64,000 nucleotides of DNA from an uncultured Ruminiclostridium sp. (GTDB taxonomy: Bacteria; Bacillota; Clostridia; Oscillospirales; Ruminococcaceae): contig CANQED010000012.1 of the NCBI GenBank assembly GCA_947594425.1, positions 1-64,000 of the forward strand, read 5' to 3'. Position 1 is the first letter of the stretch; each line of letters starts with the position of its first letter. Below are positions 1-64,000 of the stretch, in pieces. A model generated the notes under the pieces. The model saw only the letters and a program-made list of their open reading frames with translations, was not told the DNA's origin and searched no databases. The position numbers were made by a program, and so were the translations under genes.

Positions 1-36
1 GTTACCTGTTTACACAGGCAGCTGAGAACATTGTAT

Positions 37-105
37 CATAAATTTGGGCGCGTTGCGCCCGACGGCTTGCGCCGCCCGCGTCTGACGGGTCAGCCGCAAT
101 TTATG
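37..105. repeat. Cloverleaf-like nested inverted repeat
   Basis: An outer 8 bp inverted repeat (CATAAATT at 37-44, AATTTATG at 98-105) encloses three small perfect hairpins: GGGCGC/GCGCCC (46-60), GGC/GCC (64-73) and CTGAC/GTCAG (82-93). A further hairpin CCTGT/ACAGG lies at 5-18. The layout resembles a cloverleaf but has no tRNA anticodon or T-loop signature. It may be a short interspersed repeat or an upstream structured element; a TATAAT at 107-112 follows directly. Confidence 0.45.
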
Positions 106-163
106 GTATAATCAACTTATTGAGAACTGTCCGATAATTCGTAGTTTATAAAACGAGGAAAAT

Positions 164-657
164 ATGGTCAAGTTTGTACATTTATTTAAGAATTACTATT
201 TGTGAATATCTTTTATTGGAATTATTGCATTTGTTATTCAAGAAATTCCATATATTGTTATGCCTTTAATAAAGCCAACATTAAATCCCATAATGAATAA
301 ACAGAATGAAATTCCTTGGATAGAGAAAATACAAAGTATATTTGGTGTGTTATCTATGTTTTTGTTGATCCTAATAGTCAGAGACGATAGTCCTTTATTT
401 TCAATAACCACACCAAAAGAAATAATATTTTTTCAGTAACTATTCTAATGATATTGATAAACTTTGTAGGGTGGACATTTTACTACCTCGGTTATCAATA
501 TAGTTGGTTAATTGTAATAAGTCAATTTGCAGTTGTTCCGTTATACTATTTGTTTTTTGGATTATGGAAAAGCAATTATTTATTAGTTGGCACTGCCTCA
601 GTATTTTTTATTATTCATACTATTAACGGTTATTTAAAATTTATGGTAAAAAAGTGA
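164..657 (+). pseudogene. Decayed small membrane protein gene
   Basis: An ATG at 164 follows a GAGG ribosome site and reads 13 codons to a TGA at 203-205. The same frame then stays open with strongly hydrophobic segments to a TAA at 437-439. That second stop follows a run of six Ts (428-433); one extra T would join the frame to a downstream open frame (ATG at 448, stop at 657) that encodes more transmembrane segments. The simplest reading is one ancestral protein of about 160 residues with roughly four membrane spans, now broken by one nonsense codon and one homopolymer frameshift. No family is recognised. Sequencing error is possible for the frameshift but less likely to explain both lesions. 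Confidence 0.6.
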
Positions 658-708
658 TTTACAAATTCCGGTTTGTCGAGTTCACAAATAAACCGCCAAC
701 AAAATTAA

Positions 709-746
709 AGCGGCACAATTTCAAACCGTGCCGCTAAATTTTTTCC
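709..746 (+). terminator. Rho-independent terminator
   Basis: Perfect 8 bp stem AGCGGCAC (709-716) and GTGCCGCT (728-735), followed by AAATTTTTT. It lies just downstream of the decayed membrane-protein gene. Confidence 0.75.
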
Positions 747-841
747 ATAATTCTGCTTTCAAATACACCGACCCGTTCTTACACAGCTCTATTTGCCAAT
801 CGATAAAGCCTCACAACAGCACACCGATAGAATGTTAATAC

Positions 842-1014
842 ATTTTTCTTGCTTTCGGGCATAAAAATGCCGCAGGTCTAATCAAATTCTAATACGGTTC
901 TAATATGAACGGCAAAACCGTGTTTTCAGCTGTCAAAAGGCTTTGCGGATACAGGGCGGGTTCTTTTGTCACTCTCTGACACAAAAAACCGACCTGCTAA
1001 GGGTCGGTTTTTGC
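842..1014 (+). repeat. ~170 bp interspersed module, copy 1
   Basis: This block is matched by a second, same-orientation block at 7846-8013. Shared parts include a CTTGCTTTCGGGCATAAA start, two spaced TTCTAAT direct repeats, the segment GTTTTCAGCTGTCAAAA followed by GCTTTGCGGATAC, and a closing terminator hairpin of the type AAAAACCGAC/GTCGGTTTTT. The part just before the hairpin differs between copies. It could be a small RNA gene with its own terminator or an intergenic repeat. The rest of the gene-free stretch 658-1134 holds only the terminator at 709-746 and no other recognisable feature. Confidence 0.65.
984..1012 (+). terminator. Terminator hairpin closing repeat copy 1
   Basis: Stem AAAAACCGACC (984-994) with GGTCGGTTTTT (1002-1012), 7 nt loop. 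The A-run on one side and T-run on the other make it potentially bidirectional, so it could also stop the minus-strand permease transcript ending at 1135. Confidence 0.7.
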
Positions 1015-1134
1015 TTTTGTTATGCGGAATGTCGGTGGGAGGGGAATTTAGGGAGAGGGGGTTTGCTTCTATGCGATCTATTGCAGACAGAGCTACGAGC
1101 GTCTGTACCGTTATCGACAGGCGAGGTTTTACCT

Positions 1135-2048
1135 TTATACAATAAAATCAACTATCAATCCCGTCACCAGCGAGTACGCCATTACAAACGCGATATACAG
1201 CAAAAACCGCTTCATACCGAGCACTATCTTCAGCGCGCCTAAATTCGTGATTTTCGTGGCGGGGCCCGTTATCATAAACGCCGAGGCACTGCCCATGCTC
1301 ATACCCATGTCGAGCCATTCGCGGATAAGCGGAATTGTCCCGCCGCCGCAGGCGTAGAGCGGAACGCCGACGGTCGCCGCCATAAGCACACCAAAGCCCT
1401 CGTTCGCCTCGCCGAACAGCGCGGCGAAATTTTCTGCGGGGACATACCGCTGAAAAAGCGCGGAAAGCAGTACCCCAAGCAAAAAGTACAGCCCCGTAGC
1501 CTTGATATTCCTCCCTAAATTAAAACCAAATCGCAAAAACAGGTTCGGGTGGGTGTCGCGGCTCGCCCTCGGCTCGAAGCCCTCGAAATTGAAGAACGGC
1601 TTATCCTTGTAGAAAATATGCACCACGATACCCGCGACAATTCCGCACACCGTGCAGGACACTATGCGAATAACTAATGCGGTCGTGCCTAAAGCGGCGG
1701 AATACATAATAAGCTGCGGATTAAGCAGCACGCTCGACATCATAAACGCCGCGAGCCAATCGTGCCGCATACCGTGCTTTGAAAAGGACGCGGCTATCGG
1801 GACAGTGCCGTACATACATAGCGGCGAGGCTATCCCGAGCAGGCTTGCGGGTACTACGCCCCACAGCCCCACTTTTTATCCCGTATGCGGTCAAAGGCTC
1901 TGTGGATAGTGTCCTTTGCAAACACCGATACCAAAGAGCCGACGACCATACCGAGTATCCAGTACCCGACAATTTGCCTTAGCTGAATATCAAAGTAGTA
2001 CCACACATAGACGAATTCGCGCTGTAGTACCTCAAGCACTTCATTCAT
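1135..2048 (-). pseudogene. Frameshifted DUF318/ArsP-like permease
   Basis: The C-terminal 245 codons encode a multi-spanning membrane protein of the permease family DUF318 (ArsP/YraQ type), with the conserved stretches SPLCMYGTVPIAA and VPLYACGGGTIPLI. The expected N-terminus (starting MNEVLEVL, about 60 residues with one membrane span) lies in another frame from 2048 down to 1854. The frames would join at GATAAAAAGTGGGGCTG near 1865-1876 if the G-run had one more base, giving DKKWGLWG. The intact protein would be about 305 residues with some eight membrane helices. Its start overlaps the end of the upstream DUF362 gene by 8 bp, which implies translational coupling. Family members export organic arsenicals or other solutes; no substrate can be read from sequence. 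Either a real disruption or a homopolymer error. Confidence 0.7.
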
Positions 2049-3186
2049 CTATCTTGACCAAGCTGTAATGACGGCTGCCGAGTCCTATCTCCTCGGCGTG
2101 CTCGAGCGTATGCAGACCGTTGCGGGACTCTATTCGCTGAACAAGCGACGCACCGTCGCCGTCCTTTTGCTCATAGATAAGGTCAATGCACGCCTGATCC
2201 AGCGCAACGGGATCGGTGGAAGCTAAGATGCCGATGTCGTGCATATCGGGTTCGGCGGGATTGCCGTCGCAGTCGCAGTCCACCGACAGACGGTTCATCA
2301 CGTTGACATATACGATGCGCTCGCCGTTGCTCAGATAATCGGACACGGACTTTCCCGCCTCCGCCATTGCCTCTAAGAAAGCGTTCTGCTCGCCGCCCCA
2401 AGCGTTGGTTTTGCTCGTGCCGCCGCTGTGTATCCACGCCTTGCCCTCGCTTGAGCCAAGACCGATAGAGATATTCTTGATCGCTCCGCCGTATCCCGCC
2501 ATGGAATGACCTTTGAAGTGGGAGAGCACAAGGTAATAATCATAATTGCCGAAAGCCGCGCCGACATAGTTTTCTTTAAGGACCGAGCCGCCCTCTACGG
2601 GCAATGTCATAGAGCCGTTTTCGTCCAGTATTTGAAAGTCGGCGATGTCGGTAAAGCCGTGATCCTTTGCGACCTGATAGTGCATAGCGGTCTCGCTGCG
2701 AGAGCCGCCGTAAGCGGTGTTGCACTCAACGATAGTGCCGTTTACCGACTGAACAAGGTCTTTTATCAGCTCGGGGCGAAGATAATTGCTTGCGGGCGGC
2801 TCGCCCGTGGACAGCTTTACGGCAACTTTTCCCGTGGGCTGCCAACCGAGCGCATTATACACCGACATCATTCCCTCGGGGGAAATGTCCGATGTCATAT
2901 ACACGGTCGGAGCGTCGGTGTTTGTTTGACCGCCCGACGTGGTGCTTTCGCTTGTATTGTCAGTTGAATTAACGCTCGCGGAACTTTCACTTGCACTGTC
3001 GTTTGCGCCGCTGTCTGAGCTGTCGGGCGGAGTGACACTGCTTTCAAAATCAGTATCGGGATTTACATTATACGATATATGCTCCGAAGTGTCGGAGCCG
3101 CTCTCTACAGGCGCGCTCTGTGTGTCACAGCCGGTGAATGCCATTGTAAGAAGCAATGCAAATAAAGGCAATATACGTCTTCTCAT
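2041..3186 (-). CDS. DUF362 domain lipoprotein
   Basis: A 381-residue protein with a lipoprotein signal peptide: Arg-rich n-region, hydrophobic core, lipobox ending FTGC with the lipidated Cys near residue 20. A Ser/Thr/Asp-rich linker of about 70 residues follows, then a DUF362-type domain from about residue 90 to the end, including the conserved HFKGHSMAGYGGAIKN stretch. DUF362 proteins are often linked with iron-sulfur or redox systems, but their reaction is not established. The DCDCDG motif near residue 300 could bind metal. It starts with ATG at 3186 after AAGGAGG and sits between the flavodoxin-like gene upstream and the permease downstream, overlapping the permease start. As a surface-anchored partner of a flavodoxin operon it may take part in electron transfer; that is inference. 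Confidence 0.8.
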   Translation of the reverse strand: MRRRILPLFALLLTMAFTGCDTQSAPVESGSDTSEHISYNVNPDTDFESSVTPPDSSDSGANDSASESSASVNSTDNTSESTTSGGQTNTDAPTVYMTSDISPEGMMSVYNALGWQPTGKVAVKLSTGEPPASNYLRPELIKDLVQSVNGTIVECNTAYGGSRSETAMHYQVAKDHGFTDIADFQILDENGSMTLPVEGGSVLKENYVGAAFGNYDYYLVLSHFKGHSMAGYGGAIKNISIGLGSSEGKAWIHSGGTSKTNAWGGEQNAFLEAMAEAGKSVSDYLSNGERIVYVNVMNRLSVDCDCDGNPAEPDMHDIGILASTDPVALDQACIDLIYEQKDGDGASLVQRIESRNGLHTLEHAEEIGLGSRHYSLVKIDE

Positions 3187-3204
3187 ACTTTGAGCCTCCT
3201 TATT

Positions 3205-3738
3205 TTATAAGCTTTTGCCGAGGTCATACGCCGCCTGCATATATTTTGAGTGCCGCGTCATTGACGGCGTGCCGCAGCCTTTGCCGAGAACCGCACCCTT
3301 ATCGTCAAAATTCAGATAGCGCACAAGGGTCTTATAATGCGCTTCAAGCGAATCAAAAGTCCAGCCGTCTGCATTCCACGCCGCAGATATAAGTGCGGAC
3401 TTCATATGCTTTCGCTGAATGCTGCTATTGAACGCGCAAAAGCGGTCTATCATCGTTTTCAGCTGTGCGCTCATTCCGTAATAATATAGCGGGGTTACGA
3501 ACACTATCATATCCGCAGCCAATATCTGCGGGCATATTAAGTCAACATCGTCATGCTGACTGCACGGTCCCTCGTACCCGCAATGAATACAGCCCGTACA
3601 CGGGTGAATATCCGCGTGCGCGGTGTCAATAACCGCAACTTCGTGCCCCGCCTCTTTTGCGCCGCGGATAAATTCGTCGGCGAGCATATTAGACGAGCCG
3701 TTTTTGTTCGGACTGCCCTCTAATACTATGATTTTCAT
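3205..3738 (-). CDS. Flavodoxin-fold FMN reductase-like protein
   Basis: A 177-residue protein beginning MKIIVLEGSPNKNGSS, the phosphate-binding loop of NAD(P)H-dependent FMN reductase/flavodoxin-family proteins, followed by a CTGCIHC cysteine cluster (about residues 48-54) with another Cys shortly after, and the PLYYYGMSAQLKTMIDR stretch typical of this family. The Cys pattern recalls iron-sulfur flavoproteins, so it may hold FMN and possibly a cluster. I chose the ATG at 3738 because it overlaps the upstream stop as ATGA; an in-frame GTG five codons earlier is less likely. It is cytoplasmic and part of the redox operon at 1135-7730. Confidence 0.8.
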   Translation of the reverse strand: MKIIVLEGSPNKNGSSNMLADEFIRGAKEAGHEVAVIDTAHADIHPCTGCIHCGYEGPCSQHDDVDLICPQILAADMIVFVTPLYYYGMSAQLKTMIDRFCAFNSSIQRKHMKSALISAAWNADGWTFDSLEAHYKTLVRYLNFDDKGAVLGKGCGTPSMTRHSKYMQAAYDLGKSL

Positions 3739-4220
3739 AAGCTGTCTACCCACCTTTTAAGCTCGGTTTCCGACAGCTTGCCGTTCAGCAATTTTCCCTC
3801 GACGATCTGCGTATCTGCGGCAACAGAGCCTTTCAGGCTGTCGACAGTTTTCCCGAAACCGCTTCCGCCGGAAGTTGCGAACAACACGATCTTCTTGCCC
3901 GAAAAATCATAGTTTTCAAGAAAACTGTTGATGATAGTCGGCGCGACATACCACCAAATCAGAAACCCGAGAAGAATCGTGTCATACCCCGCAATATCCG
4001 CGCTTTTATCGGCAAGCGCGGGGCGGCTCGACTTGTCGCTCATTTCAACCGAACTGCGCGACTTCTTGTTCATCCGGTTGAGGTCAGGCTGCGTGTAAGG
4101 AACGGCGGGTTGTATCTCGTAAATGTCCGCGCCCGCCGACTTTGCAAGCGTTTTAGCAACTTCCGCTGTTCTTCCGCTTACTGAAAAATAAGCTACTAAA
4201 ATTTCACTCACATGCATCAC
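3735..4220 (-). CDS. Flavodoxin
   Basis: A 161-residue single-domain flavodoxin. The FMN phosphate loop reads AYFSVSGRTAEVAKTLAK (about residues 10-27), and the LIWWYVAPTIINSFLE and ATSGGSGFGKT stretches follow the pattern of the long-loop flavodoxins found in Clostridia. It resembles the C-terminal domain of the fusion protein encoded just upstream and the flavodoxin lipoprotein at 6427-7158, so the operon carries three related flavodoxins. It is translationally coupled (ATGA) to the next gene. The likely role is a soluble one- or two-electron carrier. No signal peptide is seen. Confidence 0.85.
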   Translation of the reverse strand: MMHVSEILVAYFSVSGRTAEVAKTLAKSAGADIYEIQPAVPYTQPDLNRMNKKSRSSVEMSDKSSRPALADKSADIAGYDTILLGFLIWWYVAPTIINSFLENYDFSGKKIVLFATSGGSGFGKTVDSLKGSVAADTQIVEGKLLNGKLSETELKRWVDSL

Positions 4221-4241
4221 CTTTTCCTTTCTTTTTTTATC

Positions 4242-6422
4242 TTACTGTATATTATTTTCACCGAGCCACTTTGCAATATCCTCCGACAGCCCGCTCCCGC
4301 CCGAATAATGCACCGACAGCGGCTCTCCCATGACCGCGTCGGGCGCGAGTTTAGCTATCGCCGTAAGGCTCTGCCCAAAGCGCCCGCCGCCGTGGGAGCA
4401 AAACGGGATGATCGTTTTCCCCGAAAAATCGTATTCCTCAAGGAAAGACGCTATCGGCATGGGTATTGACGCCCACCAATTCGGGTAGCCGAGAATTATC
4501 GTGTCGTACTGCTCGAAATTTGCGACCTTATTCTTTATCTCGGGTCGCGCCTGAATGTTTTGGTCGTGCTGCGCCTGATCGAGCACGGTGTTATAGTCGT
4601 CGGAATAGGGATTGACAAGCTCGATCTCGAAAATATCCGCGCCCGTCTGCGACTGTATCTCATGCGCAATGCCCCTCGTGTTGCCGCCCCAAGAGAAGAA
4701 CGCAATAAGCGTCTTGCCGCCCGTCTCGGGTTCCTTACCCGTCTCCGCGCTGACGATGCTTCCCGTGCCGCTTACGGCGTTGCGTACAAGCCGTATGCCG
4801 AGGTTGAAGCTGCCCTTGTCCTCGGGCAAAGCGGCGCGGTACGCCGAGCGCATATTTTTCGCAAAATCGTTCCACCCGCCGCCGCGATAGACGCGCCTTG
4901 TTCCCGTTTTAGGACCCGTAGGGTCAACGGTATCTGCGGTATCGTATTCTCCGTAATAGTCCCACACCCATTCGCTGACGTTGCCGTGCATATTGTACAG
5001 CCCGAACCCGTTAGGTGAAAAGCTGTCCACCGCGACCGTTGTCTGACGGTATTCGCCGGGCTTTGTCGTGAGGTTACCCTGCGAGAAATAGTTATCCTCG
5101 ATCTCGTAAGGGTAGTGACCGTAGTAGTTGGACTCCTCGGGGCTTATGGAGGTTTCAGTGTTGAAAGGCGTGGTCGTTCCCGCGCGGCAGGCATACTCCC
5201 ACTCCGCCTCGGTGGGCAGACGATAGCCGTTAGCACTCTTGTCCCATGTGACGGTATCGCTGTTGACCGTATAGGCGGGCGTGAGGTTTTCTTTCTCGCT
5301 GAGCGTGTTGCAATACGCCACTGCGTCCAGCCACGACACATTCTCTACCGGCAGATCATCACCGTCAAAGCTGGAGGGATCGTCGCCCATTACCGCCGCA
5401 TAGTCGCTTTGCTTGACTTCATAGGGGCTCATGTAAAAATCGCTGACCGTCACGGTATGCTGAGTTTCATCCGCCGAGCGCCACGGTTCGTCCTCGGGAC
5501 TGCCCATTTCAAAGCTGCCGCCCTTGATAAGTACAAAACCGTCGTTTACGGGTAAAGGCTCCTGCTCCGGTTCGCCTATGGTTGAAGAACTTTCTGCGTT
5601 TAAACTGCTGACTGTATTTGAACTGTCAACAGTCAGAACGCCCTGCCATGGCTCTGTTTTCGCGGGCAAATTCAGCTTTACCACGACAAGCGCCGCCGCA
5701 ATCGCGGGAATTGCAAAAGCCGCCGTCTTCCAACCGTAACCTTTTTTCTTCTCGGATTTTTTGACCTTGCAAAGCAGCTTGTTAAGGTAATGCGCCGCCG
5801 CCGCGAACAGCACTATCATAGCTATCGTTTCGGCAAAATGCACGACCGCCGCCTTTGTCTCGTCGAACATCACGAAGTGCGTCTGCAAAAACAGATAGCT
5901 CGGCACCTGCTGCGCAAAAAACGCATAAACTTCATACGCTGACACAGCGGCCGCAAGAGTGCGAAGTACCCACGTCCTCGATTTGTTCTTTTCGGAAAGG
6001 TGAAGCAGCTTTCTGCCAAGTCCGAATAACTGCTCCATATGCAGACCGAGGTGTGCCGACATCAGTATAAGTCCCCAGTACGAGGCGAACAGGTGGAGCT
6101 GCCGCGCCAAAAGCATTCCGCCGCTGATATGCAGAAAGCTAAACACAAACCCCGACATCATGATCCCGCTGACAAAGAGTGCAATCATATCCGCAAGGAG
6201 CAGCAGATCAAGCGCCGTACCGAACGCACGGGACGGGGTGTATTTGCCTTTGGGGAAGCTTTTCCACCACCCGAAATTTAGAATATGGTGCGCAATAAAC
6301 AGCGCGAGCATACCCGTCCCGAGCCATTCGTGAATCTCCTGTCCGATCAGCACTTCCGCCATCAAAAGCGGCAGAAGAATTATCATAACAAGGTCAACGA
6401 TGCGTTTTACAGTTTGTTTCAT
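4242..6422 (-). CDS. DUF4405 membrane / SUMF1-fold / flavodoxin fusion
   Basis: A 726-residue three-part protein. Residues 1 to about 245 form several membrane helices with His-rich spans (HEWLGTGMLALFIAHH, LHLFASYWGLILMSAHLGLHM) that look like a DUF4405 or cytochrome-b-type haem domain. After another hydrophobic helix and a short linker comes a formylglycine-generating-enzyme (SUMF1/FGE-sulfatase) fold, about residues 290-545, with RLPTEAEWEYACRAGT, NVSEWVWD and RVYRGGGW. In the region where true FGE carries its two catalytic cysteines this protein has none, so sulfatase activation is unlikely. From about residue 570 to the end is a full flavodoxin (FFSWGGNTRGIAHEI). I chose ATG 6422 because the native stop of the upstream gene would overlap it as TGATG. 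The combination suggests a membrane haem-to-flavodoxin electron path; the FGE-fold role is unknown. Confidence 0.75.
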   Translation of the reverse strand: MKQTVKRIVDLVMIILLPLLMAEVLIGQEIHEWLGTGMLALFIAHHILNFGWWKSFPKGKYTPSRAFGTALDLLLLADMIALFVSGIMMSGFVFSFLHISGGMLLARQLHLFASYWGLILMSAHLGLHMEQLFGLGRKLLHLSEKNKSRTWVLRTLAAAVSAYEVYAFFAQQVPSYLFLQTHFVMFDETKAAVVHFAETIAMIVLFAAAAHYLNKLLCKVKKSEKKKGYGWKTAAFAIPAIAAALVVVKLNLPAKTEPWQGVLTVDSSNTVSSLNAESSSTIGEPEQEPLPVNDGFVLIKGGSFEMGSPEDEPWRSADETQHTVTVSDFYMSPYEVKQSDYAAVMGDDPSSFDGDDLPVENVSWLDAVAYCNTLSEKENLTPAYTVNSDTVTWDKSANGYRLPTEAEWEYACRAGTTTPFNTETSISPEESNYYGHYPYEIEDNYFSQGNLTTKPGEYRQTTVAVDSFSPNGFGLYNMHGNVSEWVWDYYGEYDTADTVDPTGPKTGTRRVYRGGGWNDFAKNMRSAYRAALPEDKGSFNLGIRLVRNAVSGTGSIVSAETGKEPETGGKTLIAFFSWGGNTRGIAHEIQSQTGADIFEIELVNPYSDDYNTVLDQAQHDQNIQARPEIKNKVANFEQYDTIILGYPNWWASIPMPIASFLEEYDFSGKTIIPFCSHGGGRFGQSLTAIAKLAPDAVMGEPLSVHYSGGSGLSEDIAKWLGENNIQ

Positions 6423-6426
6423 CAGT

Positions 6427-7158
6427 TCACACCCAGACCATTCGCCCACGCGAGTATCTCATCTTCCGACGCGTCGGCGGAAAAGCGCTGTCCGCTAAGC
6501 CACTCGGCACCGCTTGCCGCTGAGCGCGAAGCGCAGAATCACTGCTGCCAAAGCCACTGCTTGCCGAGGTGCAGAACGCCGCTAAGGTTTTTCCCGTAAA
6601 GTCATAGCTCTCGATAAAGGTGCTCATTATCCGCGGTGCTTCGCCCCACCAGATAGGGTAGCCTATAAGCACTACATCGTACTGTTCCATATTCTCCACC
6701 GAGCCGGATATCGCGGGGCGGGCCGAGGGGTCGTTCATCTCCACAGAGGAACGGCTCTGCGAATTGCCATAGTCCAGATCCTCGTCCGTATAGGGCTGCT
6801 CCGGTGTAATTTCATAAAGGTCAGCGCCAAGTCCGTCAGCTAATTTCTGCGCCACACCCTCGGTGTTGTTGGTCGCGGAGAAGTAGGCTACAAGCACCTT
6901 GCCGCTCTCGCCGTTTGGCTCTAAAGCGGAGCTTTCGGCGGACTGCTCACTTTGCTCGGATAAAGGTGAAGAAGCCGATGTATCGGAGCTTTCCGAATTG
7001 CTGTCAGTTTCCGTTGTTGTGGAAGAGCTTTGAGAAGTTTCCGCGCCTTGCGAGGGTTCGACATTATTGCCGCTTGAATTGCCCTCTCCCGCGCAGGCGG
7101 TAAGGCACAGCGACATAACAGCCGCCGATATAAGTATCAAAAACTTTTTCATTTTCAT
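6427..7158 (-). CDS. Flavodoxin lipoprotein, C-terminus frameshifted
   Basis: A signal peptide with lipobox (LTAC, lipidated Cys near residue 22) is followed by about 65 residues of Ser/Glu/Thr-rich linker and then a flavodoxin domain starting KVLVAYFSATNNTEGVA, so the flavodoxin would sit outside the membrane. The reading frame as given ends in Arg-rich sequence unlike a flavodoxin. A one-base change near 6521-6527 would restore a normal end (EWLSGQRF, then SEDEILAWANGLGVN) whose TGA overlaps the ATG of the next gene as TGATG. So the gene is either recently broken or carries an assembly error. An extracytoplasmic flavodoxin fits a role in passing electrons across or along the membrane with the fusion protein encoded downstream. 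Confidence 0.75.
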   Translation of the reverse strand: MKMKKFLILISAAVMSLCLTACAGEGNSSGNNVEPSQGAETSQSSSTTTETDSNSESSDTSASSPLSEQSEQSAESSALEPNGESGKVLVAYFSATNNTEGVAQKLADGLGADLYEITPEQPYTDEDLDYGNSQSRSSVEMNDPSARPAISGSVENMEQYDVVLIGYPIWWGEAPRIMSTFIESYDFTGKTLAAFCTSASSGFGSSDSALRAQRQAVPSGLADSAFPPTRRKMRYSRGRMVWV

Positions 7159-7172
7159 TTCAAACCTCCGTA

Positions 7173-7730
7173 TTATTTTTCATCTACCGATTTTTTGAAA
7201 GACAGGCATTTTCCGATAACATCGCCCGTTTTCAGATACTGATAAGTCGGAAACTCAAACAGCACGGGTTTCAAGGTGCTGTAGTTGATCTTCCCGTCAA
7301 CGTCAAGATGTTCTTCGTCAACATAGGTGTTGTCTATCGTACAGATGAAGCTTTCAAAATTCGGCGTTTCGTAAATGTCAACAACACTGCACTCCAAAGT
7401 CAGCGGCGCGTCGGCAATTATCGGCGCGCCCGACTCGCCCATCTCGTAAGAAAACACATCCGATTTGTCCGTCTTATTTCCGCTTGTCGAGCCAACATAG
7501 TCCGCTTTTGACAATATATTTTCATCGACAAGGTTTATTGACAGCTTTTTCGTTTCCTTGATTTTTCCGTTAATAAAGTGCGGCGAGGCGAGGCTGACCA
7601 TAACGCGGTCGTGACCTATTATTCCGAGATGTCCGACAAGCGTCCATGTGGGCTTATCGCCGTTCATTGCGCCGATCACCGTTATAGGCATGGGATAAAG
7701 TGCAAGCTTTGAACCGATATTTTTCTTCAT
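7173..7730 (-). CDS. Flavin reductase (flavoredoxin-like)
   Basis: A 185-residue protein of the flavin reductase / FMN-binding split-barrel family: MKKNIGSKLALYPMPITVIGAM at the start, HLGIIGHDRVMVSLASPHFING (about residues 34-55), and KLSINLVDENIL. These proteins bind FMN and either supply reduced flavin or act as flavoredoxins. It is the first gene of the redox operon and is followed by the flavodoxin lipoprotein after 14 bp. A strong sigma-A promoter with two palindromic operators lies upstream (7757-7804), with GGAGG before the ATG. Probably soluble; no signal peptide. Confidence 0.85.
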   Translation of the reverse strand: MKKNIGSKLALYPMPITVIGAMNGDKPTWTLVGHLGIIGHDRVMVSLASPHFINGKIKETKKLSINLVDENILSKADYVGSTSGNKTDKSDVFSYEMGESGAPIIADAPLTLECSVVDIYETPNFESFICTIDNTYVDEEHLDVDGKINYSTLKPVLFEFPTYQYLKTGDVIGKCLSFKKSVDEK

Positions 7731-7756
7731 AGTATCTTACCTCCGAATTTCTATTC

Positions 7757-7804
7757 TGACATCGTGTCAATATAAAGTATACCACTATTCTGACACGGTG
7801 TCAA
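7757..7804 (-). promoter_or_regulatory. Sigma-A promoter with two palindromic operators
   Basis: On the minus strand TTGACA (7799-7804), a 17 bp spacer and TATACT (7776-7781). A 13 bp palindrome TGACACGGTGTCA (7791-7803) overlaps the -35 box and a near-identical one, TGACATCGTGTCA (7757-7769), lies at the expected transcription start. Centres are 34 bp apart. This is the layout of a repressed promoter, and the symmetric short operator is typical of TetR-like dimers; no such regulator gene is in the window. Confidence 0.8.
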
Positions 7805-7845
7805 TACACTTTTTTAGTTTTCTTCTTTCTTTCACAAGATTTTCA

Positions 7846-8013
7846 CATTTCTTGCTTTCGGGCATAAATGCCGCAGTTATAATCAAGTTCTAATACGGTT
7901 CTAATGTGACCGGCAAAACCGCGTTTTCAGCTGTCAAAAAGCTTTGCGGATACCGTGCGGGTTCTCCCCCCTTACGGCACCAAAAAACCGACTTCGTGCG
8001 AAGTCGGTTTTTC
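7846..8013 (+). repeat. ~170 bp interspersed module, copy 2
   Basis: Same-orientation partner of the module at 842-1014. The two copies bracket the redox operon. The strongest identity covers the CTTGCTTTCGGGCATAAA start, the twin TTCTAAT repeats, CAGCTGTCAAAA, and GCTTTGCGGATAC; the copy ends in its own AAAAACCGAC-type hairpin. Confidence 0.65.
7983..8012. terminator. Terminator hairpin closing repeat copy 2
   Basis: Perfect stem AAAAACCGACTTCG (7983-7996) and CGAAGTCGGTTTTT (7999-8012). The A/T flanks make it potentially bidirectional; on the minus strand it sits at the broken end of the ABC ATPase remnant. Confidence 0.7.
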
Positions 8014-8472
8014 CTTAAGAAGATCGGGGTCTTCCATTATCGCCTGAGCAAGTCCCAAGCGTTGGCGTATACCGAGGGAGAATTTCCTGACGCGTTTTTT
8101 GTCGTCGGGATCTAAGCCAACGCTCTTTATCGCGTTTTTAATTTCCTCCCTGCCTATTTTTTATTTATCGCGGCGAGGAATTTTAATTATTGTACGCCGA
8201 ATAATTAGGGAGAAAGCCGGGCGTTTCTATTATTACGCCGATATTTTGGGGAACGTCGGCGTCTTTCCCGACGACCTTGCCGTTTACGGTTATTTTCCCC
8301 GACGTAAGCGGCACGATACCGCATATGCACTTCATCAGCATAGTTTTTCCGCTGCCGTTCCTGCCTATCAAGCCGTGGACTTTTCCTTGCTCAAAGCTCA
8401 CGCTTACTTGATTTAAGACGGTCGCGTCCTTAAATTTTTTACGACGTTTTCGATTATTATCGCGCTGCTCAA
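8013..8472 (-). pseudogene. ABC transporter ATPase remnant
   Basis: The fragment begins with TTG at 8472 after GGAGGG. It contains a Walker A loop (GLIGRNGSGKT), a Q-loop region (VPQNIGVIIETPGFLPNYSA) and, in another frame nearer 8030-8080, an ABC signature (FSLGIRQRLGLAQAIMEDPDLL), after which the gene stops short of a complete Walker B. Frames change at least twice: one T appears missing in AAAAAATTTAAGG near 8430, and the middle is interrupted around 8160-8190. It ends directly at the repeat-module hairpin. The arrangement matches bacitracin/lantibiotic-type ATPases. It cannot make a working ATPase as it stands. Confidence 0.7.
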
Positions 8473-8534
8473 TTACATACCCTCCTTTATGTCAAGGCTT
8501 TTCTTTCTCCCGAAAATAATTATTCCCGCTGTCA
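8473..8534 (-). pseudogene. C-terminal scrap of an ABC-2 permease
   Basis: Immediately upstream of the ATPase remnant, the reading frame LTLTAGIIIFGRKKSLDIKE ends with TAA at 8475-8473, directly abutting the TTG start of the ATPase. The hydrophobic segment followed by GRKKSLDI is typical of the end of an ABC-2 permease. Everything upstream is gone and the frame runs into the 3' end of the patatin gene, so a deletion or insertion joined the two. Confidence 0.45.
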
Positions 8535-8537
8535 GCG

Positions 8538-9377
8538 TTAAGACATGAACGCCTTGATTTTTTCTCCATCGGCATAGCCTTTGTCATAAAGACGTTTCAT
8601 ATTTGTCGGGTCGCGGGACAGCGTGCTGACGCCGCAGGTGTCGTCAGGCGCGACGATCAGCGCTTTTCCTTGCCTTGCATATTCCTGTGCAAGCGCAACG
8701 CCCTCGTTGTATCGGTTTGCTCTCTGCCGCAGCTTTTCCGCCGCATGGGGGTATTTTTTGCGGATACGGGCAGCCAGCTTCTCGTCCTGCTCGGAGGTTC
8801 TAAGGACATTTTCCGGCTTGGTAAGCAATACGACCACGCGGTCGCAACCTAAAGCAAATGCCTTTTCTATCGGGACGGGATCACCGAGTGCACCGTCATA
8901 ATATGGCGTGCCTTGAATGAAATACGGCTTGCAGACAAATGGGATGGACGAGGACGCTTTAAATACGTCGTAGTTATCCTGTCGTATATCCCGCTTGTCA
9001 AAATACTTTGCCTCGCCGGTTTCGGCATTTGCCGCCACTACGATAAATTCCATCGGATCATCACGCAAAGCGGTGTAATCAAGAGGATTTTCACCATCGT
9101 GATTGCTGAGTGTGCTGTAAACATAGTCCATGTCGATAAATGATCTTTTTCGTATGAAATTTCCCACACCGGCATACTGTTTCCTAAGAGCGTATTCCGT
9201 ATAAAAGGTAAAGTTTCGTCCCCTTTGACCTGCTATATATGAGGCAAGATTTGCACTCCCCGCCGATATGCCGATACCGAGATCAAATCGAATATTCTTA
9301 TCCAGACAATAGTCCAGCACTCCGCAGGCATAGATACCTCGAAAGCCGCCGCCCACATCTATAATGCCGATTTTCAT
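8538..9377 (-). CDS. Patatin-like phospholipase
   Basis: A 279-residue patatin-family protein. It has the glycine-rich oxyanion stretch DVGGGFRGIYACGVLD near the N-terminus, the nucleophile elbow GISAGSAN (GxSxG, Ser about residue 39) and the catalytic Asp in DGALGD (about residue 162). This family hydrolyses acyl esters of phospholipids or other lipids with a Ser-Asp dyad. There is no signal peptide, so it is cytoplasmic or membrane-associated. It is the last gene of a four-gene minus-strand run after nitroreductase, Rrf2 and a truncated flavodoxin, with GAGGTGG before its ATG. Confidence 0.85.
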   Translation of the reverse strand: MKIGIIDVGGGFRGIYACGVLDYCLDKNIRFDLGIGISAGSANLASYIAGQRGRNFTFYTEYALRKQYAGVGNFIRKRSFIDMDYVYSTLSNHDGENPLDYTALRDDPMEFIVVAANAETGEAKYFDKRDIRQDNYDVFKASSSIPFVCKPYFIQGTPYYDGALGDPVPIEKAFALGCDRVVVLLTKPENVLRTSEQDEKLAARIRKKYPHAAEKLRQRANRYNEGVALAQEYARQGKALIVAPDDTCGVSTLSRDPTNMKRLYDKGYADGEKIKAFMS

Positions 9378-9398
9378 AGTACACCACCTCGTTTTATT

Positions 9399-9647
9399 TT
9401 ACAAAAACAACTCGTTTTCTTTTCTGGCAGCGCAGGCTTTTTTGATTGCAAGAGCAGGCGCACGTCCTCCAAACGACGGTATGGCTATAACGACCATATC
9501 CTGCTCGGAGATCTCGCATTTGCCAAAGTCTGCCTTTGCGTCGCTCAAATCTATTTTTGTCGGGTTTTTGTCCCAGTGTTTTCCGATGATATCGGCAACT
9601 TTTTCTGTGCCTCCTGTGGGACTGAGTACGATCTCTGCTACGTTCAT
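9399..9647 (-). CDS. Truncated flavodoxin (EFR1-like N-terminus)
   Basis: Eighty-two residues that match the first half of a flavodoxin as found at the N-terminus of EFR1-type ferredoxin-flavodoxin fusions: a phosphate loop LSPTGGTEKVADIIGKHW and the second FMN loop IPSFGGRAPALA. The reading frame then ends at a stop in KENELFL, well before the rest of the flavodoxin fold and any ferredoxin domain (family members are usually about 250 residues). It has a good AAGGAGG ribosome site and 12 bp separate it from the upstream Rrf2 gene. Most likely a truncated, non-functional remnant whose 3' part was replaced by the patatin gene. Confidence 0.6.
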   Translation of the reverse strand: MNVAEIVLSPTGGTEKVADIIGKHWDKNPTKIDLSDAKADFGKCEISEQDMVVIAIPSFGGRAPALAIKKACAARKENELFL

Positions 9648-9659
9648 AAAAAATCCTCC

Positions 9660-10076
9660 TTAAAGTTTTTTCCGAATAAGGCTGATACAGTCGGCCAGCG
9701 TTTTCTGCGCAAGCGCACGGGAAAATGTATCTTCGACCTCCGTGAACATTTCGGTCAATACCGGTTTGATATGCCGCCCGACGATACATTTGTCGCTTGG
9801 ATTTTGATGAAGGTCAAAAATGCGAGGCATTTCTGTTTCGTTGACAGCTTGATAGATTTGCAGGAGCGTCAGTTCCTCCGCTTTCGGCTTTAGGGCAAAC
9901 CCGCTGACGCCGCGGCGACCTTCAACGATGTCCTTTTTCTTGAGCAGACCGATAATTCTCCGAATGTAGCTGGCGTTAGTCCCGACACTCGCGGCAATTT
10001 CCTCCGAAGTGAGCGGCTTTTCCGATTGGGAAATCAAAATCAGCGTATGAATGGCGGAAGAGAATTTGGTATCCAT
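9660..10076 (-). CDS. Rrf2 family transcriptional regulator
   Basis: A 138-residue Rrf2-type regulator: N-terminal winged helix-turn-helix (residues about 8-60, with SEKPLTSEEIAASVGTNASYIRRIIGLLKK), then the characteristic helical C-terminal half. Only one cysteine (in SDKCIVG) is present where iron-sulfur Rrf2 proteins such as IscR carry three, so a cluster is doubtful. The ATG at 10076 shares one base with the nitroreductase stop (TGATG), indicating translational coupling. It probably controls its own operon through the inverted repeat at 10914-10936. Confidence 0.85.
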   Translation of the reverse strand: MDTKFSSAIHTLILISQSEKPLTSEEIAASVGTNASYIRRIIGLLKKKDIVEGRRGVSGFALKPKAEELTLLQIYQAVNETEMPRIFDLHQNPSDKCIVGRHIKPVLTEMFTEVEDTFSRALAQKTLADCISLIRKKL

Positions 10077-10897
10077 CAGCAATTCACCTCATAGGTCACG
10101 ATATACTCAGTCTGATCGTCTGTTTCTAATCCGGGATCTTCAACGACAAACCGCCCGGTGATCCCCACTTCCTGCAATGTCAGATCAAAATGTGCAAGCG
10201 CAATTCCTATATCTACTTTCTGTATATCTCCCAAGGAATTGTTTTGCATGGCCTTTGCCTTTTTCTCATAGAAATGCACCCTGTTTTCGCAGACAACGGC
10301 TCTACAAGGCTGCTTGTTTCCGGCGGAGGGCGCAAGCCGAGTCATCTCAAGCGCATCCCGAAAGATACCGGCTCTTTCCGGGCTTAAGCTCTGAGCAAAT
10401 GAATTTTCAAAAAACAGAGTATCAAAAGGAAGACGCTCATCGGCCTTGATCCCTTTTCTCATCAGCCTTTCTCGGACGGATCGCTTTTCCGACGGATAAC
10501 CGATGGGGCTAGCAACCGGCATGACCTCGGTATCCCCGACATCCATCGCTTTCTCAAAAGCGCCGCGGCTTATCGTCGCGGCAAGCATGACTGTGCCGAT
10601 ACCCAACGATACCGCAAACAAGCAGAACTTTTCTAAGCTGTATCCATATGCGATTTCAGATTGGGGGATACGGCTGACCTTCGCGGCAACATATTCATCC
10701 GTCCCGATGATCACTGGGCTAGATAGACCGTATTTCTTCGCATCGAGGACCCGAAATTCTATCGGGATAGCAAACGGATTATCTACTTTTTTGAGAAACT
10801 CATCCAGCTTTTGTCTGTCTTCAGGGGAAATAGGCTCTCCGCTGAATGTTCGTACACTTTTTCTCCTGCGAATAATTTCTTTCACGGAAGTATCCAT
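10076..10897 (-). CDS. Nitroreductase family protein
   Basis: A 273-residue FMN-dependent nitroreductase-fold protein. It begins IIRRRKSVRTFSGEPIS, the FMN-phosphate-binding stretch of the family, and contains EKFCLFAVSLGIGTVML and RLAPSAGNKQPCRAVV. The size and the second SAGNKQP segment near residue 205 fit the larger nitroreductases annotated as putative TM nitroreductase. I chose the ATG at 10897 (preceded by GGGAG) over an upstream ATG at 10948 because the region between holds the promoter and operator. It is the first gene of the operon with the Rrf2 regulator. Confidence 0.8.
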   Translation of the reverse strand: MDTSVKEIIRRRKSVRTFSGEPISPEDRQKLDEFLKKVDNPFAIPIEFRVLDAKKYGLSSPVIIGTDEYVAAKVSRIPQSEIAYGYSLEKFCLFAVSLGIGTVMLAATISRGAFEKAMDVGDTEVMPVASPIGYPSEKRSVRERLMRKGIKADERLPFDTLFFENSFAQSLSPERAGIFRDALEMTRLAPSAGNKQPCRAVVCENRVHFYEKKAKAMQNNSLGDIQKVDIGIALAHFDLTLQEVGITGRFVVEDPGLETDDQTEYIVTYEVNC

Positions 10898-10913
10898 AGT
10901 GACCCGCTCCCTT

Positions 10914-10968
10914 CTTGTATAAGTATCTGATACAAGTACATTATACACAACTCAGTAAAAATTGTCAA
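10914..10968 (-). promoter_or_regulatory. Sigma-A promoter plus inverted-repeat operator
   Basis: Minus-strand TTGACA (10963-10968), 17 bp, TATAAT (10940-10945). Just downstream lies an inverted repeat CTTGTAT-N9-ATACAAG (10914-10936) covering the start of transcription, a good candidate operator for the Rrf2 regulator encoded in the same operon. Confidence 0.8.
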
Positions 10969-11145
10969 GGGATCAGTAAGAAAAACCGGGCGTTACCCGA
11001 TACATCTTTTACACCGCTTAAAGCTTCGGTCCATTCTGAAATCAGCTCATCACAAAAACCGGAGTATAACACTTACCTTATTTTTTTGTATCAATTGGTG
11101 CTCACGACAGGGAGAAATTTTTTGAATTGACCTTTTTTGCAAACC

Positions 11146-11178
11146 GAACCCCCTGATTTGCAGCAAATCAGGGGGTTC
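11146..11178. terminator. Strong hairpin between convergent/adjacent units
   Basis: A perfect 15 bp stem (GAACCCCCTGATTTG with its complement) around a 3 nt loop, downstream of the large surface-protein gene on the minus strand. The rest of 10969-11229 shows no other feature. Confidence 0.75.
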
Positions 11179-11229
11179 TACGATCCGTGTCCGCCATGTC
11201 TCGGCGCCTTTTAATTATGTTTATTTGTC

Positions 11230-14200
11230 TTAGGAACGTTTCTTTTTGATGAACAGCGCGACGGCCAACGTGAAAGCGGCTGTCACCGCTAACGCCGAAT
11301 GGGGTGAAACGCCTGTAGACGGATTATTTGCATTATCGCCGTCTGCGTCAGTTGAATAGTCGGTGGTCTCTTCCGGCTTGGAGGTCTCTTCGGGAGCCGT
11401 TGTTTCCTCAGGGCTTGTGGTCTCTTCGGGAATTGTCGTCTCCTCAGACTTGGCGGTCTCCTCGGGGCTTGTGGTCTCCTCGTGAGATGTTGTCTCCTCG
11501 TGGCTTGTAGTCTCCTCGGGAGCTGCGGTTTCCTCGGGGCTTGCGGTCTCTTCGGGACCGGTAGTATCCTCGGGCTCATCGAAAGTTTCTGCGTCGGCTA
11601 TGATATATATACTGAAATGGTCGGTTTCAAAACTGAAAGTGTTGGAATTACCGTCATATTCAGCGTTCATATCTTCAAATCCGTTTCCATTAATATGCAG
11701 AACTTTTTCCGTGCCGTCAACACCTGTCGGAGCAGCTATCGTAACCTTTACCGTACCGTTTGGCTGCACTTCAAATTTTCCGTTATATAGCAGTCTGATG
11801 TCATATGCCTTAATTACGGAAATATCCGATCCGCTTTCAAAGTCTTGTACGAGATTATCGTTATCCGCACTTTCAACATCCAGCACTATATATCCGTTAT
11901 TGAGGGAGTGATTTTCGCCGTTATCGTCGCAATAATCCACACTATCCGCGGGCTCTATGCTAACTTCATTATTCTTTATGCTGCCGTCTTTTCCGATAAC
12001 GGTTTCCGATCCGTTAGGTGAATACACAATTCCGCCGTCCGCAATTGCAATATTCCCGTCCTTATCAACGGTTACCGTTTCGCCTGTAACAATTGTATCT
12101 TCGTGCAGAACTCTGCCGTTTCCCGATACCGTTATATTTCCGTCGGGCGTTACCGTTACCTCGTCACCCGAAACTGTTGTGTCCTCGATAACGACTTTGT
12201 CAGCGGTGATAGTTCCGTCTGGCTTTACTGTGCCGCCGTCGGGAAGAGTTATCGTCGTGTCACCGCTTTGGACTGTTCCGTTTCCCGATACCGTTATATT
12301 TCCGTCGGGCGTTACCGTTACTTTATCGCCCGAAACAGTTGTGTCTTCGATAACGACTTTGTCTGCGGTGATAGTTCCGTCTGGCTTTACTGTGCCGCCG
12401 TCGGGAAGAGTGATCGTCGTGTCACCCGTCTCAACGACGCTGTCGCTCGGAACCTTAACATTTCCGCTTTCGTCGACCTCCACGCTGTCGTAAGCTCCGT
12501 CGGGGAGTGTCACCGTGGTCTTGTTTCCGTCATTATCCTCGATCTCAACATTTTTACCGTTGTTCGTGATACTTCCGCTGTCCGTCTCTACGGTCTCTCC
12601 CTCTTTAAGGTCGGTCGTACCCGACGAGGTATCCGATGTTACCACCGTCTTTTTCGCTGCAAAGGACGTAAACTGATTATCGGTAGCTTTGGTGCGAATT
12701 TTTACCGTGTACTCCGTTCCCTCGGTCAGTCCCTCAAATGTTCCGCCGTCCTGCCATGTCGTTCCGTCGATCGAATATTCGCAATTCGCAATTTCCGTTA
12801 CCGTTATCAAATTCTGCGTTTTTGTCACCGTAATTTCGAAAATATTCGGCGCAGCGGGCCTCGGCGGGATGATAACGTTCTGAACTTTTCCTACAGTATG
12901 GTTATTATCCGCGGCATAGCGGAATTTTACCGTCAGGCTTTCGCTTTCGTTCCAGCCGACTTTTTTAAGCGACATATTTTCCGCACAACCGAGCCATGTT
13001 TCGCCGTCAATTGAATATTCTATATTTTCGCTTGTAAAAAGCGTTTCGCCGATATAATCGATTGTAACGTTTGGCTCTTCGCGTTCGACAGCGGAGATTT
13101 CCCACGCAAGCGTAACATTTTCCGCGCCGTCAAGTGTGTAATTGCCATTGCCGAGCGATATGATCTCAGCGGTATATTCACCTACGTCCGTCGCCTTGTT
13201 GTTTTTATATGCAATATTCAACGTGTCGCCGTTGACCGTGTTCATTACCTCTGCCGTAACGGTTTTTGCCGTGCCGTCGTAAATAAACGTCGTTTCTTTC
13301 TGCCACTCTATTTCGGCGATGAGCGGATCTATTGTCAGAGGATCTGCAACCCCTACAGTATAGTTATCGCTTAAAACGCCGTTTGCAAAAAAGCTTACGG
13401 TATAACAATTCGGCTTATCGTTCGGGTCATAGCCGTACGTCCCCGCATCTTTACTGCCGAGGGTCAATGTTGCCGTTACCTTCTCGCCGTTTACGCCGCC
13501 GTCAAGCTCGATTTCGCGGGTCGTCGTCCCGTCATAAGTATATTTCTTTGCGGGAATATCAAGCCGTATCCGCGAGATATCGCCGCTGCCTTTTATCTCG
13601 TCCTTTTCAAGTTTATAAAATTCGCTTTGCTCTCCGGTAATAGTTAAGCCGAAAGCAGTAACGGTTTTTGCCGTTCCGGCATTTGCGTTGTCAAATTTAC
13701 AGCTCTCCGCTGTTATATTAACGTCGTCTCCCTCTACAAAGCCGTCGGACGTAAATTTTGATTTGCAATCCGTATTTCCGTCATAAGGCTTTGTGATATT
13801 ACCGTCAAATTCGGCCGATATGATTTTAGGATCGACTATTACCGTGATTTTATAATATCCGCTTTCGTTGACATTTGTAAGATCTTGGTCACCTGCAATT
13901 ACACCTTGAATTTCATTTTCCCCGATCTTAAATCCATTTTCACGGGATATTTTAACGGAAATAGTATATTCTTTAGGACTTGTGCTCTCTTCAATGACGG
14001 TTACATCACTGACCGTCACACCATTGACTTTCAGATCACAATCTTCCGGCAGAGATATGACTGCTATTTCGGAGTCCAGACTAATCGGACGAGGAGGTTT
14101 CATTTTAAACAATGTAAAATCACCGTCATCGTCATATGTATAATGCGGATAATCTATTGCAAGTTCATTATTTTCCGTAACTACAACTGTGTAGCCCTCG

Positions 14201-16221
14201 CTTGCAAGCTCACTGCTTGGTGTGAATTTATCTGCAGACCGGGCGGCAAATGCTCCCGTTGCAAATACGCCGCGGTTCGCCATATAGATCTCATACGGCT
14301 CTTTGCTTGTAAGCTCGCCGACTATATTGATCGGACAACCTCTAACAACACGTATCTCACCATCTATTTCGGCGTCGCCTGACAGATCGAATGTCACATC
14401 GCTGACGCTTATAGCGCCGCCGACGCCGAATGCGGCATTGTTTGATATTATTGTGCCGCCTGTAACGGTCAATTTACCTTCCATCAGCATTATGCCGTTA
14501 CGTACATCACCGCATATGCTGCCGCCGTTAATAACAACTTCAGTCGAATTACTGCCTGACGCATTATCGAATATGCCGTATGTGCCTGTTATGCTTCCGC
14601 CGTTTACCACCAGTTTTCCGGCATTAGCCTCTATGCCGCACATACATTCATTGTTGCCTATGGTACCGCTGTTTACTGTAAGAGTGCCCCCACTTCTCAC
14701 AGAAGCATATCCGTTTACCGTTGTGCCGTTTAGTATAACATTACCGCCGTCATACGATTGTACCGCGCAATTATGTTCTCTTACGATAGTTACATCGTTT
14801 AATGTCAAGGTCCCGCCGTAGCTTCCTACCATAACATTATTGATACTGCCCTCTCCGCTATCGTCATAAATGTCAAGATCGGCTTCTTTGTTAAGCACAT
14901 AAAGCCATGCCATATCCGCCGTAAAAGTTATTTTCTTTCCATTCAGGCAAATTTTTATATCCTCATCGCCCTCAATTTTAACCTGTTCTTGACTGATAGT
15001 AACATCTGCCGTAAGATAATAGCTTCCGCTTTCGGTGGGCAGAGCGTCGGTATCGAGCCAAGGAATAAATTCCGTACCGTCCTCGTGTACATGGTCAGAA
15101 AGATACAGCTTTGTTCCGACTTTTACAACGGTGTAGCCCTCCGGAGAAATGAAATTGCTCTCGCTTGCGTAGCTTTCATCGCTCAATTCGGCAAATAAGC
15201 CTGTTCCGTCGTAAACTGAAATTTGGCAATTAAATGACGGGTCAAGCGGAGAATCTATTTTTATTAGTGTTGAATCATAGACAAATATACTTTCTATTGT
15301 CGGGTTTCCGGAAAGATAGAGTTCAGAATCACTTTCAATACTTATATTATCAGTATTACCATCAAAATAACCGCCGGATATATTCACTTTACTGCCGTAA
15401 AGATACAAATTATATGATGATGTAATTTTACCACCGTATATATTAATAGTTCCGCACCTTAAAATACCATCGTAAAAATTTATTGTTCCGCCATATATAT
15501 TTAATGTGTTGCTATCCTTAGTCCCATAATCATATTGGGGAGCGTCGGTATCAATTTCTTCTATAGACCCCATTCCTTCCGTATCGTCATTATAGATCGA
15601 AAGTGTGCTGTCTTCCGTAAATTTAAAAAAGTCAACACGATGTCCATTAAGACAAATTTTTACGTCCCCATTTATAGTTAGTCCTTCATAAGAATCGCCG
15701 CTCAAATCTTCAGTTAAATAATAATTACCGGTATATAAATTACCATTATTTTCATAAGTAAGCGGCTCGAACGTGATACCATCGTGAATATGCTGCTCCA
15801 ACTCTAAAAGATCAATTTCGTCCTGTTCCGTTTCCTCAGTCTCGTCCGCAGCGGAAGTTTCCGTTGCCGTATCCGTTTCGTCTGAAATTTCTCCCTCCGA
15901 AACTGTCGTCTCCGCAGGGATTTCACCTGTCGCCGTTGTGGCTTCGGTCTCGGCAGGCAGTTCGGTCACGAAAGCTTCAGCAGGCTCATCAGTCTCGGAG
16001 GGCTCGTCTGTTCCGTCAGGGAAACCATCCTTATCCGTCGTTTCCGAATTAGGAGTAATTACTCCCGATTCAATATCCGTCTCAATGTCATTATTTGTCG
16101 CAGCCATTTCCGCCGTATCAGGGCCCGTTTCAACGGCGAAAGTTCCCGTTGGCACGGGAATTAACAGCATAGACAAAGCAACTATCGCGCTTGTAAGTCT
16201 GCATAAAAAAGTCCTTTTCAT
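11230..16221 (-). CDS. Large NPSTG-anchored surface protein with MBG/YDG repeats
   Basis: A 1663-residue secreted protein. A signal peptide (MKRTFLCRLTSAIVALSMLL) is followed by about 100 residues rich in Glu/Thr/Asp, then about 600 residues of short repeats with Gly-Gly turns and NSGTIGNN/NGGSITG patterns, as in right-handed beta-helix proteins. Next come MBG/YDG-like modules (KPYDGNTDCK, YTYDGTTTREI, FIYDGTAKTV), a region with two near-identical 54-residue repeats, and a tail of PEETT-type repeats. It ends NPSTG, a hydrophobic helix and KKKRS, a sortase-type anchor with Asn in place of Leu. I chose the ATG at 16221 because AAGGAGG precedes it; the upstream ATG would add 35 residues ahead of the signal peptide. 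The likely role is cell-surface adhesion; no catalytic domain is seen. Confidence 0.85.
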   Translation of the reverse strand: MKRTFLCRLTSAIVALSMLLIPVPTGTFAVETGPDTAEMAATNNDIETDIESGVITPNSETTDKDGFPDGTDEPSETDEPAEAFVTELPAETEATTATGEIPAETTVSEGEISDETDTATETSAADETEETEQDEIDLLELEQHIHDGITFEPLTYENNGNLYTGNYYLTEDLSGDSYEGLTINGDVKICLNGHRVDFFKFTEDSTLSIYNDDTEGMGSIEEIDTDAPQYDYGTKDSNTLNIYGGTINFYDGILRCGTINIYGGKITSSYNLYLYGSKVNISGGYFDGNTDNISIESDSELYLSGNPTIESIFVYDSTLIKIDSPLDPSFNCQISVYDGTGLFAELSDESYASESNFISPEGYTVVKVGTKLYLSDHVHEDGTEFIPWLDTDALPTESGSYYLTADVTISQEQVKIEGDEDIKICLNGKKITFTADMAWLYVLNKEADLDIYDDSGEGSINNVMVGSYGGTLTLNDVTIVREHNCAVQSYDGGNVILNGTTVNGYASVRSGGTLTVNSGTIGNNECMCGIEANAGKLVVNGGSITGTYGIFDNASGSNSTEVVINGGSICGDVRNGIMLMEGKLTVTGGTIISNNAAFGVGGAISVSDVTFDLSGDAEIDGEIRVVRGCPINIVGELTSKEPYEIYMANRGVFATGAFAARSADKFTPSSELASEGYTVVVTENNELAIDYPHYTYDDDGDFTLFKMKPPRPISLDSEIAVISLPEDCDLKVNGVTVSDVTVIEESTSPKEYTISVKISRENGFKIGENEIQGVIAGDQDLTNVNESGYYKITVIVDPKIISAEFDGNITKPYDGNTDCKSKFTSDGFVEGDDVNITAESCKFDNANAGTAKTVTAFGLTITGEQSEFYKLEKDEIKGSGDISRIRLDIPAKKYTYDGTTTREIELDGGVNGEKVTATLTLGSKDAGTYGYDPNDKPNCYTVSFFANGVLSDNYTVGVADPLTIDPLIAEIEWQKETTFIYDGTAKTVTAEVMNTVNGDTLNIAYKNNKATDVGEYTAEIISLGNGNYTLDGAENVTLAWEISAVEREEPNVTIDYIGETLFTSENIEYSIDGETWLGCAENMSLKKVGWNESESLTVKFRYAADNNHTVGKVQNVIIPPRPAAPNIFEITVTKTQNLITVTEIANCEYSIDGTTWQDGGTFEGLTEGTEYTVKIRTKATDNQFTSFAAKKTVVTSDTSSGTTDLKEGETVETDSGSITNNGKNVEIEDNDGNKTTVTLPDGAYDSVEVDESGNVKVPSDSVVETGDTTITLPDGGTVKPDGTITADKVVIEDTTVSGDKVTVTPDGNITVSGNGTVQSGDTTITLPDGGTVKPDGTITADKVVIEDTTVSGDEVTVTPDGNITVSGNGRVLHEDTIVTGETVTVDKDGNIAIADGGIVYSPNGSETVIGKDGSIKNNEVSIEPADSVDYCDDNGENHSLNNGYIVLDVESADNDNLVQDFESGSDISVIKAYDIRLLYNGKFEVQPNGTVKVTIAAPTGVDGTEKVLHINGNGFEDMNAEYDGNSNTFSFETDHFSIYIIADAETFDEPEDTTGPEETASPEETAAPEETTSHEETTSHEETTSPEETAKSEETTIPEETTSPEETTAPEETSKPEETTDYSTDADGDNANNPSTGVSPHSALAVTAAFTLAVALFIKKKRS
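12116..12439 (-). repeat. Two tandem 162 bp coding repeats
   Basis: Within the surface-protein gene a 162 bp unit (54 residues, containing LPDGGTVKPDGTITADKVV) occurs twice, starting at 12116 and 12278, with very few nucleotide differences. A half-matching third unit follows. The near identity points to recent expansion or gene conversion. Confidence 0.8.
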
Positions 16222-16354
16222 GGTATTTTCCTCCTTGGAACAGCGATATATCACATAAAACTTAAGCAAGACGCCCGCCTCTATAGCTGCGGGGTAAACA
16301 TTTCGTAATAAGCAGTGGATACGCATGCCGCTTAATTCTTAGTGCCACAGCTGC

Positions 16355-16383
16355 GTCTTACGGCATAAGACGGTAATTGTCAA
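16355..16383 (-). promoter_or_regulatory. Possible promoter of the surface-protein gene
   Basis: Minus-strand TTGACA (16378-16383), 17 bp, TAAGAC (16355-16360). The -35 box is perfect and the -10 box is weak. The spacing and the position about 135 bp upstream of the ATG fit. Confidence 0.4.
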
Positions 16384-16693
16384 AATGCAGCTTTGCAATG
16401 TAATGACATGGGCAAGCTATTTATCGAGCGCATATTTTACACTTTAAGTTTATGCAAATATCTATATATAAATAAATATATCACATTTTAAAATAATTTG
16501 CAATAGGTATATTGTAAAAAATTTATTTATGCGCAATTTTTTGTAAAATAAATGAAAAGAGTGGCGGTAAACATTATAGTCCGCCCGAGCCAACCGATGA
16601 ATATTGATTAGCTTTAAGATATAAAAAAAGCAAGCGTATGCCTGCTTTAGTATTTTGATAGTAGATATCACAGTAGATAAGACCCTGACAACA

Positions 16694-16831
16694 TTATGCC
16701 GATAAAATTTTAATAAATTTTTCTGATTTTCGAGCAGCGGCTTTATTGTCGGGTGACATCATATCAAGCAGAATGTCTATCCCGCCGTTTTGATATATAA
16801 CACCATATTTAATGGGACGTTTTCGGTGCAT
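16694..16831 (-). CDS. Possible 45-residue small protein
   Basis: An ATG at 16831 opens 45 codons (KYGVIYQNGGIDILLDMM in the first half, a Lys/Ala-rich helix at the end) to a TAA at 16694. The composition looks protein-like and the frame stays open further upstream to 16876 without a standard start. No ribosome site is convincing and no family is recognised. It may be a fragment of a larger decayed gene. Confidence 0.25.
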   Translation of the reverse strand: MHRKRPIKYGVIYQNGGIDILLDMMSPDNKAAARKSEKFIKILSA

Positions 16832-16903
16832 AAGGTGCGACGGCGGGTTTATTTGCCGCTTTTTCTCCTAAAAATCATCTTCGGCTGTCGCGCGCAAACT
16901 TTT

Positions 16904-17542
16904 TCAGCTAACGCCGACAGGCTGCTCGTCATCTTTCGTATCAGCGGACCGAGCACCCACATTAAGCCAAAGTCCCGCGAAAAACAGCGCGGCGGCTTGA
17001 ACTATTGCGATAGCAATACCCTTAATGTATATAATATTAAAACTATATTCAATTGTCGCTACAGCGTAATATATTATGTAATAAATCAAAATAATTAAAC
17101 TCGGCAAAAACCATAAATGCTTTATAACAGCGTCAGCTTTTCTAAAGCTTAATATAAGCATTAATAACAACACGGCATAAGCGGCTATCGACAGTACAAA
17201 TATCTTGCCTATCGTCGAGTGTTCCTCTCCCAGCGCGTCATAATTTCCCATTATCAGGTTCATAATGTACGGTATCGCGCTAAATAAAACAGTCGCGGCC
17301 GTTCCGACAGTCAACGCTGTTTTGCTCTTACGAAACAGAGCGACAATGATTATTATCAAAGAAACATAAAACATAGCGTCTAATATCAGAGAAGCGACGT
17401 TTATTCCGTATTCGGGAAATGCCCTAAGATCCTCTAAGCGATAATACACGTCCTCGCATAAAGTTAAAACCGTATACACCGTGAAAAGTATCGCGGATAT
17501 CAGCGCATAATTCTTTTCCTTTTTTGCTATGTCCATATTCAT
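16904..17542 (-). CDS. Hypothetical membrane protein
   Basis: A 212-residue protein with about six predicted membrane helices: ISAILFTVYTVLTL, VASLILDAMFYVSLIIIIVAL, LTVGTAATVLFSAIPYIMNL, IFVLSIAAYAVLLLMLIL, LWFLPSLIILIYYIIYYAVA and IAIAIVQAAALFFAGLWL. The short loops and charged C-terminal tail (SADTKDDEQ) put the C-terminus probably in the cytoplasm. I do not recognise the family. It is transcribed away from the secreted-protein gene at 17731, and the intervening region holds the TGTCCCA/GGATT motif. Its start ATG at 17542 is preceded by AGGAGA (GATAGGAGACAATG), a good match to a ribosome site. Confidence 0.7.
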   Translation of the reverse strand: MNMDIAKKEKNYALISAILFTVYTVLTLCEDVYYRLEDLRAFPEYGINVASLILDAMFYVSLIIIIVALFRKSKTALTVGTAATVLFSAIPYIMNLIMGNYDALGEEHSTIGKIFVLSIAAYAVLLLMLILSFRKADAVIKHLWFLPSLIILIYYIIYYAVATIEYSFNIIYIKGIAIAIVQAAALFFAGLWLNVGARSADTKDDEQPVGVS

Positions 17543-17608
17543 TGTCTCCTATCAACCCGACCTTTAGGGTTTTTATTAAATTAATTTTATAAAAAAATTC
17601 ATAATTTT

Positions 17609-17640
17609 TGTCCCAAATTTACTTTTTACGGATTTATATT
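17609..17640 (+). promoter_or_regulatory. Candidate ECF-type promoter 1
   Basis: TGTCCCA (17609-17615), 14 bp, then GGATTTATATT (17630-17640). The same two blocks at the same spacing occur at 20665 and, with one variation, at 31000. It does not match the sigma-A consensus. It lies about 90 bp before the secreted-protein gene at 17731, next to the sigma/anti-sigma genes. Confidence 0.5.
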
Positions 17641-17730
17641 TACAAAGGCCCTTAAATCGGGTCGAAAAGTTTGGCTCTGCCGATGATCAAATATCAGCAG
17701 AGCCGTCAGTATGAAAGGTATGGTATTAAG

Positions 17731-18207
17731 ATGAAAAAATTTATTTCTATTCTTTTGGCACTCTCATCAATGATTTGTGTATGTTCGTCATTAGCTTATG
17801 CCGCTCAGCCCGACATATCCGAAAATGATACTATTGCAGTCGACGAGGTCAACTATACGACGGGCGAGTATGAGCCTCAGACCTCAGATAATAAACCTGT
17901 AAAATCAATATTATCTTTTTCAAGCAAAATAGCTACTTGCACTACAAAAGTCAATTTGACGGTAGAAGGCAGAAAATGTACATATATATACCAAACCCTG
18001 CAAAATTATAACAGTAAATTCGGTTATTGGAAAGATACTACAGAGTGGAAAAAAATGGTTCCTCTAAAAGCCGAATTCACACTTACAAATTTATCATCTT
18101 CCATATCACCAAGCGGCAAATATCGTCTGAAAAGTGATGTGACAATTGAAATGTCAAACGGAACGGAAACGACCCGGTCTTATTACAGCCCTATATTGAC
18201 AATATAA
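17731..18207 (+). CDS. Small secreted protein
   Basis: A 158-residue protein with a clear signal peptide (MKKFISILLALSSMICVCSS, cleavage likely after AYA). The mature part has alternating polar and aromatic residues with no known domain; a Trp/Tyr-rich stretch YQTLQNYNSKFGYWKDTTEW is central, and the end is beta-rich. I chose the ATG at 17731 because the signal peptide starts there; an upstream in-frame ATG at 17671 would add 20 polar residues. It resembles the protein at 22705-23178 in size and layout (signal peptide plus a small beta-rich domain), though not closely in sequence. It follows the candidate ECF-type promoter and neighbours the anti-sigma gene. Confidence 0.7.
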   Translation: MKKFISILLALSSMICVCSSLAYAAQPDISENDTIAVDEVNYTTGEYEPQTSDNKPVKSILSFSSKIATCTTKVNLTVEGRKCTYIYQTLQNYNSKFGYWKDTTEWKKMVPLKAEFTLTNLSSSISPSGKYRLKSDVTIEMSNGTETTRSYYSPILTI

Positions 18208-18219
18208 TTTCTTCTTATA

Positions 18220-19371
18220 TCAGTCACGAACAACTATAGATTCCGCGAGACCAATCAGTTCTTCATCAGTAATATTATAGTCAAAAAAATTAATATCAAA
18301 TTCATATCCGTCATATACCCAAGAAATAGACGTCAAGTTATCTTCTCCGTCATCATATCTGCAAATATATGCAATATCTGAGTCTTTTACAGACACCTTA
18401 TAGATATCAAACCCTACGTCGACACCCATATTACTGTTTACACTCTGCGAAAATGAAACCTGAGCACCGTTATGATAATAATCTAATTGGACAGAATGTT
18501 CCTCTGTTCTTTCATCGACAAGCTCATAGCCTGTTTCGGGCGGAAGCCAGTACTGCTCTTCAATAGTATCCTTTATCCCGTAGTCCAAAAAATGAAAATC
18601 AAAGGTATCGGACGGCTGATAAAACTCAGACGGATCGGCCTCGTAGGTAGTTATCATTTCCGCAAGCCTCATTATCTCCTCTACGGATATTTCCTTTGCA
18701 TATATATCGAATATATATCCGTCCTGTACCCACGTCAGCGACTTGTCCTCACTGTCTGTTTCGGTGCAAAGCACTCCGTCGCCGCCTTTTATCACTACAT
18801 CATGAAAAACAACATCGCTGATATCATCCATAAACAAACCGGTACCGGAGACGTATTGCCCAAAAGATACAAGCTTTCCGTTTCTGTCGTATTCGATACA
18901 GTTCATCTGTTGATCGTACATTCCTCTTTCGACAAAAGTGCAGCCGCTTTCCTCAGGCAAGCAATAAAATTCATCCATAGCAATTTCGGATTTAATATCA
19001 TACTTTGAATAATCGACATCTAATACCGTTTCATTATAAGTTATGCCAAAAGAATGACTGCTTTGGGTGTATATATTAAATTTTCTTATTACAGCATATC
19101 CTGCGCCTGCCGCTATACCGAGAGCTGCCAATACGGATATTGCGGTTATAAGCACAGCCATTCTCTTTAGCGGCATATGCCTGCGCTTTTTGATATAAAC
19201 TGTATTTTCGAGCTTTTCATATTTTTTGGCAAGTCTTAAAACGCTTTTCTTCTTTATCTTGTATACTAAAGAAAAACGGTGCGGCTTTTCTTCGGACGTA
19301 AGGTCATATTGTGAAAAGTGCTCGTCTGCGGTCTCGGCAAATGCCTGCATTAAAAGTTCATTATAAGTCAT
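18220..19371 (-). CDS. Membrane anti-sigma factor with two DUF4367-like domains
   Basis: A 383-residue protein with a cytoplasmic N-terminal part (about 70 residues), one membrane helix (MAVLITAISVLAALGIAAGA), then two related extracellular domains of about 140 residues each. Both domains end in a similar pattern: WVQDGYIFDIYAKEISVEEI and WVYDGYEFDINFFDYNITDE, as in DUF4367. The N-terminal 60 residues would bind the sigma factor. Its ATG overlaps the stop of the sigma gene as ATGA. Family and gene order both support an anti-sigma role; the two sensor domains suggest it reads an envelope signal. No RsgI or zinc anti-sigma motif is present. Confidence 0.8.
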   Translation of the reverse strand: MTYNELLMQAFAETADEHFSQYDLTSEEKPHRFSLVYKIKKKSVLRLAKKYEKLENTVYIKKRRHMPLKRMAVLITAISVLAALGIAAGAGYAVIRKFNIYTQSSHSFGITYNETVLDVDYSKYDIKSEIAMDEFYCLPEESGCTFVERGMYDQQMNCIEYDRNGKLVSFGQYVSGTGLFMDDISDVVFHDVVIKGGDGVLCTETDSEDKSLTWVQDGYIFDIYAKEISVEEIMRLAEMITTYEADPSEFYQPSDTFDFHFLDYGIKDTIEEQYWLPPETGYELVDERTEEHSVQLDYYHNGAQVSFSQSVNSNMGVDVGFDIYKVSVKDSDIAYICRYDDGEDNLTSISWVYDGYEFDINFFDYNITDEELIGLAESIVVRD

Positions 19372-19925
19372 ACAGCCACACCTCGCTTTTCCTCTATCTT
19401 CTTCTTTAATTTCTGCTTTGCGCGGTATAGCTGCTTGCGTACGGTGTCATAAGGCAGGTCAAGCATATCGGCTATATCTTGAGTTGACTTTTGGCGAAAA
19501 GCAGAAAGATACAATAATTCATAATCCTTATCCGACAGCTCGGATAAAGCGGCCTTTATTTCTTCTACACTTTGAGCGGACAGCGCGATATCTTCGACAG
19601 ACATTCCGTCAGACAGCTCAAAATGTTCGTCTATATCTTCCGTAACGACCCTTTTCTTTTTATTATAAATTTTGATAGCGGCGTGCTTAACGGATACGAT
19701 TATGTATGATTTGGTTTCATAGCTGTCTGCCGCGCCGAGCTTTGACAGGCTGCGGCTTTGTATAAGATTGATAAACGTATTATGCACCGCGTCCTCCGCG
19801 TCTAATTTCTGATGAAGTATCCCAAAAGCAATTTTATACATCATTTGACTGTAGCGGTTATACAGCTGCTCGATAAGCGTCTTTTCCTCGGGGGTGTCCG
19901 CCATTGACATATTAAACGCCAACAT
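19368..19925 (-). CDS. ECF-like sigma-70 family factor
   Basis: A 185-residue factor with region 2 (YNRYSQMMYKIAFGILHQ, then DAEDAVHNTFINL) and region 4 (LSDKDYELLYLSAFRQKSTQ, then DIADMLDLPYDTVRKQLYRA), and no regions 1.1 or 3, as in extracytoplasmic-function sigma factors. I chose the ATG at 19925 because GAGGTGAG precedes it. It is co-transcribed with the anti-sigma gene from a perfect sigma-A promoter (19960-19988). The candidate target promoters at 17609, 20665 and 31000 lie on both sides, which suggests it controls the surrounding secretion and ABC genes; that is inference. Confidence 0.85.
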   Translation of the reverse strand: MLAFNMSMADTPEEKTLIEQLYNRYSQMMYKIAFGILHQKLDAEDAVHNTFINLIQSRSLSKLGAADSYETKSYIIVSVKHAAIKIYNKKKRVVTEDIDEHFELSDGMSVEDIALSAQSVEEIKAALSELSDKDYELLYLSAFRQKSTQDIADMLDLPYDTVRKQLYRAKQKLKKKIEEKRGVAV

Positions 19926-19959
19926 ATTCTCACCTCGACCAAAATAATCATCCAAATAC

Positions 19960-19988
19960 ATTATACAGTATTTTTAATTTGTTGTCAA
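19960..19988 (-). promoter_or_regulatory. Sigma-A promoter of the sigma/anti-sigma operon
   Basis: Minus-strand TTGACA (19983-19988), 17 bp, TATAAT (19960-19965): a perfect consensus promoter about 35 bp upstream of the sigma-factor ATG. Confidence 0.85.
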
Positions 19989-20132
19989 ATCATAGTTCGT
20001 AAAACTTCTATCACTTACCAACGGTCGAGTTATATATGAGAACCGCCCGAGATAATTTTGCCGCGGCGGATAACGCCGCACAATAAAGCAATAGACAGCA
20101 AATATAACTTAAAGAAAGCGAGATAGATCAAT

Positions 20133-20657
20133 ATGAAAAATCGCAAAATTGAATGTGTTACGAAAAAATATATCGAGGACACGGATCTGTTTTGGAATAT
20201 AGAAAACACGTCAAATTCGGGTTTTATTATACCTATAGAAAGATATTGTTCCGATCCTGAGGTGTTTTGTGAAGCATATCGCTTAGTAGGAGAACAATTC
20301 AAGCTGTTTAATAAGATATCTCGGAGCAAAAGCTCTTTTACCGATATGGTGAAATTACAACTATACGAAAAGTATAAAATGATATTTGAGGGCAAATTCA
20401 GCTATAAAAGCTTTTGCGAGTTTTGCGGCAGCAATTTTGATAGCTTTAGCTTTATAAAATGCGGTTATAAAGATCGAAAAATGCTTGTATATGACACAAC
20501 GGCTCAAAACGCATGTATTTTGACTGCTGTCCCTCAATATCAATATATAGAAAAGCATCTTAAGAAAAATATCATCTCATACCGATTTATATCTAATAAA
20601 ATTACAAAAATCGGGAACGAGTGGAAATTGACGGACGAATTTTTTAAAAATTTTTAA
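20133..20657 (+). CDS. Hypothetical protein
   Basis: A 174-residue predicted soluble protein with no signal peptide or membrane span. It has a CEFCG motif near residue 95 and a YNDR-free, Lys/Phe/Tyr-rich composition; the middle (FTDMVKLQLYEKYKMIFEG) looks helical and the end (SNKITKIGNEWKLTDEFFKN) beta then helix. I do not recognise the family. Codon use is more AT-rich than in the following genes, which may mark recent acquisition. The ribosome site (AAGAAAGCGAG) is weak. The gene stands alone between the divergent sigma promoter and the next candidate ECF-type promoter. Confidence 0.55.
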   Translation: MKNRKIECVTKKYIEDTDLFWNIENTSNSGFIIPIERYCSDPEVFCEAYRLVGEQFKLFNKISRSKSSFTDMVKLQLYEKYKMIFEGKFSYKSFCEFCGSNFDSFSFIKCGYKDRKMLVYDTTAQNACILTAVPQYQYIEKHLKKNIISYRFISNKITKIGNEWKLTDEFFKNF

Positions 20658-20664
20658 AATTTTT

Positions 20665-20696
20665 TGTCCCATTTTTAAATTAAGAGGATTATAATT
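20665..20696 (+). promoter_or_regulatory. Candidate ECF-type promoter 2
   Basis: TGTCCCA (20665-20671), 14 bp, GGATTATAATT (20686-20696). It matches the motif at 17609 in both blocks and spacing and precedes the secreted hydrolase/lipoprotein operon by about 120 bp. Confidence 0.5.
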
Positions 20697-20743
20697 TATG
20701 AACCCCGGGGGAATTAAAAACTATCTTTTAGGAGGCAAGAATA

Positions 20744-20752
20744 ATGAGATAG
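20744..20752 (+). other. Minimal start-stop frame with strong ribosome site
   Basis: AGGAGG is followed at normal spacing by ATG AGA TAG, a two-codon frame. A second ribosome site (AAAGGAGAG) opens the real gene 60 bp downstream. It may be the remnant of a lost gene start or a leader that loads ribosomes on the transcript. Confidence 0.3.
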
Positions 20753-20813
20753 CATTTTAACCTTTTAAGCAATATATTAATCTAATTAACTCAGCAAAAA
20801 GGAGAGTGATTTT

Positions 20814-21512
20814 ATGAAATTTAAATTTAAGGAAAAAATCAAAAAAGTTATTATGGCGTTTACCGCATTATCTGTCGTATCTACAACAGCTATCGCATTA
20901 ACTGCGCCGGCAGGAGCCGCGACATATTTTACAAATTATACGCCAAAAATCAAATACGACAGTAATAAAAATATAGATTACTGCTATTTTACCAAAGGAA
21001 GCAGTACGGTCAAACTTTCTGCGGGAAAATATTTTGTAAACGGATATAGCACCTGCTCTTCGCATAGTACCTCTCCGGAATTGTCAGGAGCCACATGCGG
21101 ATGTTATGATGGTGCATACCAATGCTATGGGTTTGCCGCATTTATGTACGATGGAGTATTCGGCAAAAAATTATCAAGCTCATACACATATGAATTTGGA
21201 TGGGGCACGATCGACAACGACTACTTGTTTGTAACCGAAAATAATTTAAAGCGTTTTGCAATGGATGTGCCGATAGGAACTCACATAAGAGTGAGAACCG
21301 CTAATAACAATCAGCACTCTCTGATTTTGGCAGGCAGGACAGCAACGACCATAACCGTTTATGACGCTAACGGCGGCGGCTCTAATTCAAGCCTTTTGGA
21401 GTCGGGCTCATCTAACTACACAAACCATTGCCAAATAAACAAGCAAACCTTTACCTATGCTAATTTTGCTAAAAGATACCCCCGAATTGATTTCATAAAT
21501 AAAGGAGTATAA
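20814..21512 (+). CDS. Secreted papain-like cysteine hydrolase (predicted)
   Basis: A 232-residue secreted protein: signal peptide with core IMAFTALSVVSTTAIALTAP, cleavage likely near AGAA. The mature region has GAYQCYGFAAFMYDGVFG, a Cys at the start of a helix, then about 70 residues later QHSLILAGRTATTITVYDANGG, with a His in a beta-strand and an Asp/Asn further on. This Cys...His...Asp/Asn order and spacing is that of NlpC/P60 and CHAP amidases. It also has a CSSHS...CGCYDG cysteine-rich stretch that may form disulfides. A role in peptidoglycan or peptide cleavage is plausible. First gene of a long plus-strand run to 28181. Confidence 0.6.
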   Translation: MKFKFKEKIKKVIMAFTALSVVSTTAIALTAPAGAATYFTNYTPKIKYDSNKNIDYCYFTKGSSTVKLSAGKYFVNGYSTCSSHSTSPELSGATCGCYDGAYQCYGFAAFMYDGVFGKKLSSSYTYEFGWGTIDNDYLFVTENNLKRFAMDVPIGTHIRVRTANNNQHSLILAGRTATTITVYDANGGGSNSSLLESGSSNYTNHCQINKQTFTYANFAKRYPRIDFINKGV

Positions 21513-21518
21513 ACAGCT

Positions 21519-22685
21519 ATGAGAGAATTGAGAAAGCTTTTATGCATTTCGCTTGCGGCGGCGGCGGCAGCAACTATGATATCAGGCTGTGCGCAGTCCG
21601 AGGAAAACAGCAGCGCTCCGGAATCGAGCGTTACCTCTCCCGAAACTTCCGCGACGCAGGCGAGCGACGTCGAAAACCCCCAAACCGAAAGCGAACCCGA
21701 AACTTCCCAAACAGAATCGGAAGACACCGATCCCGAGATCGATGACGATCCGTTCATCGAGGATGAATACAACGACCTGCCGGAGCATTACACCGAGGAC
21801 ATTGAAAATGAGATGTGCCTCGAGGACGGCACGATAATAAAGCTCGCCGATCTTGAAGTCGACCCAATGTTTGACAGCTCGGACAACTCGACAAAATCTT
21901 ATATGATGAACGGGGCGATAACCGGCTATGAGTACGAGCCCTTTGACGATAACAGCGTGAAAAATCCCGCGAATTATGACCTCAATAATCAATTATACCT
22001 TAATGCCGAGCGCGACGAGTACTACAACAACAGCTACCTCTTAAATAAAAAGACCACCCTGAAAGACGGTGATAAGATAGGCGATAAGGGCTTAGAAATA
22101 GACACTATCACCATGAGCGTACAGCCGCATATCTTTTTAAGCCATACGCTTCATAAAAAGGTAAGCTTCGGCTATGATATAATGGACAACACGGTAAAGC
22201 TCAAGGGCTCGGTCGAGCTTAAGGGCATACTGTACGAGGATAGATACGGCGCAAATGAGCCCGGGTCGGAAGAGGCCGAGCAATGGGGGACGGGGCAAAC
22301 CGAGGTATGGTTTATGCCGTATTCAGAAGAATATCACGACGCGGTGCCTTATATCTTCGCTTTGCCCGATATTCAGAATACGTTCCTACCGTTTACGGCA
22401 ATTTATAACTACAGCAATATAAGCTACGATCCGCAATATGCTATAAGCACCTCAAACCCGCCTATATATCTCGGGTATATAAATGACGGCAAATTTACCA
22501 CGGACGCTCATTCTCCCGACGAGGAAAGCGACGTTATCAAGGCTGATTATTTTACCGACGAGGCTTTCATTAAAGAAGCGACCTTAACGCTCAGCGACCT
22601 TACCTACACCTTTACCGTGCGCGGCGGTGCGTGCCGGCTAAGCGCATATGCGGTATCGGTGGATAATATAACCGATCTTAAATAA
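21519..22685 (+). CDS. Lipoprotein of unknown function
   Basis: A 388-residue lipoprotein with a typical signal peptide and lipobox MISGC (lipidated Cys about residue 24), then about 60 residues of Ser/Thr/Glu/Pro linker and a roughly 290-residue domain of no known family, rich in Asp/Tyr/Asn and predicted beta strands. Its last 40 residues (FIKEATLTLSDLTYTFTVRG, then GGACRLSAYAV) recur as a broken fragment at 28189-28304, showing a lost paralogue nearby. It follows the predicted hydrolase by 6 bp and is clearly in the same operon. Its role may be as an extracytoplasmic partner of the ABC transporter encoded downstream. Confidence 0.75.
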   Translation: MRELRKLLCISLAAAAAATMISGCAQSEENSSAPESSVTSPETSATQASDVENPQTESEPETSQTESEDTDPEIDDDPFIEDEYNDLPEHYTEDIENEMCLEDGTIIKLADLEVDPMFDSSDNSTKSYMMNGAITGYEYEPFDDNSVKNPANYDLNNQLYLNAERDEYYNNSYLLNKKTTLKDGDKIGDKGLEIDTITMSVQPHIFLSHTLHKKVSFGYDIMDNTVKLKGSVELKGILYEDRYGANEPGSEEAEQWGTGQTEVWFMPYSEEYHDAVPYIFALPDIQNTFLPFTAIYNYSNISYDPQYAISTSNPPIYLGYINDGKFTTDAHSPDEESDVIKADYFTDEAFIKEATLTLSDLTYTFTVRGGACRLSAYAVSVDNITDLK

Positions 22686-22704
22686 AAAGAAAGAAGTGAT
22701 AAAA

Positions 22705-23178
22705 ATGAAAAAACTTAAAAAAATTCTCGTATCCTTGACAGTGATCACGGCTGTAATTTCTTCAATATCTTCTATGGCTATCTCCTCAAGCGCAACTCAA
22801 GCGATATATAAATCCGATTCAGGATATAAGTACACCGCTATGGGAGCAACGCACGGGGTTACAATGTCCTATACCATTGACCAAAACAATCAAAAAGCCA
22901 CAGCAAAATATCAATTTGACACCGGCTCCATCGTTCCCAACGGAACAAAAAAGATTACGATTTACGGCGAATATATTCTGCCAAAAAGAGACGGAGCTAC
23001 TTCTGTAAAGACATTGAAAAATTCTGCAAACAAAAATTCAACCACATCCACGCTGTCTACATCAATAAGCGTACCCGATACAGCAAAATCGCAAGGTTAT
23101 AAGCTGCAATATGTTGACATTGCCATAGACTGCACTTCGGACTCGTACACTGCTTTTTGGATACCGAGCTACAGATAA
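22705..23178 (+). CDS. Small secreted protein
   Basis: A 157-residue protein with a signal peptide (MKKLKKILVSLTVITAVISS) and a small mature domain rich in Ser/Thr/Tyr with beta-strand pattern, ending YKLQYVDIAIDCTSDSYTAF. No known domain. I prefer the ATG at 22705; a start at 22696 would add only three residues. Similar in plan to the protein at 17731. A terminator follows at 23237, so this gene closes the first transcript segment; the operon may continue by read-through. Confidence 0.65.
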   Translation: MKKLKKILVSLTVITAVISSISSMAISSSATQAIYKSDSGYKYTAMGATHGVTMSYTIDQNNQKATAKYQFDTGSIVPNGTKKITIYGEYILPKRDGATSVKTLKNSANKNSTTSTLSTSISVPDTAKSQGYKLQYVDIAIDCTSDSYTAFWIPSYR

Positions 23179-23236
23179 CATTTTCTAAAACTAATAAGCT
23201 TTTACTGACAGATATTTAAATACAATATCAAAAATT

Positions 23237-23265
23237 CCTCCGTCAATTTGACGGAGGAGTTTATT
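23237..23265 (+). terminator. Rho-independent terminator
   Basis: Stem CCTCCGTCAA/TTGACGGAGG (23237-23257) followed by AGTTTATT. It separates the secreted-protein genes from the lipoprotein/ABC genes; leaky termination would tune the two halves. Confidence 0.75.
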
Positions 23266-23290
23266 AGAATAAATCAAACGGAGAATAATT

Positions 23291-24334
23291 ATGAACAAAG
23301 CATTTAAGATAACCGCATTATCGATGCTTGCCGCTGCGGCAGTCCTGACTGCTGCCTGCTCTAAAACGCAGACAGATAATTCTGCGCACATAACTCACCT
23401 TTACGGGACTACATACAACGACGGTGAGCTTATAGTGACCAATGACGCAAAGCTGAGCTTTTTGCAATACTCCGATATGGAAACTATAATAATGTGCAAT
23501 CAGATAAACTGCGAGCATATCAATTATACCACCGACGAGGGGCTGCCCTGCCTTGCATATGGGAAAGAAAATCTGCCGTTTTTATCGGGAGAAAAGCTGT
23601 ACTGGCTCATAAACCTCACCGAGACTCAAAACGGCAAGCCTGTAGATTATATGGAGCTGCACAGCTCGGATCCATTCGGCACCTTAGAAAAAACCATTTG
23701 CCGTATAGACGGGCTGTCCTGCGACTGGACGACAGAAAGCTGCATTAAAAACAACACGCTGATGTTCTTCCCGTATGAAAGCGTATATGACGAAAACGGC
23801 GCGAAAACCGACGAAATGATATATCACTTCGGGGTATTGGATATTTCCAGCGGGAAATTTACCGATTTCGGCGCGACCGAGGATAATCAGACCGCGCTGC
23901 TCGGAATGTATGACAACAAGTTATACTTTAACAACTCGGTATATGATATGGCGAGCGGCGAAATAGCGGAAAATAAGCTTGTTCATGACGCCGTTTCGGT
24001 AAGGATGACCGAAAAATATTACGCCTATAATACGGAAAACAGCGTGGAAATAATCACTCCCGACAAGGAGGAAAATATTATACTGCGCGGAGAAAAAATA
24101 TCCTATGACTGTATGATAGTGGGAGATCTGTTATTCCAAAAAGACGAAAATAATTGGTACTATTACGACCTTTCGGCGGATGATCCCGTAAAAAAGAACA
24201 TTAACTACAAAACCGGCGTTTATGCTCAGGTCGTCGCGGAATATGAGGACAGCTTTATTCTTAACGTGCTTGATCCCGACACTCGGACAGTCGTTAAGGA
24301 AAAGGCTGCTAAGTCCGATATTCTCGGCGTATAA
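23291..24334 (+). CDS. Propeller-like lipoprotein
   Basis: A 347-residue lipoprotein: lipobox LTAAC (Cys about residue 23) and a body of repeated beta strands with blade-like motifs (GEKLYWLINL, YDNKLYFNNS, DNTLMFF-type turns, FYDLS/YYYDLSADDP) as in DUF5050-type seven-bladed propellers. The same style of repeat is seen in the extracellular part of the protein at 33069-36113. It lies directly before another lipoprotein and the ABC ATPase, overlapping none. Likely role: an extracytoplasmic binding or scaffolding part of the transporter; function not known. Confidence 0.7.
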   Translation: MNKAFKITALSMLAAAAVLTAACSKTQTDNSAHITHLYGTTYNDGELIVTNDAKLSFLQYSDMETIIMCNQINCEHINYTTDEGLPCLAYGKENLPFLSGEKLYWLINLTETQNGKPVDYMELHSSDPFGTLEKTICRIDGLSCDWTTESCIKNNTLMFFPYESVYDENGAKTDEMIYHFGVLDISSGKFTDFGATEDNQTALLGMYDNKLYFNNSVYDMASGEIAENKLVHDAVSVRMTEKYYAYNTENSVEIITPDKEENIILRGEKISYDCMIVGDLLFQKDENNWYYYDLSADDPVKKNINYKTGVYAQVVAEYEDSFILNVLDPDTRTVVKEKAAKSDILGV

Positions 24335-24344
24335 GAGGTGCGAC

Positions 24345-25214
24345 ATGAAATACAAAGCTGTTATTTTACCGCTTATCGCCGCACTTTTGCTTGCAGGGTG
24401 CGCAAGTACAGAAAGCACAAGCGCTCCCGTAATATCTCAGACGGAGCTTATAGGGGAGATCTATCACGGCGACGAATATTTTATATTGGACAAAACCGAC
24501 ACTTTTGCTGATAAAGACGGCTGCGCTTATGACAGTGAGAAAAAAGTATGGAACGCTCCGTTTGCCGTCGGGCGGAAAATAAATGACACGTTTTATGCCG
24601 ACGACTTAAAATCGCCTGACGAATTTGGCTCAGACGGACATTATAAAGGCGAACTGCCGAAAAGCGAGGACGAAAAGTTAGTCACGCTGTCAGTGGGAGA
24701 TATCACTTCGGGTGGGCTGACCGTCACCTCGGCACATTCTTCAATAAAAGAAATGCTTGAATACGACCGTGAAAACGGCACCTCTAAGCCTGCCGTATCG
24801 GAAATACTTTCAAGCGATATGACGCTGAGCGGAGAGGCAGAGCTTGAGGGTGTTATATATGTTGTACTCGGCGAGGATATGTATATAGCGGAGGAAAACA
24901 CCGTGCTGTTTTTCCCGTATCCCGAAAGTCTCGAAAAAGCTCTCGGCTTTTCCCCAAACATAACGGGGGATATTACCGAAACATTTCTAACCTCAAATAC
25001 ATCTAAAACAAATGTTTGTCTGTGCGGCGACTGTGTATATTTTTATGTTGGCAATACCGACAGCTGTGATTGGCTGACCAAAGACTTTGATACAAAACCG
25101 TTCGGCATAGCAAAGTTGACGGTGAGCGATCTAAAGCTTTCGTGGCAGGACGACAGAATGGACTTATTCAGTGCCGATGTAATAAAGGCAGAAAACGTAC
25201 AAGCTATACGATAA
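24345..25214 (+). CDS. Lipoprotein of unknown function
   Basis: A 289-residue lipoprotein with lipobox LLAGC (Cys about residue 20) and a beta-rich body (GEIYHGDEYFILDKTDTF, then FADKDGCAYDSEKKVWN). No family is recognised. I chose the ATG at 24345 because GAGGTG precedes it and the signal peptide begins there; the longer frame overlaps the upstream gene. It starts 10 bp after the preceding lipoprotein and ends 11 bp before the ABC ATPase, so it belongs to the transporter operon. Confidence 0.75.
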   Translation: MKYKAVILPLIAALLLAGCASTESTSAPVISQTELIGEIYHGDEYFILDKTDTFADKDGCAYDSEKKVWNAPFAVGRKINDTFYADDLKSPDEFGSDGHYKGELPKSEDEKLVTLSVGDITSGGLTVTSAHSSIKEMLEYDRENGTSKPAVSEILSSDMTLSGEAELEGVIYVVLGEDMYIAEENTVLFFPYPESLEKALGFSPNITGDITETFLTSNTSKTNVCLCGDCVYFYVGNTDSCDWLTKDFDTKPFGIAKLTVSDLKLSWQDDRMDLFSADVIKAENVQAIR

Positions 25215-25225
25215 AGGAAAAAAAT

Positions 25226-25984
25226 ATGCTTACTGTTACTGATCTCAACAAGCATTACGGCAAAAAGCAGGCGCTTGCCGATCTTAATATGACGTTCGAC
25301 GTCGGAATATACGGACTGTTAGGCCCTAACGGCGCGGGAAAATCCACTCTGATGAACATTATCTCGGATAATCTTGCACCTGACAGCGGTTCTAAGATAT
25401 TATGGGACGGAGAGGATATAACAAAGCTCGGAAGCCAATTTCGCGCCAAGGTGGGATATATGCCGCAGCAGCAATCGCTTTATGACAACTTTACCGCGCG
25501 ACGGTTTATGATGTATATAGCTGCGCTGAAAGGAATACCCACAAGATCCGCGCGCGAACAGACCGAAAGCCTGCTGAAAAGCGTAGAGCTTGACGACGTC
25601 GCGGATAAGCATATCGGCAGTTTTTCCGGCGGTATGAAGCAGAGGGTCTTAGTGGCGCAGGCGTTGCTCGGCGACCCGAAATTGGTATTGCTCGATGAGC
25701 CGACGGCAGGACTTGATCCAAAGCAGAGGGTCATAATACGCAACCTTATTCATTCCATAGCTAAAGACAAAACCGTATTAGTAAGTACGCATATCGTTTC
25801 GGACGTGGAAAGCATTGCGGATAAAATAATAATTATGAAGCAAGGGCGTATTGCCGCAAGCGGCAGTGTAGAAGAGCTTTGCGCCGCGCTGCCCGAAGAA
25901 TGCCGTGATCTCGAAAACGCATACATGAAGTATTTTCCCGATGAGAGTACGGAGGCACTCGCAGATGAAGATAATAGGGTATGA
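25226..25984 (+). CDS. ABC transporter ATP-binding protein
   Basis: A 252-residue ATPase with Walker A GPNGAGKST (about residues 37-45), Q-loop MPQQQSLYDNFTA, signature FSGGMKQRV, Walker B LVLLDEP and H-loop STHIV. It resembles the ATPase at 31080 closely in motif wording, so the two transporters are paralogous. Together with the permease next door it forms an ABC-2 type exporter. I chose the ATG at 25226 after AAAGGAAA; the longer frame overlaps the upstream lipoprotein gene. The last 60 residues (from about SGSVEELC) are typical of exporters that hand the substrate to a membrane partner. Confidence 0.9.
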   Translation: MLTVTDLNKHYGKKQALADLNMTFDVGIYGLLGPNGAGKSTLMNIISDNLAPDSGSKILWDGEDITKLGSQFRAKVGYMPQQQSLYDNFTARRFMMYIAALKGIPTRSAREQTESLLKSVELDDVADKHIGSFSGGMKQRVLVAQALLGDPKLVLLDEPTAGLDPKQRVIIRNLIHSIAKDKTVLVSTHIVSDVESIADKIIIMKQGRIAASGSVEELCAALPEECRDLENAYMKYFPDESTEALADEDNRV

Positions 25985-28181
25985 ACTATACAAGCTCGTA
26001 AAGAGCAAATTGACCGTTATCCTCTTTGCGGTACTGTTTACGCTAAATCTCGCCTCGGCGCTAAGCTATGATCCCGTCGAGGGTGTGCCGGACGAATGTA
26101 TACGCCGGATACAGCGTGAGTATCTTATTGCCGACAGTCAAAGTAAGCTTGAAATTGCGAGAAATACGGCAAACGAATATATAAAGAACAACGCCGCGGA
26201 GCTTATTTTTCCGGATAAGACATTTGAGGCAGAGCTGGAGAAGACGAAAAATTACCAAGATACAATGACCCGCTTAAGAGAGACTGCCATGCAAAACGCC
26301 AAGCCGACTGTCTTTATGAAAGCAGGCAGCTTTGAACAGCAAAGCAATTTAAATCTTGCCGCAGCGTATGAAAATGTATCGGATAATGTTCCGTCATATT
26401 ACCCTACATACGGTACACAGCTTTATATAAACAGCGAATTTACCGATATTTTAATGCTGCTGCTTATTCTGACGGGCGCGGTCGTGATCTGCGGTCGGGA
26501 TAAAATGAACGGTATGGCAATAGTGATAAGGCAGACCCCAAAGGGCAGGATCTATACTGCTGTCGGCAAGCTGTTTTCGATGCTTACACTTACTGTAATT
26601 TCGGGGGCGGCGCTTTACGGCTCGCAGCTTCTTGTCGGGGCGGTTCGATTTGGCTTAGGCGATCTTTCCCGCTGCATACAGTCGATACCTCAGTTTATAC
26701 TATGCAACATTGATATGACTGTCGGGCAGTATCTTATAATACATTTCTTGATCAAGGTCGCGGCGTTTTGTGCCGTTGCAGCTTTGCTTATGATGATCTG
26801 CACCTATTTTAAAAGCATAATTCTTTTCTTCACCTCGGCGGCAATTATCGGCGGTGTATCTGTGGCGCTGTATCTTACTATTGAGGATATTTCCGCCTAC
26901 AATTCTTTTAAATATCTTAATCTTGTCTGCCTTACTCAGCCTCAGCATTTGTTTTCAAGGTATCTTGACCTGAATATTTTCTCAAAACCGATAAACACAC
27001 AGACCGCCTGTCTTGCGGCTATCGGTGTGATCCTTGCGGCTGCCGCCGTGTTTTATTGTATGATATTCTGCACAAGACGTGCGGCGGGCAAAGGGCAGAA
27101 CAACCTTATACCCAAGCTGCAAATAAAGCGAAAACTTACCGCCGATCTTTTTATAAACGAATGTTATAAAGTTTTTATATCGAACAAAGCTCTCGCGGTG
27201 TTTGCGGCTTTAGCCGTTATCCAATTATACGGCTTTTTTAATATGACCGCCGAATACGATTCCGACCAAAAGAGATATGACAGTTATGTTGAGCAGATAG
27301 GCGGCGAGGTGACCGATGAAACTTTTACCTTTCTTGAAAATGAACAGCTGATATTTGAACAGGTAAATCGGGAAAGGGACGAACTTTTATCTCGAGAACC
27401 GTCCGATAACGAGTGGGGATCGTATGCCGAGCAGCTGCGGCAAACGGAAAATAAGCTTAAATATAAAGACGCATTTGATAAAATTTATAATCATGCAGAG
27501 TATATTGCAAACAGCGATAAAAATTTGCAGATAGTGTTTGAGGAAGGGCTTTCCCGTTTGCTTGGGGTAAACGGCACGGATCACGATATACTAATGGCGC
27601 TTATAGCTATGCTTGCGCTCGCGCTGTGCATTTCCCCGATATATGCAGCGGACAGGCAAAAGGGAATATCCAAGCTGCTGCAAACCACCGTAAAGGGGCG
27701 CGGCAGTCTATTTGCGGATGACAGTGTAATAGGAGTGATATTATCTCTTTTGGTGTATTTTGCTGTTTGGCTGCCCGAGCTTATCTTTGTGATAAACAAC
27801 TACAGGATAGAATACCTCGACGCTCCTGTGCAAAGCATTAACGGGCTTGAAAATATAAGCGGAGATACTACTATACTGGGCTATATCATTTTGGTATACC
27901 TGCTGCGCCTTATATCGGCTGTCGTGTGTGGTTTTGCTATGCTTTGCGTGTCAAGGCTCTCCGCAAATCTTATTGCGGCACTGTCGGCGAATATGCTGTT
28001 ATTTGTCCTGCCGCCTTCATCAAGCCTTGCGGCAAGCGGTGCGGCAAAAGTTTGGATATCCCCGTATATTGCGGGCACACCCGCAAGAGATGCAGATCTT
28101 GCAAATTTGGCATTTACCGTCGCTGTTATTCTGCTTATATGTGCGGGAGGAATGTTAGGCCGCAAATTATTACGATCATAA
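25965..28181 (+). CDS. ABC-2 type permease, duplicated
   Basis: A 738-residue membrane protein overlapping the ATPase gene by 20 bp; GGAGG precedes the ATG at 25965. It holds two ABC-2 permease halves: each begins with a helix, a large extracellular loop (about residues 45-160 and 430-540) and then five or so membrane helices. The second half starts after RKLTADLFINECYKVFISNK (about residue 395). Full-length fusions of two permease halves in one chain are common among Clostridial exporters. The substrate is not apparent; the nearby lipoproteins and small secreted proteins are candidates for partners or cargo. Confidence 0.85.
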   Translation: MKIIGYELYKLVKSKLTVILFAVLFTLNLASALSYDPVEGVPDECIRRIQREYLIADSQSKLEIARNTANEYIKNNAAELIFPDKTFEAELEKTKNYQDTMTRLRETAMQNAKPTVFMKAGSFEQQSNLNLAAAYENVSDNVPSYYPTYGTQLYINSEFTDILMLLLILTGAVVICGRDKMNGMAIVIRQTPKGRIYTAVGKLFSMLTLTVISGAALYGSQLLVGAVRFGLGDLSRCIQSIPQFILCNIDMTVGQYLIIHFLIKVAAFCAVAALLMMICTYFKSIILFFTSAAIIGGVSVALYLTIEDISAYNSFKYLNLVCLTQPQHLFSRYLDLNIFSKPINTQTACLAAIGVILAAAAVFYCMIFCTRRAAGKGQNNLIPKLQIKRKLTADLFINECYKVFISNKALAVFAALAVIQLYGFFNMTAEYDSDQKRYDSYVEQIGGEVTDETFTFLENEQLIFEQVNRERDELLSREPSDNEWGSYAEQLRQTENKLKYKDAFDKIYNHAEYIANSDKNLQIVFEEGLSRLLGVNGTDHDILMALIAMLALALCISPIYAADRQKGISKLLQTTVKGRGSLFADDSVIGVILSLLVYFAVWLPELIFVINNYRIEYLDAPVQSINGLENISGDTTILGYIILVYLLRLISAVVCGFAMLCVSRLSANLIAALSANMLLFVLPPSSSLAASGAAKVWISPYIAGTPARDADLANLAFTVAVILLICAGGMLGRKLLRS

Positions 28182-28188
28182 GCATGCG

Positions 28189-28304
28189 GGAGATGATATA
28201 TTCATTAAAGAAGCGACCTTACCTACACCTTTACCGAGCGCGGCGGCGCGTGCCAACTTTCCGCATATGCGGTAAAGGCGGAGGATGTCAGCGAGCTGAA
28301 ATAA
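28189..28304 (+). pseudogene. Fragment of a lipoprotein paralogue
   Basis: These bases repeat, at nucleotide level, the last ~110 bp of the lipoprotein gene at 21519-22685 (TTCATTAAAGAAGCGACCTTA and the GGCGGTGCGTGCC region) with a deletion of about 15 bp that breaks the frame. The last codons would read GGACQLSAYAVKAEDVSELK, a diverged copy of the original ending. It is the tail of a deleted paralogous gene and shows that this cassette was once longer or was rearranged. Confidence 0.7.
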
Positions 28305-28355
28305 GGGATACTTGTTAAAATATAATAGCGCCGATAATGACGGCGCAAAAGCTAA

Positions 28356-28627
28356 AACCGACTTCGAGTGAAGTCGGTTTTGTCTGTCGAAAAAGGTTTT
28401 AATAAAAAATATCATGCTAAAATATTCTGAAGAAAAAGACGGGGTTGCACTGCCGCCGTTCGGCGGACAGTTTACGCTCATTTCTCTTATTGCTGTCGCA
28501 ATCCGAGAAATAAGCTACGGGGTAAAAACATCAGGTTTTTGCCCCCATTTGAGATAAGTTTCAGCTTCGGAAAACACCGCAAGGTGTTTTTCGACAAGCT
28601 GAACCGACTTCGCGTGAAGTCGGTTTT
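28356..28627 (+). mobile_element. Terminator-associated repeat element, copy A
   Basis: A core of about 220 bp (28382-28601) starts near CTGTCGAAAAAGG and ends TTTTTCGACAAGCTG, so the ends are inverted repeats around TGTCGAAAAA. Both sides carry a 26 nt direct repeat of a terminator hairpin (28356-28381 and 28602-28627) with one mismatch. The core contains the hairpins GCCGCCGTTCGGCGG and AACACCGCAAGGTGTT. Copies B and C share the core ends and internal segments but are flanked by different terminators. It encodes no protein, so it would need an outside enzyme to move. The gap 28305-28658 holds nothing else. Confidence 0.6.
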
Positions 28628-28658
28628 TTATTTTCAAGGTCAAAGTGCAGCAATACAT

Positions 28659-29000
28659 CTACAGCATCGTTAAAAGCTGCTTTCGCTTTTTCTCGAACTC
28701 TTCTCCGCTTATAACACCCTGCTCATACAGCTCATTGTATTTGTCTATCTCGTTCGCGGCGTCGAAAGGCTTGCGTTCGTGACCTAATGCGTCTATAATG
28801 ACCTTTATCGCGTTCTTATTAGGCAAGCATGCTATATGTATAGTTGCAAACGGCCAAAGTAAAAATCCGTATAACCACCATACAGCAAAACGGTATCCCT
28901 TTACCTCGGCGATATTTGCCGGAATAATTGCCAATGCAGCGGCTATTGCTAAATATATAATGATATAAAGAAGATATTTCCAATCAAACACAAAAAGCAC
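28659..29000 (-). CDS. SHOCT-domain membrane protein
   Basis: A 113-residue protein with two membrane helices (WKYLLYIIIYLAIAAALAII and FAVWWLYGFLLWPFATIHIA) and a C-terminal SHOCT-type segment (EIDKYNELYEQGVISGEEFE, then KKRKQLL) of about 30 residues. SHOCT modules are short oligomerisation pieces found at the ends of many small proteins. Its own function is unknown. A strong sigma-A promoter (29044-29072) lies upstream, diverging from an XRE regulator gene whose likely operator overlaps this region. Confidence 0.8.
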   Translation of the reverse strand: MLFVFDWKYLLYIIIYLAIAAALAIIPANIAEVKGYRFAVWWLYGFLLWPFATIHIACLPNKNAIKVIIDALGHERKPFDAANEIDKYNELYEQGVISGEEFEKKRKQLLTML

Positions 29001-29043
29001 CTCTTGTTGTCGTTTTTAGTCTAATATGACTATTTCAATTTAT

Positions 29044-29072
29044 ATTATAATCTAATTACGCTTATTTGTCAA
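29044..29072 (-). promoter_or_regulatory. Sigma-A promoter of the SHOCT gene
   Basis: Minus-strand TTGACA (29067-29072), 17 bp, TATAAT (29044-29049). A near-palindrome TAGTC-N6-GACTA (29017-29032) lies just downstream and another TTTTAGTC half-site lies upstream near 29077-29084; both are candidate binding sites for the divergent XRE regulator. Confidence 0.8.
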
Positions 29073-29119
29073 GCTCTTTTAGTCATTTATGGTAATATTT
29101 TTTAAAAGGGGGTATTCTT

Positions 29120-29449
29120 ATTCCGTTTTATCAAAGAATAAGAGATCTGCGCGAGGACGCGGACAAAACGCAGTCGGATATCGCGGATTATCTGTGTACT
29201 ACAGCGCAATATTATGGGAAATACGAGAAAGGCGAAAGAGAGCTGCCGTTTTCGAGGGCGATAAAATTAGCCGAGTATTATGGTGTCAGTTTAGATTATA
29301 TCGCGGGAAGAACGAATGTAAAAATGATCCGCTCCGACACAACGCTTACCGAGGACGAGGCAAATATGCTTGAGATGTTTCACAACCTGTCCGAGCGAAA
29401 TAAAGGAAAGGTCGAGCTGTTTATCAGCCAGCTTTCGGGGAAAGTGTGA
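29120..29449 (+). CDS. XRE family regulator with ATT start codon
   Basis: The frame reads (I/M)PFYQRIRDLREDADKTQS, then DIADYLCTTAQYYGKYEKGE, a classic XRE helix-turn-helix (residues about 4-60), followed by YGVSLDYIAGRTN and a helical C-terminal part, 109 residues in all. No ATG, GTG or TTG exists at the proper place; relatives start M-x-x-Y-x-RIRDLRED. A strong AAAGGGGGT site precedes ATT codons at 29114 and 29120, so initiation at ATT is the simplest explanation, or the ATG has mutated. It diverges from the SHOCT gene and likely regulates it. Confidence 0.7.
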   Translation: MPFYQRIRDLREDADKTQSDIADYLCTTAQYYGKYEKGERELPFSRAIKLAEYYGVSLDYIAGRTNVKMIRSDTTLTEDEANMLEMFHNLSERNKGKVELFISQLSGKV

Positions 29450-29527
29450 TGTGATATAAAGGTTCACATAACACCCGCCTGCTGCGGCTGCGGAAGGCTT
29501 AAAGAGAGATATACGTTTAAGAACTAT

Positions 29528-29560
29528 AAAAGCTGCCGTAATCTATCGACAGCTTTTTTA
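29528..29560 (+). terminator. Rho-independent terminator
   Basis: Stem AAAAGCTG (29528-29535) and CAGCTTTT (29550-29557) followed by further Ts. It follows the XRE gene and faces the convergent ATPase gene, serving either strand. The 29450-29527 stretch shows no clear gene. Confidence 0.65.
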
Positions 29561-29561
29561 A

Positions 29562-30761
29562 TTATTCGTTTTCATTAAGCAGAAAATCCGAAAGCTTTAC
29601 GATTTTTACCCCGTCTACATTTCCCACAGCCAATTCGTCCATTGTCACTACATATTTTGGATAGTGGTCTTTTATCTCCAAGAGGTTAGCGATCTCTCTG
29701 TCCGAATTTTCGGGGAGACTGCGGCAGACCTGCACATAGAGCCGCTCGTCTCGGCGCACCGCCGTAAAATCTATCTCCTTTGTTTCGTTCTTTCCGATAT
29801 ACACCTCATAGCCGCGCCTTAACAGCTCAAAATATACTATATTTTCGAGCATAGCGCTGACGGATCTTGGGTCAAATCCCATTATGCAATATTTAAGCGA
29901 CGCGTCGGCGAGATAAAACTTCTCTTGGGTTTTAAGCACGGCCTTTCCCTGAAGGTCATACCTGCGGCAGCGATAGATTATGAACGCCTTTTCCAGCCAC
30001 TCGAGATAATTATATACTGCCTCTACCGAAAGAGAACGCCCCTCGCTCTTAATAAATTTTACGATAGAATTTGCGGAAAAGGTTTTACCGACGTTCTCCA
30101 CTACATATCTCACCACGCGGTCAAACAGGTCGTAATTAGTTATCTTGTGACGGCGCACAATGTCGTTGGTTATTACCGAGTGATATATCCCCTCGACTAT
30201 CTGATACGCTGTGCCGTCGTCAAAATCTCCGAGCGCGACCATGGGAAAACCGCCCGTTCTGATATAGTCGTTCATAAGCTCGTCTATAGATTTGCCGCTT
30301 GACTTTTTAAACTCGATATATTCCGCAAAAGACAGCGTAAATACGGGGATGAGTATATATCTGCCGCTTAAATAGGTGGATATCTCACTTGACATAAGCT
30401 TAGCATTAGAGCCCGTGACATATATATCCGCATTGTGATTTTCTAAAAGGCTGTTGACGGCTTTCTCCCAGCCCGATACCTCCTGCACCTCGTCAAGCAA
30501 AATATAATATTTGCCCGTGCGGGTCATCTGATTTTTTATCGAGTTATACATCTCCTTATCGTTAAGCTCGATATCGAGCTCTTCGGATGTGTACCGCACG
30601 GTTATTATATTCTCCTGCGCGACCCCGCTCTTGCAAAGGTCATCGTACAGCATATCAAGGATGGTGGATTTGCCGCAGCGGCGCACCCCCGCCAATATCT
30701 TTACAAGCGGGACGTCACGGTATTTTTTCAATAAATCGATATAATAAGGTCTCGGTATCAT
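29562..30761 (-). CDS. AAA_14/DUF4143 family ATPase
   Basis: A 399-residue protein with an N-terminal ATPase domain (Walker A AGVRRCGKST, Walker B YYILLDEVQE, sensor VTGSNAKL) and a C-terminal DUF4143 nuclease-like domain (about residues 200-360, with SANSIVKFIKSEGRSLSVEA and YFELLRRGYEVYIGKNETKE, then IDFTA). The GKNETKEIDF stretch recalls the PD-(D/E)xK nuclease fold. This is the common AAA_14 family, whose role is still unclear; some members have been linked to DNA or cell-envelope handling. I chose ATG at 30761 after AGGAGG. Its promoter overlaps a 41 bp tandem repeat array. Confidence 0.85.
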   Translation of the reverse strand: MIPRPYYIDLLKKYRDVPLVKILAGVRRCGKSTILDMLYDDLCKSGVAQENIITVRYTSEELDIELNDKEMYNSIKNQMTRTGKYYILLDEVQEVSGWEKAVNSLLENHNADIYVTGSNAKLMSSEISTYLSGRYILIPVFTLSFAEYIEFKKSSGKSIDELMNDYIRTGGFPMVALGDFDDGTAYQIVEGIYHSVITNDIVRRHKITNYDLFDRVVRYVVENVGKTFSANSIVKFIKSEGRSLSVEAVYNYLEWLEKAFIIYRCRRYDLQGKAVLKTQEKFYLADASLKYCIMGFDPRSVSAMLENIVYFELLRRGYEVYIGKNETKEIDFTAVRRDERLYVQVCRSLPENSDREIANLLEIKDHYPKYVVTMDELAVGNVDGVKIVKLSDFLLNENE

Positions 30762-30780
30762 ATTATCGCCTCCTATATAT

Positions 30781-30809
30781 AGTATACCGAAAAACTTTTG
30801 AAATATCAA
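30781..30809 (-). promoter_or_regulatory. Sigma-A-like promoter of the ATPase gene
   Basis: Minus-strand TTGATA (30804-30809), 17 bp, TATACT (30781-30786). The -35 box lies inside the first unit of the tandem repeat array, so protein bound to the repeats could block it. Confidence 0.7.
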
Positions 30810-30938
30810 TAGTTTTTACCGAAATTCCGAAAAAACTTTCATAAAATCAATAGTTTTTTCCGAAATTCCGAAAAAACTTTCCGAAAATCAGAAGTTTTTA
30901 TCGAAATTCCGAAAAAACTTTTCAAAATTATAAGGTTT
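30787..30938 (-). repeat. 41 bp tandem repeat array upstream of the ATPase
   Basis: Four units start at 30787, 30827, 30868 and 30909 (40, 41, 41 and a partial ~30 bp). Each begins CCGAAAAAACTTT and ends in a TCGAAATT-type stretch. Unit junctions form inverted repeats (AGTTTTT...AAAAACT). The array covers the -35 box of the ATPase promoter and resembles an operator array. Confidence 0.7.
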
Positions 30939-30999
30939 TCTCTCTCTGCATGGAGCGAATATTTTTGCTGCAAAAAAAATTAAATTTTTTTAAATCCAC

Positions 31000-31032
31000 T
31001 GTAACAAATCGGGCAAAAAAAGGATTATATAA
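31000..31032 (+). promoter_or_regulatory. Candidate ECF-type promoter 3
   Basis: TGTAACA (31000-31006), 15 bp, GGATTATATAATT (31022-31034). The -10-like block matches the ones at 17630 and 20686, while the -35-like block differs in the middle two bases. It lies about 50 bp before the ABC ATPase at 31080. Confidence 0.4.
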
Positions 31033-31079
31033 TTAGAAAAACTTTTTTGCTTTAATTTTATCTTTAAGGGAGGCAAAAA

Positions 31080-31928
31080 ATGCAGCTTTCAATTTCAAAC
31101 CTTACAAAGTCCTATCGGCACAAAAAAGCCCTCGACGGGTTTTCGCTGACGCTCGGCGAGGGGGTGTACGGCATACTCGGTCCTAACGGCGCGGGTAAGT
31201 CCACCCTCATAAATTCTCTTACCGGGATAATAAAGCCCGACAGCGGCAACATCTCGTTTAGCGGCAAGAGCGGCGGCGATTATCTTTCGCACCTCGGATT
31301 TTTGCCGCAAAATCAAGATTTTTACCACAATTTTACCGCGCGCGAACTTATACTGTATATGATGAAGCTTAAAGATTTCAAATGCCCCGACCCTAAGGGC
31401 TATGCCGACGAAATACTGAAAAAGGTCAATCTCTACGACGACCGCAATAAGAAAATAGGCGCGCATTCGGGCGGAATGAAACAGCGGCTGGGTATCGCTC
31501 AGGCTATCATAGGAGAACCCGAGGTGCTGATATTTGACGAGCCTACCGCGGGGCTTGACCCTAAGGAGCGTATTCGTTTTCGCAACGTTATCTCTTCTCT
31601 TGCAAACGATAAGATAGTTATTTTAGCGACCCATATCGTCACCGATATAGCCTTTATCGCCAAGACGGTGGTGCTTATGGACAAGGGTAAGATCATCCGC
31701 ACGGGAACGCAGGGAGAGCTCTGCGCCGAGCTTTGCGACAAGGTGTGGGAGCTTGACGCCGATTATGATACCGTTATGCGCCTTATGAAAGAAAGCCGCG
31801 TCAGCAACGTGTTAGGGATAGACGACTATTACCGCGTAAGAGTGATAGACGACGACAGACCCGACGGCGCGGTAAACGTACAGCCAAACCTTGAAGATGT
31901 CTGCATCTTCCATTTCGGGGAGATGTGA
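31080..31928 (+). CDS. ABC transporter ATP-binding protein
   Basis: A 282-residue ATPase with Walker A GPNGAGKST, Q-loop LPQNQDFYHNFTA, signature HSGGMKQRL, Walker B VLIFDEP and H-loop ATHIV. It is paralogous to the ATPase at 25226 (same NFTA and SGGMKQR wording). The last 60 residues extend past the usual core. It starts with ATG at 31080 after AAGGGAGG. With the two following permease genes it forms an ABC-2 exporter; the candidate ECF-type promoter upstream could place it under the sigma factor at 19368. Confidence 0.9.
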   Translation: MQLSISNLTKSYRHKKALDGFSLTLGEGVYGILGPNGAGKSTLINSLTGIIKPDSGNISFSGKSGGDYLSHLGFLPQNQDFYHNFTARELILYMMKLKDFKCPDPKGYADEILKKVNLYDDRNKKIGAHSGGMKQRLGIAQAIIGEPEVLIFDEPTAGLDPKERIRFRNVISSLANDKIVILATHIVTDIAFIAKTVVLMDKGKIIRTGTQGELCAELCDKVWELDADYDTVMRLMKESRVSNVLGIDDYYRVRVIDDDRPDGAVNVQPNLEDVCIFHFGEM

Positions 31929-31929
31929 T

Positions 31930-33069
31930 ATGATACTTTACGAGCTGAAAAAATACATACTTAAACCCTCGGTATTTGTCTGCTTAATAATATTTGCCGT
32001 TGTGAACTTTGTAAAATTTTTCGAGCTGTACTACAATTTCGGAGGAGGAAGAGGTCAGCTTGCGGATAACAGCGCCGGTGCGGGCGTTATCGAGCTGTAT
32101 GAAAAATACGGCGGGACTATCACTGATGAAAAGATAGCGGGGCTGAAAGCCGACCTTGACTTTGCCGAAAAGAGCTTTGCCGAAAACGGCATTACCGAGG
32201 AAGCAAGCGACAAGTTTTACACCGGGTACGCTTACGGCGACAAAAACATGATAAGCGCTATCATCAAAAAATACCAAAGTGCGATACTTTATGAAAACAC
32301 CGCGAACGAACTATCGCAAAAGGCGGACGATAACGCGAGATTTTTCGCGGGCAAGAATGATTATGAACAGCGCAAAAACGAGCTTATCCGCGACACCTTC
32401 GGCGGGCGGTATATCGGACAATGCGTGAGAAGCAACGGGTGGGAAACGCTGTTTGACTTTAAGTTTTCCGCTATACTCACCATGCTGCTTATCGCGCTTA
32501 TGCTCTCCCCGATATTTGCGGGAGAACGCGCGGACGGCTTTGACCGACTTATAATATCGTCGGGAAAGCGCGGCGCGGCGATACGCTCAAAGCTGCTCAC
32601 GGCGGGGATCGTCGCGTTTACGGTCACGCTGATATTCTTTATTTTAGATGTGAGCTATACCTTTACGGTGTACGGGCTCAGCTGCTTTGACGCGCCGCTT
32701 TATGCGATATATCCTAACGCCCCGCTAAACGTCACTTTGCTCGGAGCGTTGGCAACGGCGTTTATTATGAGGCTTGCGGCTATGCTGTTTATGGCGGCGT
32801 GTGTTGTGCTTATCTCCTCGTTTTGCAAAAACACCGGCGCGGCGCTTATCATATCGGTGCTGTTCGGCGCGGCGCTTGTCGTGCTGACCGAGCTTTTGCC
32901 GAGCGCGTTCAACCCGTTAGAGCTTGTATATTCGAGCGAGTTTTTCTCAAATTTTGACACGGTAGATCTTTTCGGCTTGCCGTGCTTACAGCTGTTTGCC
33001 TCGATAGGCTTTACGCTGCTGCTTACCTTAGCCGCGGGAGCGGTTACGGCGATAAGGGGGCTTAGATAA
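31930..33069 (+). CDS. ABC-2 type permease
   Basis: A 379-residue membrane protein: N-terminal helix (FVCLIIFAVVNFVKFFELYY), a large extracellular loop of about 110 residues (about 38-150), then five or six helices (FSAILTMLLIALMLSPIFAG and others) in the ABC-2 pattern. I chose ATG 31930, which starts one base after the ATPase stop, over a start 13 codons upstream. Its stop overlaps the next gene's ATG (TAATG). It pairs with the larger permease encoded downstream, so the transporter is probably a heterodimer of two permeases with one ATPase. Confidence 0.85.
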   Translation: MILYELKKYILKPSVFVCLIIFAVVNFVKFFELYYNFGGGRGQLADNSAGAGVIELYEKYGGTITDEKIAGLKADLDFAEKSFAENGITEEASDKFYTGYAYGDKNMISAIIKKYQSAILYENTANELSQKADDNARFFAGKNDYEQRKNELIRDTFGGRYIGQCVRSNGWETLFDFKFSAILTMLLIALMLSPIFAGERADGFDRLIISSGKRGAAIRSKLLTAGIVAFTVTLIFFILDVSYTFTVYGLSCFDAPLYAIYPNAPLNVTLLGALATAFIMRLAAMLFMAACVVLISSFCKNTGAALIISVLFGAALVVLTELLPSAFNPLELVYSSEFFSNFDTVDLFGLPCLQLFASIGFTLLLTLAAGAVTAIRGLR

Positions 33070-36000
33070 TGGTACTTTCAGAGCTTAAAAAGCTGTTTAT
33101 AAAGCAGCACGTTTTGCTATTAATTATAATTATTTCGATAGTAAAGGTGATCACCTCGCTTAATATGTTCGCTCCCGATTATAACGGGCTTTCTCCCGAA
33201 CAGCAGAAAAAATATCTCGCATATATAGACGAGCTCGGCGGAAAGCTCGACGAAAGCAAGGAGGAAAAAATCGTCCTGCTTTACGCCGAATATCAGTCCG
33301 CCGCCGAAATGTTAAAGCAGGTGCATGATAAATACGTCGCGGGCGAATATGCCACCTCGGAGGAATATTTTGCCGCTATGCGGGAAATACCCGAGATAGC
33401 GGAGGACGCCGAGGCTATAGAAAAGCTGTACGCCGCTTATGAAAAGATAAGCGAAAACGAAAGCGGTATGCTGCTCGCCTCGGACGCGCCGATAATGTCG
33501 GTCGGCATGGAGTACCCGCTTATGCTGCTTATCTGTTACATATCCGCCGCCGCGTTCTACTACGAGCGCAAAATGGATCCGCTGTCGCTGACATCCGTAA
33601 AGGGCAGATCCGCCTGCGCGGGAAGATCGTTCTCGCTGTTTTGCGCGGTGGGGCTTGCCTGTGTGATATTCTTTATAACGGAATTTTGCGCGTTGTGCGC
33701 CGAGATAGGCACAGACAGCCTTTTCGCCTCGGTGACCAGCCTTGAGAGCTTTGGCAGGTCAAATTACCCCGATATGAATATACTCACCTGCTTTTGCCTA
33801 ACACATCTGCTTAAATTTATCGGCTGTCTGCTGACTGCGGCGACCGGCGCGGTGATAATGAGGGCGGGAAAGAATTTTGCGGCGGCGATATTTACCCCCG
33901 CGGCGATACACTTTATATGGGCGTACCTCTTTTCACAAAAGGATATCGAGTTCTATTCCCCCTATTCGCTTATGCAGGGCGGGGTGTTCTTTCAAGGCGA
34001 CGCTGAATACCGCACCCATCTTGCTATTCCGTCAGGGCAGACTATAGCGCTCGCCGCAGTGTCGATAGTGCTTATCGCGGCGGCGTGCATATATCTTACA
34101 AATTCATACAAAAACCGCCGTATGCGTATCGGCGGCGCGGCGATAATTACTGCGGCTGTTATGCTGCTCGGCGGCTGTTCGGCAGCTTCAGGCGGCGATG
34201 AATATGCAAATATCGCCTATGATGAAGCCTACGGCGGCGGGTATTATTTTAAGTGCCAAGACATATTAGCCGACGCGCCCGTATCAGACAGCTTCAGCAA
34301 TACGAATGAAGACGATAAATATATTATCGGCACTAAAATAGAGCAGTACGACGAATACGGGAAAATCGTCTGCGATCAGATAAACCGCGAGTTGTTTACC
34401 AACGGCGGTACCATACAGGATATATCAGTCTGCGGCGGGTATCTTTATTATCTTTTCTACGACGGCGATGGCAGCAAGATAGGCAGGATAAGCCTTGACG
34501 ATTATTCCGACGACGTAATTTATTCGGGCGGGTACTATCCCGACTTGACGGCTTATTTTGATTTGTTTTTGTTCTATGAATCAAGCGACGGTAAGCTGCC
34601 CAAGCCGAATAACTTTATTGCGGCTGAAAGCGGGGTCATCTTCCACACCTCTAATGAAAACGGCGAGGCGCTTTACAGCTTAGACCCGTCAAGCGGCAGG
34701 ATCTCTTATCTGCTTGAGGATATAATGATACCGGCTTACGCGTTAGCGGGCGGAAAGCTGTACTATATAAATTCCGACGGACATCTTACGTTATTTTCCG
34801 ACAATAAAAAGACTAACGTGTGCGACGGTCAGTATAAGGCTATGTGTGCGTATGACGGAAAGCTGTATCTTGCGGGCGGACAGGGTATGTTCTGCTATGA
34901 GATAAACAGCGGCACGCTCGAAAAAATATCGGATATTACCGAGATCGTCGACCTTAGGATAGCAAACGATGTGCTTAAATATAAAATTTACGGCACGTCG
35001 CAGTGGGAAGAATTAAGCCTCGGCTCCGACGCGGCAGACAGTACCCCAAACGCCACGGAAACGAGCACCGTTCCCGCCCCAGATGAGGAAGTGCCCGACA
35101 GCTCCGATATGAGCGGCGACGAGCCCGCCGCACCCGGCAGCATTTACGATTACGGTGTCATAGGCTACATAGACAAGGAGCAAAAGCACCTGCTGATGCA
35201 AAGGCGGCTTCCCACGGACGGGGATCCAACGATGTATGAATTTGCGGTATACGACACCGAGAGCAAAAAAATAATAGGCACCCTCGAAAACGACTATGAT
35301 GAATACTGCTATTATGATGATTATATATCAATATCCTCGTTAAACTTAAACGGTCCCCAATCAGAAACCACATTCGCTTTATACGATTCGTCATTAAATA
35401 AAATAAAGATGATCGAGGGAGATGTATGGACGCTTCCGATATACATTGACGACAAGGATATATTTATCGGCCTGTGCCCCGAAAAAAACGACGACGGAGA
35501 AAGCGTTTTTAAGTTGGCAAGATACGATAAGGACGGTAAGCTGATAGATTATATCAAAGACTGCGATACGTACGTTCCGGTGAGCATTGTATCGGTAAAC
35601 GATAAGCTGATATGTGAGTCGCAGCACAGCGAATACGGCAAAGGTGAGTTTGTCGAAGTAATGAATTATGACGGCAGCGATTACCGAAGATGGCAGATAT
35701 TTGACAGCACCGAATATCATTACGTCGGACAACTCGGTAAATACGTCTACTTTTTGCCGAACCTGATAAAAAACCCCAAGGACGGCCCCGGAAAGGTGTA
35801 TTTTTACGATACCGAGAAAGATGATCTGATTTATGTGGACACCGTGACAGAAGAAGAGGCGGGAAGTTCTACGGCCACTCCCGACGGGAAGTATCTTGTC
35901 ACCTGTTATGTGGAGGAAAAGGACAGAATAGCTCAGCAGGAATTTGTACGTTTTTACGATATTGAAAAGAATGAGCTTGTTTACACCTACAACAGAGGAA

Positions 36001-36113
36001 AAGACAAAATAGAGTTTGGACTTGCCGGAATAACGGCATATTTTGACGGTGTAAGGGTGTATTCCCGCGACGGAAATTATTTTCTGAAATATGAGGATCT
36101 GGGATTATATTAA
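33069..36113 (+). CDS. ABC-2 permease fused to two extracellular propeller-like domains
   Basis: A 1014-residue fusion. Residues 1 to about 350 are an ABC-2 permease (N-terminal helix, large loop, then several helices). Residues 352-370 are written like a lipoprotein signal peptide, MRIGGAAIITAAVMLLGGC, with an RRMR start and a lipobox-like Cys370. The following ~290 residues form a first propeller-like set of repeats (DGKLYLAGGQGMFCYEI, GEALYSLD). After a Pro/Ser/Asp-rich linker (about 655-690), a second set runs to the end and is nearly the same as the lipoprotein encoded directly downstream. It looks as if a permease gene and a lipoprotein gene merged. Whether the chain is cut at Cys370 is unknown. 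The gene starts with ATG at 33069 overlapping the previous stop. Confidence 0.75.
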   Translation: MVLSELKKLFIKQHVLLLIIIISIVKVITSLNMFAPDYNGLSPEQQKKYLAYIDELGGKLDESKEEKIVLLYAEYQSAAEMLKQVHDKYVAGEYATSEEYFAAMREIPEIAEDAEAIEKLYAAYEKISENESGMLLASDAPIMSVGMEYPLMLLICYISAAAFYYERKMDPLSLTSVKGRSACAGRSFSLFCAVGLACVIFFITEFCALCAEIGTDSLFASVTSLESFGRSNYPDMNILTCFCLTHLLKFIGCLLTAATGAVIMRAGKNFAAAIFTPAAIHFIWAYLFSQKDIEFYSPYSLMQGGVFFQGDAEYRTHLAIPSGQTIALAAVSIVLIAAACIYLTNSYKNRRMRIGGAAIITAAVMLLGGCSAASGGDEYANIAYDEAYGGGYYFKCQDILADAPVSDSFSNTNEDDKYIIGTKIEQYDEYGKIVCDQINRELFTNGGTIQDISVCGGYLYYLFYDGDGSKIGRISLDDYSDDVIYSGGYYPDLTAYFDLFLFYESSDGKLPKPNNFIAAESGVIFHTSNENGEALYSLDPSSGRISYLLEDIMIPAYALAGGKLYYINSDGHLTLFSDNKKTNVCDGQYKAMCAYDGKLYLAGGQGMFCYEINSGTLEKISDITEIVDLRIANDVLKYKIYGTSQWEELSLGSDAADSTPNATETSTVPAPDEEVPDSSDMSGDEPAAPGSIYDYGVIGYIDKEQKHLLMQRRLPTDGDPTMYEFAVYDTESKKIIGTLENDYDEYCYYDDYISISSLNLNGPQSETTFALYDSSLNKIKMIEGDVWTLPIYIDDKDIFIGLCPEKNDDGESVFKLARYDKDGKLIDYIKDCDTYVPVSIVSVNDKLICESQHSEYGKGEFVEVMNYDGSDYRRWQIFDSTEYHYVGQLGKYVYFLPNLIKNPKDGPGKVYFYDTEKDDLIYVDTVTEEEAGSSTATPDGKYLVTCYVEEKDRIAQQEFVRFYDIEKNELVYTYNRGKDKIEFGLAGITAYFDGVRVYSRDGNYFLKYEDLGLY

Positions 36114-36128
36114 AAAGGAGGACGTTTT

Positions 36129-37301
36129 ATGAAAGCGAGAAGAATTATCGCCGTGACAGCGGCGGCGCTTTGCCTTACGGCTTGCTCGGACGGGAGAGAG
36201 ATCTCCGACGTACCGAGCGCGACGAGTTACGAGCAGGCTCAGCCGTCAGAGATATCAGAGCCCGACAGCTCAATCACCTCGACAGGCATAACACCCGACG
36301 GTACGGATGCGGGCATGGACGAGCCTACCCCGTCAGGAAGCATTTACAGCTATACTATCATAGGTTACATAGACAAGGAGCAAAAGCACCTGCTGATGAG
36401 AAGACGGCTACCCTCGGACGACGGTTCATCGATGTATGAATTTGCGGTTTACGACACCGAGAGCAAAAAAATAATAGGCACGCTTGAAAACGACATTGAG
36501 AGATGTTGCTATTATGATGATTATATATCGCTGCCCTCGTTCAACGATCCCCAATCAGAAACCACATTCGCTTTATACGATTCGTCATTAAATAAAATAA
36601 AGATGATCGAGGGAGATGTATGGGAGCTTCCGCTATACCTTGACGACGAGGATATATTTATCGGCGGATATTATGTAAAGACCGCCGACGGGAAAGGCGA
36701 TTATAAGTGGGCAAGATATGATACCGACGGCAAGCTCATAGACTTTTTCGATGACGAAAATAAAGAATTATATCCTGCGCCCCCGCCTTTGGCGGTAAAC
36801 GGAAAGCTTATATTTCAATCTACGGACGAAACTAACGAGAGCGGAGAATTTGTCGAGATCATGAATTATGACGGGAGCGATTACAGAATATGGCAGATAT
36901 ATGACGAAATTGAGTATCACAAAGTCGGTCGGCTCGGCAAATACGTCTACTTTTTGCCCGATAATATCAGTGGGCATGAGGGGATACCCGGAAAGGCGTA
37001 TTTTTACGATACCGAGAAAGACGATCTGATATATGTAGATACCGTCACAGAGCATGAGGTGGCAAATTCAACGGTCAGCCCCGACGGAAAGTATCTTGTC
37101 ACCAATTTTACGGAATTAAAAGACAAAATTCCGGTGCGAACATTTATACGCTTTTACGATATAGAAAAGAACGAGCTTGTATACACCTATACTAAAGAAG
37201 ATGTGCAATACGGCTGTATGATAAATGCGTATTTTGACGGTGTGCAGGTGAGATCCCTCGACGGAAATTATTTTCTGAAATATGAGGATTTGGGGCTGTA
37301 A
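36129..37301 (+). CDS. Propeller-like lipoprotein, duplicate of the fusion's C-terminus
   Basis: A 390-residue lipoprotein with lipobox LTAC (Cys about residue 19), a short Ser/Pro/Thr linker, and a propeller-like body. From about residue 75 on (IGYIDKEQKHLLMRRRLP, YEFAVYDTESKKIIGTLEND) it is closely related to residues 690-1014 of the upstream fusion, and the two share a perfectly identical 76 bp stretch (35354-35429 and 36548-36623). This is a recent duplication or gene conversion. It follows the fusion gene by 15 bp with AAAGGAGG. Likely an extracytoplasmic partner of the same ABC transporter. Confidence 0.8.
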   Translation: MKARRIIAVTAAALCLTACSDGREISDVPSATSYEQAQPSEISEPDSSITSTGITPDGTDAGMDEPTPSGSIYSYTIIGYIDKEQKHLLMRRRLPSDDGSSMYEFAVYDTESKKIIGTLENDIERCCYYDDYISLPSFNDPQSETTFALYDSSLNKIKMIEGDVWELPLYLDDEDIFIGGYYVKTADGKGDYKWARYDTDGKLIDFFDDENKELYPAPPPLAVNGKLIFQSTDETNESGEFVEIMNYDGSDYRIWQIYDEIEYHKVGRLGKYVYFLPDNISGHEGIPGKAYFYDTEKDDLIYVDTVTEHEVANSTVSPDGKYLVTNFTELKDKIPVRTFIRFYDIEKNELVYTYTKEDVQYGCMINAYFDGVQVRSLDGNYFLKYEDLGL

Positions 37302-37343
37302 TAAACGGCATTAGCTGTTAAATATTAAAAGGAGGAATTTTTT

Positions 37344-38450
37344 ATGAAAGCAAAAATAATCATTACTATGTTAGCGGCGGCAGTCTGCCTTACGGGCTGC
37401 TCGGACAGCAGGGTGACCTCGGGTGCGGCGAGCGACCCGTTTGCGTCGTCGAGCGACGCTGTCGAGGCGGAGAGCAGTGCTATAGAGGCGGAGAGCAGCG
37501 CGACCGAGGCACAGAGCGACACGACCGAAAGCGCGGCTGCGTCGGAAGAGCCCGAATTAAGCGACAAGGATTATGAGGAGCTGTTCGGGAAATATCAATC
37601 GGGCTATGCGGACTTTGGCGACAGGAGCTTTGAGTACAAGGACGGTGTGATAGAAAAGTCATTCACCGCCACGACCAAAGGCAACGAATACGATGTAGAA
37701 TACGGCTATATGGCGTACATAAACGGCATACCGCAGAAAATAAGCCTAAACGGCGGCGAGCCGCAGGAAATGGTGAGCGTCACCCTGCCGCCCAATACCG
37801 AGCAGAAAATAACGCTTGACATTAAGCCTTCGCTTACCGAGGATATTAAAAGCGAAAAAGAATTGCAAGTAAAGTTTTTGAGCATATTTAATCCGTCCTA
37901 CAAGCCGCAGGGGCAGTATGTGGGCTTCGGTAACGCCCATAACGGCACAGCCGACGGCAAACAAGTCATACAGCCGGACGGCTCGGAGGAGAGTATTTCG
38001 GATATGAAAACGACTACCGAGTACGAATCGGTCGCTATTACCAAAGAGGTAAAGAAAAAGTATTCGCTGGGCGATATGGACGCGATCGGCTATATCATGA
38101 TAAGCGACGGCACGATACCGCTTAAATCGGGAGAAAGCTCCGCCAAGACCGATATACTTATGCTCGGCAATACGGCTAACACCTATCGGGTATTTTTGTA
38201 CAAAAATCACGAGCGGATACAAATAAACGGCTGTGACTGCGCCGAAATGAAGGTAGAAAACGGCAAGCTCAGTATACTCAGCGTCGAGATACCCGACGTA
38301 CAAAACCGCGATATCCTTTATGCTGTGGCAATACCCATAGACGACACGGAAAATATCATCAATCTTTGCAAATCCGGCAGCGCTCTGATACTCAGCGAGG
38401 ACGATCCGATCTACAAGTATGTTCAAGAGCTCGAAGAGCAGGAGCAATAA
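37344..38450 (+). CDS. Lipoprotein of unknown function
   Basis: A 368-residue lipoprotein with lipobox LTGC (Cys about residue 19), a Glu/Ser/Ala-rich linker of 50 residues, then a beta-rich domain of about 290 residues with no recognised family (SFEYKDGVIEKSFTATTKGN, then EYDVEYGYMAYINGIPQKIS at the start). Its N-terminus is similar to that of the lipoprotein upstream (MKAKIIITMLAAAVCLTGCS against MKARRIIAVTAAALCLTACS). It closes the ABC operon; a strong terminator follows at 38513. Role unknown, probably a surface component of the transporter system. Confidence 0.75.
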   Translation: MKAKIIITMLAAAVCLTGCSDSRVTSGAASDPFASSSDAVEAESSAIEAESSATEAQSDTTESAAASEEPELSDKDYEELFGKYQSGYADFGDRSFEYKDGVIEKSFTATTKGNEYDVEYGYMAYINGIPQKISLNGGEPQEMVSVTLPPNTEQKITLDIKPSLTEDIKSEKELQVKFLSIFNPSYKPQGQYVGFGNAHNGTADGKQVIQPDGSEESISDMKTTTEYESVAITKEVKKKYSLGDMDAIGYIMISDGTIPLKSGESSAKTDILMLGNTANTYRVFLYKNHERIQINGCDCAEMKVENGKLSILSVEIPDVQNRDILYAVAIPIDDTENIINLCKSGSALILSEDDPIYKYVQELEEQEQ

Positions 38451-38512
38451 TTCGGTGCTCGGAAACTTTGCGGCAGCGCGGATATATGAATTAAAGCAAT
38501 AAGGACAAAATG

Positions 38513-38575
38513 CCCCTTTTTGCCAGACTGTACGGCTTATACCAAAAGCATAGTCTGACAAAAGGGGCGTTTTTA
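38513..38575 (+). terminator. Rho-independent terminator of the ABC operon
   Basis: Stem GCCCCTTTT (38513-38521) with AAAAGGGGC (38560-38568), an extended inner stem around GACTG/CAGTC-type bases, then GTTTTTA. The 3' half is repeated at 38859-38877 on the far side of the repeat element. Confidence 0.7.
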
Positions 38576-38877
38576 TATGCCCCTCAGTCTGTAGAAAAAG
38601 GTCGATATAAAGCGGAAGGAAAGAGTTGAGTTTATGCTGCCGCCGTACGGCGGACAGCTTACGCTCATTTCTCAAATTGCTTTCTATCGCAATTCGAGAA
38701 ATAAGCTACGGGGAAAACCATCAGGGTTTTCACCCTCAAGTTTAGATAAAAGCCGCTCGCAGAGCGGCAAAATCGAGGAAACCCGCTACAGCGGGTGGTC
38801 GATTTTTTGTCAGCTTGTCGGAAAATCCGACCCATAGGGAGGGTTTTTCGACAAGCTGAGGGGCGTTTTTATATGCC
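38563..38877 (+). mobile_element. Terminator-associated repeat element, copy B
   Basis: A core of about 277 bp (38582-38858) begins CCTCAGTCTGTAGAAAAAGG and ends TTTTTCGACAAGCTG, with inverted ends around TGTCGAAAAA (one mismatch on the left). It is flanked by an exact 19 nt direct repeat of the terminator tail (38563-38581 and 38859-38877). Inside are several hairpins (GCCGCCGTACGGCGG, GCCGCTCGCAGAGCGGC, GGAAACCCGCTACAGCGGG). It shares the CGAGAAATAAGCTACGGGG segment with copy A. Together with the terminator it fills 38451-38932. Confidence 0.6.
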
Positions 38878-38932
38878 GCTTTACTCAAAATGTCAATTCA
38901 TCACCGTAAATGTACATTTCACGCCAAATTTA

Positions 38933-38961
38933 TTGACAGTATATTTTTGCAATGATAGAAT
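38933..38961 (+). promoter_or_regulatory. Sigma-A promoter of the giant lipoprotein operon
   Basis: TTGACA (38933-38938), 17 bp, TAGAAT (38956-38961), about 75 bp upstream of the ATG at 39035. Confidence 0.75.
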
Positions 38962-39034
38962 TATCGTGAGTATTTATGGGCAGTTTTATATTTACACGAT
39001 AAAGCATAATTTTTGCTCAAGAAAGGAAAATTAT

Positions 39035-42000
39035 ATGAAATTTAGGTCAAAAAAGTATTTACGCTCGTCTGTTGCGCTTACGCTTGTCGCGGCGATATCG
39101 CTTGCGTCATTGACAGGCTGCGACAACACCACGGTCGAAAGCTCGACCAATCCGCCCGATTCGACATCGTCGATGTCGACAGCAGAGCCGAGCGGGGACG
39201 AAACGGCGGCGTTAGCTCAGGCGACTTATGTAGAATGGAGCAGCAGCGGAGAATACACCACAACGCTTACCTCCGAGGACGCGGATCTTTCCGACGTTGA
39301 GGCCGAGGACGTGTTGGTGTTTACTATTCCCGTATCCGAGACCGAGACGGAGAGTGAAGAGGATCTTCCCGACCCGATAAGCTATCCCGTAAAGTCGGTC
39401 AATAAGAACGGCGACGCGCTCGAGATAACCTTCACCGACGACAAGGCGGCCGAAAAATCGGCGGACTGCTACATAATCAGCATAGATAAGAAGAATTTAG
39501 GCGCGGCGGTGCTGGTGGATTATCCCACCCCCGAGGTGACGCTTGAGGGATAGGGCATACTTGTCTCGGACGAGGATCCCGAGATAGTGCTCACGCTCAG
39601 CAGCGGGCTTTTCGCCGCAGAGGTTAAGCCCGAGCAGATATCCCTTGCGGGCTCTTTCTCCGAGATGGAAGTAGCAGAGGTCACCCCGAGCAGTAACAAG
39701 CTTACCGTTAAGCTGAGCGGCAAGGCCGAAATGCCCGACGGACAGGGCGTTTATGTAGACGGCATAATCGGCATAAACCCCGCCGCCATGGAAAACGAGC
39801 ACGCCTCAGCCTCGGTAAGAGTGCCGATACTTGAAAGCCTTACTATGTTTGACCCGAGCAAAATGACGGTCGACGACGATACCGTGACCGTGCCGCTTAA
39901 TGTGATAGGCGAGGAGAACATAGACAGCATAACCGCGTCTGATATTGTATTTAACAGCACCATTATAAATGACGACGACGAGGAAGAAAGCCTCCTCGCT
40001 GTCACCGTAACGGCGGTAGAAAAGGCCGACGATACCACCCTTAACGTCACCATGACGGTAGCGGGTGCAAAGGATAAGAACTCCGCCGCCGCGATACTCG
40101 ACGGCAGGACGGTGACTTTACGCGGCAATGCGTTTACGGCTAACTTCCACGCGGCGAGCATTTACCCGCTCTTCGACTATGTAGAGGAGGACGGGGATAA
40201 TCTCAAGCTCGGCCTTATAGTCGGGGCGCAGAGCGGCACGCTGTCAAGCGATTTTTCAGCCGAGCAGATAACTCTCGGCGAGGACTTTGCCGACGGTACG
40301 ATAATATCGGCAGAGCGCACCGACGATACCACGGCGGCGGTCACCGTATCCGTACCCGCGAACGGTCAGACCAAGGAAGAATTTTATTACAACGGCTCCG
40401 TTATATTAAAAGAGGGCGCGCTAATAAACTCTTGGGGCGACAAGACCGAGTCCGAGACCGAATATATTCGCTCGTATACGCAGGACAGCGTAGGCAGAAC
40501 AACAATGGGGGTCTGGAGGGTGGAATTATATTCGACGCTTGCAAGCAGGCTCGGTATAGCAAACGGCATTATGGCGGGCGCTACCGCAGTTTTCGCTATA
40601 ACCACTCTCGCTTTAGAGCTAAGCGGCGCGGTAAAGACCGCCGCTCAGCAGGTGATGGAGATAAACGCGGGCATTAACCAGAATTTAGAAGACACCTTTG
40701 ACGTTATCAAGCAGAACAGCAGCATTATAGACGACGTTGAGGACATTATGCTTCTGAAATACTTAAATGATTTCAATCTCAAGCTCGCTATGCTGAACAC
40801 CTACGTTCAGAAATTCAGCCATTATTACTCCCCCGGCATGCTCAAGCTGCTCGGCTATGAGGACGGCTTAGAGGAGATAAACGAGGACGATCCCATCGAC
40901 GTAAAGGTAGCTAAGCTAAAGCAGAGAAAAGAAGTCGCTCAGGCGGTATTCGACGCGGAGAACAGCAGGGACAGCAATATCGCGCACTATTTCCGCGACT
41001 ATTTCAGCACCTACACCACCATGAGAGAATACTACAATTACGTTTGCTCGATGCTTAAATTAAAGGGCGCGAACAACCCGATAAACGCATATTCAAAGCT
41101 GCTGTCAAGGACCACCAACTTTGACACCACCGCTTACAGACTTAAGAGAAATTACGTTGACACGATAAGAACGTCGCTAATTATGGGATATGCGAATATA
41201 AGTCTGTTCAATCTGCGGTCTACCACTATAAAAAGTGACGGCAGCATCAAGCTGCGCGCGGTAGCCTCGACCGCAAACGAGGACTTTAACACAATTTCCG
41301 CCGAATGCGAAAAGGTGCTCGAAAACCTCGACGGTATGGGCTTGACAGAAGTAAAGACGGAGAACGACGTGACCTATTATGATAAGGTCTACTGCTACAC
41401 CTTCGGCGTATATGTAGACTCGCTCGACAGCGAGCACAGCGATATATTCTGGGCAAAAACATGGAGAGGCAAGGACAAGGACGGTATAAGCGTAGACAAC
41501 GCCAAGACGGCTTACGCTAAAGGCGGCAGCGTGTTTGTATATTCGCACAATGCCGATTATCAGCAGATAATAAATGACAGCGTGATCGCTCCGGATTATA
41601 TGGGGCCGTATAATTACAACTGGGGCGAGGAGTTCTTCTCGCAAAAAGCGCCCGACGGCTTTGACAAAGACGCTATCTACGCGGATAAGACCGAGGACAT
41701 CGTAGCCGCGTCCGCCGAAAAGTTCGTAAAGCGTATGAACGGCAGGACACTGCGCGAGGAGATAGAGCTTGCGGGAATACCCGTAGACAAGGATATTTTT
41801 GAAAAGACCGAGGGTCTGCCGTTATCCTCGACTATCGTATACAGTCAGCAGAACCGCCCGGGCTCGGGAATATCATTAGACTCCGATTATGATATAACCG
41901 AGGCTACTACCTATATGAATATGGTAAAGTGGGACGACAAATATATGACAAAATTAGTTCCCGCTTCTACAAGAAGAGTATACACCGCGCACTGGGACGA

Positions 42001-42277
42001 AATAAACAAGAAATGGCACAATGACTGGTGCAGCTCTAATAAGACAGGTATAGGCGGTATGACCGCGGCAGAATATTGCAAATATCAGGAAGAAACTTAT
42101 CCCGATATGAAGCTCGGCAACAAGAACCTTATCCCGATAGTGCGCTGGGTAATTCAGACCCCCGGCGAGGACGGCACAAGTCCCGCACGTGATTATGCCA
42201 TGTATATGGTAAATTCGGATGAGGACGAGAAGCCGACGGAGAACACCGAATCGGGCACGTCCGAAAGCGCGGCTTAA
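39035..42277 (+). pseudogene. Giant lipoprotein gene interrupted by one TAG
   Basis: The frame from ATG 39035 (after AAAGGAAA) has a lipobox SLTGC and reads 172 codons to a TAG at 39551-39553, then continues without shift to a TAA at 42277. The joined product would be about 1080 residues. It is paralogous to the next gene: both have a SGEYTTTLTSEDADLSD-type domain after the Ser/Thr linker, several beta-sandwich modules with KLTVKLSG and LKLGLIVG motifs, then a long helical region (about residues 500-720) and a C-terminal domain. The function is unknown. The single in-frame stop is either a recent lesion, a sequencing error, or a readthrough site; the downstream part could only be made separately from an internal start such as 39587. 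Confidence 0.75.
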
Positions 42278-42295
42278 ATAAGGAGGGTATGAAAA

Positions 42296-45200
42296 GTGAA
42301 TTATATCAATAAAAGCAAGCTTAAGAGAATAACCGCATTAGCTTTAGCGGTGGTGATGTCGGCACAAATATTTACCGGCTGCTCCGACACCGCGACAAGC
42401 TCCGACACCGGGTCGGGAGCGGTTTCGAGCACGCAGTCCGAGACCTTGTCGGACGGCGTGTCGGATACATCTTCCGATACGACCGATGAAGAAAATGACG
42501 TTATCGAGGCGAGCAGCGTCGAATTTAACGAGAGCGGAGAGTACGCCACGACGCTTACCTCCGCAGAGATCGACCTCTCCGACGTTAAGGCTGAGGACGT
42601 CACCGTATCTTATGATATTGTAGACGTTGACGGTTACTTAGACGCACAGGAAAAGGCGGAGCAGGATTACGAGGACGCTTTGAACGCTTTGGCAGAAAGC
42701 GTGTTAAACTCGGAGGAGGATGAGGATCTCAGCGATATGACGCTTCCCGAAGTCGAGCTGATAGATATCGAGAAGTATGTATCCTCTAAAAATGTCGAGG
42801 TAAAGAGCGTAAGCGCCGAAAAGGATAAGTTAGAGCTGTCCTTTACCGACCACGACGCTGCAACCGAGCTGACGGGCTATTACACGATCAGCTTAAATAA
42901 AAAGTATAACGACGAGGACATTACGGTCGACCTCAGCGTTAATTTTAAGGAATTTCAGCTTACGCCTAATATAGAGTATGTACTGTCTAACGCCGAGGAG
43001 ACAAGGCTCACCCTTGAGCTTAACGACGGGTCTTTCGCGGATAACGTTACTAAAGACGATATAACTCTCTCGGGCTCGTTTGAGGATATGAAGATAGACG
43101 GCCTCAGTTGCTCGGGCAAGAACCTTACCATGCAGCTTGTCGGCAAACCGACAAAGCCCGACGGGCTCGCCTACGTCGACGGCGTCGTTTCGGTAAGACC
43201 GCAGGCGGTAAAAGAGGCGGGCAACGAGATAAGAGCTTTCGTTCCGATAGAGCTTGTTTCTAACAGCTTTGACGCGTCCACACTTAAGGCGGACGGCGAC
43301 AAGGTGACCGCCGAGCTCGAGCTTATCGGTACCGCAAAGCCGCTCGACGAGCTTAAAGCCGAGGATATCAAGTTTGAAAACGACGTTACGGTCAATGAAG
43401 TTAAAAAGGTAGACGACACCCACGTCAAGCTCACCATGACGGTAAACGGCACAAAGGACGCAAATTCGGCGGCGGATATCTTAAATGACCAAAAGCTGAC
43501 GATAGCCGACGACGAGCTTACCGTATCTTCGGCAAAGGCACACTTCTACCCCGTATTCGACGCTATAGAGGCGGACGGCGACGATCTTAAATTTACGATC
43601 ATCGCATACGTTGAAAACGGCTCGTTCTCGGACGATATAAAGGCTGAGCAGGTAACGCTCGGCGAGGACTTTGAAAGCGGCAAGGTCGTATCCGCCGAAA
43701 AGCAAAACGATACCACCGCCCGGATAGTCTTTACCGTTCCCGCAAACGGACAGACAGCCGAAGAATTCAGCTTTGACGGCAGCATCACCTTAAAGGCGGG
43801 CGCGATGAACAGCGCTTGGGGCGACGCCTCGGACGAAGATTATACCTATTCGAGAAATTTCAGCATGGAGAGCTTGGGAAGAGTAGGTATCGGCGACTCC
43901 TTTTTCGGCGCTAATGCTCAGTTTAGCATTGATTTCCCGTTCGGCGGTATTCCGGGCGGCACTGACCTGATGACTATCAATGCCCTTTTTAACACGCATT
44001 ATGAGTTTTTTTCACGCATTGACGGCTCCAGTACGGAAATTTGGGCTTTCCGCAACAGACTGAACGAAATTGTCAGCCGAAACGTCATACCGGCCGATAT
44101 GGATGTACTCAGGTCGCAGACAAGTGCGATCTCTAAATTGAGAAACGTTGTGAATGTTCAGTATGTGGGTATGGCGATGAACACCTTGGGTCTCGGTCTT
44201 ATGGCGGTATCGTTCTGCTCCGACCTCGGACTTTTCGGTGAGAATAAAGAGGCTATTGACGCGTTCAAAAAGACCGAGCAGAGGACTGCGGAGCTTAAAG
44301 AGGCAGTACAGGACGAATATCACAGGCTGTGCGGGCTTAAAGAGGCGGCGCTGCGCAGCGTAGTGACCGAGTTTGAAGTAAGGCTCGGCGACCTGCAGCA
44401 GTACATCGACATCTGCCGCGCATATTTTAACGAAAAATGCTGCGACGACCTCGGTGTTGAAATGCCGGATGTGATCCTTCCGGACGAGACCGCGTCACAG
44501 TTCAGCTATGACTTATCCGTGGCTCTTACCGACGCGTGCAGAAATAAGGACGCGGGATACGAAAGCTATCAGCAGGACTTTAATATGCTGATTAAGCAGT
44601 TTGACCTCGTTTGCAATCAGCTGCTGCTGAGCGACGGGGGCGACCCGCTGACCGCGTTAGATCAGGCTTATGCTAATATAGACAACTTCTCCACCACCTC
44701 TTACAGGATAAGAAAGGCTTATCGCGCGAGCGTAATCAGCACCCTCGAGCAGGCGATGAACCTTATCCGCTGGTACAAGCTCGCAAGCTACAAGTTTGAG
44801 ACCGACGACGACGATATGCTGGTCATCCATGAGGGTGAAAACGGCGAAGAGGATTATTACATCCTTGATGAGGATACGGTAGATACTACCGACGAGGATC
44901 TGTACGACGATGCTGTAAAGCGCCTCGTCGATATGCCTATCTATGACGAGGACGACAGCCTTGCCCAGTATGAAAAGGAATACGGCTTGACTCCCGACCC
45001 CGCCGAGAGCGCCGAAACCAAGATGTTAAATTCCGACTACTACAATATGTTCTATAATATTCTGACCGGCTATGGGGCTAAAACCGATCAGGACGCTCCT
45101 TATGCACGACAGATCGCCGCAAGAAATTATCTCACGCGTTATCCCGAGGAGCTTGAGGCCATGGAAAAGGAATATACCATCAATATCGAAAACAAGGACA

Positions 45201-45844
45201 TCTCGGATTATTCCAACGAGTTGTTCTCCGAAAGAGAATCCTGCTCGCAGATGGCGAATATAACCGTCGACAACGATTATATCGCTACCTCCTACGTCAC
45301 CGTAAACGACAACGAGCCTAACGGGCACTGGTCGACCGACTCGTATAAGGAGATACTCACATATTTCACCACTCCGGGCTCGGTAGTCCAGCGCGAGAAG
45401 AAAGAGGAAAAGCCCTACTGCTACTCGCTGAACACAACGATAAGCGCGGTGGATAACTGCTATACCTCGGACAGCCAGTTCAGAGCTTATACAAACTACA
45501 CCGACTTGCAGGTATCAGAGTTCTACAACAGGCTGAATGACAGCGGCAGGACATTGCTCGAGGAGCTTACCAACGCGGGCGTGGTAATAAGCAAGGATTA
45601 CGCCGATCTGTCGACGGCGCGCGGCGAGGGCGGCGACAACGAGGATCCTAACAACCTGTACGGTATTGCGCTTACCCACAGCTCCGGCAAGACCGGCGGA
45701 CTTATCAAGAAGTCGTGGAACACCTACGCTAACCTTTGCTACTGGGACGCAAAGAAAAAGGACGACATCTGCAAAAATCGCACTATGGTATGGCACGGAC
45801 GCAATAATACGGCGGTAAATAAAATCGCGGTGTTAATTCCGTAA
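42296..45844 (+). CDS. Giant lipoprotein, paralogue of the upstream gene
   Basis: A 1182-residue lipoprotein starting with GTG at 42296 (strong AAGGAGGGT). Lipobox FTGC (Cys about residue 29), Ser/Thr/Asp linker, then about 420 residues of beta-sandwich modules that repeat a pattern (AKPLDELKAEDIKF, PDGLAYVDGVVSVRP, LKFTIIAYVENGSFSDDIK), then a helical region (about 530-800) and a mixed C-terminal domain ending in WKSWNTYANLCYWD-like Trp/Tyr-rich sequence. It is about 60 residues longer than its partner because of an inserted coiled region. No known family is recognised. It lies 19 bp after the partner gene and before the clostripain gene. Confidence 0.8.
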   Translation: MNYINKSKLKRITALALAVVMSAQIFTGCSDTATSSDTGSGAVSSTQSETLSDGVSDTSSDTTDEENDVIEASSVEFNESGEYATTLTSAEIDLSDVKAEDVTVSYDIVDVDGYLDAQEKAEQDYEDALNALAESVLNSEEDEDLSDMTLPEVELIDIEKYVSSKNVEVKSVSAEKDKLELSFTDHDAATELTGYYTISLNKKYNDEDITVDLSVNFKEFQLTPNIEYVLSNAEETRLTLELNDGSFADNVTKDDITLSGSFEDMKIDGLSCSGKNLTMQLVGKPTKPDGLAYVDGVVSVRPQAVKEAGNEIRAFVPIELVSNSFDASTLKADGDKVTAELELIGTAKPLDELKAEDIKFENDVTVNEVKKVDDTHVKLTMTVNGTKDANSAADILNDQKLTIADDELTVSSAKAHFYPVFDAIEADGDDLKFTIIAYVENGSFSDDIKAEQVTLGEDFESGKVVSAEKQNDTTARIVFTVPANGQTAEEFSFDGSITLKAGAMNSAWGDASDEDYTYSRNFSMESLGRVGIGDSFFGANAQFSIDFPFGGIPGGTDLMTINALFNTHYEFFSRIDGSSTEIWAFRNRLNEIVSRNVIPADMDVLRSQTSAISKLRNVVNVQYVGMAMNTLGLGLMAVSFCSDLGLFGENKEAIDAFKKTEQRTAELKEAVQDEYHRLCGLKEAALRSVVTEFEVRLGDLQQYIDICRAYFNEKCCDDLGVEMPDVILPDETASQFSYDLSVALTDACRNKDAGYESYQQDFNMLIKQFDLVCNQLLLSDGGDPLTALDQAYANIDNFSTTSYRIRKAYRASVISTLEQAMNLIRWYKLASYKFETDDDDMLVIHEGENGEEDYYILDEDTVDTTDEDLYDDAVKRLVDMPIYDEDDSLAQYEKEYGLTPDPAESAETKMLNSDYYNMFYNILTGYGAKTDQDAPYARQIAARNYLTRYPEELEAMEKEYTINIENKDISDYSNELFSERESCSQMANITVDNDYIATSYVTVNDNEPNGHWSTDSYKEILTYFTTPGSVVQREKKEEKPYCYSLNTTISAVDNCYTSDSQFRAYTNYTDLQVSEFYNRLNDSGRTLLEELTNAGVVISKDYADLSTARGEGGDNEDPNNLYGIALTHSSGKTGGLIKKSWNTYANLCYWDAKKKDDICKNRTMVWHGRNNTAVNKIAVLIP

Positions 45845-45886
45845 GTGCTGACATTTTTCCATGGCAGGTGTAAAATATTATAAACA

Positions 45887-45921
45887 AGGGCGGATAGAAA
45901 CCGAGGTTTTTATCCCGCCCT
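45887..45921 (+). other. Intergenic hairpin before the protease gene
   Basis: Arms AGGGCGGATA (45887-45896) and TATCCCGCCCT (45911-45921, one bulged C) around a 14 nt loop. No T-run follows directly, so it may act as a processing or attenuation site rather than a terminator. Confidence 0.45.
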
Positions 45922-45960
45922 ATGGTTTTATGGGAATTAGAGCCGATAAGAGGAGCAGCC

Positions 45961-48039
45961 GTGAAGTTAAGAAATCTCAGCGTTAAATTAATAGCTTTAC
46001 TGACAGCGGCGGTAATGTCTGCCGCGGCACTATCGGGCTGCTCTATGCCCAAAATCGAAAGCAATATAACCGACAGCACGACGCAGAGCCTCGCCTCGGG
46101 TGAAAGCACAGCGGAAAGCGACCCCTCGGGCGAAAGCGATACCTCAAGCGCAGTCAGCGCAGAGCCCCTCGACAGCCGCACCGTGCTGATATATATGTGC
46201 GGCTCTAACCTCGAGACGACTTTCGGCGCGGCGACCAAAAATATAGCCGAGATGCTGTCAGTAAAGCTCCCCGACGATGTAAACGTAGTGATAGAGACCG
46301 GCGGCGCAAAAAAGTGGCGGGGCTATGACATCCCCTCCGATAAGCTTTGCCGCTATTTGATAAAAAATGGCAAGCTGATACCGCTCAGCAAGATAGAGCG
46401 CACGAATATGGGCTATAAAAATACATTCGCCGATTTTTTGGAGTACGGCTTTGAGACTTTCCCCGCGAAAAAGACCGCCGTCATACTGTGGGACCACGGC
46501 AGCGGCTGTATCAGCGGCATGATAAGCGACGAGAATTACAGCGGCGGCTCGCTCGGCATAGACGAGATAAGCTCGGCGCTAACCGACGCTATTCAAAAAT
46601 ATAACGCTAACGTCGACCTTATCAGTATGGACGCATGCCTTATGGCAAATTTTGAGACCGCCTGCGCGGTCAAGGACTGCGCGGATTATCTGCTCGCCTC
46701 TGAGGAGATAGAGCCGACGGGCGGCTGGGATTATAAGGCGCTGCTCAGCGCTATAGCCAAGAATAAAAACGCCTCCGCCATGGATATAGGGAAAGCCGCC
46801 TGTGACGGATTTTACGATAAATATTCCGACTTAGCGGACAGGTACGCCACGCTGTCGCTTATCGACCTTTCGCAGATGGACAAGGTGTCGAGCGCATTTA
46901 ACGACGCGCTCGGCGCGCTGCTGCAAGACGAGATAAAGCTTAAGGATATACGCACCGTCGCCGACAGCGCAAACCACGCCTGCAAGTGCGGCGCGTACTC
47001 CGAGCGCACCGGCTATTCTAACCTAATAGATATGTCGGACTTTGCCGAATATTACGGCAGCATGCGCGGTAATGACGATTTTGCCGACATCGTGTCAAGC
47101 TGTATAGCTTATTCCGTCGCCGCAGGAAATGGCGAGGAGCACGACGGGTTGTCATTTTATTACCCGCTAAATTACAACGATAAGAGCTTTGAAAAATACT
47201 ACAATGATATATGCGACGTCCCCGCCTATGAATCGTATCTTAAGCAGGTGTTCGAGAACATTCCAGAAAACGCGATAGAGTTTAAGGACGTATCGGTGAC
47301 CGAGGACGGCGCGCTTAAGGTCGAGGTGACGGACGAGTCTTTGCCGTATATTCTCGATAAGCAGTATATACTCTTTGAGATACCGGTTTTTAACGAAGAA
47401 GCGCTCGAAGATCACAGTAAATTAAATCTGTTCAGAATGATCGGCGTTGATAATGATATCGAAACTCTAAACGACGGCAAGACGTATATAAGCAATTTTA
47501 GGGGAATAACCCTAACGCTGAACGGGGTGGAGCTGTTTTACAACTATATAGGAAAGACCCACGACAGCTATATTTTTGAAGCACCCATGATAGTAAACGG
47601 CAAGTCCTCCAACCTGCGCTTTGCTTTCGTATTCGACGAAGACGACTTTAATAACGGGCATTATGAAATAATCGGGCTGTGGGACGGTATCGAGTATTCT
47701 ACAGGTATGCTTGATAAGGGCTTTCAGCCGTTAGAGCCCGATGACGTCGTCGAGGTATTCGACATTACGGCGGGCAGCACCGTATCCGACGATGACGATG
47801 AAGATGACGATGATACTATAAAAGTGCCGAAAAACCCCGACGGCTACACAATTACCGAAGAGCCGCTGAAAGGCGAGTATTATCTGTACAAATTCGACCT
47901 GATAGATATCTACGGCAGGCCGTCCGAGCAGCAAATAAACGCCATTTTCCGTATGACAAAGTCGTATGACGAATTAAAAGAGCACCCGCTCCCCGACGGA
48001 GAATACGCCGCTGAGGCTGTGGCGGTGTGGGTGGAGTGA
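45961..48039 (+). CDS. Clostripain-family (C11) lipoprotein peptidase
   Basis: A 692-residue lipoprotein starting with GTG at 45961 (AGAGGAGC upstream), lipobox LSGC. The C11 peptidase domain begins TVLIYMCGSNLE and carries the catalytic pair: His in ILWDHGSG and Cys in SMDACLM. The peptidase part ends at about residue 400; a C-terminal region of about 270 residues with beta strands (EVTDESLPYILDKQYILFEI, DSYIFEAPMIV) and an Asp-rich stretch (SDDDDEDDDD) follows. C11 enzymes cleave after Arg or Lys and are often Ca-dependent; the acidic stretch may bind Ca. The protein is anchored outside and may process the giant lipoproteins encoded before it; that is inference. Confidence 0.85.
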   Translation: MKLRNLSVKLIALLTAAVMSAAALSGCSMPKIESNITDSTTQSLASGESTAESDPSGESDTSSAVSAEPLDSRTVLIYMCGSNLETTFGAATKNIAEMLSVKLPDDVNVVIETGGAKKWRGYDIPSDKLCRYLIKNGKLIPLSKIERTNMGYKNTFADFLEYGFETFPAKKTAVILWDHGSGCISGMISDENYSGGSLGIDEISSALTDAIQKYNANVDLISMDACLMANFETACAVKDCADYLLASEEIEPTGGWDYKALLSAIAKNKNASAMDIGKAACDGFYDKYSDLADRYATLSLIDLSQMDKVSSAFNDALGALLQDEIKLKDIRTVADSANHACKCGAYSERTGYSNLIDMSDFAEYYGSMRGNDDFADIVSSCIAYSVAAGNGEEHDGLSFYYPLNYNDKSFEKYYNDICDVPAYESYLKQVFENIPENAIEFKDVSVTEDGALKVEVTDESLPYILDKQYILFEIPVFNEEALEDHSKLNLFRMIGVDNDIETLNDGKTYISNFRGITLTLNGVELFYNYIGKTHDSYIFEAPMIVNGKSSNLRFAFVFDEDDFNNGHYEIIGLWDGIEYSTGMLDKGFQPLEPDDVVEVFDITAGSTVSDDDDEDDDDTIKVPKNPDGYTITEEPLKGEYYLYKFDLIDIYGRPSEQQINAIFRMTKSYDELKEHPLPDGEYAAEAVAVWVE

Positions 48040-48088
48040 TAAGCCGCGCCATTTATTGAATTTTTTTAAAAAAAGTGAATTTTTAGTG

Positions 48089-48117
48089 TTGACAAATGCA
48101 AAATTTTTTGGTATAAT
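48089..48117 (+). promoter_or_regulatory. Sigma-A promoter of tRNA-Lys
   Basis: TTGACA (48089-48094), 17 bp, TATAAT (48112-48117), placed directly before the tRNA. Confidence 0.9.
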
Positions 48118-48138
48118 AAAGTGCGTTATGCAGAACAA

Positions 48139-48214
48139 GAGCCACTAGCTCAGGCGGCAGAGCACCTGCCTTTTAAGCAGGGTGTCCCGGGTTCGATTCC
48201 CGGGTGGCTCACCA
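48139..48214 (+). tRNA. tRNA-Lys (TTT)
   Basis: A full cloverleaf: acceptor GAGCCAC/GTGGCTC, D-arm GCTCAGGCGGCAGAGC, anticodon stem CCTGC/GCAGG with loop CTTTTAA (anticodon TTT, bases 48172-48174), T-arm CCCGGGTTCGATTCCCGGG, and encoded CCA end. It stands alone between a perfect promoter and a terminator. Confidence 0.97.
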
Positions 48215-48220
48215 GCGCGA

Positions 48221-48269
48221 CCCCGCACGGCAAGCCGATTTAAGGACAGCCGGGCGGGGACAATTTTTT
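48221..48269 (+). terminator. Terminator of tRNA-Lys
   Basis: Stem CCCCGC (48221-48226) with GCGGGG (48254-48259) and an inner CGGC/GCCG hairpin, then ACAATTTTTT. Confidence 0.7.
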
Positions 48270-48291
48270 GTTACGGTGAACACATACGCGC

Positions 48292-48364
48292 GAAAATGTA
48301 ATGCAAAATCACGCTTAAGAGCTGCGGATCAGACGTGCAGCACTGTTAAATCGCATTACATTTC
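48292..48364. other. Inverted repeat downstream of tRNA-Lys
   Basis: AAATGTAATGC (48294-48304) pairs with GCATTACATTT (48353-48363), with an inner GCTGC/GCAGC pairing. It could be a structured RNA or a scar of an inserted element. The rest of 48215-48506 shows no gene. Confidence 0.4.
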
Positions 48365-48506
48365 TTAAGCAGCTGTTCTACAGAGAATTTGATTTACTTC
48401 TGAATATTTTTCCTTTCTGTTTTAGCAGCGCTGTATGCTGAGCTATTTACAGAATGACTGCTTTGATTTTTTTCTTTGGTGCAAAAATAGGATTATTCTT
48501 GCAGCG

Positions 48507-49133
48507 TCATATCTCTCGCCTTTTATAGAATGTTATAGATAAAGCCCATGACATAGCGTAAAGCCCGCACCCGACAAGAAACAGGCACAGCAAAAGCGTA
48601 TTCAAATCAATTTTGATAATAGGGTTTTCCGTAAACAGATTGGAAACAATCACAGCGCCTGCGCAAAATAGCCCGACAATAACAAAATAAACAATTCTTC
48701 CTTTCTCTGTGCCAAACTTAAAAATAAAAGGCAGACACAAAGAGACGGAAAAGAACATCAATATGCTCATCGCAAACAGTATCACGAGCAGGCGCTCCGA
48801 ATTGAATGTTCCGCCCGCGGCCATTTTGACCGTCTGTATGATACCTGTTGCCAGCAGAATTGCAAGCATGGTCAACAAGCCCGTCAGATATTTGCAAGAC
48901 ACGAGCTGCCCTTTTGTATAAGGCAGCGTGCCGCTGTATCGAGTCCAGCCGTTGCGTTCGTCATAGCTTTGAAGAGTGATTGGTATCATTACGCACAAAA
49001 GGCATGGGTAAAGCACAATGAATAAGTTATAATCGCTTACGCAGGAGAGCGCAAGAAACACGACCGTAATCAGCAAATAAGCCCGACAATACTTTTTTAT
49101 CAGAAACCATTCTTTTATAAGCAAACCTGTCAT
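48507..49133 (-). CDS. ABC-2 type permease (YtrA-linked)
   Basis: A 208-residue membrane protein with about six helices (AYLLITVVFLALSCVSDYNL, FIVLYPCLLCVMIPITLQ, YLTGLLTMLAILLATGIIQ, LVILFAMSILMFFSVSLCLP, VYFVIVGLFCAGAVIVSNLF, LLLCLFLVGCGLYAMSWAL) in the ABC-2 pattern of the 200-residue type seen with YtrA-regulated transporters. Its ATG directly abuts the stop of the ATPase gene. It forms the membrane part of a small ABC exporter controlled by the GntR regulator at 49970. Confidence 0.85.
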   Translation of the reverse strand: MTGLLIKEWFLIKKYCRAYLLITVVFLALSCVSDYNLFIVLYPCLLCVMIPITLQSYDERNGWTRYSGTLPYTKGQLVSCKYLTGLLTMLAILLATGIIQTVKMAAGGTFNSERLLVILFAMSILMFFSVSLCLPFIFKFGTEKGRIVYFVIVGLFCAGAVIVSNLFTENPIIKIDLNTLLLCLFLVGCGLYAMSWALSITFYKRREI

Positions 49134-49973
49134 TTATACCGCCTCCTTTACCATAAACACAAACAGTTCCTCAATGCTGACAGGGCTTACTCTTACGCCG
49201 CTCGGCATAGCATTTCGCACCACAAGTGCCTGTGTGCCGTATGGATTTTTCTTTTCAAATTTGATCGCATTCGGCGGGAAATTACGGAGTTCTTCCTCCG
49301 TGCAATGGATCATACCGTATTTGGCAAGCAGCCGGTCTTTCTCCTCGCAAAGCAGTAATTTCCCTTTGTGCAAAAAAGCCACATAATCGCACAATTTTTC
49401 AAGATCACTGACAATATGAGAGGATATTAAAACGGCGTGTTTTTCTTCTCTTGTAAAATCCATCAGCATTTCTACGACCTCATCTCGCACGATCGGGTCA
49501 AGCCCCGATGTCGGTTCGTCAAGGAGCAAAAGGCGCGGATCGTGAGATAACGCCACTACTATTCCCAGCTTCATTTTCATTCCGCGGGAAAAATCCTTAA
49601 ACGGTTTTCGTTCCGGCAGCGACATCTTTTTAATCAGCGATTGATACCGATCCTGCCTCCAGTTTTTGAAAGTGTGACGCATTACCTGCCCAACCTGTCT
49701 TACCGTGAGGCATTCGGGAATACCGATGTCGTCGAGAACGACCCCGATCTCTTCTTTTAGATCGATATTCTCCGTATTGTCCTTTCCGAGCAGGGAGATA
49801 CTTCCGCCATCTTTATGGATCATATCAAGAATTAGCTTGATCGTTGTGCTTTTTCCGGCTCCGTTTTCTCCAACAAGTCCCATAATACAGCCTTCCGGTA
49901 AAACTAAATTTAAATGATCAAGTGTAAAACCGGAATACGATTTTGTCAAGTCTTTAATTTCAATTGCATTCAT
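49134..49973 (-). CDS. ABC transporter ATP-binding protein (YtrA-linked)
   Basis: A 279-residue ATPase with Walker A GLVGENGAGKST, signature FSRGMKMKL (a variant of the usual SGG form), Walker B LLLLDEP and H-loop SSHIV. The last 60 residues are a C-terminal extension. In the same operon as a YtrA-type regulator upstream (4 bp overlap) and the permease downstream. The set resembles the ytr-type exporters that respond to cell-wall-acting compounds; substrate unknown. Confidence 0.9.
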   Translation of the reverse strand: MNAIEIKDLTKSYSGFTLDHLNLVLPEGCIMGLVGENGAGKSTTIKLILDMIHKDGGSISLLGKDNTENIDLKEEIGVVLDDIGIPECLTVRQVGQVMRHTFKNWRQDRYQSLIKKMSLPERKPFKDFSRGMKMKLGIVVALSHDPRLLLLDEPTSGLDPIVRDEVVEMLMDFTREEKHAVLISSHIVSDLEKLCDYVAFLHKGKLLLCEEKDRLLAKYGMIHCTEEELRNFPPNAIKFEKKNPYGTQALVVRNAMPSGVRVSPVSIEELFVFMVKEAV

Positions 49974-50347
49974 TCTTGTCCCTCCATACCGAAATTGATC
50001 ATTTCAATAATATCTTTCTTGCTCAGATTGCATGTTGCGGCAAGCTTTATAATCTCGTCAATGTGATCTTCGATCTTTTTTAGATTTTCTTCTCGCAGCA
50101 GCTCCACATTCTTTGGTGCCACAAAGCAACCTTTCCCCGGAACTGTATAAAGAAACCCGTCTTTTTCGAGCTCTTCATAAGCCCGTTTGGTTGTAATAAA
50201 GCTTATCCGCAAATCCTTCGCCAGTCCACGAATTGACGGCAACATCTCATCTTCATTTAATGAGCCGCTTATAATTTGACTTTTGATCTGCGAATAGATC
50301 TGATCGTAAATCGGCGTTCCGCTTCGATTGTCGATTAGAATATGCAC
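49970..50347 (-). CDS. GntR family regulator (YtrA type)
   Basis: A 125-residue regulator with a GntR winged helix-turn-helix (residues about 8-75: DQIYSQIKSQIISGSLNEDE, then LPSIRGLAKDLRISFITTKR) and a short helical tail of about 45 residues, the hallmark of the YtrA subfamily, which lacks the large effector domain. It is the first gene of the ABC operon. A palindrome covering the -10 box upstream (50369-50389) fits self-repression. Confidence 0.9.
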   Translation of the reverse strand: MHILIDNRSGTPIYDQIYSQIKSQIISGSLNEDEMLPSIRGLAKDLRISFITTKRAYEELEKDGFLYTVPGKGCFVAPKNVELLREENLKKIEDHIDEIIKLAATCNLSKKDIIEMINFGMEGQE

Positions 50348-50368
50348 ACAGCCACCTCAGTAAATATT

Positions 50369-50408
50369 GTATATATTTATTATATACAGTTTAAACATCA
50401 TTGTCAAT
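50369..50408 (-). promoter_or_regulatory. Sigma-A promoter with YtrA-type operator
   Basis: Minus-strand TTGACA (50403-50408), 17 bp, TATAAT (50380-50385). The palindrome TGTATATA-N5-TATATACA (50369-50389) sits on the -10 box, as expected for a self-repressing YtrA regulator. Confidence 0.8.
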
Positions 50409-50510
50409 ACCTACTTCGGATATTTCATCTACGGACGGTGTCGATTGTGCCAAAAAAGAACACGCGAATATATTAGAATGTGCTATAATTGAACTATAGG
50501 GGGTATATTT

Positions 50511-50726
50511 ATGTTCAAGGAAAATTTTTCTCATAATTTAAAATATGCAAGAGAAAATAATAAAATGTCGCAGCAATATGTAGCAGACATTATAAAAACA
50601 TCGAGAACTAATATATCAAAATATGAAAACGGGCAGTTAGAGCCTAATATAGAAACTATAGGTTTATTAGCCGAATTATATGAAGTCAGTATAGACTGGC
50701 TCTTTGAAAATAAAGAAAAGAATTGA
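50511..50726 (+). CDS. Small XRE family regulator
   Basis: A 71-residue helix-turn-helix protein: NLKYARENNKMSQQYVADII, then KTSRTNISKYENGQLEPNIE, a single XRE domain with SIDWLFEN at the end, typical of immunity-type or antitoxin-like repressors. AGGGGGT precedes the ATG. A TATAAT at 50484-50489 and an inverted repeat CTATA-N7-TATAG (50483-50499) lie upstream, and a TATAGTTC sequence reappears just downstream of the gene (near 50745). Stand-alone gene closed by a strong terminator. Confidence 0.85.
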   Translation: MFKENFSHNLKYARENNKMSQQYVADIIKTSRTNISKYENGQLEPNIETIGLLAELYEVSIDWLFENKEKN

Positions 50727-50800
50727 GGTAAAAAATGAAAGAATTATAGTTCGGGCTAAGACGGTTTTATATTATATGTTCTACCCCTATTGGCTCACCA

Positions 50801-50842
50801 AACAACTGCCGAACGGTTTCCCCGTTCGGCAGTTGTTTTTTT
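50801..50842. terminator. Strong bidirectional terminator
   Basis: A perfect 16 bp stem (AACAACTGCCGAACGG, 50801-50816, with its complement at 50822-50837), 5 nt loop, followed by Ts. It lies between the convergent XRE and hydrolase genes. Confidence 0.9.
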
Positions 50843-50861
50843 ATGCTGTGAGTATATCGCT

Positions 50862-51917
50862 CTATTTGCTTTTCTTCCCCCTAACCGCCGAGTCGAAAAA
50901 CTCCGCCGCCTTAGCCATAAGTTCACCGTCGAGCTCGTGGTAGAGGTGCTTGTCCCCGTTTTCGGCGTAAAAGCTGACGCGCTGTGCGCGCGTCCCGCTG
51001 CCGTGGTATTCTTCGATAAAATGGTTCTCGAGGTCGGCTTTATGCCGTATCGAGTCGTCGCTGTTCATAGAATTGTGCCCCTTATTCTTTGCGGAGATAA
51101 AGGATATATTGGGGGTCTTGGTGACGTTGGACAATACGCTGTTTTTAAGGCTGATAACGTCGTCGTCGACGCTGTGGAGTATCATTATCTTCGCGCCGTT
51201 TGCCTCGGCGCGCTTTATCCCCTGCTCGGCGGTATAGCGCGAGCGCTTGCCGAACTTTATCCGCTCATACAGCTTTATATACGGCGAGAGCATATATACG
51301 AACCTGCCGTACATCTTAGCGCCCTCGTCGAGCAGCATATCGGTCGTGCGGTTAAAGCCGCTCTGCACAAATATCCCCTTTATCTTAAAATCCCCGTACA
51401 GGCTGACGGCGGACACCGCGTAGCCGCCCCAGCTGTGCCCGAAAAGCAGTATAGGCAGGTCGGTCTGTATGTACCTAAGCGCCGCGCTTAAATCTATCGC
51501 CGACTGCGGCAAACCTCTAAGGTTCTTTCCGCCGCTCATATGGCTGCCGGTATTGTCGTAGGCGAAAATTTTATACCCCCGCTCGGCAAAATACGCTATC
51601 TGCGGCAGATAGCTCAAATGCCCGTCAAATATCCCGTGGGCGAAAACTATCAGAGCCTTAAACTCTTTGTAATTTTTATTATAATAATAACAGCCCGTAT
51701 AGCTGTATTTTTTCTCGGAGGGAAATGTCACCGACTGCGCGATAAGGTCGGGATAGTCCGCCGCGTCGGGCAGCAGGGGCGTTTCGTATATCTCGTATCT
51801 TCGACCGAAAATGCCCTCGTACATAATAGCGACCACGCACATTATTATTAAGAATATAAGCACGGGGATAAGCAGCAAGATCCCGACCGAGATAAGAGTT
51901 ACCGTAAGCGTATCCAC
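50862..51917 (-). CDS. Membrane-anchored alpha/beta hydrolase
   Basis: A 351-residue protein with an N-terminal membrane helix (VTLISVGILLLIPVLIFLII) and an alpha/beta-hydrolase domain: oxyanion HGIFDGH, nucleophile GHSWGGYA (Ser about residue 165), an acid region HSVDDDV, and the catalytic His in KGHNSM. It resembles serine aminopeptidase S33-type lipases/esterases. The protein probably sits in the membrane with the hydrolase domain outside or on the membrane surface. It follows glmU by 15 bp on the same strand and so belongs to the DUF6062-glmU operon. Confidence 0.85.
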   Translation of the reverse strand: MDTLTVTLISVGILLLIPVLIFLIIMCVVAIMYEGIFGRRYEIYETPLLPDAADYPDLIAQSVTFPSEKKYSYTGCYYYNKNYKEFKALIVFAHGIFDGHLSYLPQIAYFAERGYKIFAYDNTGSHMSGGKNLRGLPQSAIDLSAALRYIQTDLPILLFGHSWGGYAVSAVSLYGDFKIKGIFVQSGFNRTTDMLLDEGAKMYGRFVYMLSPYIKLYERIKFGKRSRYTAEQGIKRAEANGAKIMILHSVDDDVISLKNSVLSNVTKTPNISFISAKNKGHNSMNSDDSIRHKADLENHFIEEYHGSGTRAQRVSFYAENGDKHLYHELDGELMAKAAEFFDSAVRGKKSK

Positions 51918-51932
51918 GGCGTAAAGTCCCCC

Positions 51933-53324
51933 TTAAGCCTTTCTTTTTCTGCGGCTGTTCTTTTCCCAGTGCTCTATGACGCGCATATTAGCGCGCTCTA
52001 CCGCGAGCGAATCGGGCGGAACGTCCTTTGTTATCGTCGAGCCTGCGGCGGTGGTGGCGTTCTCGCCGACCGTCACAGGGGCGATAAGATTAGTATTGCA
52101 GCCGATAAAGGCGTGATCGCCTATCACGGTGCGGAATTTGTTTATCCCGTCATAATTTGCGGTGACGCACCCGCAGCCGAAATTGACGTCCTTGCCCACA
52201 TCGCTGTCGCCCACATATGTAAGATGTGCTATGCAGGTATTTATGCCGACGGTAGAATTTTTCACCTCGACAAAATCCCCTATCTTTACCCCGCTCAGCA
52301 AATGCGTACCCGGGCGGATATGCACAAAGGGTCCCGCCTTTGCGCCCTCGTCTATAACGGAGTCAAAAGCGTGCACGTTGTCGAGCGTCACCCTGTCGGC
52401 TATCCTGCAATTTTCTATATAAGAGTTGGGTCCTATCGTGCAGCCGCCGCCGATAACGGTATCGCCCTTTATCACGGTATTGGGCAAAATGACCGTATCG
52501 CGCCCGATTTTTACATCGGGGGAAATAATGATCCCGTCCGTCAGCGGGATATCCGCGCCCTCGCTCATTAGGCGGCCGAGTACCTTATCCCGCGCGGTCT
52601 TATTAAGCTCGGACAGCTGCGCGCGCGAATTAGCCCCGAGCACCACATCCTCATTCTCGGCGGTATATACACCGCGCTTATCGAGCAACGCCGCCGCGTC
52701 GGTGAGATAATACTCTCCTCCCGCGTTGTCGGAGGTTATTTTATCAAGGCAGTTAAGCAGCTTTTCGGGCTTGAACCAGTATATCCCCGAGTTTACTTCA
52801 TTTATCTCTCTTTGCCGCTCGGTGCAGTCCTTTTCTTCGATTATCGCGGAGAATTTTCCGTCCTCGCGGTATATCCTCCCATAGCCGAACGGCTCGGGTA
52901 TCACCGCCGATATGACGGTTATATCGTTGTCCTCCCCGCGGTGAGCCGAGAGCGACCGCTTTATCGTATCATCGTCTATAAAAGGCGCGTCGGCGCAGCA
53001 GATAAACAGGTCGGCGTCTTGCTCGGCCGCCTTACGGATAAAGTCCTTTGCCTGCATAACGGCGTGAGCGGTGCCTTTTCTTTCGGTCTGCTCGTATGCG
53101 GCATAATTGCCGCGAGTATTGAGATATTCCTCGAGCGGCTCCTTCTTGCTGCCGACTACTACCGCGATATCGTCTATTCCCGCGCTTTCGACGCTGTCGA
53201 GCACCCAGCCTATCATGGGCTTAAACAACACGTTAGCCATAGCCTTAGGCAGGTCTGAGCACATACGCTTTCCGTCCCCTGCGGCGAGGATAAGGCAGCA
53301 GGTCTTTTTTGCCAAAAATATCAT
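51933..53324 (-). CDS. glmU: Bifunctional UDP-GlcNAc synthesis enzyme
   Basis: A 463-residue protein making UDP-N-acetylglucosamine. The N-terminal uridylyltransferase half begins LILAAGDGKRMCSDLPKAM (the LAAGxGxRM motif). The C-terminal half, from about residue 255, is a left-handed beta-helix of hexapeptide repeats carrying the acetyltransferase site (HIRPGTHLLSGVKIG, then the catalytic His in IAHLTYVGDSDVG). Length and order match GlmU. The enzyme acetylates glucosamine-1-phosphate and then adds UMP, feeding peptidoglycan synthesis. It lies between a DUF6062 gene and an alpha/beta hydrolase gene. AAAGGAATG gives the start at 53324. Confidence 0.95.
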   Translation of the reverse strand: MIFLAKKTCCLILAAGDGKRMCSDLPKAMANVLFKPMIGWVLDSVESAGIDDIAVVVGSKKEPLEEYLNTRGNYAAYEQTERKGTAHAVMQAKDFIRKAAEQDADLFICCADAPFIDDDTIKRSLSAHRGEDNDITVISAVIPEPFGYGRIYREDGKFSAIIEEKDCTERQREINEVNSGIYWFKPEKLLNCLDKITSDNAGGEYYLTDAAALLDKRGVYTAENEDVVLGANSRAQLSELNKTARDKVLGRLMSEGADIPLTDGIIISPDVKIGRDTVILPNTVIKGDTVIGGGCTIGPNSYIENCRIADRVTLDNVHAFDSVIDEGAKAGPFVHIRPGTHLLSGVKIGDFVEVKNSTVGINTCIAHLTYVGDSDVGKDVNFGCGCVTANYDGINKFRTVIGDHAFIGCNTNLIAPVTVGENATTAAGSTITKDVPPDSLAVERANMRVIEHWEKNSRRKRKA

Positions 53325-53380
53325 TCCTTTCGGTATTTATCAATTAAATCTATGCGAAAATTGACAGAATATGAGCTTTA

Positions 53381-54091
53381 TTATTTAGGTTCATTCCCGG
53401 TAGGGCGTGAGGTAAGGAAAGCTATCGCGCGATCTATCGAGCTGCGCACATGCTCCATATCGGCGTTGTGCAATTTGCCCGCGTTGCGGTAGTCAAAGCT
53501 GTTGCAAAACTCGTTTACATCGCTCCCGAGCTGCTTGGTATAATTTTGCATTATCTCGTCGAGCGTCTTTAAAAAGTCGGGGCGCTCGTTTTTGGGCATC
53601 TTGAGCGCGCTTTGCTCGATAAGATAATGATAATGCGGCAGGCAGAAAAATTCCTGCGTGCGAAACATATTCCTAAACTTGCCGTCCTTTACATACATTG
53701 TAAAGACGGTATCGAGCATATGGTCTATGCCCCACTGCACCTTAGAGCATACAAAGCAGCTGTGGTCGAGCTCGGCGGCCTTTTTCGCCTTATTGTCCTT
53801 AGAGGCAAAAAGTCCCTTTTTGTCGATAATGCCGCTGCGCACGTCCTCGAGGTGGCTGTTGAGCATTAGCGCGAGCGAAAGTCGGTTATTCTGCTTTAAC
53901 AGCTGGGTATAATGGGTATGGCAAAAGCCGAGCCTGTTGGTCTCTATCCTGACGTCGGGCTCCATCATTGCCGCGCCCATTATGTACTCGCAGATATGCT
54001 GCTCTACGGTATCTCTCATACGGCAGATAGGGCAGCCCTCGCGCGGCTCGAACACCTCGTTTACGGGGATAGTAAGTATGCTTTCTCTCAT
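53381..54091 (-). CDS. DUF6062-like zinc-binding protein
   Basis: A 236-residue soluble protein with four Cys/His clusters: CPICRM, CHTHY, CFVC and CLPHYHYL. They suggest two zinc sites built from CxxC and HxH pairs. The pattern matches the DUF6062 family found in Clostridia near cell-wall genes; the function is not established. The protein is otherwise mostly helical. It heads the operon with glmU 56 bp downstream and is driven by a minus-strand promoter (TTGATT, 17 bp, TACAAT at 54149-54177). Confidence 0.8.
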   Translation of the reverse strand: MRESILTIPVNEVFEPREGCPICRMRDTVEQHICEYIMGAAMMEPDVRIETNRLGFCHTHYTQLLKQNNRLSLALMLNSHLEDVRSGIIDKKGLFASKDNKAKKAAELDHSCFVCSKVQWGIDHMLDTVFTMYVKDGKFRNMFRTQEFFCLPHYHYLIEQSALKMPKNERPDFLKTLDEIMQNYTKQLGSDVNEFCNSFDYRNAGKLHNADMEHVRSSIDRAIAFLTSRPTGNEPK

Positions 54092-54129
54092 ATTTTGAAT
54101 TTCCTTTCAGAGAATTTTTAAATTTTCTC

Positions 54130-54177
54130 TTGTAATTTCTCTGTTTATATTGTATTATATAAAGAGGAAATAATCAA
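54130..54177. promoter_or_regulatory. Divergent promoter pair
   Basis: Plus strand: TTGTAA (54130-54135), 17 bp, TATTAT (54153-54158) for the ogg gene. Minus strand: TTGATT (54172-54177), 17 bp, TACAAT (54149-54154) for the DUF6062-glmU operon. The two overlap, so only one can fire at a time from this DNA. Confidence 0.65.
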
Positions 54178-54211
54178 GAGTTTTTTTAAAATTGAGAGGA
54201 ATTTTTTAAAA

Positions 54212-55024
54212 ATGGATTATGAATTTGTCAGCAAAAATTTTGACCCGCGTCTGATACTGTTTTGCGGGCAATGCTTTCGCTGGCGCGAGGACGGGGACGG
54301 CTTTTTCGGAATAGTAGGCGAGCGCGCCGTCCGCCTTACCAAAAGCGGGGACACTATCACCCTGCACGGCATAAGCGAGGAGGACGTGCCCTTTTGGCGC
54401 GAATACTTCGACCTCGACACCGATTACGGCGGGATAATAAAAATACTCTCGCAGGACGGCTTTATGCAAAAGGCTTGCGCGGAAAAGGGCGGCATAAGGG
54501 TACTGCGCCAGCCGCCGTTTGAGACGCTTATCAGCTTTATCATATCGCAGAATAATAATATAAAGCGCATCACGGGGATAATTTCCCGCCTGTGCGAGAG
54601 CTTTGGGGAGAAAAGGGACTTTGGTTATATTTTCCCCACCGCAGAGCAATTGAGCGGTATCACCGCAGAGCAATTAGCGCCGCTTAGGGCGGGATTTCGC
54701 GCAAAGTACATAGCCGACGCGGTAGAAAAGGTAAACAGCGGGGCTGTAGACCTCGACGAGCTGTACGCCCTAGACGCCGACGCCGCCCGCGAAAAGCTTA
54801 AAAGCATTAAGGGCGTAGGCGACAAGGTCGCGGACTGCGTATTGCTCTTCGGCTATCACAAGATAGAGGCTTTCCCCCGCGACGTATGGATAAAGCGCGC
54901 GGCGGCGGCCATCTACCCCGACGGGCTGCCCGACTGCTTTCGCGGATACGAGGGTATAGCGCAGCAGTATATGTTTGACTATGTACGCACCCACCCCGAG
55001 TGCGTAACGATAAAGGAAAAGTAA
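54212..55024 (+). CDS. ogg: 8-oxoguanine DNA glycosylase (OGG1-type)
   Basis: A 270-residue glycosylase of the OGG1/AlkA helix-hairpin-helix superfamily. It has the OGG1-type stretches FCGQCFRW and SQNNNIKRITGIISRLCESF, the HhH with catalytic Lys in GVGDKVADC, and the catalytic Asp in FPRDVWIKR. It removes 8-oxoguanine and cuts the strand by beta-elimination. The size and motif order match bacterial OGG (Clostridium-type). The ATG at 54212 follows GAGAGGA. It overlaps no other gene and is followed at once by ung, so the pair is a small repair operon. Confidence 0.9.
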   Translation: MDYEFVSKNFDPRLILFCGQCFRWREDGDGFFGIVGERAVRLTKSGDTITLHGISEEDVPFWREYFDLDTDYGGIIKILSQDGFMQKACAEKGGIRVLRQPPFETLISFIISQNNNIKRITGIISRLCESFGEKRDFGYIFPTAEQLSGITAEQLAPLRAGFRAKYIADAVEKVNSGAVDLDELYALDADAAREKLKSIKGVGDKVADCVLLFGYHKIEAFPRDVWIKRAAAAIYPDGLPDCFRGYEGIAQQYMFDYVRTHPECVTIKEK

Positions 55025-55025
55025 T

Positions 55026-55703
55026 ATGGTACATATAGGAAACGACTGGGACGAGCTGCTAAAGGACCAATTTGACAGCGATTATTATAAGACCCTGCGC
55101 AGATTTCTTGTCAGCGAATACAACAATCACAGGGTATACCCGCCCGCCGACTGCATATTTAACGCGCTTAAATTTACCCCCTACAGCTCGGTAAAGGCGG
55201 TACTGCTCGGTCAGGACCCCTATCACGGAGCGGGGCAGGCGCACGGTCTGTGCTTTTCGGTGCAAAAGGGCGTACAGCCGCCGCCGTCGCTGCAAAATAT
55301 CTTTAAAGAACTGTACGACGACCTCGGGATAAAATGCGACCCGACCTGCGGAGATCTAACCGAGTGGGCAAGGCAGGGGGTGCTACTGCTGAACACCTCT
55401 CTCACCGTAAGAGAGGGTATGCCTAACAGCCATCGAGGCAAGGGCTGGGAGCAGCTTACCGACCGAATAATCACGCTTATAGACCAAAAGACCGAGCCTG
55501 TCGCGTTTATTCTTTGGGGAGCTAACGCCAAAGCTAAGCTCCCGCTTATCACAAACCCGATACACGGGGTGTTCACCGCCGCCCACCCGAGCCCGCTGTC
55601 GGCGCATAACGGGTTCTTCGGCTGTCGGCATTTTTCGGCGGTAAACGGCTTTTTGTCCGCGAACGGCATACAGCCGATAGACTGGAGATTACAGCGGACA
55701 TAA
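55026..55703 (+). CDS. ung: Uracil-DNA glycosylase
   Basis: A 225-residue family 1 uracil-DNA glycosylase: the catalytic GQDPYHGAGQAHGL motif near residue 65, the PPSLQNIFKEL stretch, and the HPSPLSAHNGFFG loop near residue 180. It removes uracil from DNA by cutting the N-glycosidic bond. It starts one base after the ogg stop (ATG at 55026) and is followed 12 bp later by a metallophosphoesterase gene. Motifs are complete and the length is normal. Confidence 0.97.
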   Translation: MVHIGNDWDELLKDQFDSDYYKTLRRFLVSEYNNHRVYPPADCIFNALKFTPYSSVKAVLLGQDPYHGAGQAHGLCFSVQKGVQPPPSLQNIFKELYDDLGIKCDPTCGDLTEWARQGVLLLNTSLTVREGMPNSHRGKGWEQLTDRIITLIDQKTEPVAFILWGANAKAKLPLITNPIHGVFTAAHPSPLSAHNGFFGCRHFSAVNGFLSANGIQPIDWRLQRT

Positions 55704-55715
55704 GGGAGGAATTGT

Positions 55716-56438
55716 ATGATATGCGTTACGGGAGATCTTCACGGAGATCTCGAAAGGTTCAAGTCGCCTAAGCTCAAAAAGCTTAAAAAAGGCGACGCGC
55801 TGATAATATGCGGCGATTTCGGCTGTATATGGGACGGCGGCAAGAAAGAACTCAAGACGCTCAAAAAGCTCGGAAAGAAGAAGTACAATATACTGTTCGT
55901 AGACGGCACGCACGAGAATTATGACCTGTTGGAAGAATATCCCGAGGAGCAGTGGTGCGGAGGCACCGTCCGCCATATAAGCGGCAATCTGCGGCAGCTT
56001 ATGCGCGGGCAGGTGTACGAGATAGCGGGCAAAAAGATATTCGCCTTTGGCGGAGGGCAGAGCGACGAGAACACCTCGTACCTCGAGCCCGACGACGAAA
56101 AGCACTGGCTGCACGAGATACCCTCGGACGAGGAGCTAAAGCTCGGCGTCAATAACCTGCTGAAAAATGATAAAAAGGTAGATATGATCGTCACCTATGA
56201 GCCGCCCGCGCGGCTTGACGAATTTATCGATATAGGAAAGACAAACCGAAACCATATAAACACCTATTTGGATAAAATTCTCGAAAATGTGGAATTTAAT
56301 ATGTGGTACTTCGGAAAGCGTCATATCAACAAGCTTATTCCCCCGCGCTATCAATGTCTTTTTGACGCGGTGGAATTTGCAGATAAACAACGGCTGCCAA
56401 AGCCGAAAAAGGTAAAAAAGGAGAAGAACAATGGCTGA
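55716..56438 (+). CDS. Metallophosphoesterase
   Basis: A 240-residue calcineurin-type phosphoesterase. The metal-binding motifs read GDLHGD (residues about 6-11), GDFGCIWD and DGTHENYD (NH/TH motif), with a YEPPAR-like segment near residue 165 where His is normal; the last metal ligands are unclear. The C-terminus is Lys-rich (KKVKKEKNNG). The substrate cannot be read from sequence. It starts 12 bp after ung and overlaps the next gene by 8 bp, so it lies in the ogg-ung operon. Confidence 0.85.
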   Translation: MICVTGDLHGDLERFKSPKLKKLKKGDALIICGDFGCIWDGGKKELKTLKKLGKKKYNILFVDGTHENYDLLEEYPEEQWCGGTVRHISGNLRQLMRGQVYEIAGKKIFAFGGGQSDENTSYLEPDDEKHWLHEIPSDEELKLGVNNLLKNDKKVDMIVTYEPPARLDEFIDIGKTNRNHINTYLDKILENVEFNMWYFGKRHINKLIPPRYQCLFDAVEFADKQRLPKPKKVKKEKNNG

Positions 56439-56667
56439 ATTTAAGTACGAGATCACAAAAGAATTAGGCGTGATAGGCGAGAGCGGCAGCTACAGCATCG
56501 AGCTTAATATGGTAAGCTGGAACGACCGCCCGCCTAAGTACGATATACGCTCTTGGTCGCCCGACCACAGCAGAATGGGCAAGGGTATCTCGCTCACCGA
56601 GGAAGAGATGCAAAGGCTCGTCGAGCTGTTTAACGCGCGAGACGAAGAGGACGAATTCGACGTGTGA
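56431..56667 (+). CDS. YdbC/PC4-like ssDNA-binding protein
   Basis: A 78-residue protein matching the YdbC family of small single-stranded DNA-binding proteins (PC4 fold): KELGVIGESGSYSIELNMVS, then WNDRPPKYDIRSWSPDHSRM with GKGISLTEEEMQ. PC4-like proteins form dimers that bind ssDNA with a curved beta-sheet. Placement after DNA-repair genes fits a role in DNA handling. The ATG overlaps the upstream stop. Two hairpin terminators close the operon. Confidence 0.85.
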   Translation: MAEFKYEITKELGVIGESGSYSIELNMVSWNDRPPKYDIRSWSPDHSRMGKGISLTEEEMQRLVELFNARDEEDEFDV

Positions 56668-56682
56668 TCTTTGCGTAAAAGT

Positions 56683-56759
56683 ACCCCGCGATCATCTCAC
56701 GGGGTGTAGGTTATACTCCATATAACGAAAACCCCCGCGAAATGCTCCACGGGGGTTTC
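56683..56759 (+). terminator. Double terminator of the repair operon
   Basis: Hairpin 1: ACCCCG/CGGGGT at 56683-56705. Hairpin 2: ACCCCCG/CGGGGGT at 56731-56756 with an A-run before and TTTCT after. The second is the stronger and can act on both strands. Confidence 0.75.
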
Positions 56760-56810
56760 TCATTCATACATTGTCCTTCGTTTCGCCCAAATTGGCGGAA
56801 GCTGTCAAAA

Positions 56811-57038
56811 TTACTTGTTCTTCTTCTTAAGAACGATGCCGCTAACGGTAAGAGCGCCTGCTGCAAGAGCGGTAGGAACTACGGTGAGAATAACACCGGT
56901 ACCGGGGTTGCTGTCGCCTACGGTCGCCTGGCTGTTTGCGCCATCAGAAGCGCCGACCTCAACGTCTGCTGCAAATGCAGCGGTGGAGCAAGCCGCAACG
57001 GCTGCTATGCAAGCTATAGCTGCTAAAATCTTTTTCAT
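56811..57038 (-). CDS. Miniature NPGTG-anchored surface protein
   Basis: Only 75 residues: a signal peptide (MKKILAAIACIAAVAACSTA, cleavage likely after AFA), about 25 residues of mature sequence, then the sorting motif NPGTG, a hydrophobic helix and a KKKNK tail. After sorting only about 25-30 residues would remain exposed on the cell wall. The motif matches the NPSTG of the giant surface protein at 11230, so both probably use the same sortase, which is not in the window. It has a good GGAGGATATA site and its own promoter (57093-57121). Confidence 0.8.
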   Translation of the reverse strand: MKKILAAIACIAAVAACSTAAFAADVEVGASDGANSQATVGDSNPGTGVILTVVPTALAAGALTVSGIVLKKKNK

Positions 57039-57092
57039 CGTTATATCCTCCTTATATTGTCCTTCATATGTAAATTCGTTTTACATCTAAGC

Positions 57093-57121
57093 AGTCTATA
57101 TAAACCGTAAAAAAGTTTCAA
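57093..57121 (-). promoter_or_regulatory. Promoter of the miniature surface protein
   Basis: Minus-strand TTGAAA (57116-57121), 17 bp, TAGACT (57093-57098). A small hairpin (ATGTAAA/TTTACAT, 57068-57086) follows in the 5' leader. Confidence 0.65.
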
Positions 57122-57209
57122 CTTTTTTATTTTTCTTTTTTCTTATCCGACCGCTTACATTGCCGTAGTCGGGCGGAGATATTAAAAAGTTTCAGAATAA
57201 TAAAAATTT

Positions 57210-57252
57210 TTTAAAAAAAATAAAAGCGTTAGAGATTTTAGCTCCAACGCTT
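57210..57252 (-). terminator. Terminator of the PH-domain/GtrA operon
   Basis: Minus-strand stem AAGCGTT-x-GAG (57242-57252 region) with its complement near 57224-57234, followed by a long T-run (complement of 57202-57223). Confidence 0.75.
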
Positions 57253-57256
57253 AAAA

Positions 57257-57793
57257 CTATTCCGTCTTTTTCTTTTTGCTCCTGAAAATAAACAGCTTGC
57301 TGAAAATATAATTGAGCACAAGTACCACTATATTGGACAGGACCTTTATGCAAAATTCGTATATCCCGTTTCCGACCGCGGGGAGGTCTACGAGCAGATA
57401 CATTATTATAAGGTCTACAAATAATGTGAACAGCCTTGCCGCGTAAAAGGACAGCGCCTGCATAAATATCTTGCCCGCGCCGCTTACCTTGCTCTTAAAT
57501 ACCCATATGCGATTGGTGATATAAGCAAAGGTCACCGACACTATCCAGCTTATTATATTCGGCAACACCGTCGACGAGTCCCCGTCCGAGAACGTCAGGT
57601 GATACATCCACTTAAATATCCACGGCGCGCTCTCTTCGGTGGGAAAAACAGTGCGCACAATAAAGTACGTCCCTATAGAGACAAGCGTCGTCAGCGCCCC
57701 GAAAAACACATAGGATATTATCTCGCGGTATTTTCTGTACAATTCGCCCCACTGCTTAGGGTGGAGCGCCATAGTGACTATCTCTTTAATCAT
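57257..57793 (-). CDS. GtrA-like membrane protein
   Basis: A 178-residue protein with four membrane helices in the GtrA pattern: EIISYVFFGALTTLVSIGTY near the start and YITNRIWVFKSK in the middle, both characteristic. GtrA proteins help flip or attach sugar-lipid intermediates for cell-surface glycosylation. It overlaps the upstream PH-domain gene by 8 bp and is its translationally coupled partner. The C-terminus is Lys-rich (SKKKKTE). The ATG at 57793 is used here; an alternative at 57772 would lose seven residues. Confidence 0.85.
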   Translation of the reverse strand: MIKEIVTMALHPKQWGELYRKYREIISYVFFGALTTLVSIGTYFIVRTVFPTEESAPWIFKWMYHLTFSDGDSSTVLPNIISWIVSVTFAYITNRIWVFKSKVSGAGKIFMQALSFYAARLFTLFVDLIIMYLLVDLPAVGNGIYEFCIKVLSNIVVLVLNYIFSKLFIFRSKKKKTE

Positions 57794-58238
57794 TATCCAT
57801 CATATCGGGTATGCCGTCGCCGTCGGAGTCAACGTCAAGATCCGCTCCGCCCGAGCCGAGCGCCGCGCCGACCATATCTCTGCCGCGCACCATATACTTG
57901 TCGTACTGCGCCTTAACGGCGGCGTCGAGTATACGCTTGACCTCGCGGGGGTGCCTTATCGCGGTTATCTGCTTTTCGGGTGTGTCGCGGTCGCGCGCGA
58001 TAACGATTATAGTCCCGCAGCCCACTATACGCTGACCGAAAGGAAAACGCATATTCTTATCGGTTATCTTGTACAGGTCTATCTCGTCCTCTTTGATATT
58101 GAGCAGACCTACTTTAGTATAGAGCGAGGTCTCGGTCAGGATATACCGAGTAAGCGATATCGGCAGACCGCAAATGCACTTCTTGCCTGTCCAGAGCACC
58201 TCTCCGTAATTTCTTTTAAGCTTCTCCATATTAGCCAT
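57786..58238 (-). CDS. PH-domain-like protein with Asp-rich tail
   Basis: A 150-residue protein. Residues about 5-110 look like a bacterial PH domain (YGEVLWTGKKCICGLPISLT near the start, then RYILTETSLYTKVGLLNIKE; VIARDRDTPEKQITAIRHPR later). The last 25 residues have DVDSDGDGIPDMMDND, a run of Asp-x-Asp-Gly resembling a Ca-binding repeat, as in dockerins or thrombospondin type 3 repeats. With no signal peptide it is probably cytoplasmic. I chose ATG at 58238 after AAAGGAAAT; a longer start would add 41 residues. Function unknown. Confidence 0.7.
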   Translation of the reverse strand: MANMEKLKRNYGEVLWTGKKCICGLPISLTRYILTETSLYTKVGLLNIKEDEIDLYKITDKNMRFPFGQRIVGCGTIIVIARDRDTPEKQITAIRHPREVKRILDAAVKAQYDKYMVRGRDMVGAALGSGGADLDVDSDGDGIPDMMDND

Positions 58239-58251
58239 AATTATTTCCTTT

Positions 58252-58509
58252 CTACCACCGCGGGGTCTCGTGCGGACACTGGCGAAAAGCGTACGCCGCC
58301 CGTATCTCGACAAAGCAGCCGCACTTTGCGCACATTCCGTTGATAAGCTCGTCGCAGCCAAGGCACTTGTCCAGCCTTTCGCGATAGGCGGCGCTGTCGG
58401 TCCTTTTCTCCTCGGGGATAAGCGCGATATATTCCTTTACGGCGGCATAGGCTTCGGCGCTAAGCTTCTCAGTGAGGCACCTTTTACACAAGCGCGAGCT
58501 CAATTCCAT
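58252..58509 (-). CDS. DUF6171-like zinc-binding protein
   Basis: An 85-residue protein with two Cys pairs: CKRC near the start and CLGCDELINGMCAKCGCF in the second half, plus CPHE at the end; a compact zinc-ribbon-like protein. The pattern fits DUF6171 proteins of Clostridia. The central part is helical (EKRTDSAAYRERLDK). It has its own minus-strand promoter (TTGATT, 17 bp, TACAAT) and begins an operon with the PH-domain and GtrA genes. Confidence 0.75.
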   Translation of the reverse strand: MELSSRLCKRCLTEKLSAEAYAAVKEYIALIPEEKRTDSAAYRERLDKCLGCDELINGMCAKCGCFVEIRAAYAFRQCPHETPRW

Positions 58510-58530
58510 ATCGCCGCCCCCTTTTAGGAT

Positions 58531-58626
58531 ATTGTACCATACGGCGGTAAATAAATCAAGAGAAAGTGCAAAATTTATTATATTTGCCCGCCCGCTATTG
58601 ATTTTTCTATTGCTTTGGGTTATACT
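58531..58626. promoter_or_regulatory. Divergent promoters
   Basis: Minus strand: TTGATT (58554-58559), 17 bp, TACAAT (58531-58536) for the DUF6171 gene. Plus strand: TTGATT (58598-58603), 17 bp, TATACT (58621-58626) for the HAD phosphatase-rimM-trmD operon. Confidence 0.7.
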
Positions 58627-58650
58627 TTTATATATAAAGGAGAAGTGACT

Positions 58651-59343
58651 ATGGAAAAGACATACGACGCGGTGATATTCGACCTCGACGGCACACTCTT
58701 AAACACTATCGACGACCTCGCCGACAGCGCTAACGCCGTGCTTAGCGGGCTCGGATTTGCTACCCACAGCATAGAAGAATATAAATATTTTGTCGGAAAC
58801 GGCATACCTAAGCTTATCGAGCGCTGCCTGCCGCCCGACCGACAGGATATGCACGAAACGGCGCTTAAGCTTTTTACCGAGCGGTACTCACTCCACAGCC
58901 GTGACAAGACCGCGCCCTACCCGGGCATAAAAGAGGTCATCGCCGAGCTAAAGCAAAGCGGTATCCCTACGGGGGTAATCACCAACAAGTCCCACCCGAT
59001 AGCGTTAGATGTGGTAAAATATTATTTCGGTGACGCGTTCGACTATGTGAGAGGTCTCGACGATACAATAAAGGCAAAGCCCGCGCCCGACGGCGCGTTA
59101 TCGGTGGCGAGCGCGCTTAAGGTAGAGCCCGACAGGGTGCTCTACGCGGGCGACACAAAGACCGATATGCTCACCGCGCAAAACGCGGGGTTCTCGCCCT
59201 GCGGGGTATTGTGGGGCTTTCGCCTAAGAGAAGAGCTCGAGCAAAACGGCGCGAGGTACATAATTTCCCGCCCCGAGCAAATTTTGGACATAATTTTCGG
59301 CAAAGGGGCAGAATATGAGAAAACAATATCTGGAAGTCGCTAA
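58651..59343 (+). CDS. HAD family phosphatase (PGP-like)
   Basis: A 230-residue HAD phosphatase: motif I VIFDLDGTLLNT, motif II VITNKSH, motif III Lys in KAKPAPDG, motif IV YAGDTKTDM. The size and cap pattern resemble phosphoglycolate phosphatase (Gph-like). The native 3' end probably overlapped the rimM start; in this genome the last residues (EKTISGSR) come from a partial rimM copy inserted by duplication. In the copy-B arrangement the frame would end KGAEYEKAVS. I chose ATG 58651 after AAGGAGAAG. Confidence 0.85.
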   Translation: MEKTYDAVIFDLDGTLLNTIDDLADSANAVLSGLGFATHSIEEYKYFVGNGIPKLIERCLPPDRQDMHETALKLFTERYSLHSRDKTAPYPGIKEVIAELKQSGIPTGVITNKSHPIALDVVKYYFGDAFDYVRGLDDTIKAKPAPDGALSVASALKVEPDRVLYAGDTKTDMLTAQNAGFSPCGVLWGFRLREELEQNGARYIISRPEQILDIIFGKGAEYEKTISGSR

Positions 59344-59443
59344 AATAGTCGCCCCGCAGGGGTTTTTCGAGACTTTTCGGCAAAGGGGCAGAATATGAGA
59401 AAGCAGTATCTTGAAGTCGCAAAGATAGTCGCTCCGCAGGGGT
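59294..59443 (+). repeat. Partial duplication of the rimM start (80 bp period)
   Basis: Copy A (59294-59363) and copy B (59374-59443) both contain the end of the HAD gene and the first ~17 codons of rimM. In the coding part six base differences are seen, and all six fall at third codon positions without changing the protein. Copy A is followed by unrelated TTTCGAGAC and no longer leads into rimM. It reads as the remnant of a second, diverged rimM start. Confidence 0.85.
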
Positions 59444-59910
59444 TGAGGGGTGAGCTCCGCGTGCAGTATTACTGCGACGGCCCCGACTTTTTCAAAAAGC
59501 TCAATAGGCTGTTTCTCGGAAAGGACAAGACCGAACTGCCGCTCTTATCCTCGCGCGCTAACGGCAATCTCGCGGTGCTTAAATTGCAGGGCATAGACGA
59601 CCGCGAACAGGTGACCCCGCTTGTCGGCAAAATGCTGTATATCTTTCGCGAGGATGTGCAGCTTGAGCAGGGCGTGTATTTTCTGCAAGACCTTATCGGT
59701 CTTACGGTAAAGGACGCGGACAGCGGAGAGGTATACGGCACCGTCGACGATATATATCAAAACGGCGCGGCGGACGTATACTCTATAAGGACAGCGGACG
59801 GGCGGCAGCTTATGTTTCCCGCGATACCCGAGGTACTTATCAGCCGCGACATAGACGCGGGGGAGATACTGATACGCCCGCTGAAAGGGCTTTTTGACGA
59901 TGAGAATTGA
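59395..59910 (+). CDS. rimM: Ribosome maturation factor
   Basis: A 171-residue RimM: N-terminal RimM domain starting YLEVAKIVAPQGLRGELRVQ, and a C-terminal PRC-barrel domain (DLIGLTVKDADSGEVYGTVD onwards, ending in RPLKGLFDDEN). It assists assembly of the 30S head near S19 and S13. It precedes trmD with an 11 bp overlap, the usual rimM-trmD pairing. The start ATG at 59395 belongs to copy B of the duplication; the first copy at 59315 reads only 27 codons. The usual downstream partner rplS is not present here. Confidence 0.95.
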   Translation: MRKQYLEVAKIVAPQGLRGELRVQYYCDGPDFFKKLNRLFLGKDKTELPLLSSRANGNLAVLKLQGIDDREQVTPLVGKMLYIFREDVQLEQGVYFLQDLIGLTVKDADSGEVYGTVDDIYQNGAADVYSIRTADGRQLMFPAIPEVLISRDIDAGEILIRPLKGLFDDEN

Positions 59911-60940
59911 CATAGCGACGCTTTTCCCGGATATGTGCCGCTCCTTTTTGTCCGAGAGCGTGATAGGCAGGGCGATAAAGGGCGGACACATCGACATACG
60001 CTGCCACAATATCCGCGACTATGCGGGAAATAAGCACAACCGCGTAGACGACAAGCCCTACGGCGGCGGCACGGGTATGCTTATGCAGGCGCAGCCGATA
60101 TACGACTGTATCACCGCTATAAGAGAAGACACCGCCCCCGACCGCAGGGTGATATATATGTCCCCGCAGGGCAGGCCGCTAAGTCAGCAGACGGTAAAAG
60201 AGCTTGCCGACAGCGACGGATTTATTATACTGTGCGGGCATTATGAGGGGGTAGACTGCCGCGTGCTCGAGGAACTAAAGGCCGAGGAGATATCGGTCGG
60301 GGATTTTGTCGTGACGGGGGGCGAATTGCCCGCGCTAATGCTCGCGGACGCGGCGGCGCGGCTTATCCCCGGGGTATTGCCGAACGACGAGGCGTACGAG
60401 CAGGACAGCCACTTTGACAGGCTGCTCGAGTACCCGCAGTATTCACGCCCCGAGGTGTGGAGGGGCAGGGCGGTGCCGCAGGTGCTCTTATCGGGGGATC
60501 ATAAACTTGTAAAGCAATGGCAGGACGAGATGAAGCTCGCCGTCACTTTAGCAAAGCGCCCCGACCTGCTTGTCGACCGCAGAAATAACGGAAAGCCGCT
60601 GTCAAAATACGTGCGCTTTGCGGTAAGAGACGAGGGACTGCCCGAGGATATATTCGCCGCGCTGACAATGCTTTCCAAAAATAAGGCACTTAATTCCAAA
60701 GAAAAAAAAGTATTTGTGAAAATTGACAAATATTTCAATGAGTTTCTTCCCTTTCCGAAAGAGATAAGCGGCGAGAAATTATTCACTTACTACAAAACCG
60801 AAAACAGGGATATTGTCGATATGTGTTTATCGCTCTGCGACATTTTCACGGCGCACGAAATCAAAATTGATATAATTTATTCCGAAATTGTAGGCAAAAT
60901 TGTCCGCGAGGACGGGTACAGAGCCTTTTGCAAAGAATGA
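59900..60940 (+). CDS. trmD: tRNA (guanine37-N1)-methyltransferase, C-terminally extended
   Basis: A 346-residue TrmD. Residues 1 to about 235 are the normal SPOUT enzyme: MRIDIATLFPDM, DDKPYGGGTGMLMQ, YMSPQGRPL, CGHYEGVDCR and SVGDFVVTGGELPAL; it uses SAM to methylate G37 of tRNAs. TrmD is normally about 240-250 residues. Here about 105 extra residues (from about KYVRFAVRDEGLPEDIFAAL to the end) form a predicted helical extension, with LTMLSKNKALNSKEKKVFVK and EKLFTYYKTENRDIVDMCLS. This part is not recognised. The ATG at 59900 overlaps the rimM stop. Confidence 0.9.
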   Translation: MRIDIATLFPDMCRSFLSESVIGRAIKGGHIDIRCHNIRDYAGNKHNRVDDKPYGGGTGMLMQAQPIYDCITAIREDTAPDRRVIYMSPQGRPLSQQTVKELADSDGFIILCGHYEGVDCRVLEELKAEEISVGDFVVTGGELPALMLADAAARLIPGVLPNDEAYEQDSHFDRLLEYPQYSRPEVWRGRAVPQVLLSGDHKLVKQWQDEMKLAVTLAKRPDLLVDRRNNGKPLSKYVRFAVRDEGLPEDIFAALTMLSKNKALNSKEKKVFVKIDKYFNEFLPFPKEISGEKLFTYYKTENRDIVDMCLSLCDIFTAHEIKIDIIYSEIVGKIVREDGYRAFCKE

Positions 60941-61116
60941 CCGCCAAAGAAAAATTTAACCTCTGATAATGTAACGGTTGAAAAAATCTGTGTATGTTAA
61001 ATATTTATCAATTGTTTTCTTTGTGCAATTATCACAAAAATCGGGGAAAAAGGCAATCGGTATTAAGCAAATGTGAAGAATAGTTGCCGAAAAAATGACA
61101 AAAAGTAAAAACGCTG

Positions 61117-61145
61117 TTGACGAACCGCCTTATTATCGCTATACT
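61117..61145 (+). promoter_or_regulatory. Sigma-A promoter of the HPr gene
   Basis: TTGACG (61117-61122), 17 bp, TATACT (61140-61145), about 80 bp before the ATG. Nothing else is seen in the 61000 region except AT-rich DNA. Confidence 0.75.
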
Positions 61146-61223
61146 ATTAACTGTAGGGCGCTTTACGACTGTATACGCCTTACTGATTAGGAAAGAAAAA
61201 GCAAATCGAGGGAGGTTTTTAAG

Positions 61224-61487
61224 ATGTTTGTCAAAGAAGTTAGCGTGAAGAACCAGGTAGGTCTGCACGCAAGACCGGCAACCTTCTTCATCCAGAAAGC
61301 CAACGAATATAAATCATCTATCTGGGTTGAGAAGGAAGAACGCAGAGTAAATGCTAAAAGTCTTTTAGGCATTCTTTCTCTCGGGATCGTTGGCGGTACT
61401 CCTATCCGCATAATCGCCGACGGCACAGACGAGCAGCTGGCTGTAGACGGACTGGTCAAGCTCGTAGAAAGCGGATTTACCGAATAA
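61224..61487 (+). CDS. ptsH: HPr-like phosphocarrier
   Basis: An 87-residue HPr. The active His15 lies in VGLHARPA, and Ser46 in AKSLLGILSLG is the site phosphorylated by HPr kinase in Gram-positive bacteria. Size and order are normal for HPr. It passes phosphate from enzyme I to PTS transporters and, as P-Ser-HPr, helps carbon catabolite repression. It is a lone gene with its own promoter and strong GGAGG site, as often in Clostridia. Confidence 0.9.
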   Translation: MFVKEVSVKNQVGLHARPATFFIQKANEYKSSIWVEKEERRVNAKSLLGILSLGIVGGTPIRIIADGTDEQLAVDGLVKLVESGFTE

Positions 61488-61506
61488 TTGAATATCTGAC
61501 AACATG

Positions 61507-61529
61507 GCCGCCGTATATATATCGGCGGC
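61507..61529 (+). terminator. Hairpin after HPr
   Basis: Perfect stem GCCGCCG/CGGCGGC (61507-61513, 61523-61529) followed by TTTGG. The T-run is short; a second hairpin at 61596-61629 may help. Confidence 0.55.
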
Positions 61530-61595
61530 TTTGGACTGTCGAACAACTCCGCGATACATTGCTAAAGCGATAGTACCGCGTATTTCTATAATGCT

Positions 61596-61629
61596 CCCGC
61601 TCGGTAATTTAGATCTGTGCGGGTTTTTT
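61596..61629 (+). terminator. Terminator-like hairpin before the lipoprotein gene
   Basis: CCCGC (61596-61600) and GCGGG (61619-61623) followed by six Ts. It lies 14 bp before the lipoprotein ATG and could end the HPr transcript. Confidence 0.55.
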
Positions 61630-61642
61630 GCTATGAAAGGAT

Positions 61643-62362
61643 ATGGTGAAATTGCACAAAAAAGCGCTCGCGTCTTTAGCGGCGGGAATACTGCTGTTAA
61701 GCGGCTGCTCGCCGGATTATTCTTCAATAGAGGGCTATAACGCCGTATCCTCCGCGCGCACGGCGTACTCCGAGCTGTACAGCGCGCACCTCACGGTCAC
61801 CGACCTTGACAGCGGGATAATGCAGCAGGAGCTTAGCTTTCGCTATGACGAGGCGGACAGGCTGATATACAGCTATTACGGCACCGACGGCGATACCGTC
61901 TACCGCGAGTACCACGACGGCTATTCTTACAGCTACACCGACGCCGACGGCAATTGGGTGACGATAAAGGAGGGCGAGGACGGCTATCGCGGCTATAACC
62001 GCATAGCTAAGATGTCTATGACCGACGCGGGCATGATATTCTTAAAGCCCGAGAGCATAACCCAGAGCACCGCCGAGCAGGACGGCAGCGACCTTGTGAT
62101 AACCGCCGTCTACCGCGTAGAGGACCTCGGCGAGCTAATCAAAAATCAGCTCGGCGAGAGCGGCACCCTCACCGAATTTAAGGTGATATACACCATAAAT
62201 ACCGCGGGACAGTGCACTAAGGTCGAGCAGATAGGCAAAATGGACAGCGGCGGCGAGGTCAAAAATATCGACTACCTGCTTAAAATCGACAGTATGAACG
62301 ACGTAGGCAAGGTGGACGACCCGAGAGAAGATAGCGATACCTCAGACAGTGACAATTCGTAA
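61643..62362 (+). CDS. Lipoprotein of unknown function
   Basis: A 239-residue lipoprotein with lipobox LLSGC (Cys about residue 22). The body is beta-rich with repeated Tyr/Asp/Gly strands (YSYTDADGNWVTIKEGEDGY) and ends in an Asp/Ser-rich tail (DPREDSDTSDSDNS). This two-sheet style is seen in several lipoproteins of unknown role in Clostridia. AAAGGAT precedes the ATG at 61643. No partner is apparent; the gene ends directly at the repeat element's terminator. Confidence 0.75.
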   Translation: MVKLHKKALASLAAGILLLSGCSPDYSSIEGYNAVSSARTAYSELYSAHLTVTDLDSGIMQQELSFRYDEADRLIYSYYGTDGDTVYREYHDGYSYSYTDADGNWVTIKEGEDGYRGYNRIAKMSMTDAGMIFLKPESITQSTAEQDGSDLVITAVYRVEDLGELIKNQLGESGTLTEFKVIYTINTAGQCTKVEQIGKMDSGGEVKNIDYLLKIDSMNDVGKVDDPREDSDTSDSDNS

Positions 62363-62364
62363 AC

Positions 62365-62579
62365 AAAGGCTTGGCGGGATACCGTCAAGCCTTTTTGTCT
62401 GTCGAAAAAGGTTTTAATAAAAAATATCAAGCTAAAATAATCGGAAGAAAAAGGGGGTATGGGGGGTAAAAACATCAGGTTTTTGCCCCCATTTGAGATA
62501 AGTTTCAGCTTCGGAAAACACCGCAAGGTGTTTTTCGACAAGCTGAAAGGCTTGGCGTGATACCGTCAAGCCTTTTTGT
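62365..62579 (+). mobile_element. Terminator-associated repeat element, copy C
   Basis: The core (about 147 bp, 62399-62545) has the same ends as copies A and B (CTGTCGAAAAAGG start, CGACAAGCTG end) and is a deleted form of copy A lacking about 75-100 internal bases. It is flanked by a 34 nt direct repeat of the lipoprotein gene's terminator (62365-62398 and 62546-62579), one mismatch. The terminator reads AAAGGCTTG with its complement CAAGCCTTTTT and so appears twice. It fills most of 62363-62744; a promoter follows. Confidence 0.6.
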
Positions 62580-62635
62580 ATTCTTAATTGGCTAAATGCC
62601 CAAAATATTATGATAAATTGTGTGCAAGTTGTATA

Positions 62636-62664
62636 TTGCTTTTTTGCTTAAATTAAGTTATACT
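62636..62664 (+). promoter_or_regulatory. Promoter of the Asp/Thr/Pro-repeat surface protein
   Basis: TTGCTT (62636-62641), 17 bp, TATACT (62659-62664), about 80 bp before the ATG at 62745. Confidence 0.65.
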
Positions 62665-62744
62665 AAACTTAGCGTTTTATTCGTTTTGTGCGTATGGTGC
62701 AAAATGTAAACGACTACACTAATTTTATTGGAGGATAATGACCA

Positions 62745-63614
62745 ATGAGAAAAATGCTCAAGGTTGCAGCTTTTGCAGTTGCTGCAACAACGGTTTCAGC
62801 TCTCGCACTCAGCGCAGCAGCAGAGAGCTACAACGCTTATATCGGTTTCCAGACAGCTCCGTACTCATTCAGAAATGCTTGGAATGATGCTACCTACGGC
62901 AAGGATTCCGGCGTATTTGATAAGGTTGTCGTATGGGGCGGCAACGATCCCGAGACCTACCCCGACTATGCCGACAACTTTGTTGACGATATCGCAGGCG
63001 CAGGCAGCGCAGGATATGTTCTCGACGCTACATATGGCGACGCAGTTATCGACAAGGACGGCACTTACACCGTATCGATTAAGGATTTTGACTGGAAGCT
63101 CGACGGCAGCTCAGGCTTCAATCTGCTCTTTGTTGACACCGATATCCCCGCTGATTCCGGCGCGGTTCTTTCGGACGCTAAGGTTTTGATCGACGGCAAC
63201 GTTGTTATAGAAGCAGCCGGCGAGATACCCACCTCCGATAAGATCGAAGAAGGCACTACCGTTAAGGCTTGCATCGATCCCGATCAGGTCAAGAACAACG
63301 TGCTCAGCATTCTGTTCATAAACAACTGGAACGACCAGCTCGAACCGTTCACCACAGGTGAGTACCCCACCAGCGAGCTCGCTGTAGAGTTCACCGTTAG
63401 CGGTCTTGACGGCGGCGACGCTGAAGAGCCCACTGATACCGAGGCTCCCGCTGATACCGAGGCTCCCACAGATACCGAGGCTCCCGCTGATACCGAGGCT
63501 CCCGCTGATACCGACAAGCCCGCAACCGATACCGGTGCTGAGGGCATCGCAGTTGCAGCAGGTCTTGCAGTTCTGGCTACCGGCGCAGCTATAATCGCTA
63601 AGAAGAGAAAGTAA
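62745..63614 (+). CDS. Surface protein with DTEAP repeats and membrane anchor
   Basis: A 289-residue secreted protein: signal peptide (KVAAFAVAATTVSALALSAA), a beta-rich domain of about 200 residues (KVVVWGGNDPETYPDYADNF near the middle), five near-identical (P/A)TDTEAP-type repeats, then DTGAEG, a hydrophobic helix and KKRK. The end resembles a sortase signal with a degenerate motif (TDTGA in place of LPxTG), or it is a simple membrane anchor. The repeats are almost identical at nucleotide level. AAGGAGGATAATG precedes the start region. Confidence 0.8.
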   Translation: MRKMLKVAAFAVAATTVSALALSAAAESYNAYIGFQTAPYSFRNAWNDATYGKDSGVFDKVVVWGGNDPETYPDYADNFVDDIAGAGSAGYVLDATYGDAVIDKDGTYTVSIKDFDWKLDGSSGFNLLFVDTDIPADSGAVLSDAKVLIDGNVVIEAAGEIPTSDKIEEGTTVKACIDPDQVKNNVLSILFINNWNDQLEPFTTGEYPTSELAVEFTVSGLDGGDAEEPTDTEAPADTEAPTDTEAPADTEAPADTDKPATDTGAEGIAVAAGLAVLATGAAIIAKKRK

Positions 63615-63646
63615 TTTCAGCTTCATCCGATTAGATATAAGCAAAC

Positions 63647-63690
63647 AAATCGCCCTGCCGTGAGAAATCGCGGCAGGGCGATTTTGTTTA
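63647..63690. terminator. Strong bidirectional terminator
   Basis: Stem AAATCGCCCTGCCG (63647-63660) with CGGCAGGGCGATTT (63671-63684), 10 nt loop, then TTGTTTA. Confidence 0.85.
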
Positions 63691-63709
63691 AATTTTGCTT
63701 GCAAACAGC

Positions 63710-63738
63710 TTGCATTTAGCTATCAAATATGGTAGAAT
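63710..63738 (+). promoter_or_regulatory. Promoter of the antitoxin gene
   Basis: TTGCAT (63710-63715), 17 bp, TAGAAT (63733-63738), 20 bp before the ATG. Confidence 0.6.
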
Positions 63739-63757
63739 AAATATAGGAGGTGAAAGT

Positions 63758-64000
63758 ATGGCAAGAACGTCAAATATTTTTATCCGAGTAGAGCCCGAGA
63801 TAAAAGAGCAGGCCGAGCAGGTGCTCGACAAGCTCGGCATACCCATGTCAAACGCCGTGGGGATGTTTTTACGGCAGATAGTTTTGCAGCGGGGTATACC
63901 TTTTGAGGTAAAGCTGCCCGCAGACGCTCCCGCGGCTTACGGCTCTTTATCGCGCGAAGAATTCGATACAAAGATAGAGCAAGGTTTAGCGGATATAAAG
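63758..64000 (+). CDS. RelB/DinJ-type antitoxin (5' part)
   Basis: The first 81 codons of a gene that runs off the window. The N-terminus SNIFIRVEPEIKEQAEQVLD, then KLGIPMSNAVGMFLRQIVLQ is the ribbon-helix-helix pattern of RelB/DinJ antitoxins, which bind DNA as dimers and neutralise RelE/YafQ-type toxins. A GGAGG site precedes the ATG. The toxin gene would be expected directly downstream, outside the window. Confidence 0.8.
   Translation, partial: MARTSNIFIRVEPEIKEQAEQVLDKLGIPMSNAVGMFLRQIVLQRGIPFEVKLPADAPAAYGSLSREEFDTKIEQGLADIK

Follow-up and report, generated by a model that had tools for sequence, protein, structure and literature searches.

Background

Insertion at hairpins has been described for two staphylococcal members of the IS1182 family, IS1272 and TnSha1, whose targets have no common sequence in the sections cited here (PMC5678879, PMC4923244); several of these targets were confirmed as terminators by Furi 2016 (PMC4923244). 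In the same sections, all or part of the hairpin is deleted or replaced by IS1272 and no duplication is reported (PMC5678879, PMC4923244), and Wan 2017 includes the duplication of a whole stem-loop as a hypothetical pathway (b in Fig 13; PMC5678879). Some IS1182 members are said to target palindromes in a review by Siguier 2015, as cited in both papers (PMC4923244, PMC5678879). For ISCaa15 the duplication is 4 bp (PMC3196728). As far as these accounts describe them, IS1272 and TnSha1 resemble the elements presented below in their IS1182-family transposase and hairpin targets, but replace the hairpin without duplication, whereas the present elements duplicate it whole.

Two further comparisons concern short elements. 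MITEPye1, associated with ISPye18 (IS1182 family) in Paracoccus yeei, is similar in being non-coding, intergenic and 159 bp long, with IS1182-type 18-bp ends and long stem-loops; it differs in its direct repeats of 4 bp, and hairpin duplication does not feature in the sections cited (PMC11578231). The pneumococcal RUP, SPRITE and BOX repeats, compared by description, are likewise short, interspersed and intergenic, and some are terminator-like (PMC3049150, PMC10969869), but the portion of PMC10969869 cited makes no mention of hairpin target duplication.

Results and discussion

Three elements in the window and their family

The window is a stretch of 64,000 nucleotides from an uncultured Ruminiclostridium sp. 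It contains three elements at the places where the original prediction had put them, all on the forward strand and each between near-identical repeats that form hairpins (given here without strand). Copy A, the long form of subfamily A, lies at 28382..28602, with its left end (CTGTCGAAAAAGG) at 28384 and its right end (TTTTTCGACAAGCTGA) finishing at 28602; the target hairpin on its left, a terminator with a 10-pair stem at 28356..28381, is identical at 25 of 26 positions to the right copy at 28602..28627, which was scored as terminator-like on the forward strand. Copy B, of subfamily B, lies at 38585..38859, with left end CAGTCTGTAGAAAAAGG and right end TTTTTCGACAAGCTGA. Its hairpin copies (38563..38584 and 38859..38880) agree at 21 of 22 positions, 19 nt being exact, and the duplicated unit, judged by eye, overlaps the 3' part of a longer terminator. 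Copy C (62399..62546) is a short form of subfamily A without the internal module of copy A, and its terminator hairpins (62365..62398 and 62546..62579) are identical at 33 of 34 positions.

Copies A and C had been described as alike except for an internal segment, with their ends retained, and this was borne out by two common blocks of 61 nt (95%) and 85 nt (100%) around a differing interior. The description of all three as one family stood as regards the common ends, but copy B, whose interior is distinct, had to be reassigned to a second subfamily. An internal module on the forward strand is nevertheless common to the long forms of the two subfamilies, at 28450..28540 in copy A and 38637-38730 in copy B, with 86% identity between A and B. 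The motif CTGTCGAAAAA, allowing one mismatch at most, occurred seven times in the window against an expectation of 1.87, a number reached in none of 100 shuffles, and one of the seven matches falls outside the elements. Internal hairpins had also been proposed, and the cores of all three copies are much more stable when folded as RNA than their dinucleotide shuffles (z = -6.4 for A, -10.1 for B and -5.4 for C). The sole match in the window to Rfam at the gathering threshold was one tRNA.

Searches of the same genome, a draft of 43 contigs, returned at least 32 matching pieces for copy A and at least 45 for copy B, which were merged with matches to the right-end pattern into 36 examined places, including A, B and C. 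A near-identical hairpin was present on both sides at 16 or more of these 36; this is a lower bound because the ends of some other copies were misplaced by the script. Each of the 16 duplicated sites had a hairpin sequence of its own, so that the flanking repeats are not one sequence carried with every copy, and element length among them ranged from 146 to 306 nt. Shortness, inverted ends, target duplication, many copies and the lack of a transposase gene, coding being judged from the list of open reading frames, are the features of a MITE. Elsewhere in the genome, different hairpins stood on the two sides at L220 and L052, a hairpin stood on one side only at L224 and L021, and most of the remaining places were fragments whose ends were not reliably placed by the script. 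One match to TGTCGAAAAAGG (L005) lies in an apparent gene and was rejected as a copy.

The proposal that the elements land on terminators was upheld for most sites. What is duplicated is the stem-loop as such, and at L232 this hairpin, by eye, sits in a 5' leader, so the target need not be a terminator. Where a terminator survives on both sides, the insertion site may be a safe home for the element, since neighbouring genes could retain their stop signal. Consistent with this, most differences between the paired hairpins of MITE insertions fell in the loop, where 17 of 84 positions disagreed, as opposed to 4 of 278 in the stem.

Relationship to the IS1182 family

An autonomous relative, L097, combines ends like those of the MITEs with a transposase gene; the encoded protein of 482 amino acids matches the IS1182 model NF033551 at 389.3 bits (cut-off 270) and the Pfam domains DDE_Tnp_1_6, DUF772 and DDE_Tnp_1. 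The ends of L097 are TCAGCTTGTAGAAAAACC / TCAGCCTGTCGAAAAAGG, and the hairpin on either side of it is duplicated exactly over 37 nt or more. Compared by eye, the MITE ends GWCTGTCGAAAAAGG / TCAGCTTGTCGAAAAAC match the IS ends TCAGCCTGTCGAAAAAGG / TCAGCTTGTAGAAAAACC. No IS1182-type transposase was detected in the 43-contig draft genome itself at E = 1e-20. Among 71 genomes of the genus, nine contained pieces of such transposases, including one decayed copy in a congener with a right end identical to that of the MITEs (TTTTTCGACAAGCTGA); the search of the genus for an active IS also led to L308 and L316, which lack matching ends.

Loci encoding a relative were then compared in named genomes. The best 80 of 281 were taken and 68 analysed, ten being left out for a partial match or a contig edge (L148, L175, L183, L185, L187, L190, L193, L211, L213, L217) and two more for too little flank (L144, L146). 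Forty of the 68 had a target duplication that reached the threshold of 15 nt; all of these contained a stem-loop and measured 18–38 nt, while shuffling left and right flanks produced a duplication in 2 of 1560 pairings. A different hairpin stood on each side at 11 loci, and one (L181) was without a hairpin. The ends were not recognised at 13 loci, among which, by eye, L149 has mismatched and L171 duplicated hairpins, and three lacked flank. On the complete chromosome of Chakrabartyella, all nine copies listed had matching hairpins (eight by script, L171 by eye).

Plasmid copies of IS1182 elements were also compared. Among 20 that were fetched, of 332 matching records, nine were duplicated (16–26 nt), including copies in Salinivibrio, Providencia, Aminobacter, Rhizobium and Cetobacterium. 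Four had two different hairpins by eye (L249, L254, L322, L329), four had a one-sided or unclear hairpin (L250, L257, L328, L320; L257 and L328 being one site) and three had no assignment (L251, L252, L253). An element annotated as ISEfa7, IS1182-like and found on Enterococcus faecium plasmids, has a 20-nt hairpin duplication at L248; at L256, where the transposase alone is annotated but the ends are the same, a 23-nt duplication was accompanied by an empty site. ISEfa7 is autonomous, unlike the window elements. The other fetched Enterococcus copies (L249, L250, L257, L320, L328, L329) were without matching hairpins, and a literature search for ISEfa7 together with IS1182 found no paper.

Judged from sequence, the window elements are non-autonomous (MITE) members of the IS1182 family that duplicate their hairpin target, because their ends match IS1182 ends, the IS relatives duplicate stem-loops, and empty sites (below) carry a single hairpin. 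They have very probably been moved by an IS1182-type transposase acting in trans.

Geometry of the duplication

With L160 counted once, as it is the same site as L159, and the asymmetric case L205 kept in the statistics, 55 distinct sites were available. The centre of the duplication lay within 1 nt of the dyad axis at 48 of them and within 2 nt at 53, and the arms were exactly symmetric within the duplication at 37 of 39 IS sites. An A- or T-tract adjoined 54 of the 55 hairpins, a raw count that has no shuffled control. In a sliding test, 40 of the 55 sites had a symmetry that no shifted position equalled; the failures (15) comprised four IS sites and 11 of the 16 MITE sites, where duplication calls often extend into a one-sided T-tract. 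Duplication length was moderately correlated with the length of the full palindrome; r was only 0.42, so the cuts, though symmetric, do not always fall at the outermost pair.

A DDE transposase generally produces a duplication of near-fixed length, which reflects how far apart its two active sites lie. The range of 18–38 nt over the 55 sites (and 16 nt in one plasmid copy), together with the fidelity of the duplication to the palindrome axis, argues that the shape of the target sets the geometry.

The same palindromes might instead be read as duplex by an element of the same IS1182 origin and with the same duplication, a dimer binding two symmetric half-sites at variable spacing and cutting at the edges of A-tracts, with no extruded hairpin. 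Base composition at the boundaries is in keeping with this: the base just outside the duplication was A in 91% of 78 readings, although a palindrome makes the paired readings of a site dependent on each other, and A- and T-tracts were present on both sides at 36 of 55 sites. Yet a rigid dimer would probably not span so many lengths and unrelated stems with ease, and the published IS1272 targets are also without common sequence in the section cited (PMC5678879); recognition as duplex is considered unlikely.

Empty sites

Empty counterparts with a single hairpin were identified for three plasmid IS copies: in Enterococcus (L256; 100% over 323 nt), Rhizobium (99.6% over 284 nt) and Aminobacter (99.6% over 285 nt). 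A search for such a counterpart of the Cetobacterium copy was unsuccessful. For the MITEs, a query of 6230 nt representing 16 of the 36 sites gave, among the matches listed, 20 congener stretches covering eight sites, and both flanks could be aligned at the rpmE site only; the MITE comparison is that of this one site, with copies A, B and C of the window lying outside it. Nine congener stretches were recovered there, seven of them syntenic; the element was present in none of the seven and a single hairpin in six, while two hairpins were seen by eye at the syntenic site in L293. The prediction of a MITE-like family that duplicates its target is thus supported by site-specific repeats, by single-hairpin empty sites and by an IS1182 relative with like ends.

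These sites bear on two further explanations. If the elements had inserted between two older neighbouring terminators, for instance those of convergent genes, no duplication would be involved; the different hairpins at 11 of 68 IS loci, and the two at rpmE in L293, could be so explained. However, the repeats were identical or nearly so at 40 IS and 16 MITE sites, and the single hairpin of the empty sites refutes this account wherever an IS insertion had such a counterpart (three sites). For two of the mismatched loci, with 5 and 8 matching plasmid records respectively, none of these records had both flanks together. Insertion between old terminators is very improbable. Replacement of the IS1272 type, in which the target hairpin was removed and the flanking hairpins are something else, could be expected from the same family and the same kind of target in the sections cited (PMC5678879, PMC4923244). 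Loss of the hairpin without duplication was, however, not what was found: at all three IS sites the hairpin occurs once when empty and twice when filled. Replacement is refuted for sites with an empty counterpart and, in general, appears extremely improbable.

Mismatched hairpins

The 11 IS loci with a different hairpin on each side probably reflect later recombination, deletion or false assembly joins. It is a tentative possibility that transposition itself produces them as a second, true outcome, for instance by each end attacking a different hairpin, with an adjacent deletion or inversion as the result. At these loci each end abuts a hairpin, compared with a background of 0.143 per side at 1400 random positions, and at least two cases (L254 and L322) are on complete plasmids; against this, all nine copies listed on the complete Chakrabartyella chromosome match, and draft or metagenome contigs, in which false joins arise from repeats, account for most of the 11.

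Proposed mechanism of insertion

The family, its ends, the hairpin duplication with its centring on the dyad and the single-hairpin empty sites are read from the sequences themselves. As a whole, they are best explained, and with good confidence, by IS1182-type insertion into stem-loop palindromes in which the entire hairpin is duplicated, probably through joining at its 5' feet. The transposase would recognise inverted ends of the type (T)CAGNCTGTNGANAAA and insert into palindromes able to form a stem-loop, mostly intrinsic terminators; the form recognised may be a cruciform or extruded hairpin. Each 3' end of the element would be joined to one of the two 5' feet of the hairpin in a symmetric arrangement, and repair of the two single-stranded hairpins would leave a whole stem-loop on both sides, such that the target, and not the protein alone, would set the duplication length. 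Copies in this genome would be mobilised by an IS1182 transposase in trans.

It is somewhat favoured, on present evidence, that IS1182 transposases measure structure in this way across Firmicutes, Fusobacteria and Proteobacteria, ends being joined at the feet of an extruded hairpin, duplication length being a property of the target, and IS1272-type replacement being another outcome of the same chemistry. The published hairpin-replacing IS1272 is now linked to a duplication outcome that had been drawn only as a possibility, and the mechanism becomes testable with one cloned element and designed hairpins. In reference tables, IS1182 elements are given direct repeats of widely varying length; accordingly, ISfinder may already hold cases of hairpin duplication.

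The motif TGTCGAA in the element ends could be read as a Spo0A box. The likeness was regarded as chance because the left ends of subfamily B mostly read TGTAGAA.

Elements in the window

The three predicted elements with inverted ends and direct repeats were confirmed as hairpin-flanked MITEs (short non-coding elements with IS1182-type ends): A (28382–28602), B (38585–38859) and C (62399–62546). The bounding repeats were near-perfect copies of a hairpin (A, 28356–28381 and 28602–28627, 25 of 26 identical; B, 38563–38584 and 38859–38880, 21 of 22; C, 62365–62398 and 62546–62579, 33 of 34), and the cores folded much better than shuffled sequences. The proposal that A and C differ by an internal deletion stood, these being long and short forms of a single subfamily; B, grouped with them in the original prediction, belongs to a separate, second subfamily, which has the ends and one internal module in common with the first. 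This hairpin-rich module (28450–28540 and 38637–38730) occupied the same position in the long forms of both subfamilies and was also found, without element ends, elsewhere in the genome (L034, G000:C11:47641); it behaves as if it were a unit gained by insertion or lost by deletion.

Other repeats were evident in the window. A direct duplication (35094–35989 and 36294–37189, spacing approximately 1200 nt) spanned two adjacent large ORFs, while a 162-nt repeat occurred twice in tandem (12110–12433) within a 1698-aa ORF. A hairpin at 7986–8011 was 92% identical to the target hairpin of copy A; an end search within the window found no element ends near it.

Distribution across the genome

Searches with A, with B and with the right end yielded 36 examined places in the 2.6-Mb genome (43 contigs, the window lying on contig 12), of which 16 had a matching hairpin on both flanks. 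The hairpin differed from place to place among these 16, and so the flanking repeat was not one common sequence. The remaining places were decayed or atypical: the right end was lost at L019, the hairpin was single-sided at L224 and L021, and left and right hairpins were unlike at L220 and L052, while many others were fragments or had ends wrongly placed by the script. At L220 (G000:C6:104290–104597) a second end (TCAGTCTGTCGAAAAA) adjoined, with its own terminator past a second hairpin; it looks like a case of an older element's inner hairpin being used as an insertion site. The duplicated hairpin of another MITE, L232, lay, as judged by eye, within a 5' leader, directly after a promoter-like sequence; what is targeted is therefore the hairpin, whether or not it serves as a terminator.

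When the two hairpin copies at each of the 16 MITE sites were compared, 17 of 84 positions differed in the loops, against 4 of 278 in the stems (Fisher p = 1e-8, with positions inside one loop not being independent). This was read as both stems being kept intact, either by selection or by template-switch repair, which the Fisher test does not separate.

An autonomous relative

The end sequence, allowing at most one mismatch, matched 71 of 197 family genomes and led to L097, a 1.56-kb element in Gemmiger sp. An194 (twin record L139) with ends TCAGCTTGTAGAAAAACC and TCAGCCTGTCGAAAAAGG, flanked on each side by an exact copy of the duplicated hairpin. It encodes a 482-aa protein identified, in searches that also covered Pfam, as an IS1182-family transposase, scoring 389 bits on model NF033551 (cut-off 270). 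A transposase gene with the same kind of ends thus exists outside the window's own genome, in which no IS1182-type transposase gene was detected at E = 1e-20. At that threshold 16 of the 197 family genomes had a match; within the genus, 9 of the 71 genomes contained transposase pieces, and the right end of a decayed IS copy in one congener (TTTTTCGACAAGCTGA) was identical to the MITE right end.

Perfect or near-perfect palindromes of approximately 34 nt were observed at L099 (586–619), L100, L101 and L110, in two genomes of the same family (G029, G166). These comprised right ends paired head to head (TCAGCTTGTCGAAAAA-NN-TTTTTCGACAAGCTGA) next to other hairpins, and may be minimal element derivatives or ends re-employed as terminators. 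In two relatives (G137, G179) many of the listed IS-end matches lay within approximately 150 nt of a contig start; the IS therefore probably breaks these assemblies.

Duplication of whole hairpins

A scan of named genomes produced 281 IS loci, of which the best 80 were listed and 68 of those analysed. Among these 68, the duplicated target measured 15 nt or more at 40 (39 distinct), compared with 2 of 1560 pairs when left and right flanks were shuffled among loci. Of the others, 11 had two unlike hairpins, one had no hairpin, 13 had ends unrecognised by the script and three lacked a flank. When the 39 IS and 16 MITE sites were pooled, duplication length ranged from 18 to 38 nt (median 23) and the duplication was centred on the dyad axis, i.e., the symmetry centre of the target hairpin (mean offset -0.14, sd 0.89; at most 1 nt at 48 of 55 sites). 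Arm symmetry was exact at 37 of 39 IS sites. Of the 55 sites, 40 passed a stricter sliding test (35 of 39 IS and 5 of 16 MITE sites; at the latter the called repeat often takes in a one-sided stretch of T-tract). Duplication length correlated only moderately with full palindrome length (r = 0.42), because terminator A- and T-tracts often lengthen the palindrome past the cuts; such a tract lay beside the hairpin at 54 of 55 sites, a count without a control. Among 20 plasmid IS copies, hand-picked from 332 matching records, nine displayed hairpin duplication (16–26 nt); their hosts include Gammaproteobacteria, Alphaproteobacteria and a single fusobacterium.

Empty sites

Empty-site comparisons showed one hairpin, rather than two, at three plasmid sites. 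For L256, an Enterococcus pELF plasmid copy, the flanks plus a single hairpin matched other plasmids along all 323 nt, with 100% identity in two and at least 80% coverage in 28 of 40 matching records. The top record for a Rhizobium site was 99.6% identical across 284 nt (at least 80% coverage in 26 of 74 records), and for an Aminobacter site 99.6% across 285 nt (4 of 8 records). At these three sites, therefore, the hairpin is single when empty and double when filled.

The MITE site compared was that at rpmE (L014), using nine congener stretches, a subset of those matching. Both flanks were in place in seven; none of these contained the element, and in six the script detected one hairpin and no more. 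In the remaining stretch (L293) the script detected none at its threshold, and inspection by eye showed two weaker hairpins. Congener hairpins were unlike that of L014 in sequence, and so this comparison informs on number and place, not on letter-for-letter ancestry.

The prediction of a MITE-like family that lands on terminators and duplicates its target was supported by the 16 duplicated sites and the single-hairpin empty sites. The window elements are IS1182-type MITEs and share a broader IS1182 behaviour, in which the hairpin target is duplicated whole. IS1272 of the IS1182 family is reported to target hairpins, often terminators, and to remove all or part of the hairpin without duplication (Wan 2017, PMC5678879; Furi 2016, PMC4923244); in this respect it differs from the elements described here. 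A hypothetical pathway drawn in Wan 2017 has joining at the 5' feet and duplicates the whole hairpin, and the present sites agree with it. Repeats of 4 bp are reported for further IS1182-type elements (PMC11578231, PMC3196728). No description of whole-hairpin duplication by IS1182-type elements was found in the open literature, with ISfinder and most subscription papers outside the scope of the search. Element ends would join at the 5' feet of the hairpin, which would duplicate it whole; the target form recognised, we infer, would be the extruded hairpin.

Loci with two different hairpins

At the 11 IS loci with unlike hairpins, a hairpin abutted each end. Any of three events would give rise to this pattern: copies recombining with each other, an adjacent deletion, or a false join in a draft assembly. 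For two mismatched copies on complete plasmids, both flanks occurred together in 0 of 5 and 0 of 8 other records, and relatives of the left flank diverged in sequence from the hairpin onward. On a complete Chakrabartyella chromosome, the hairpins matched in all nine copies listed (eight by script and L171 by eye).
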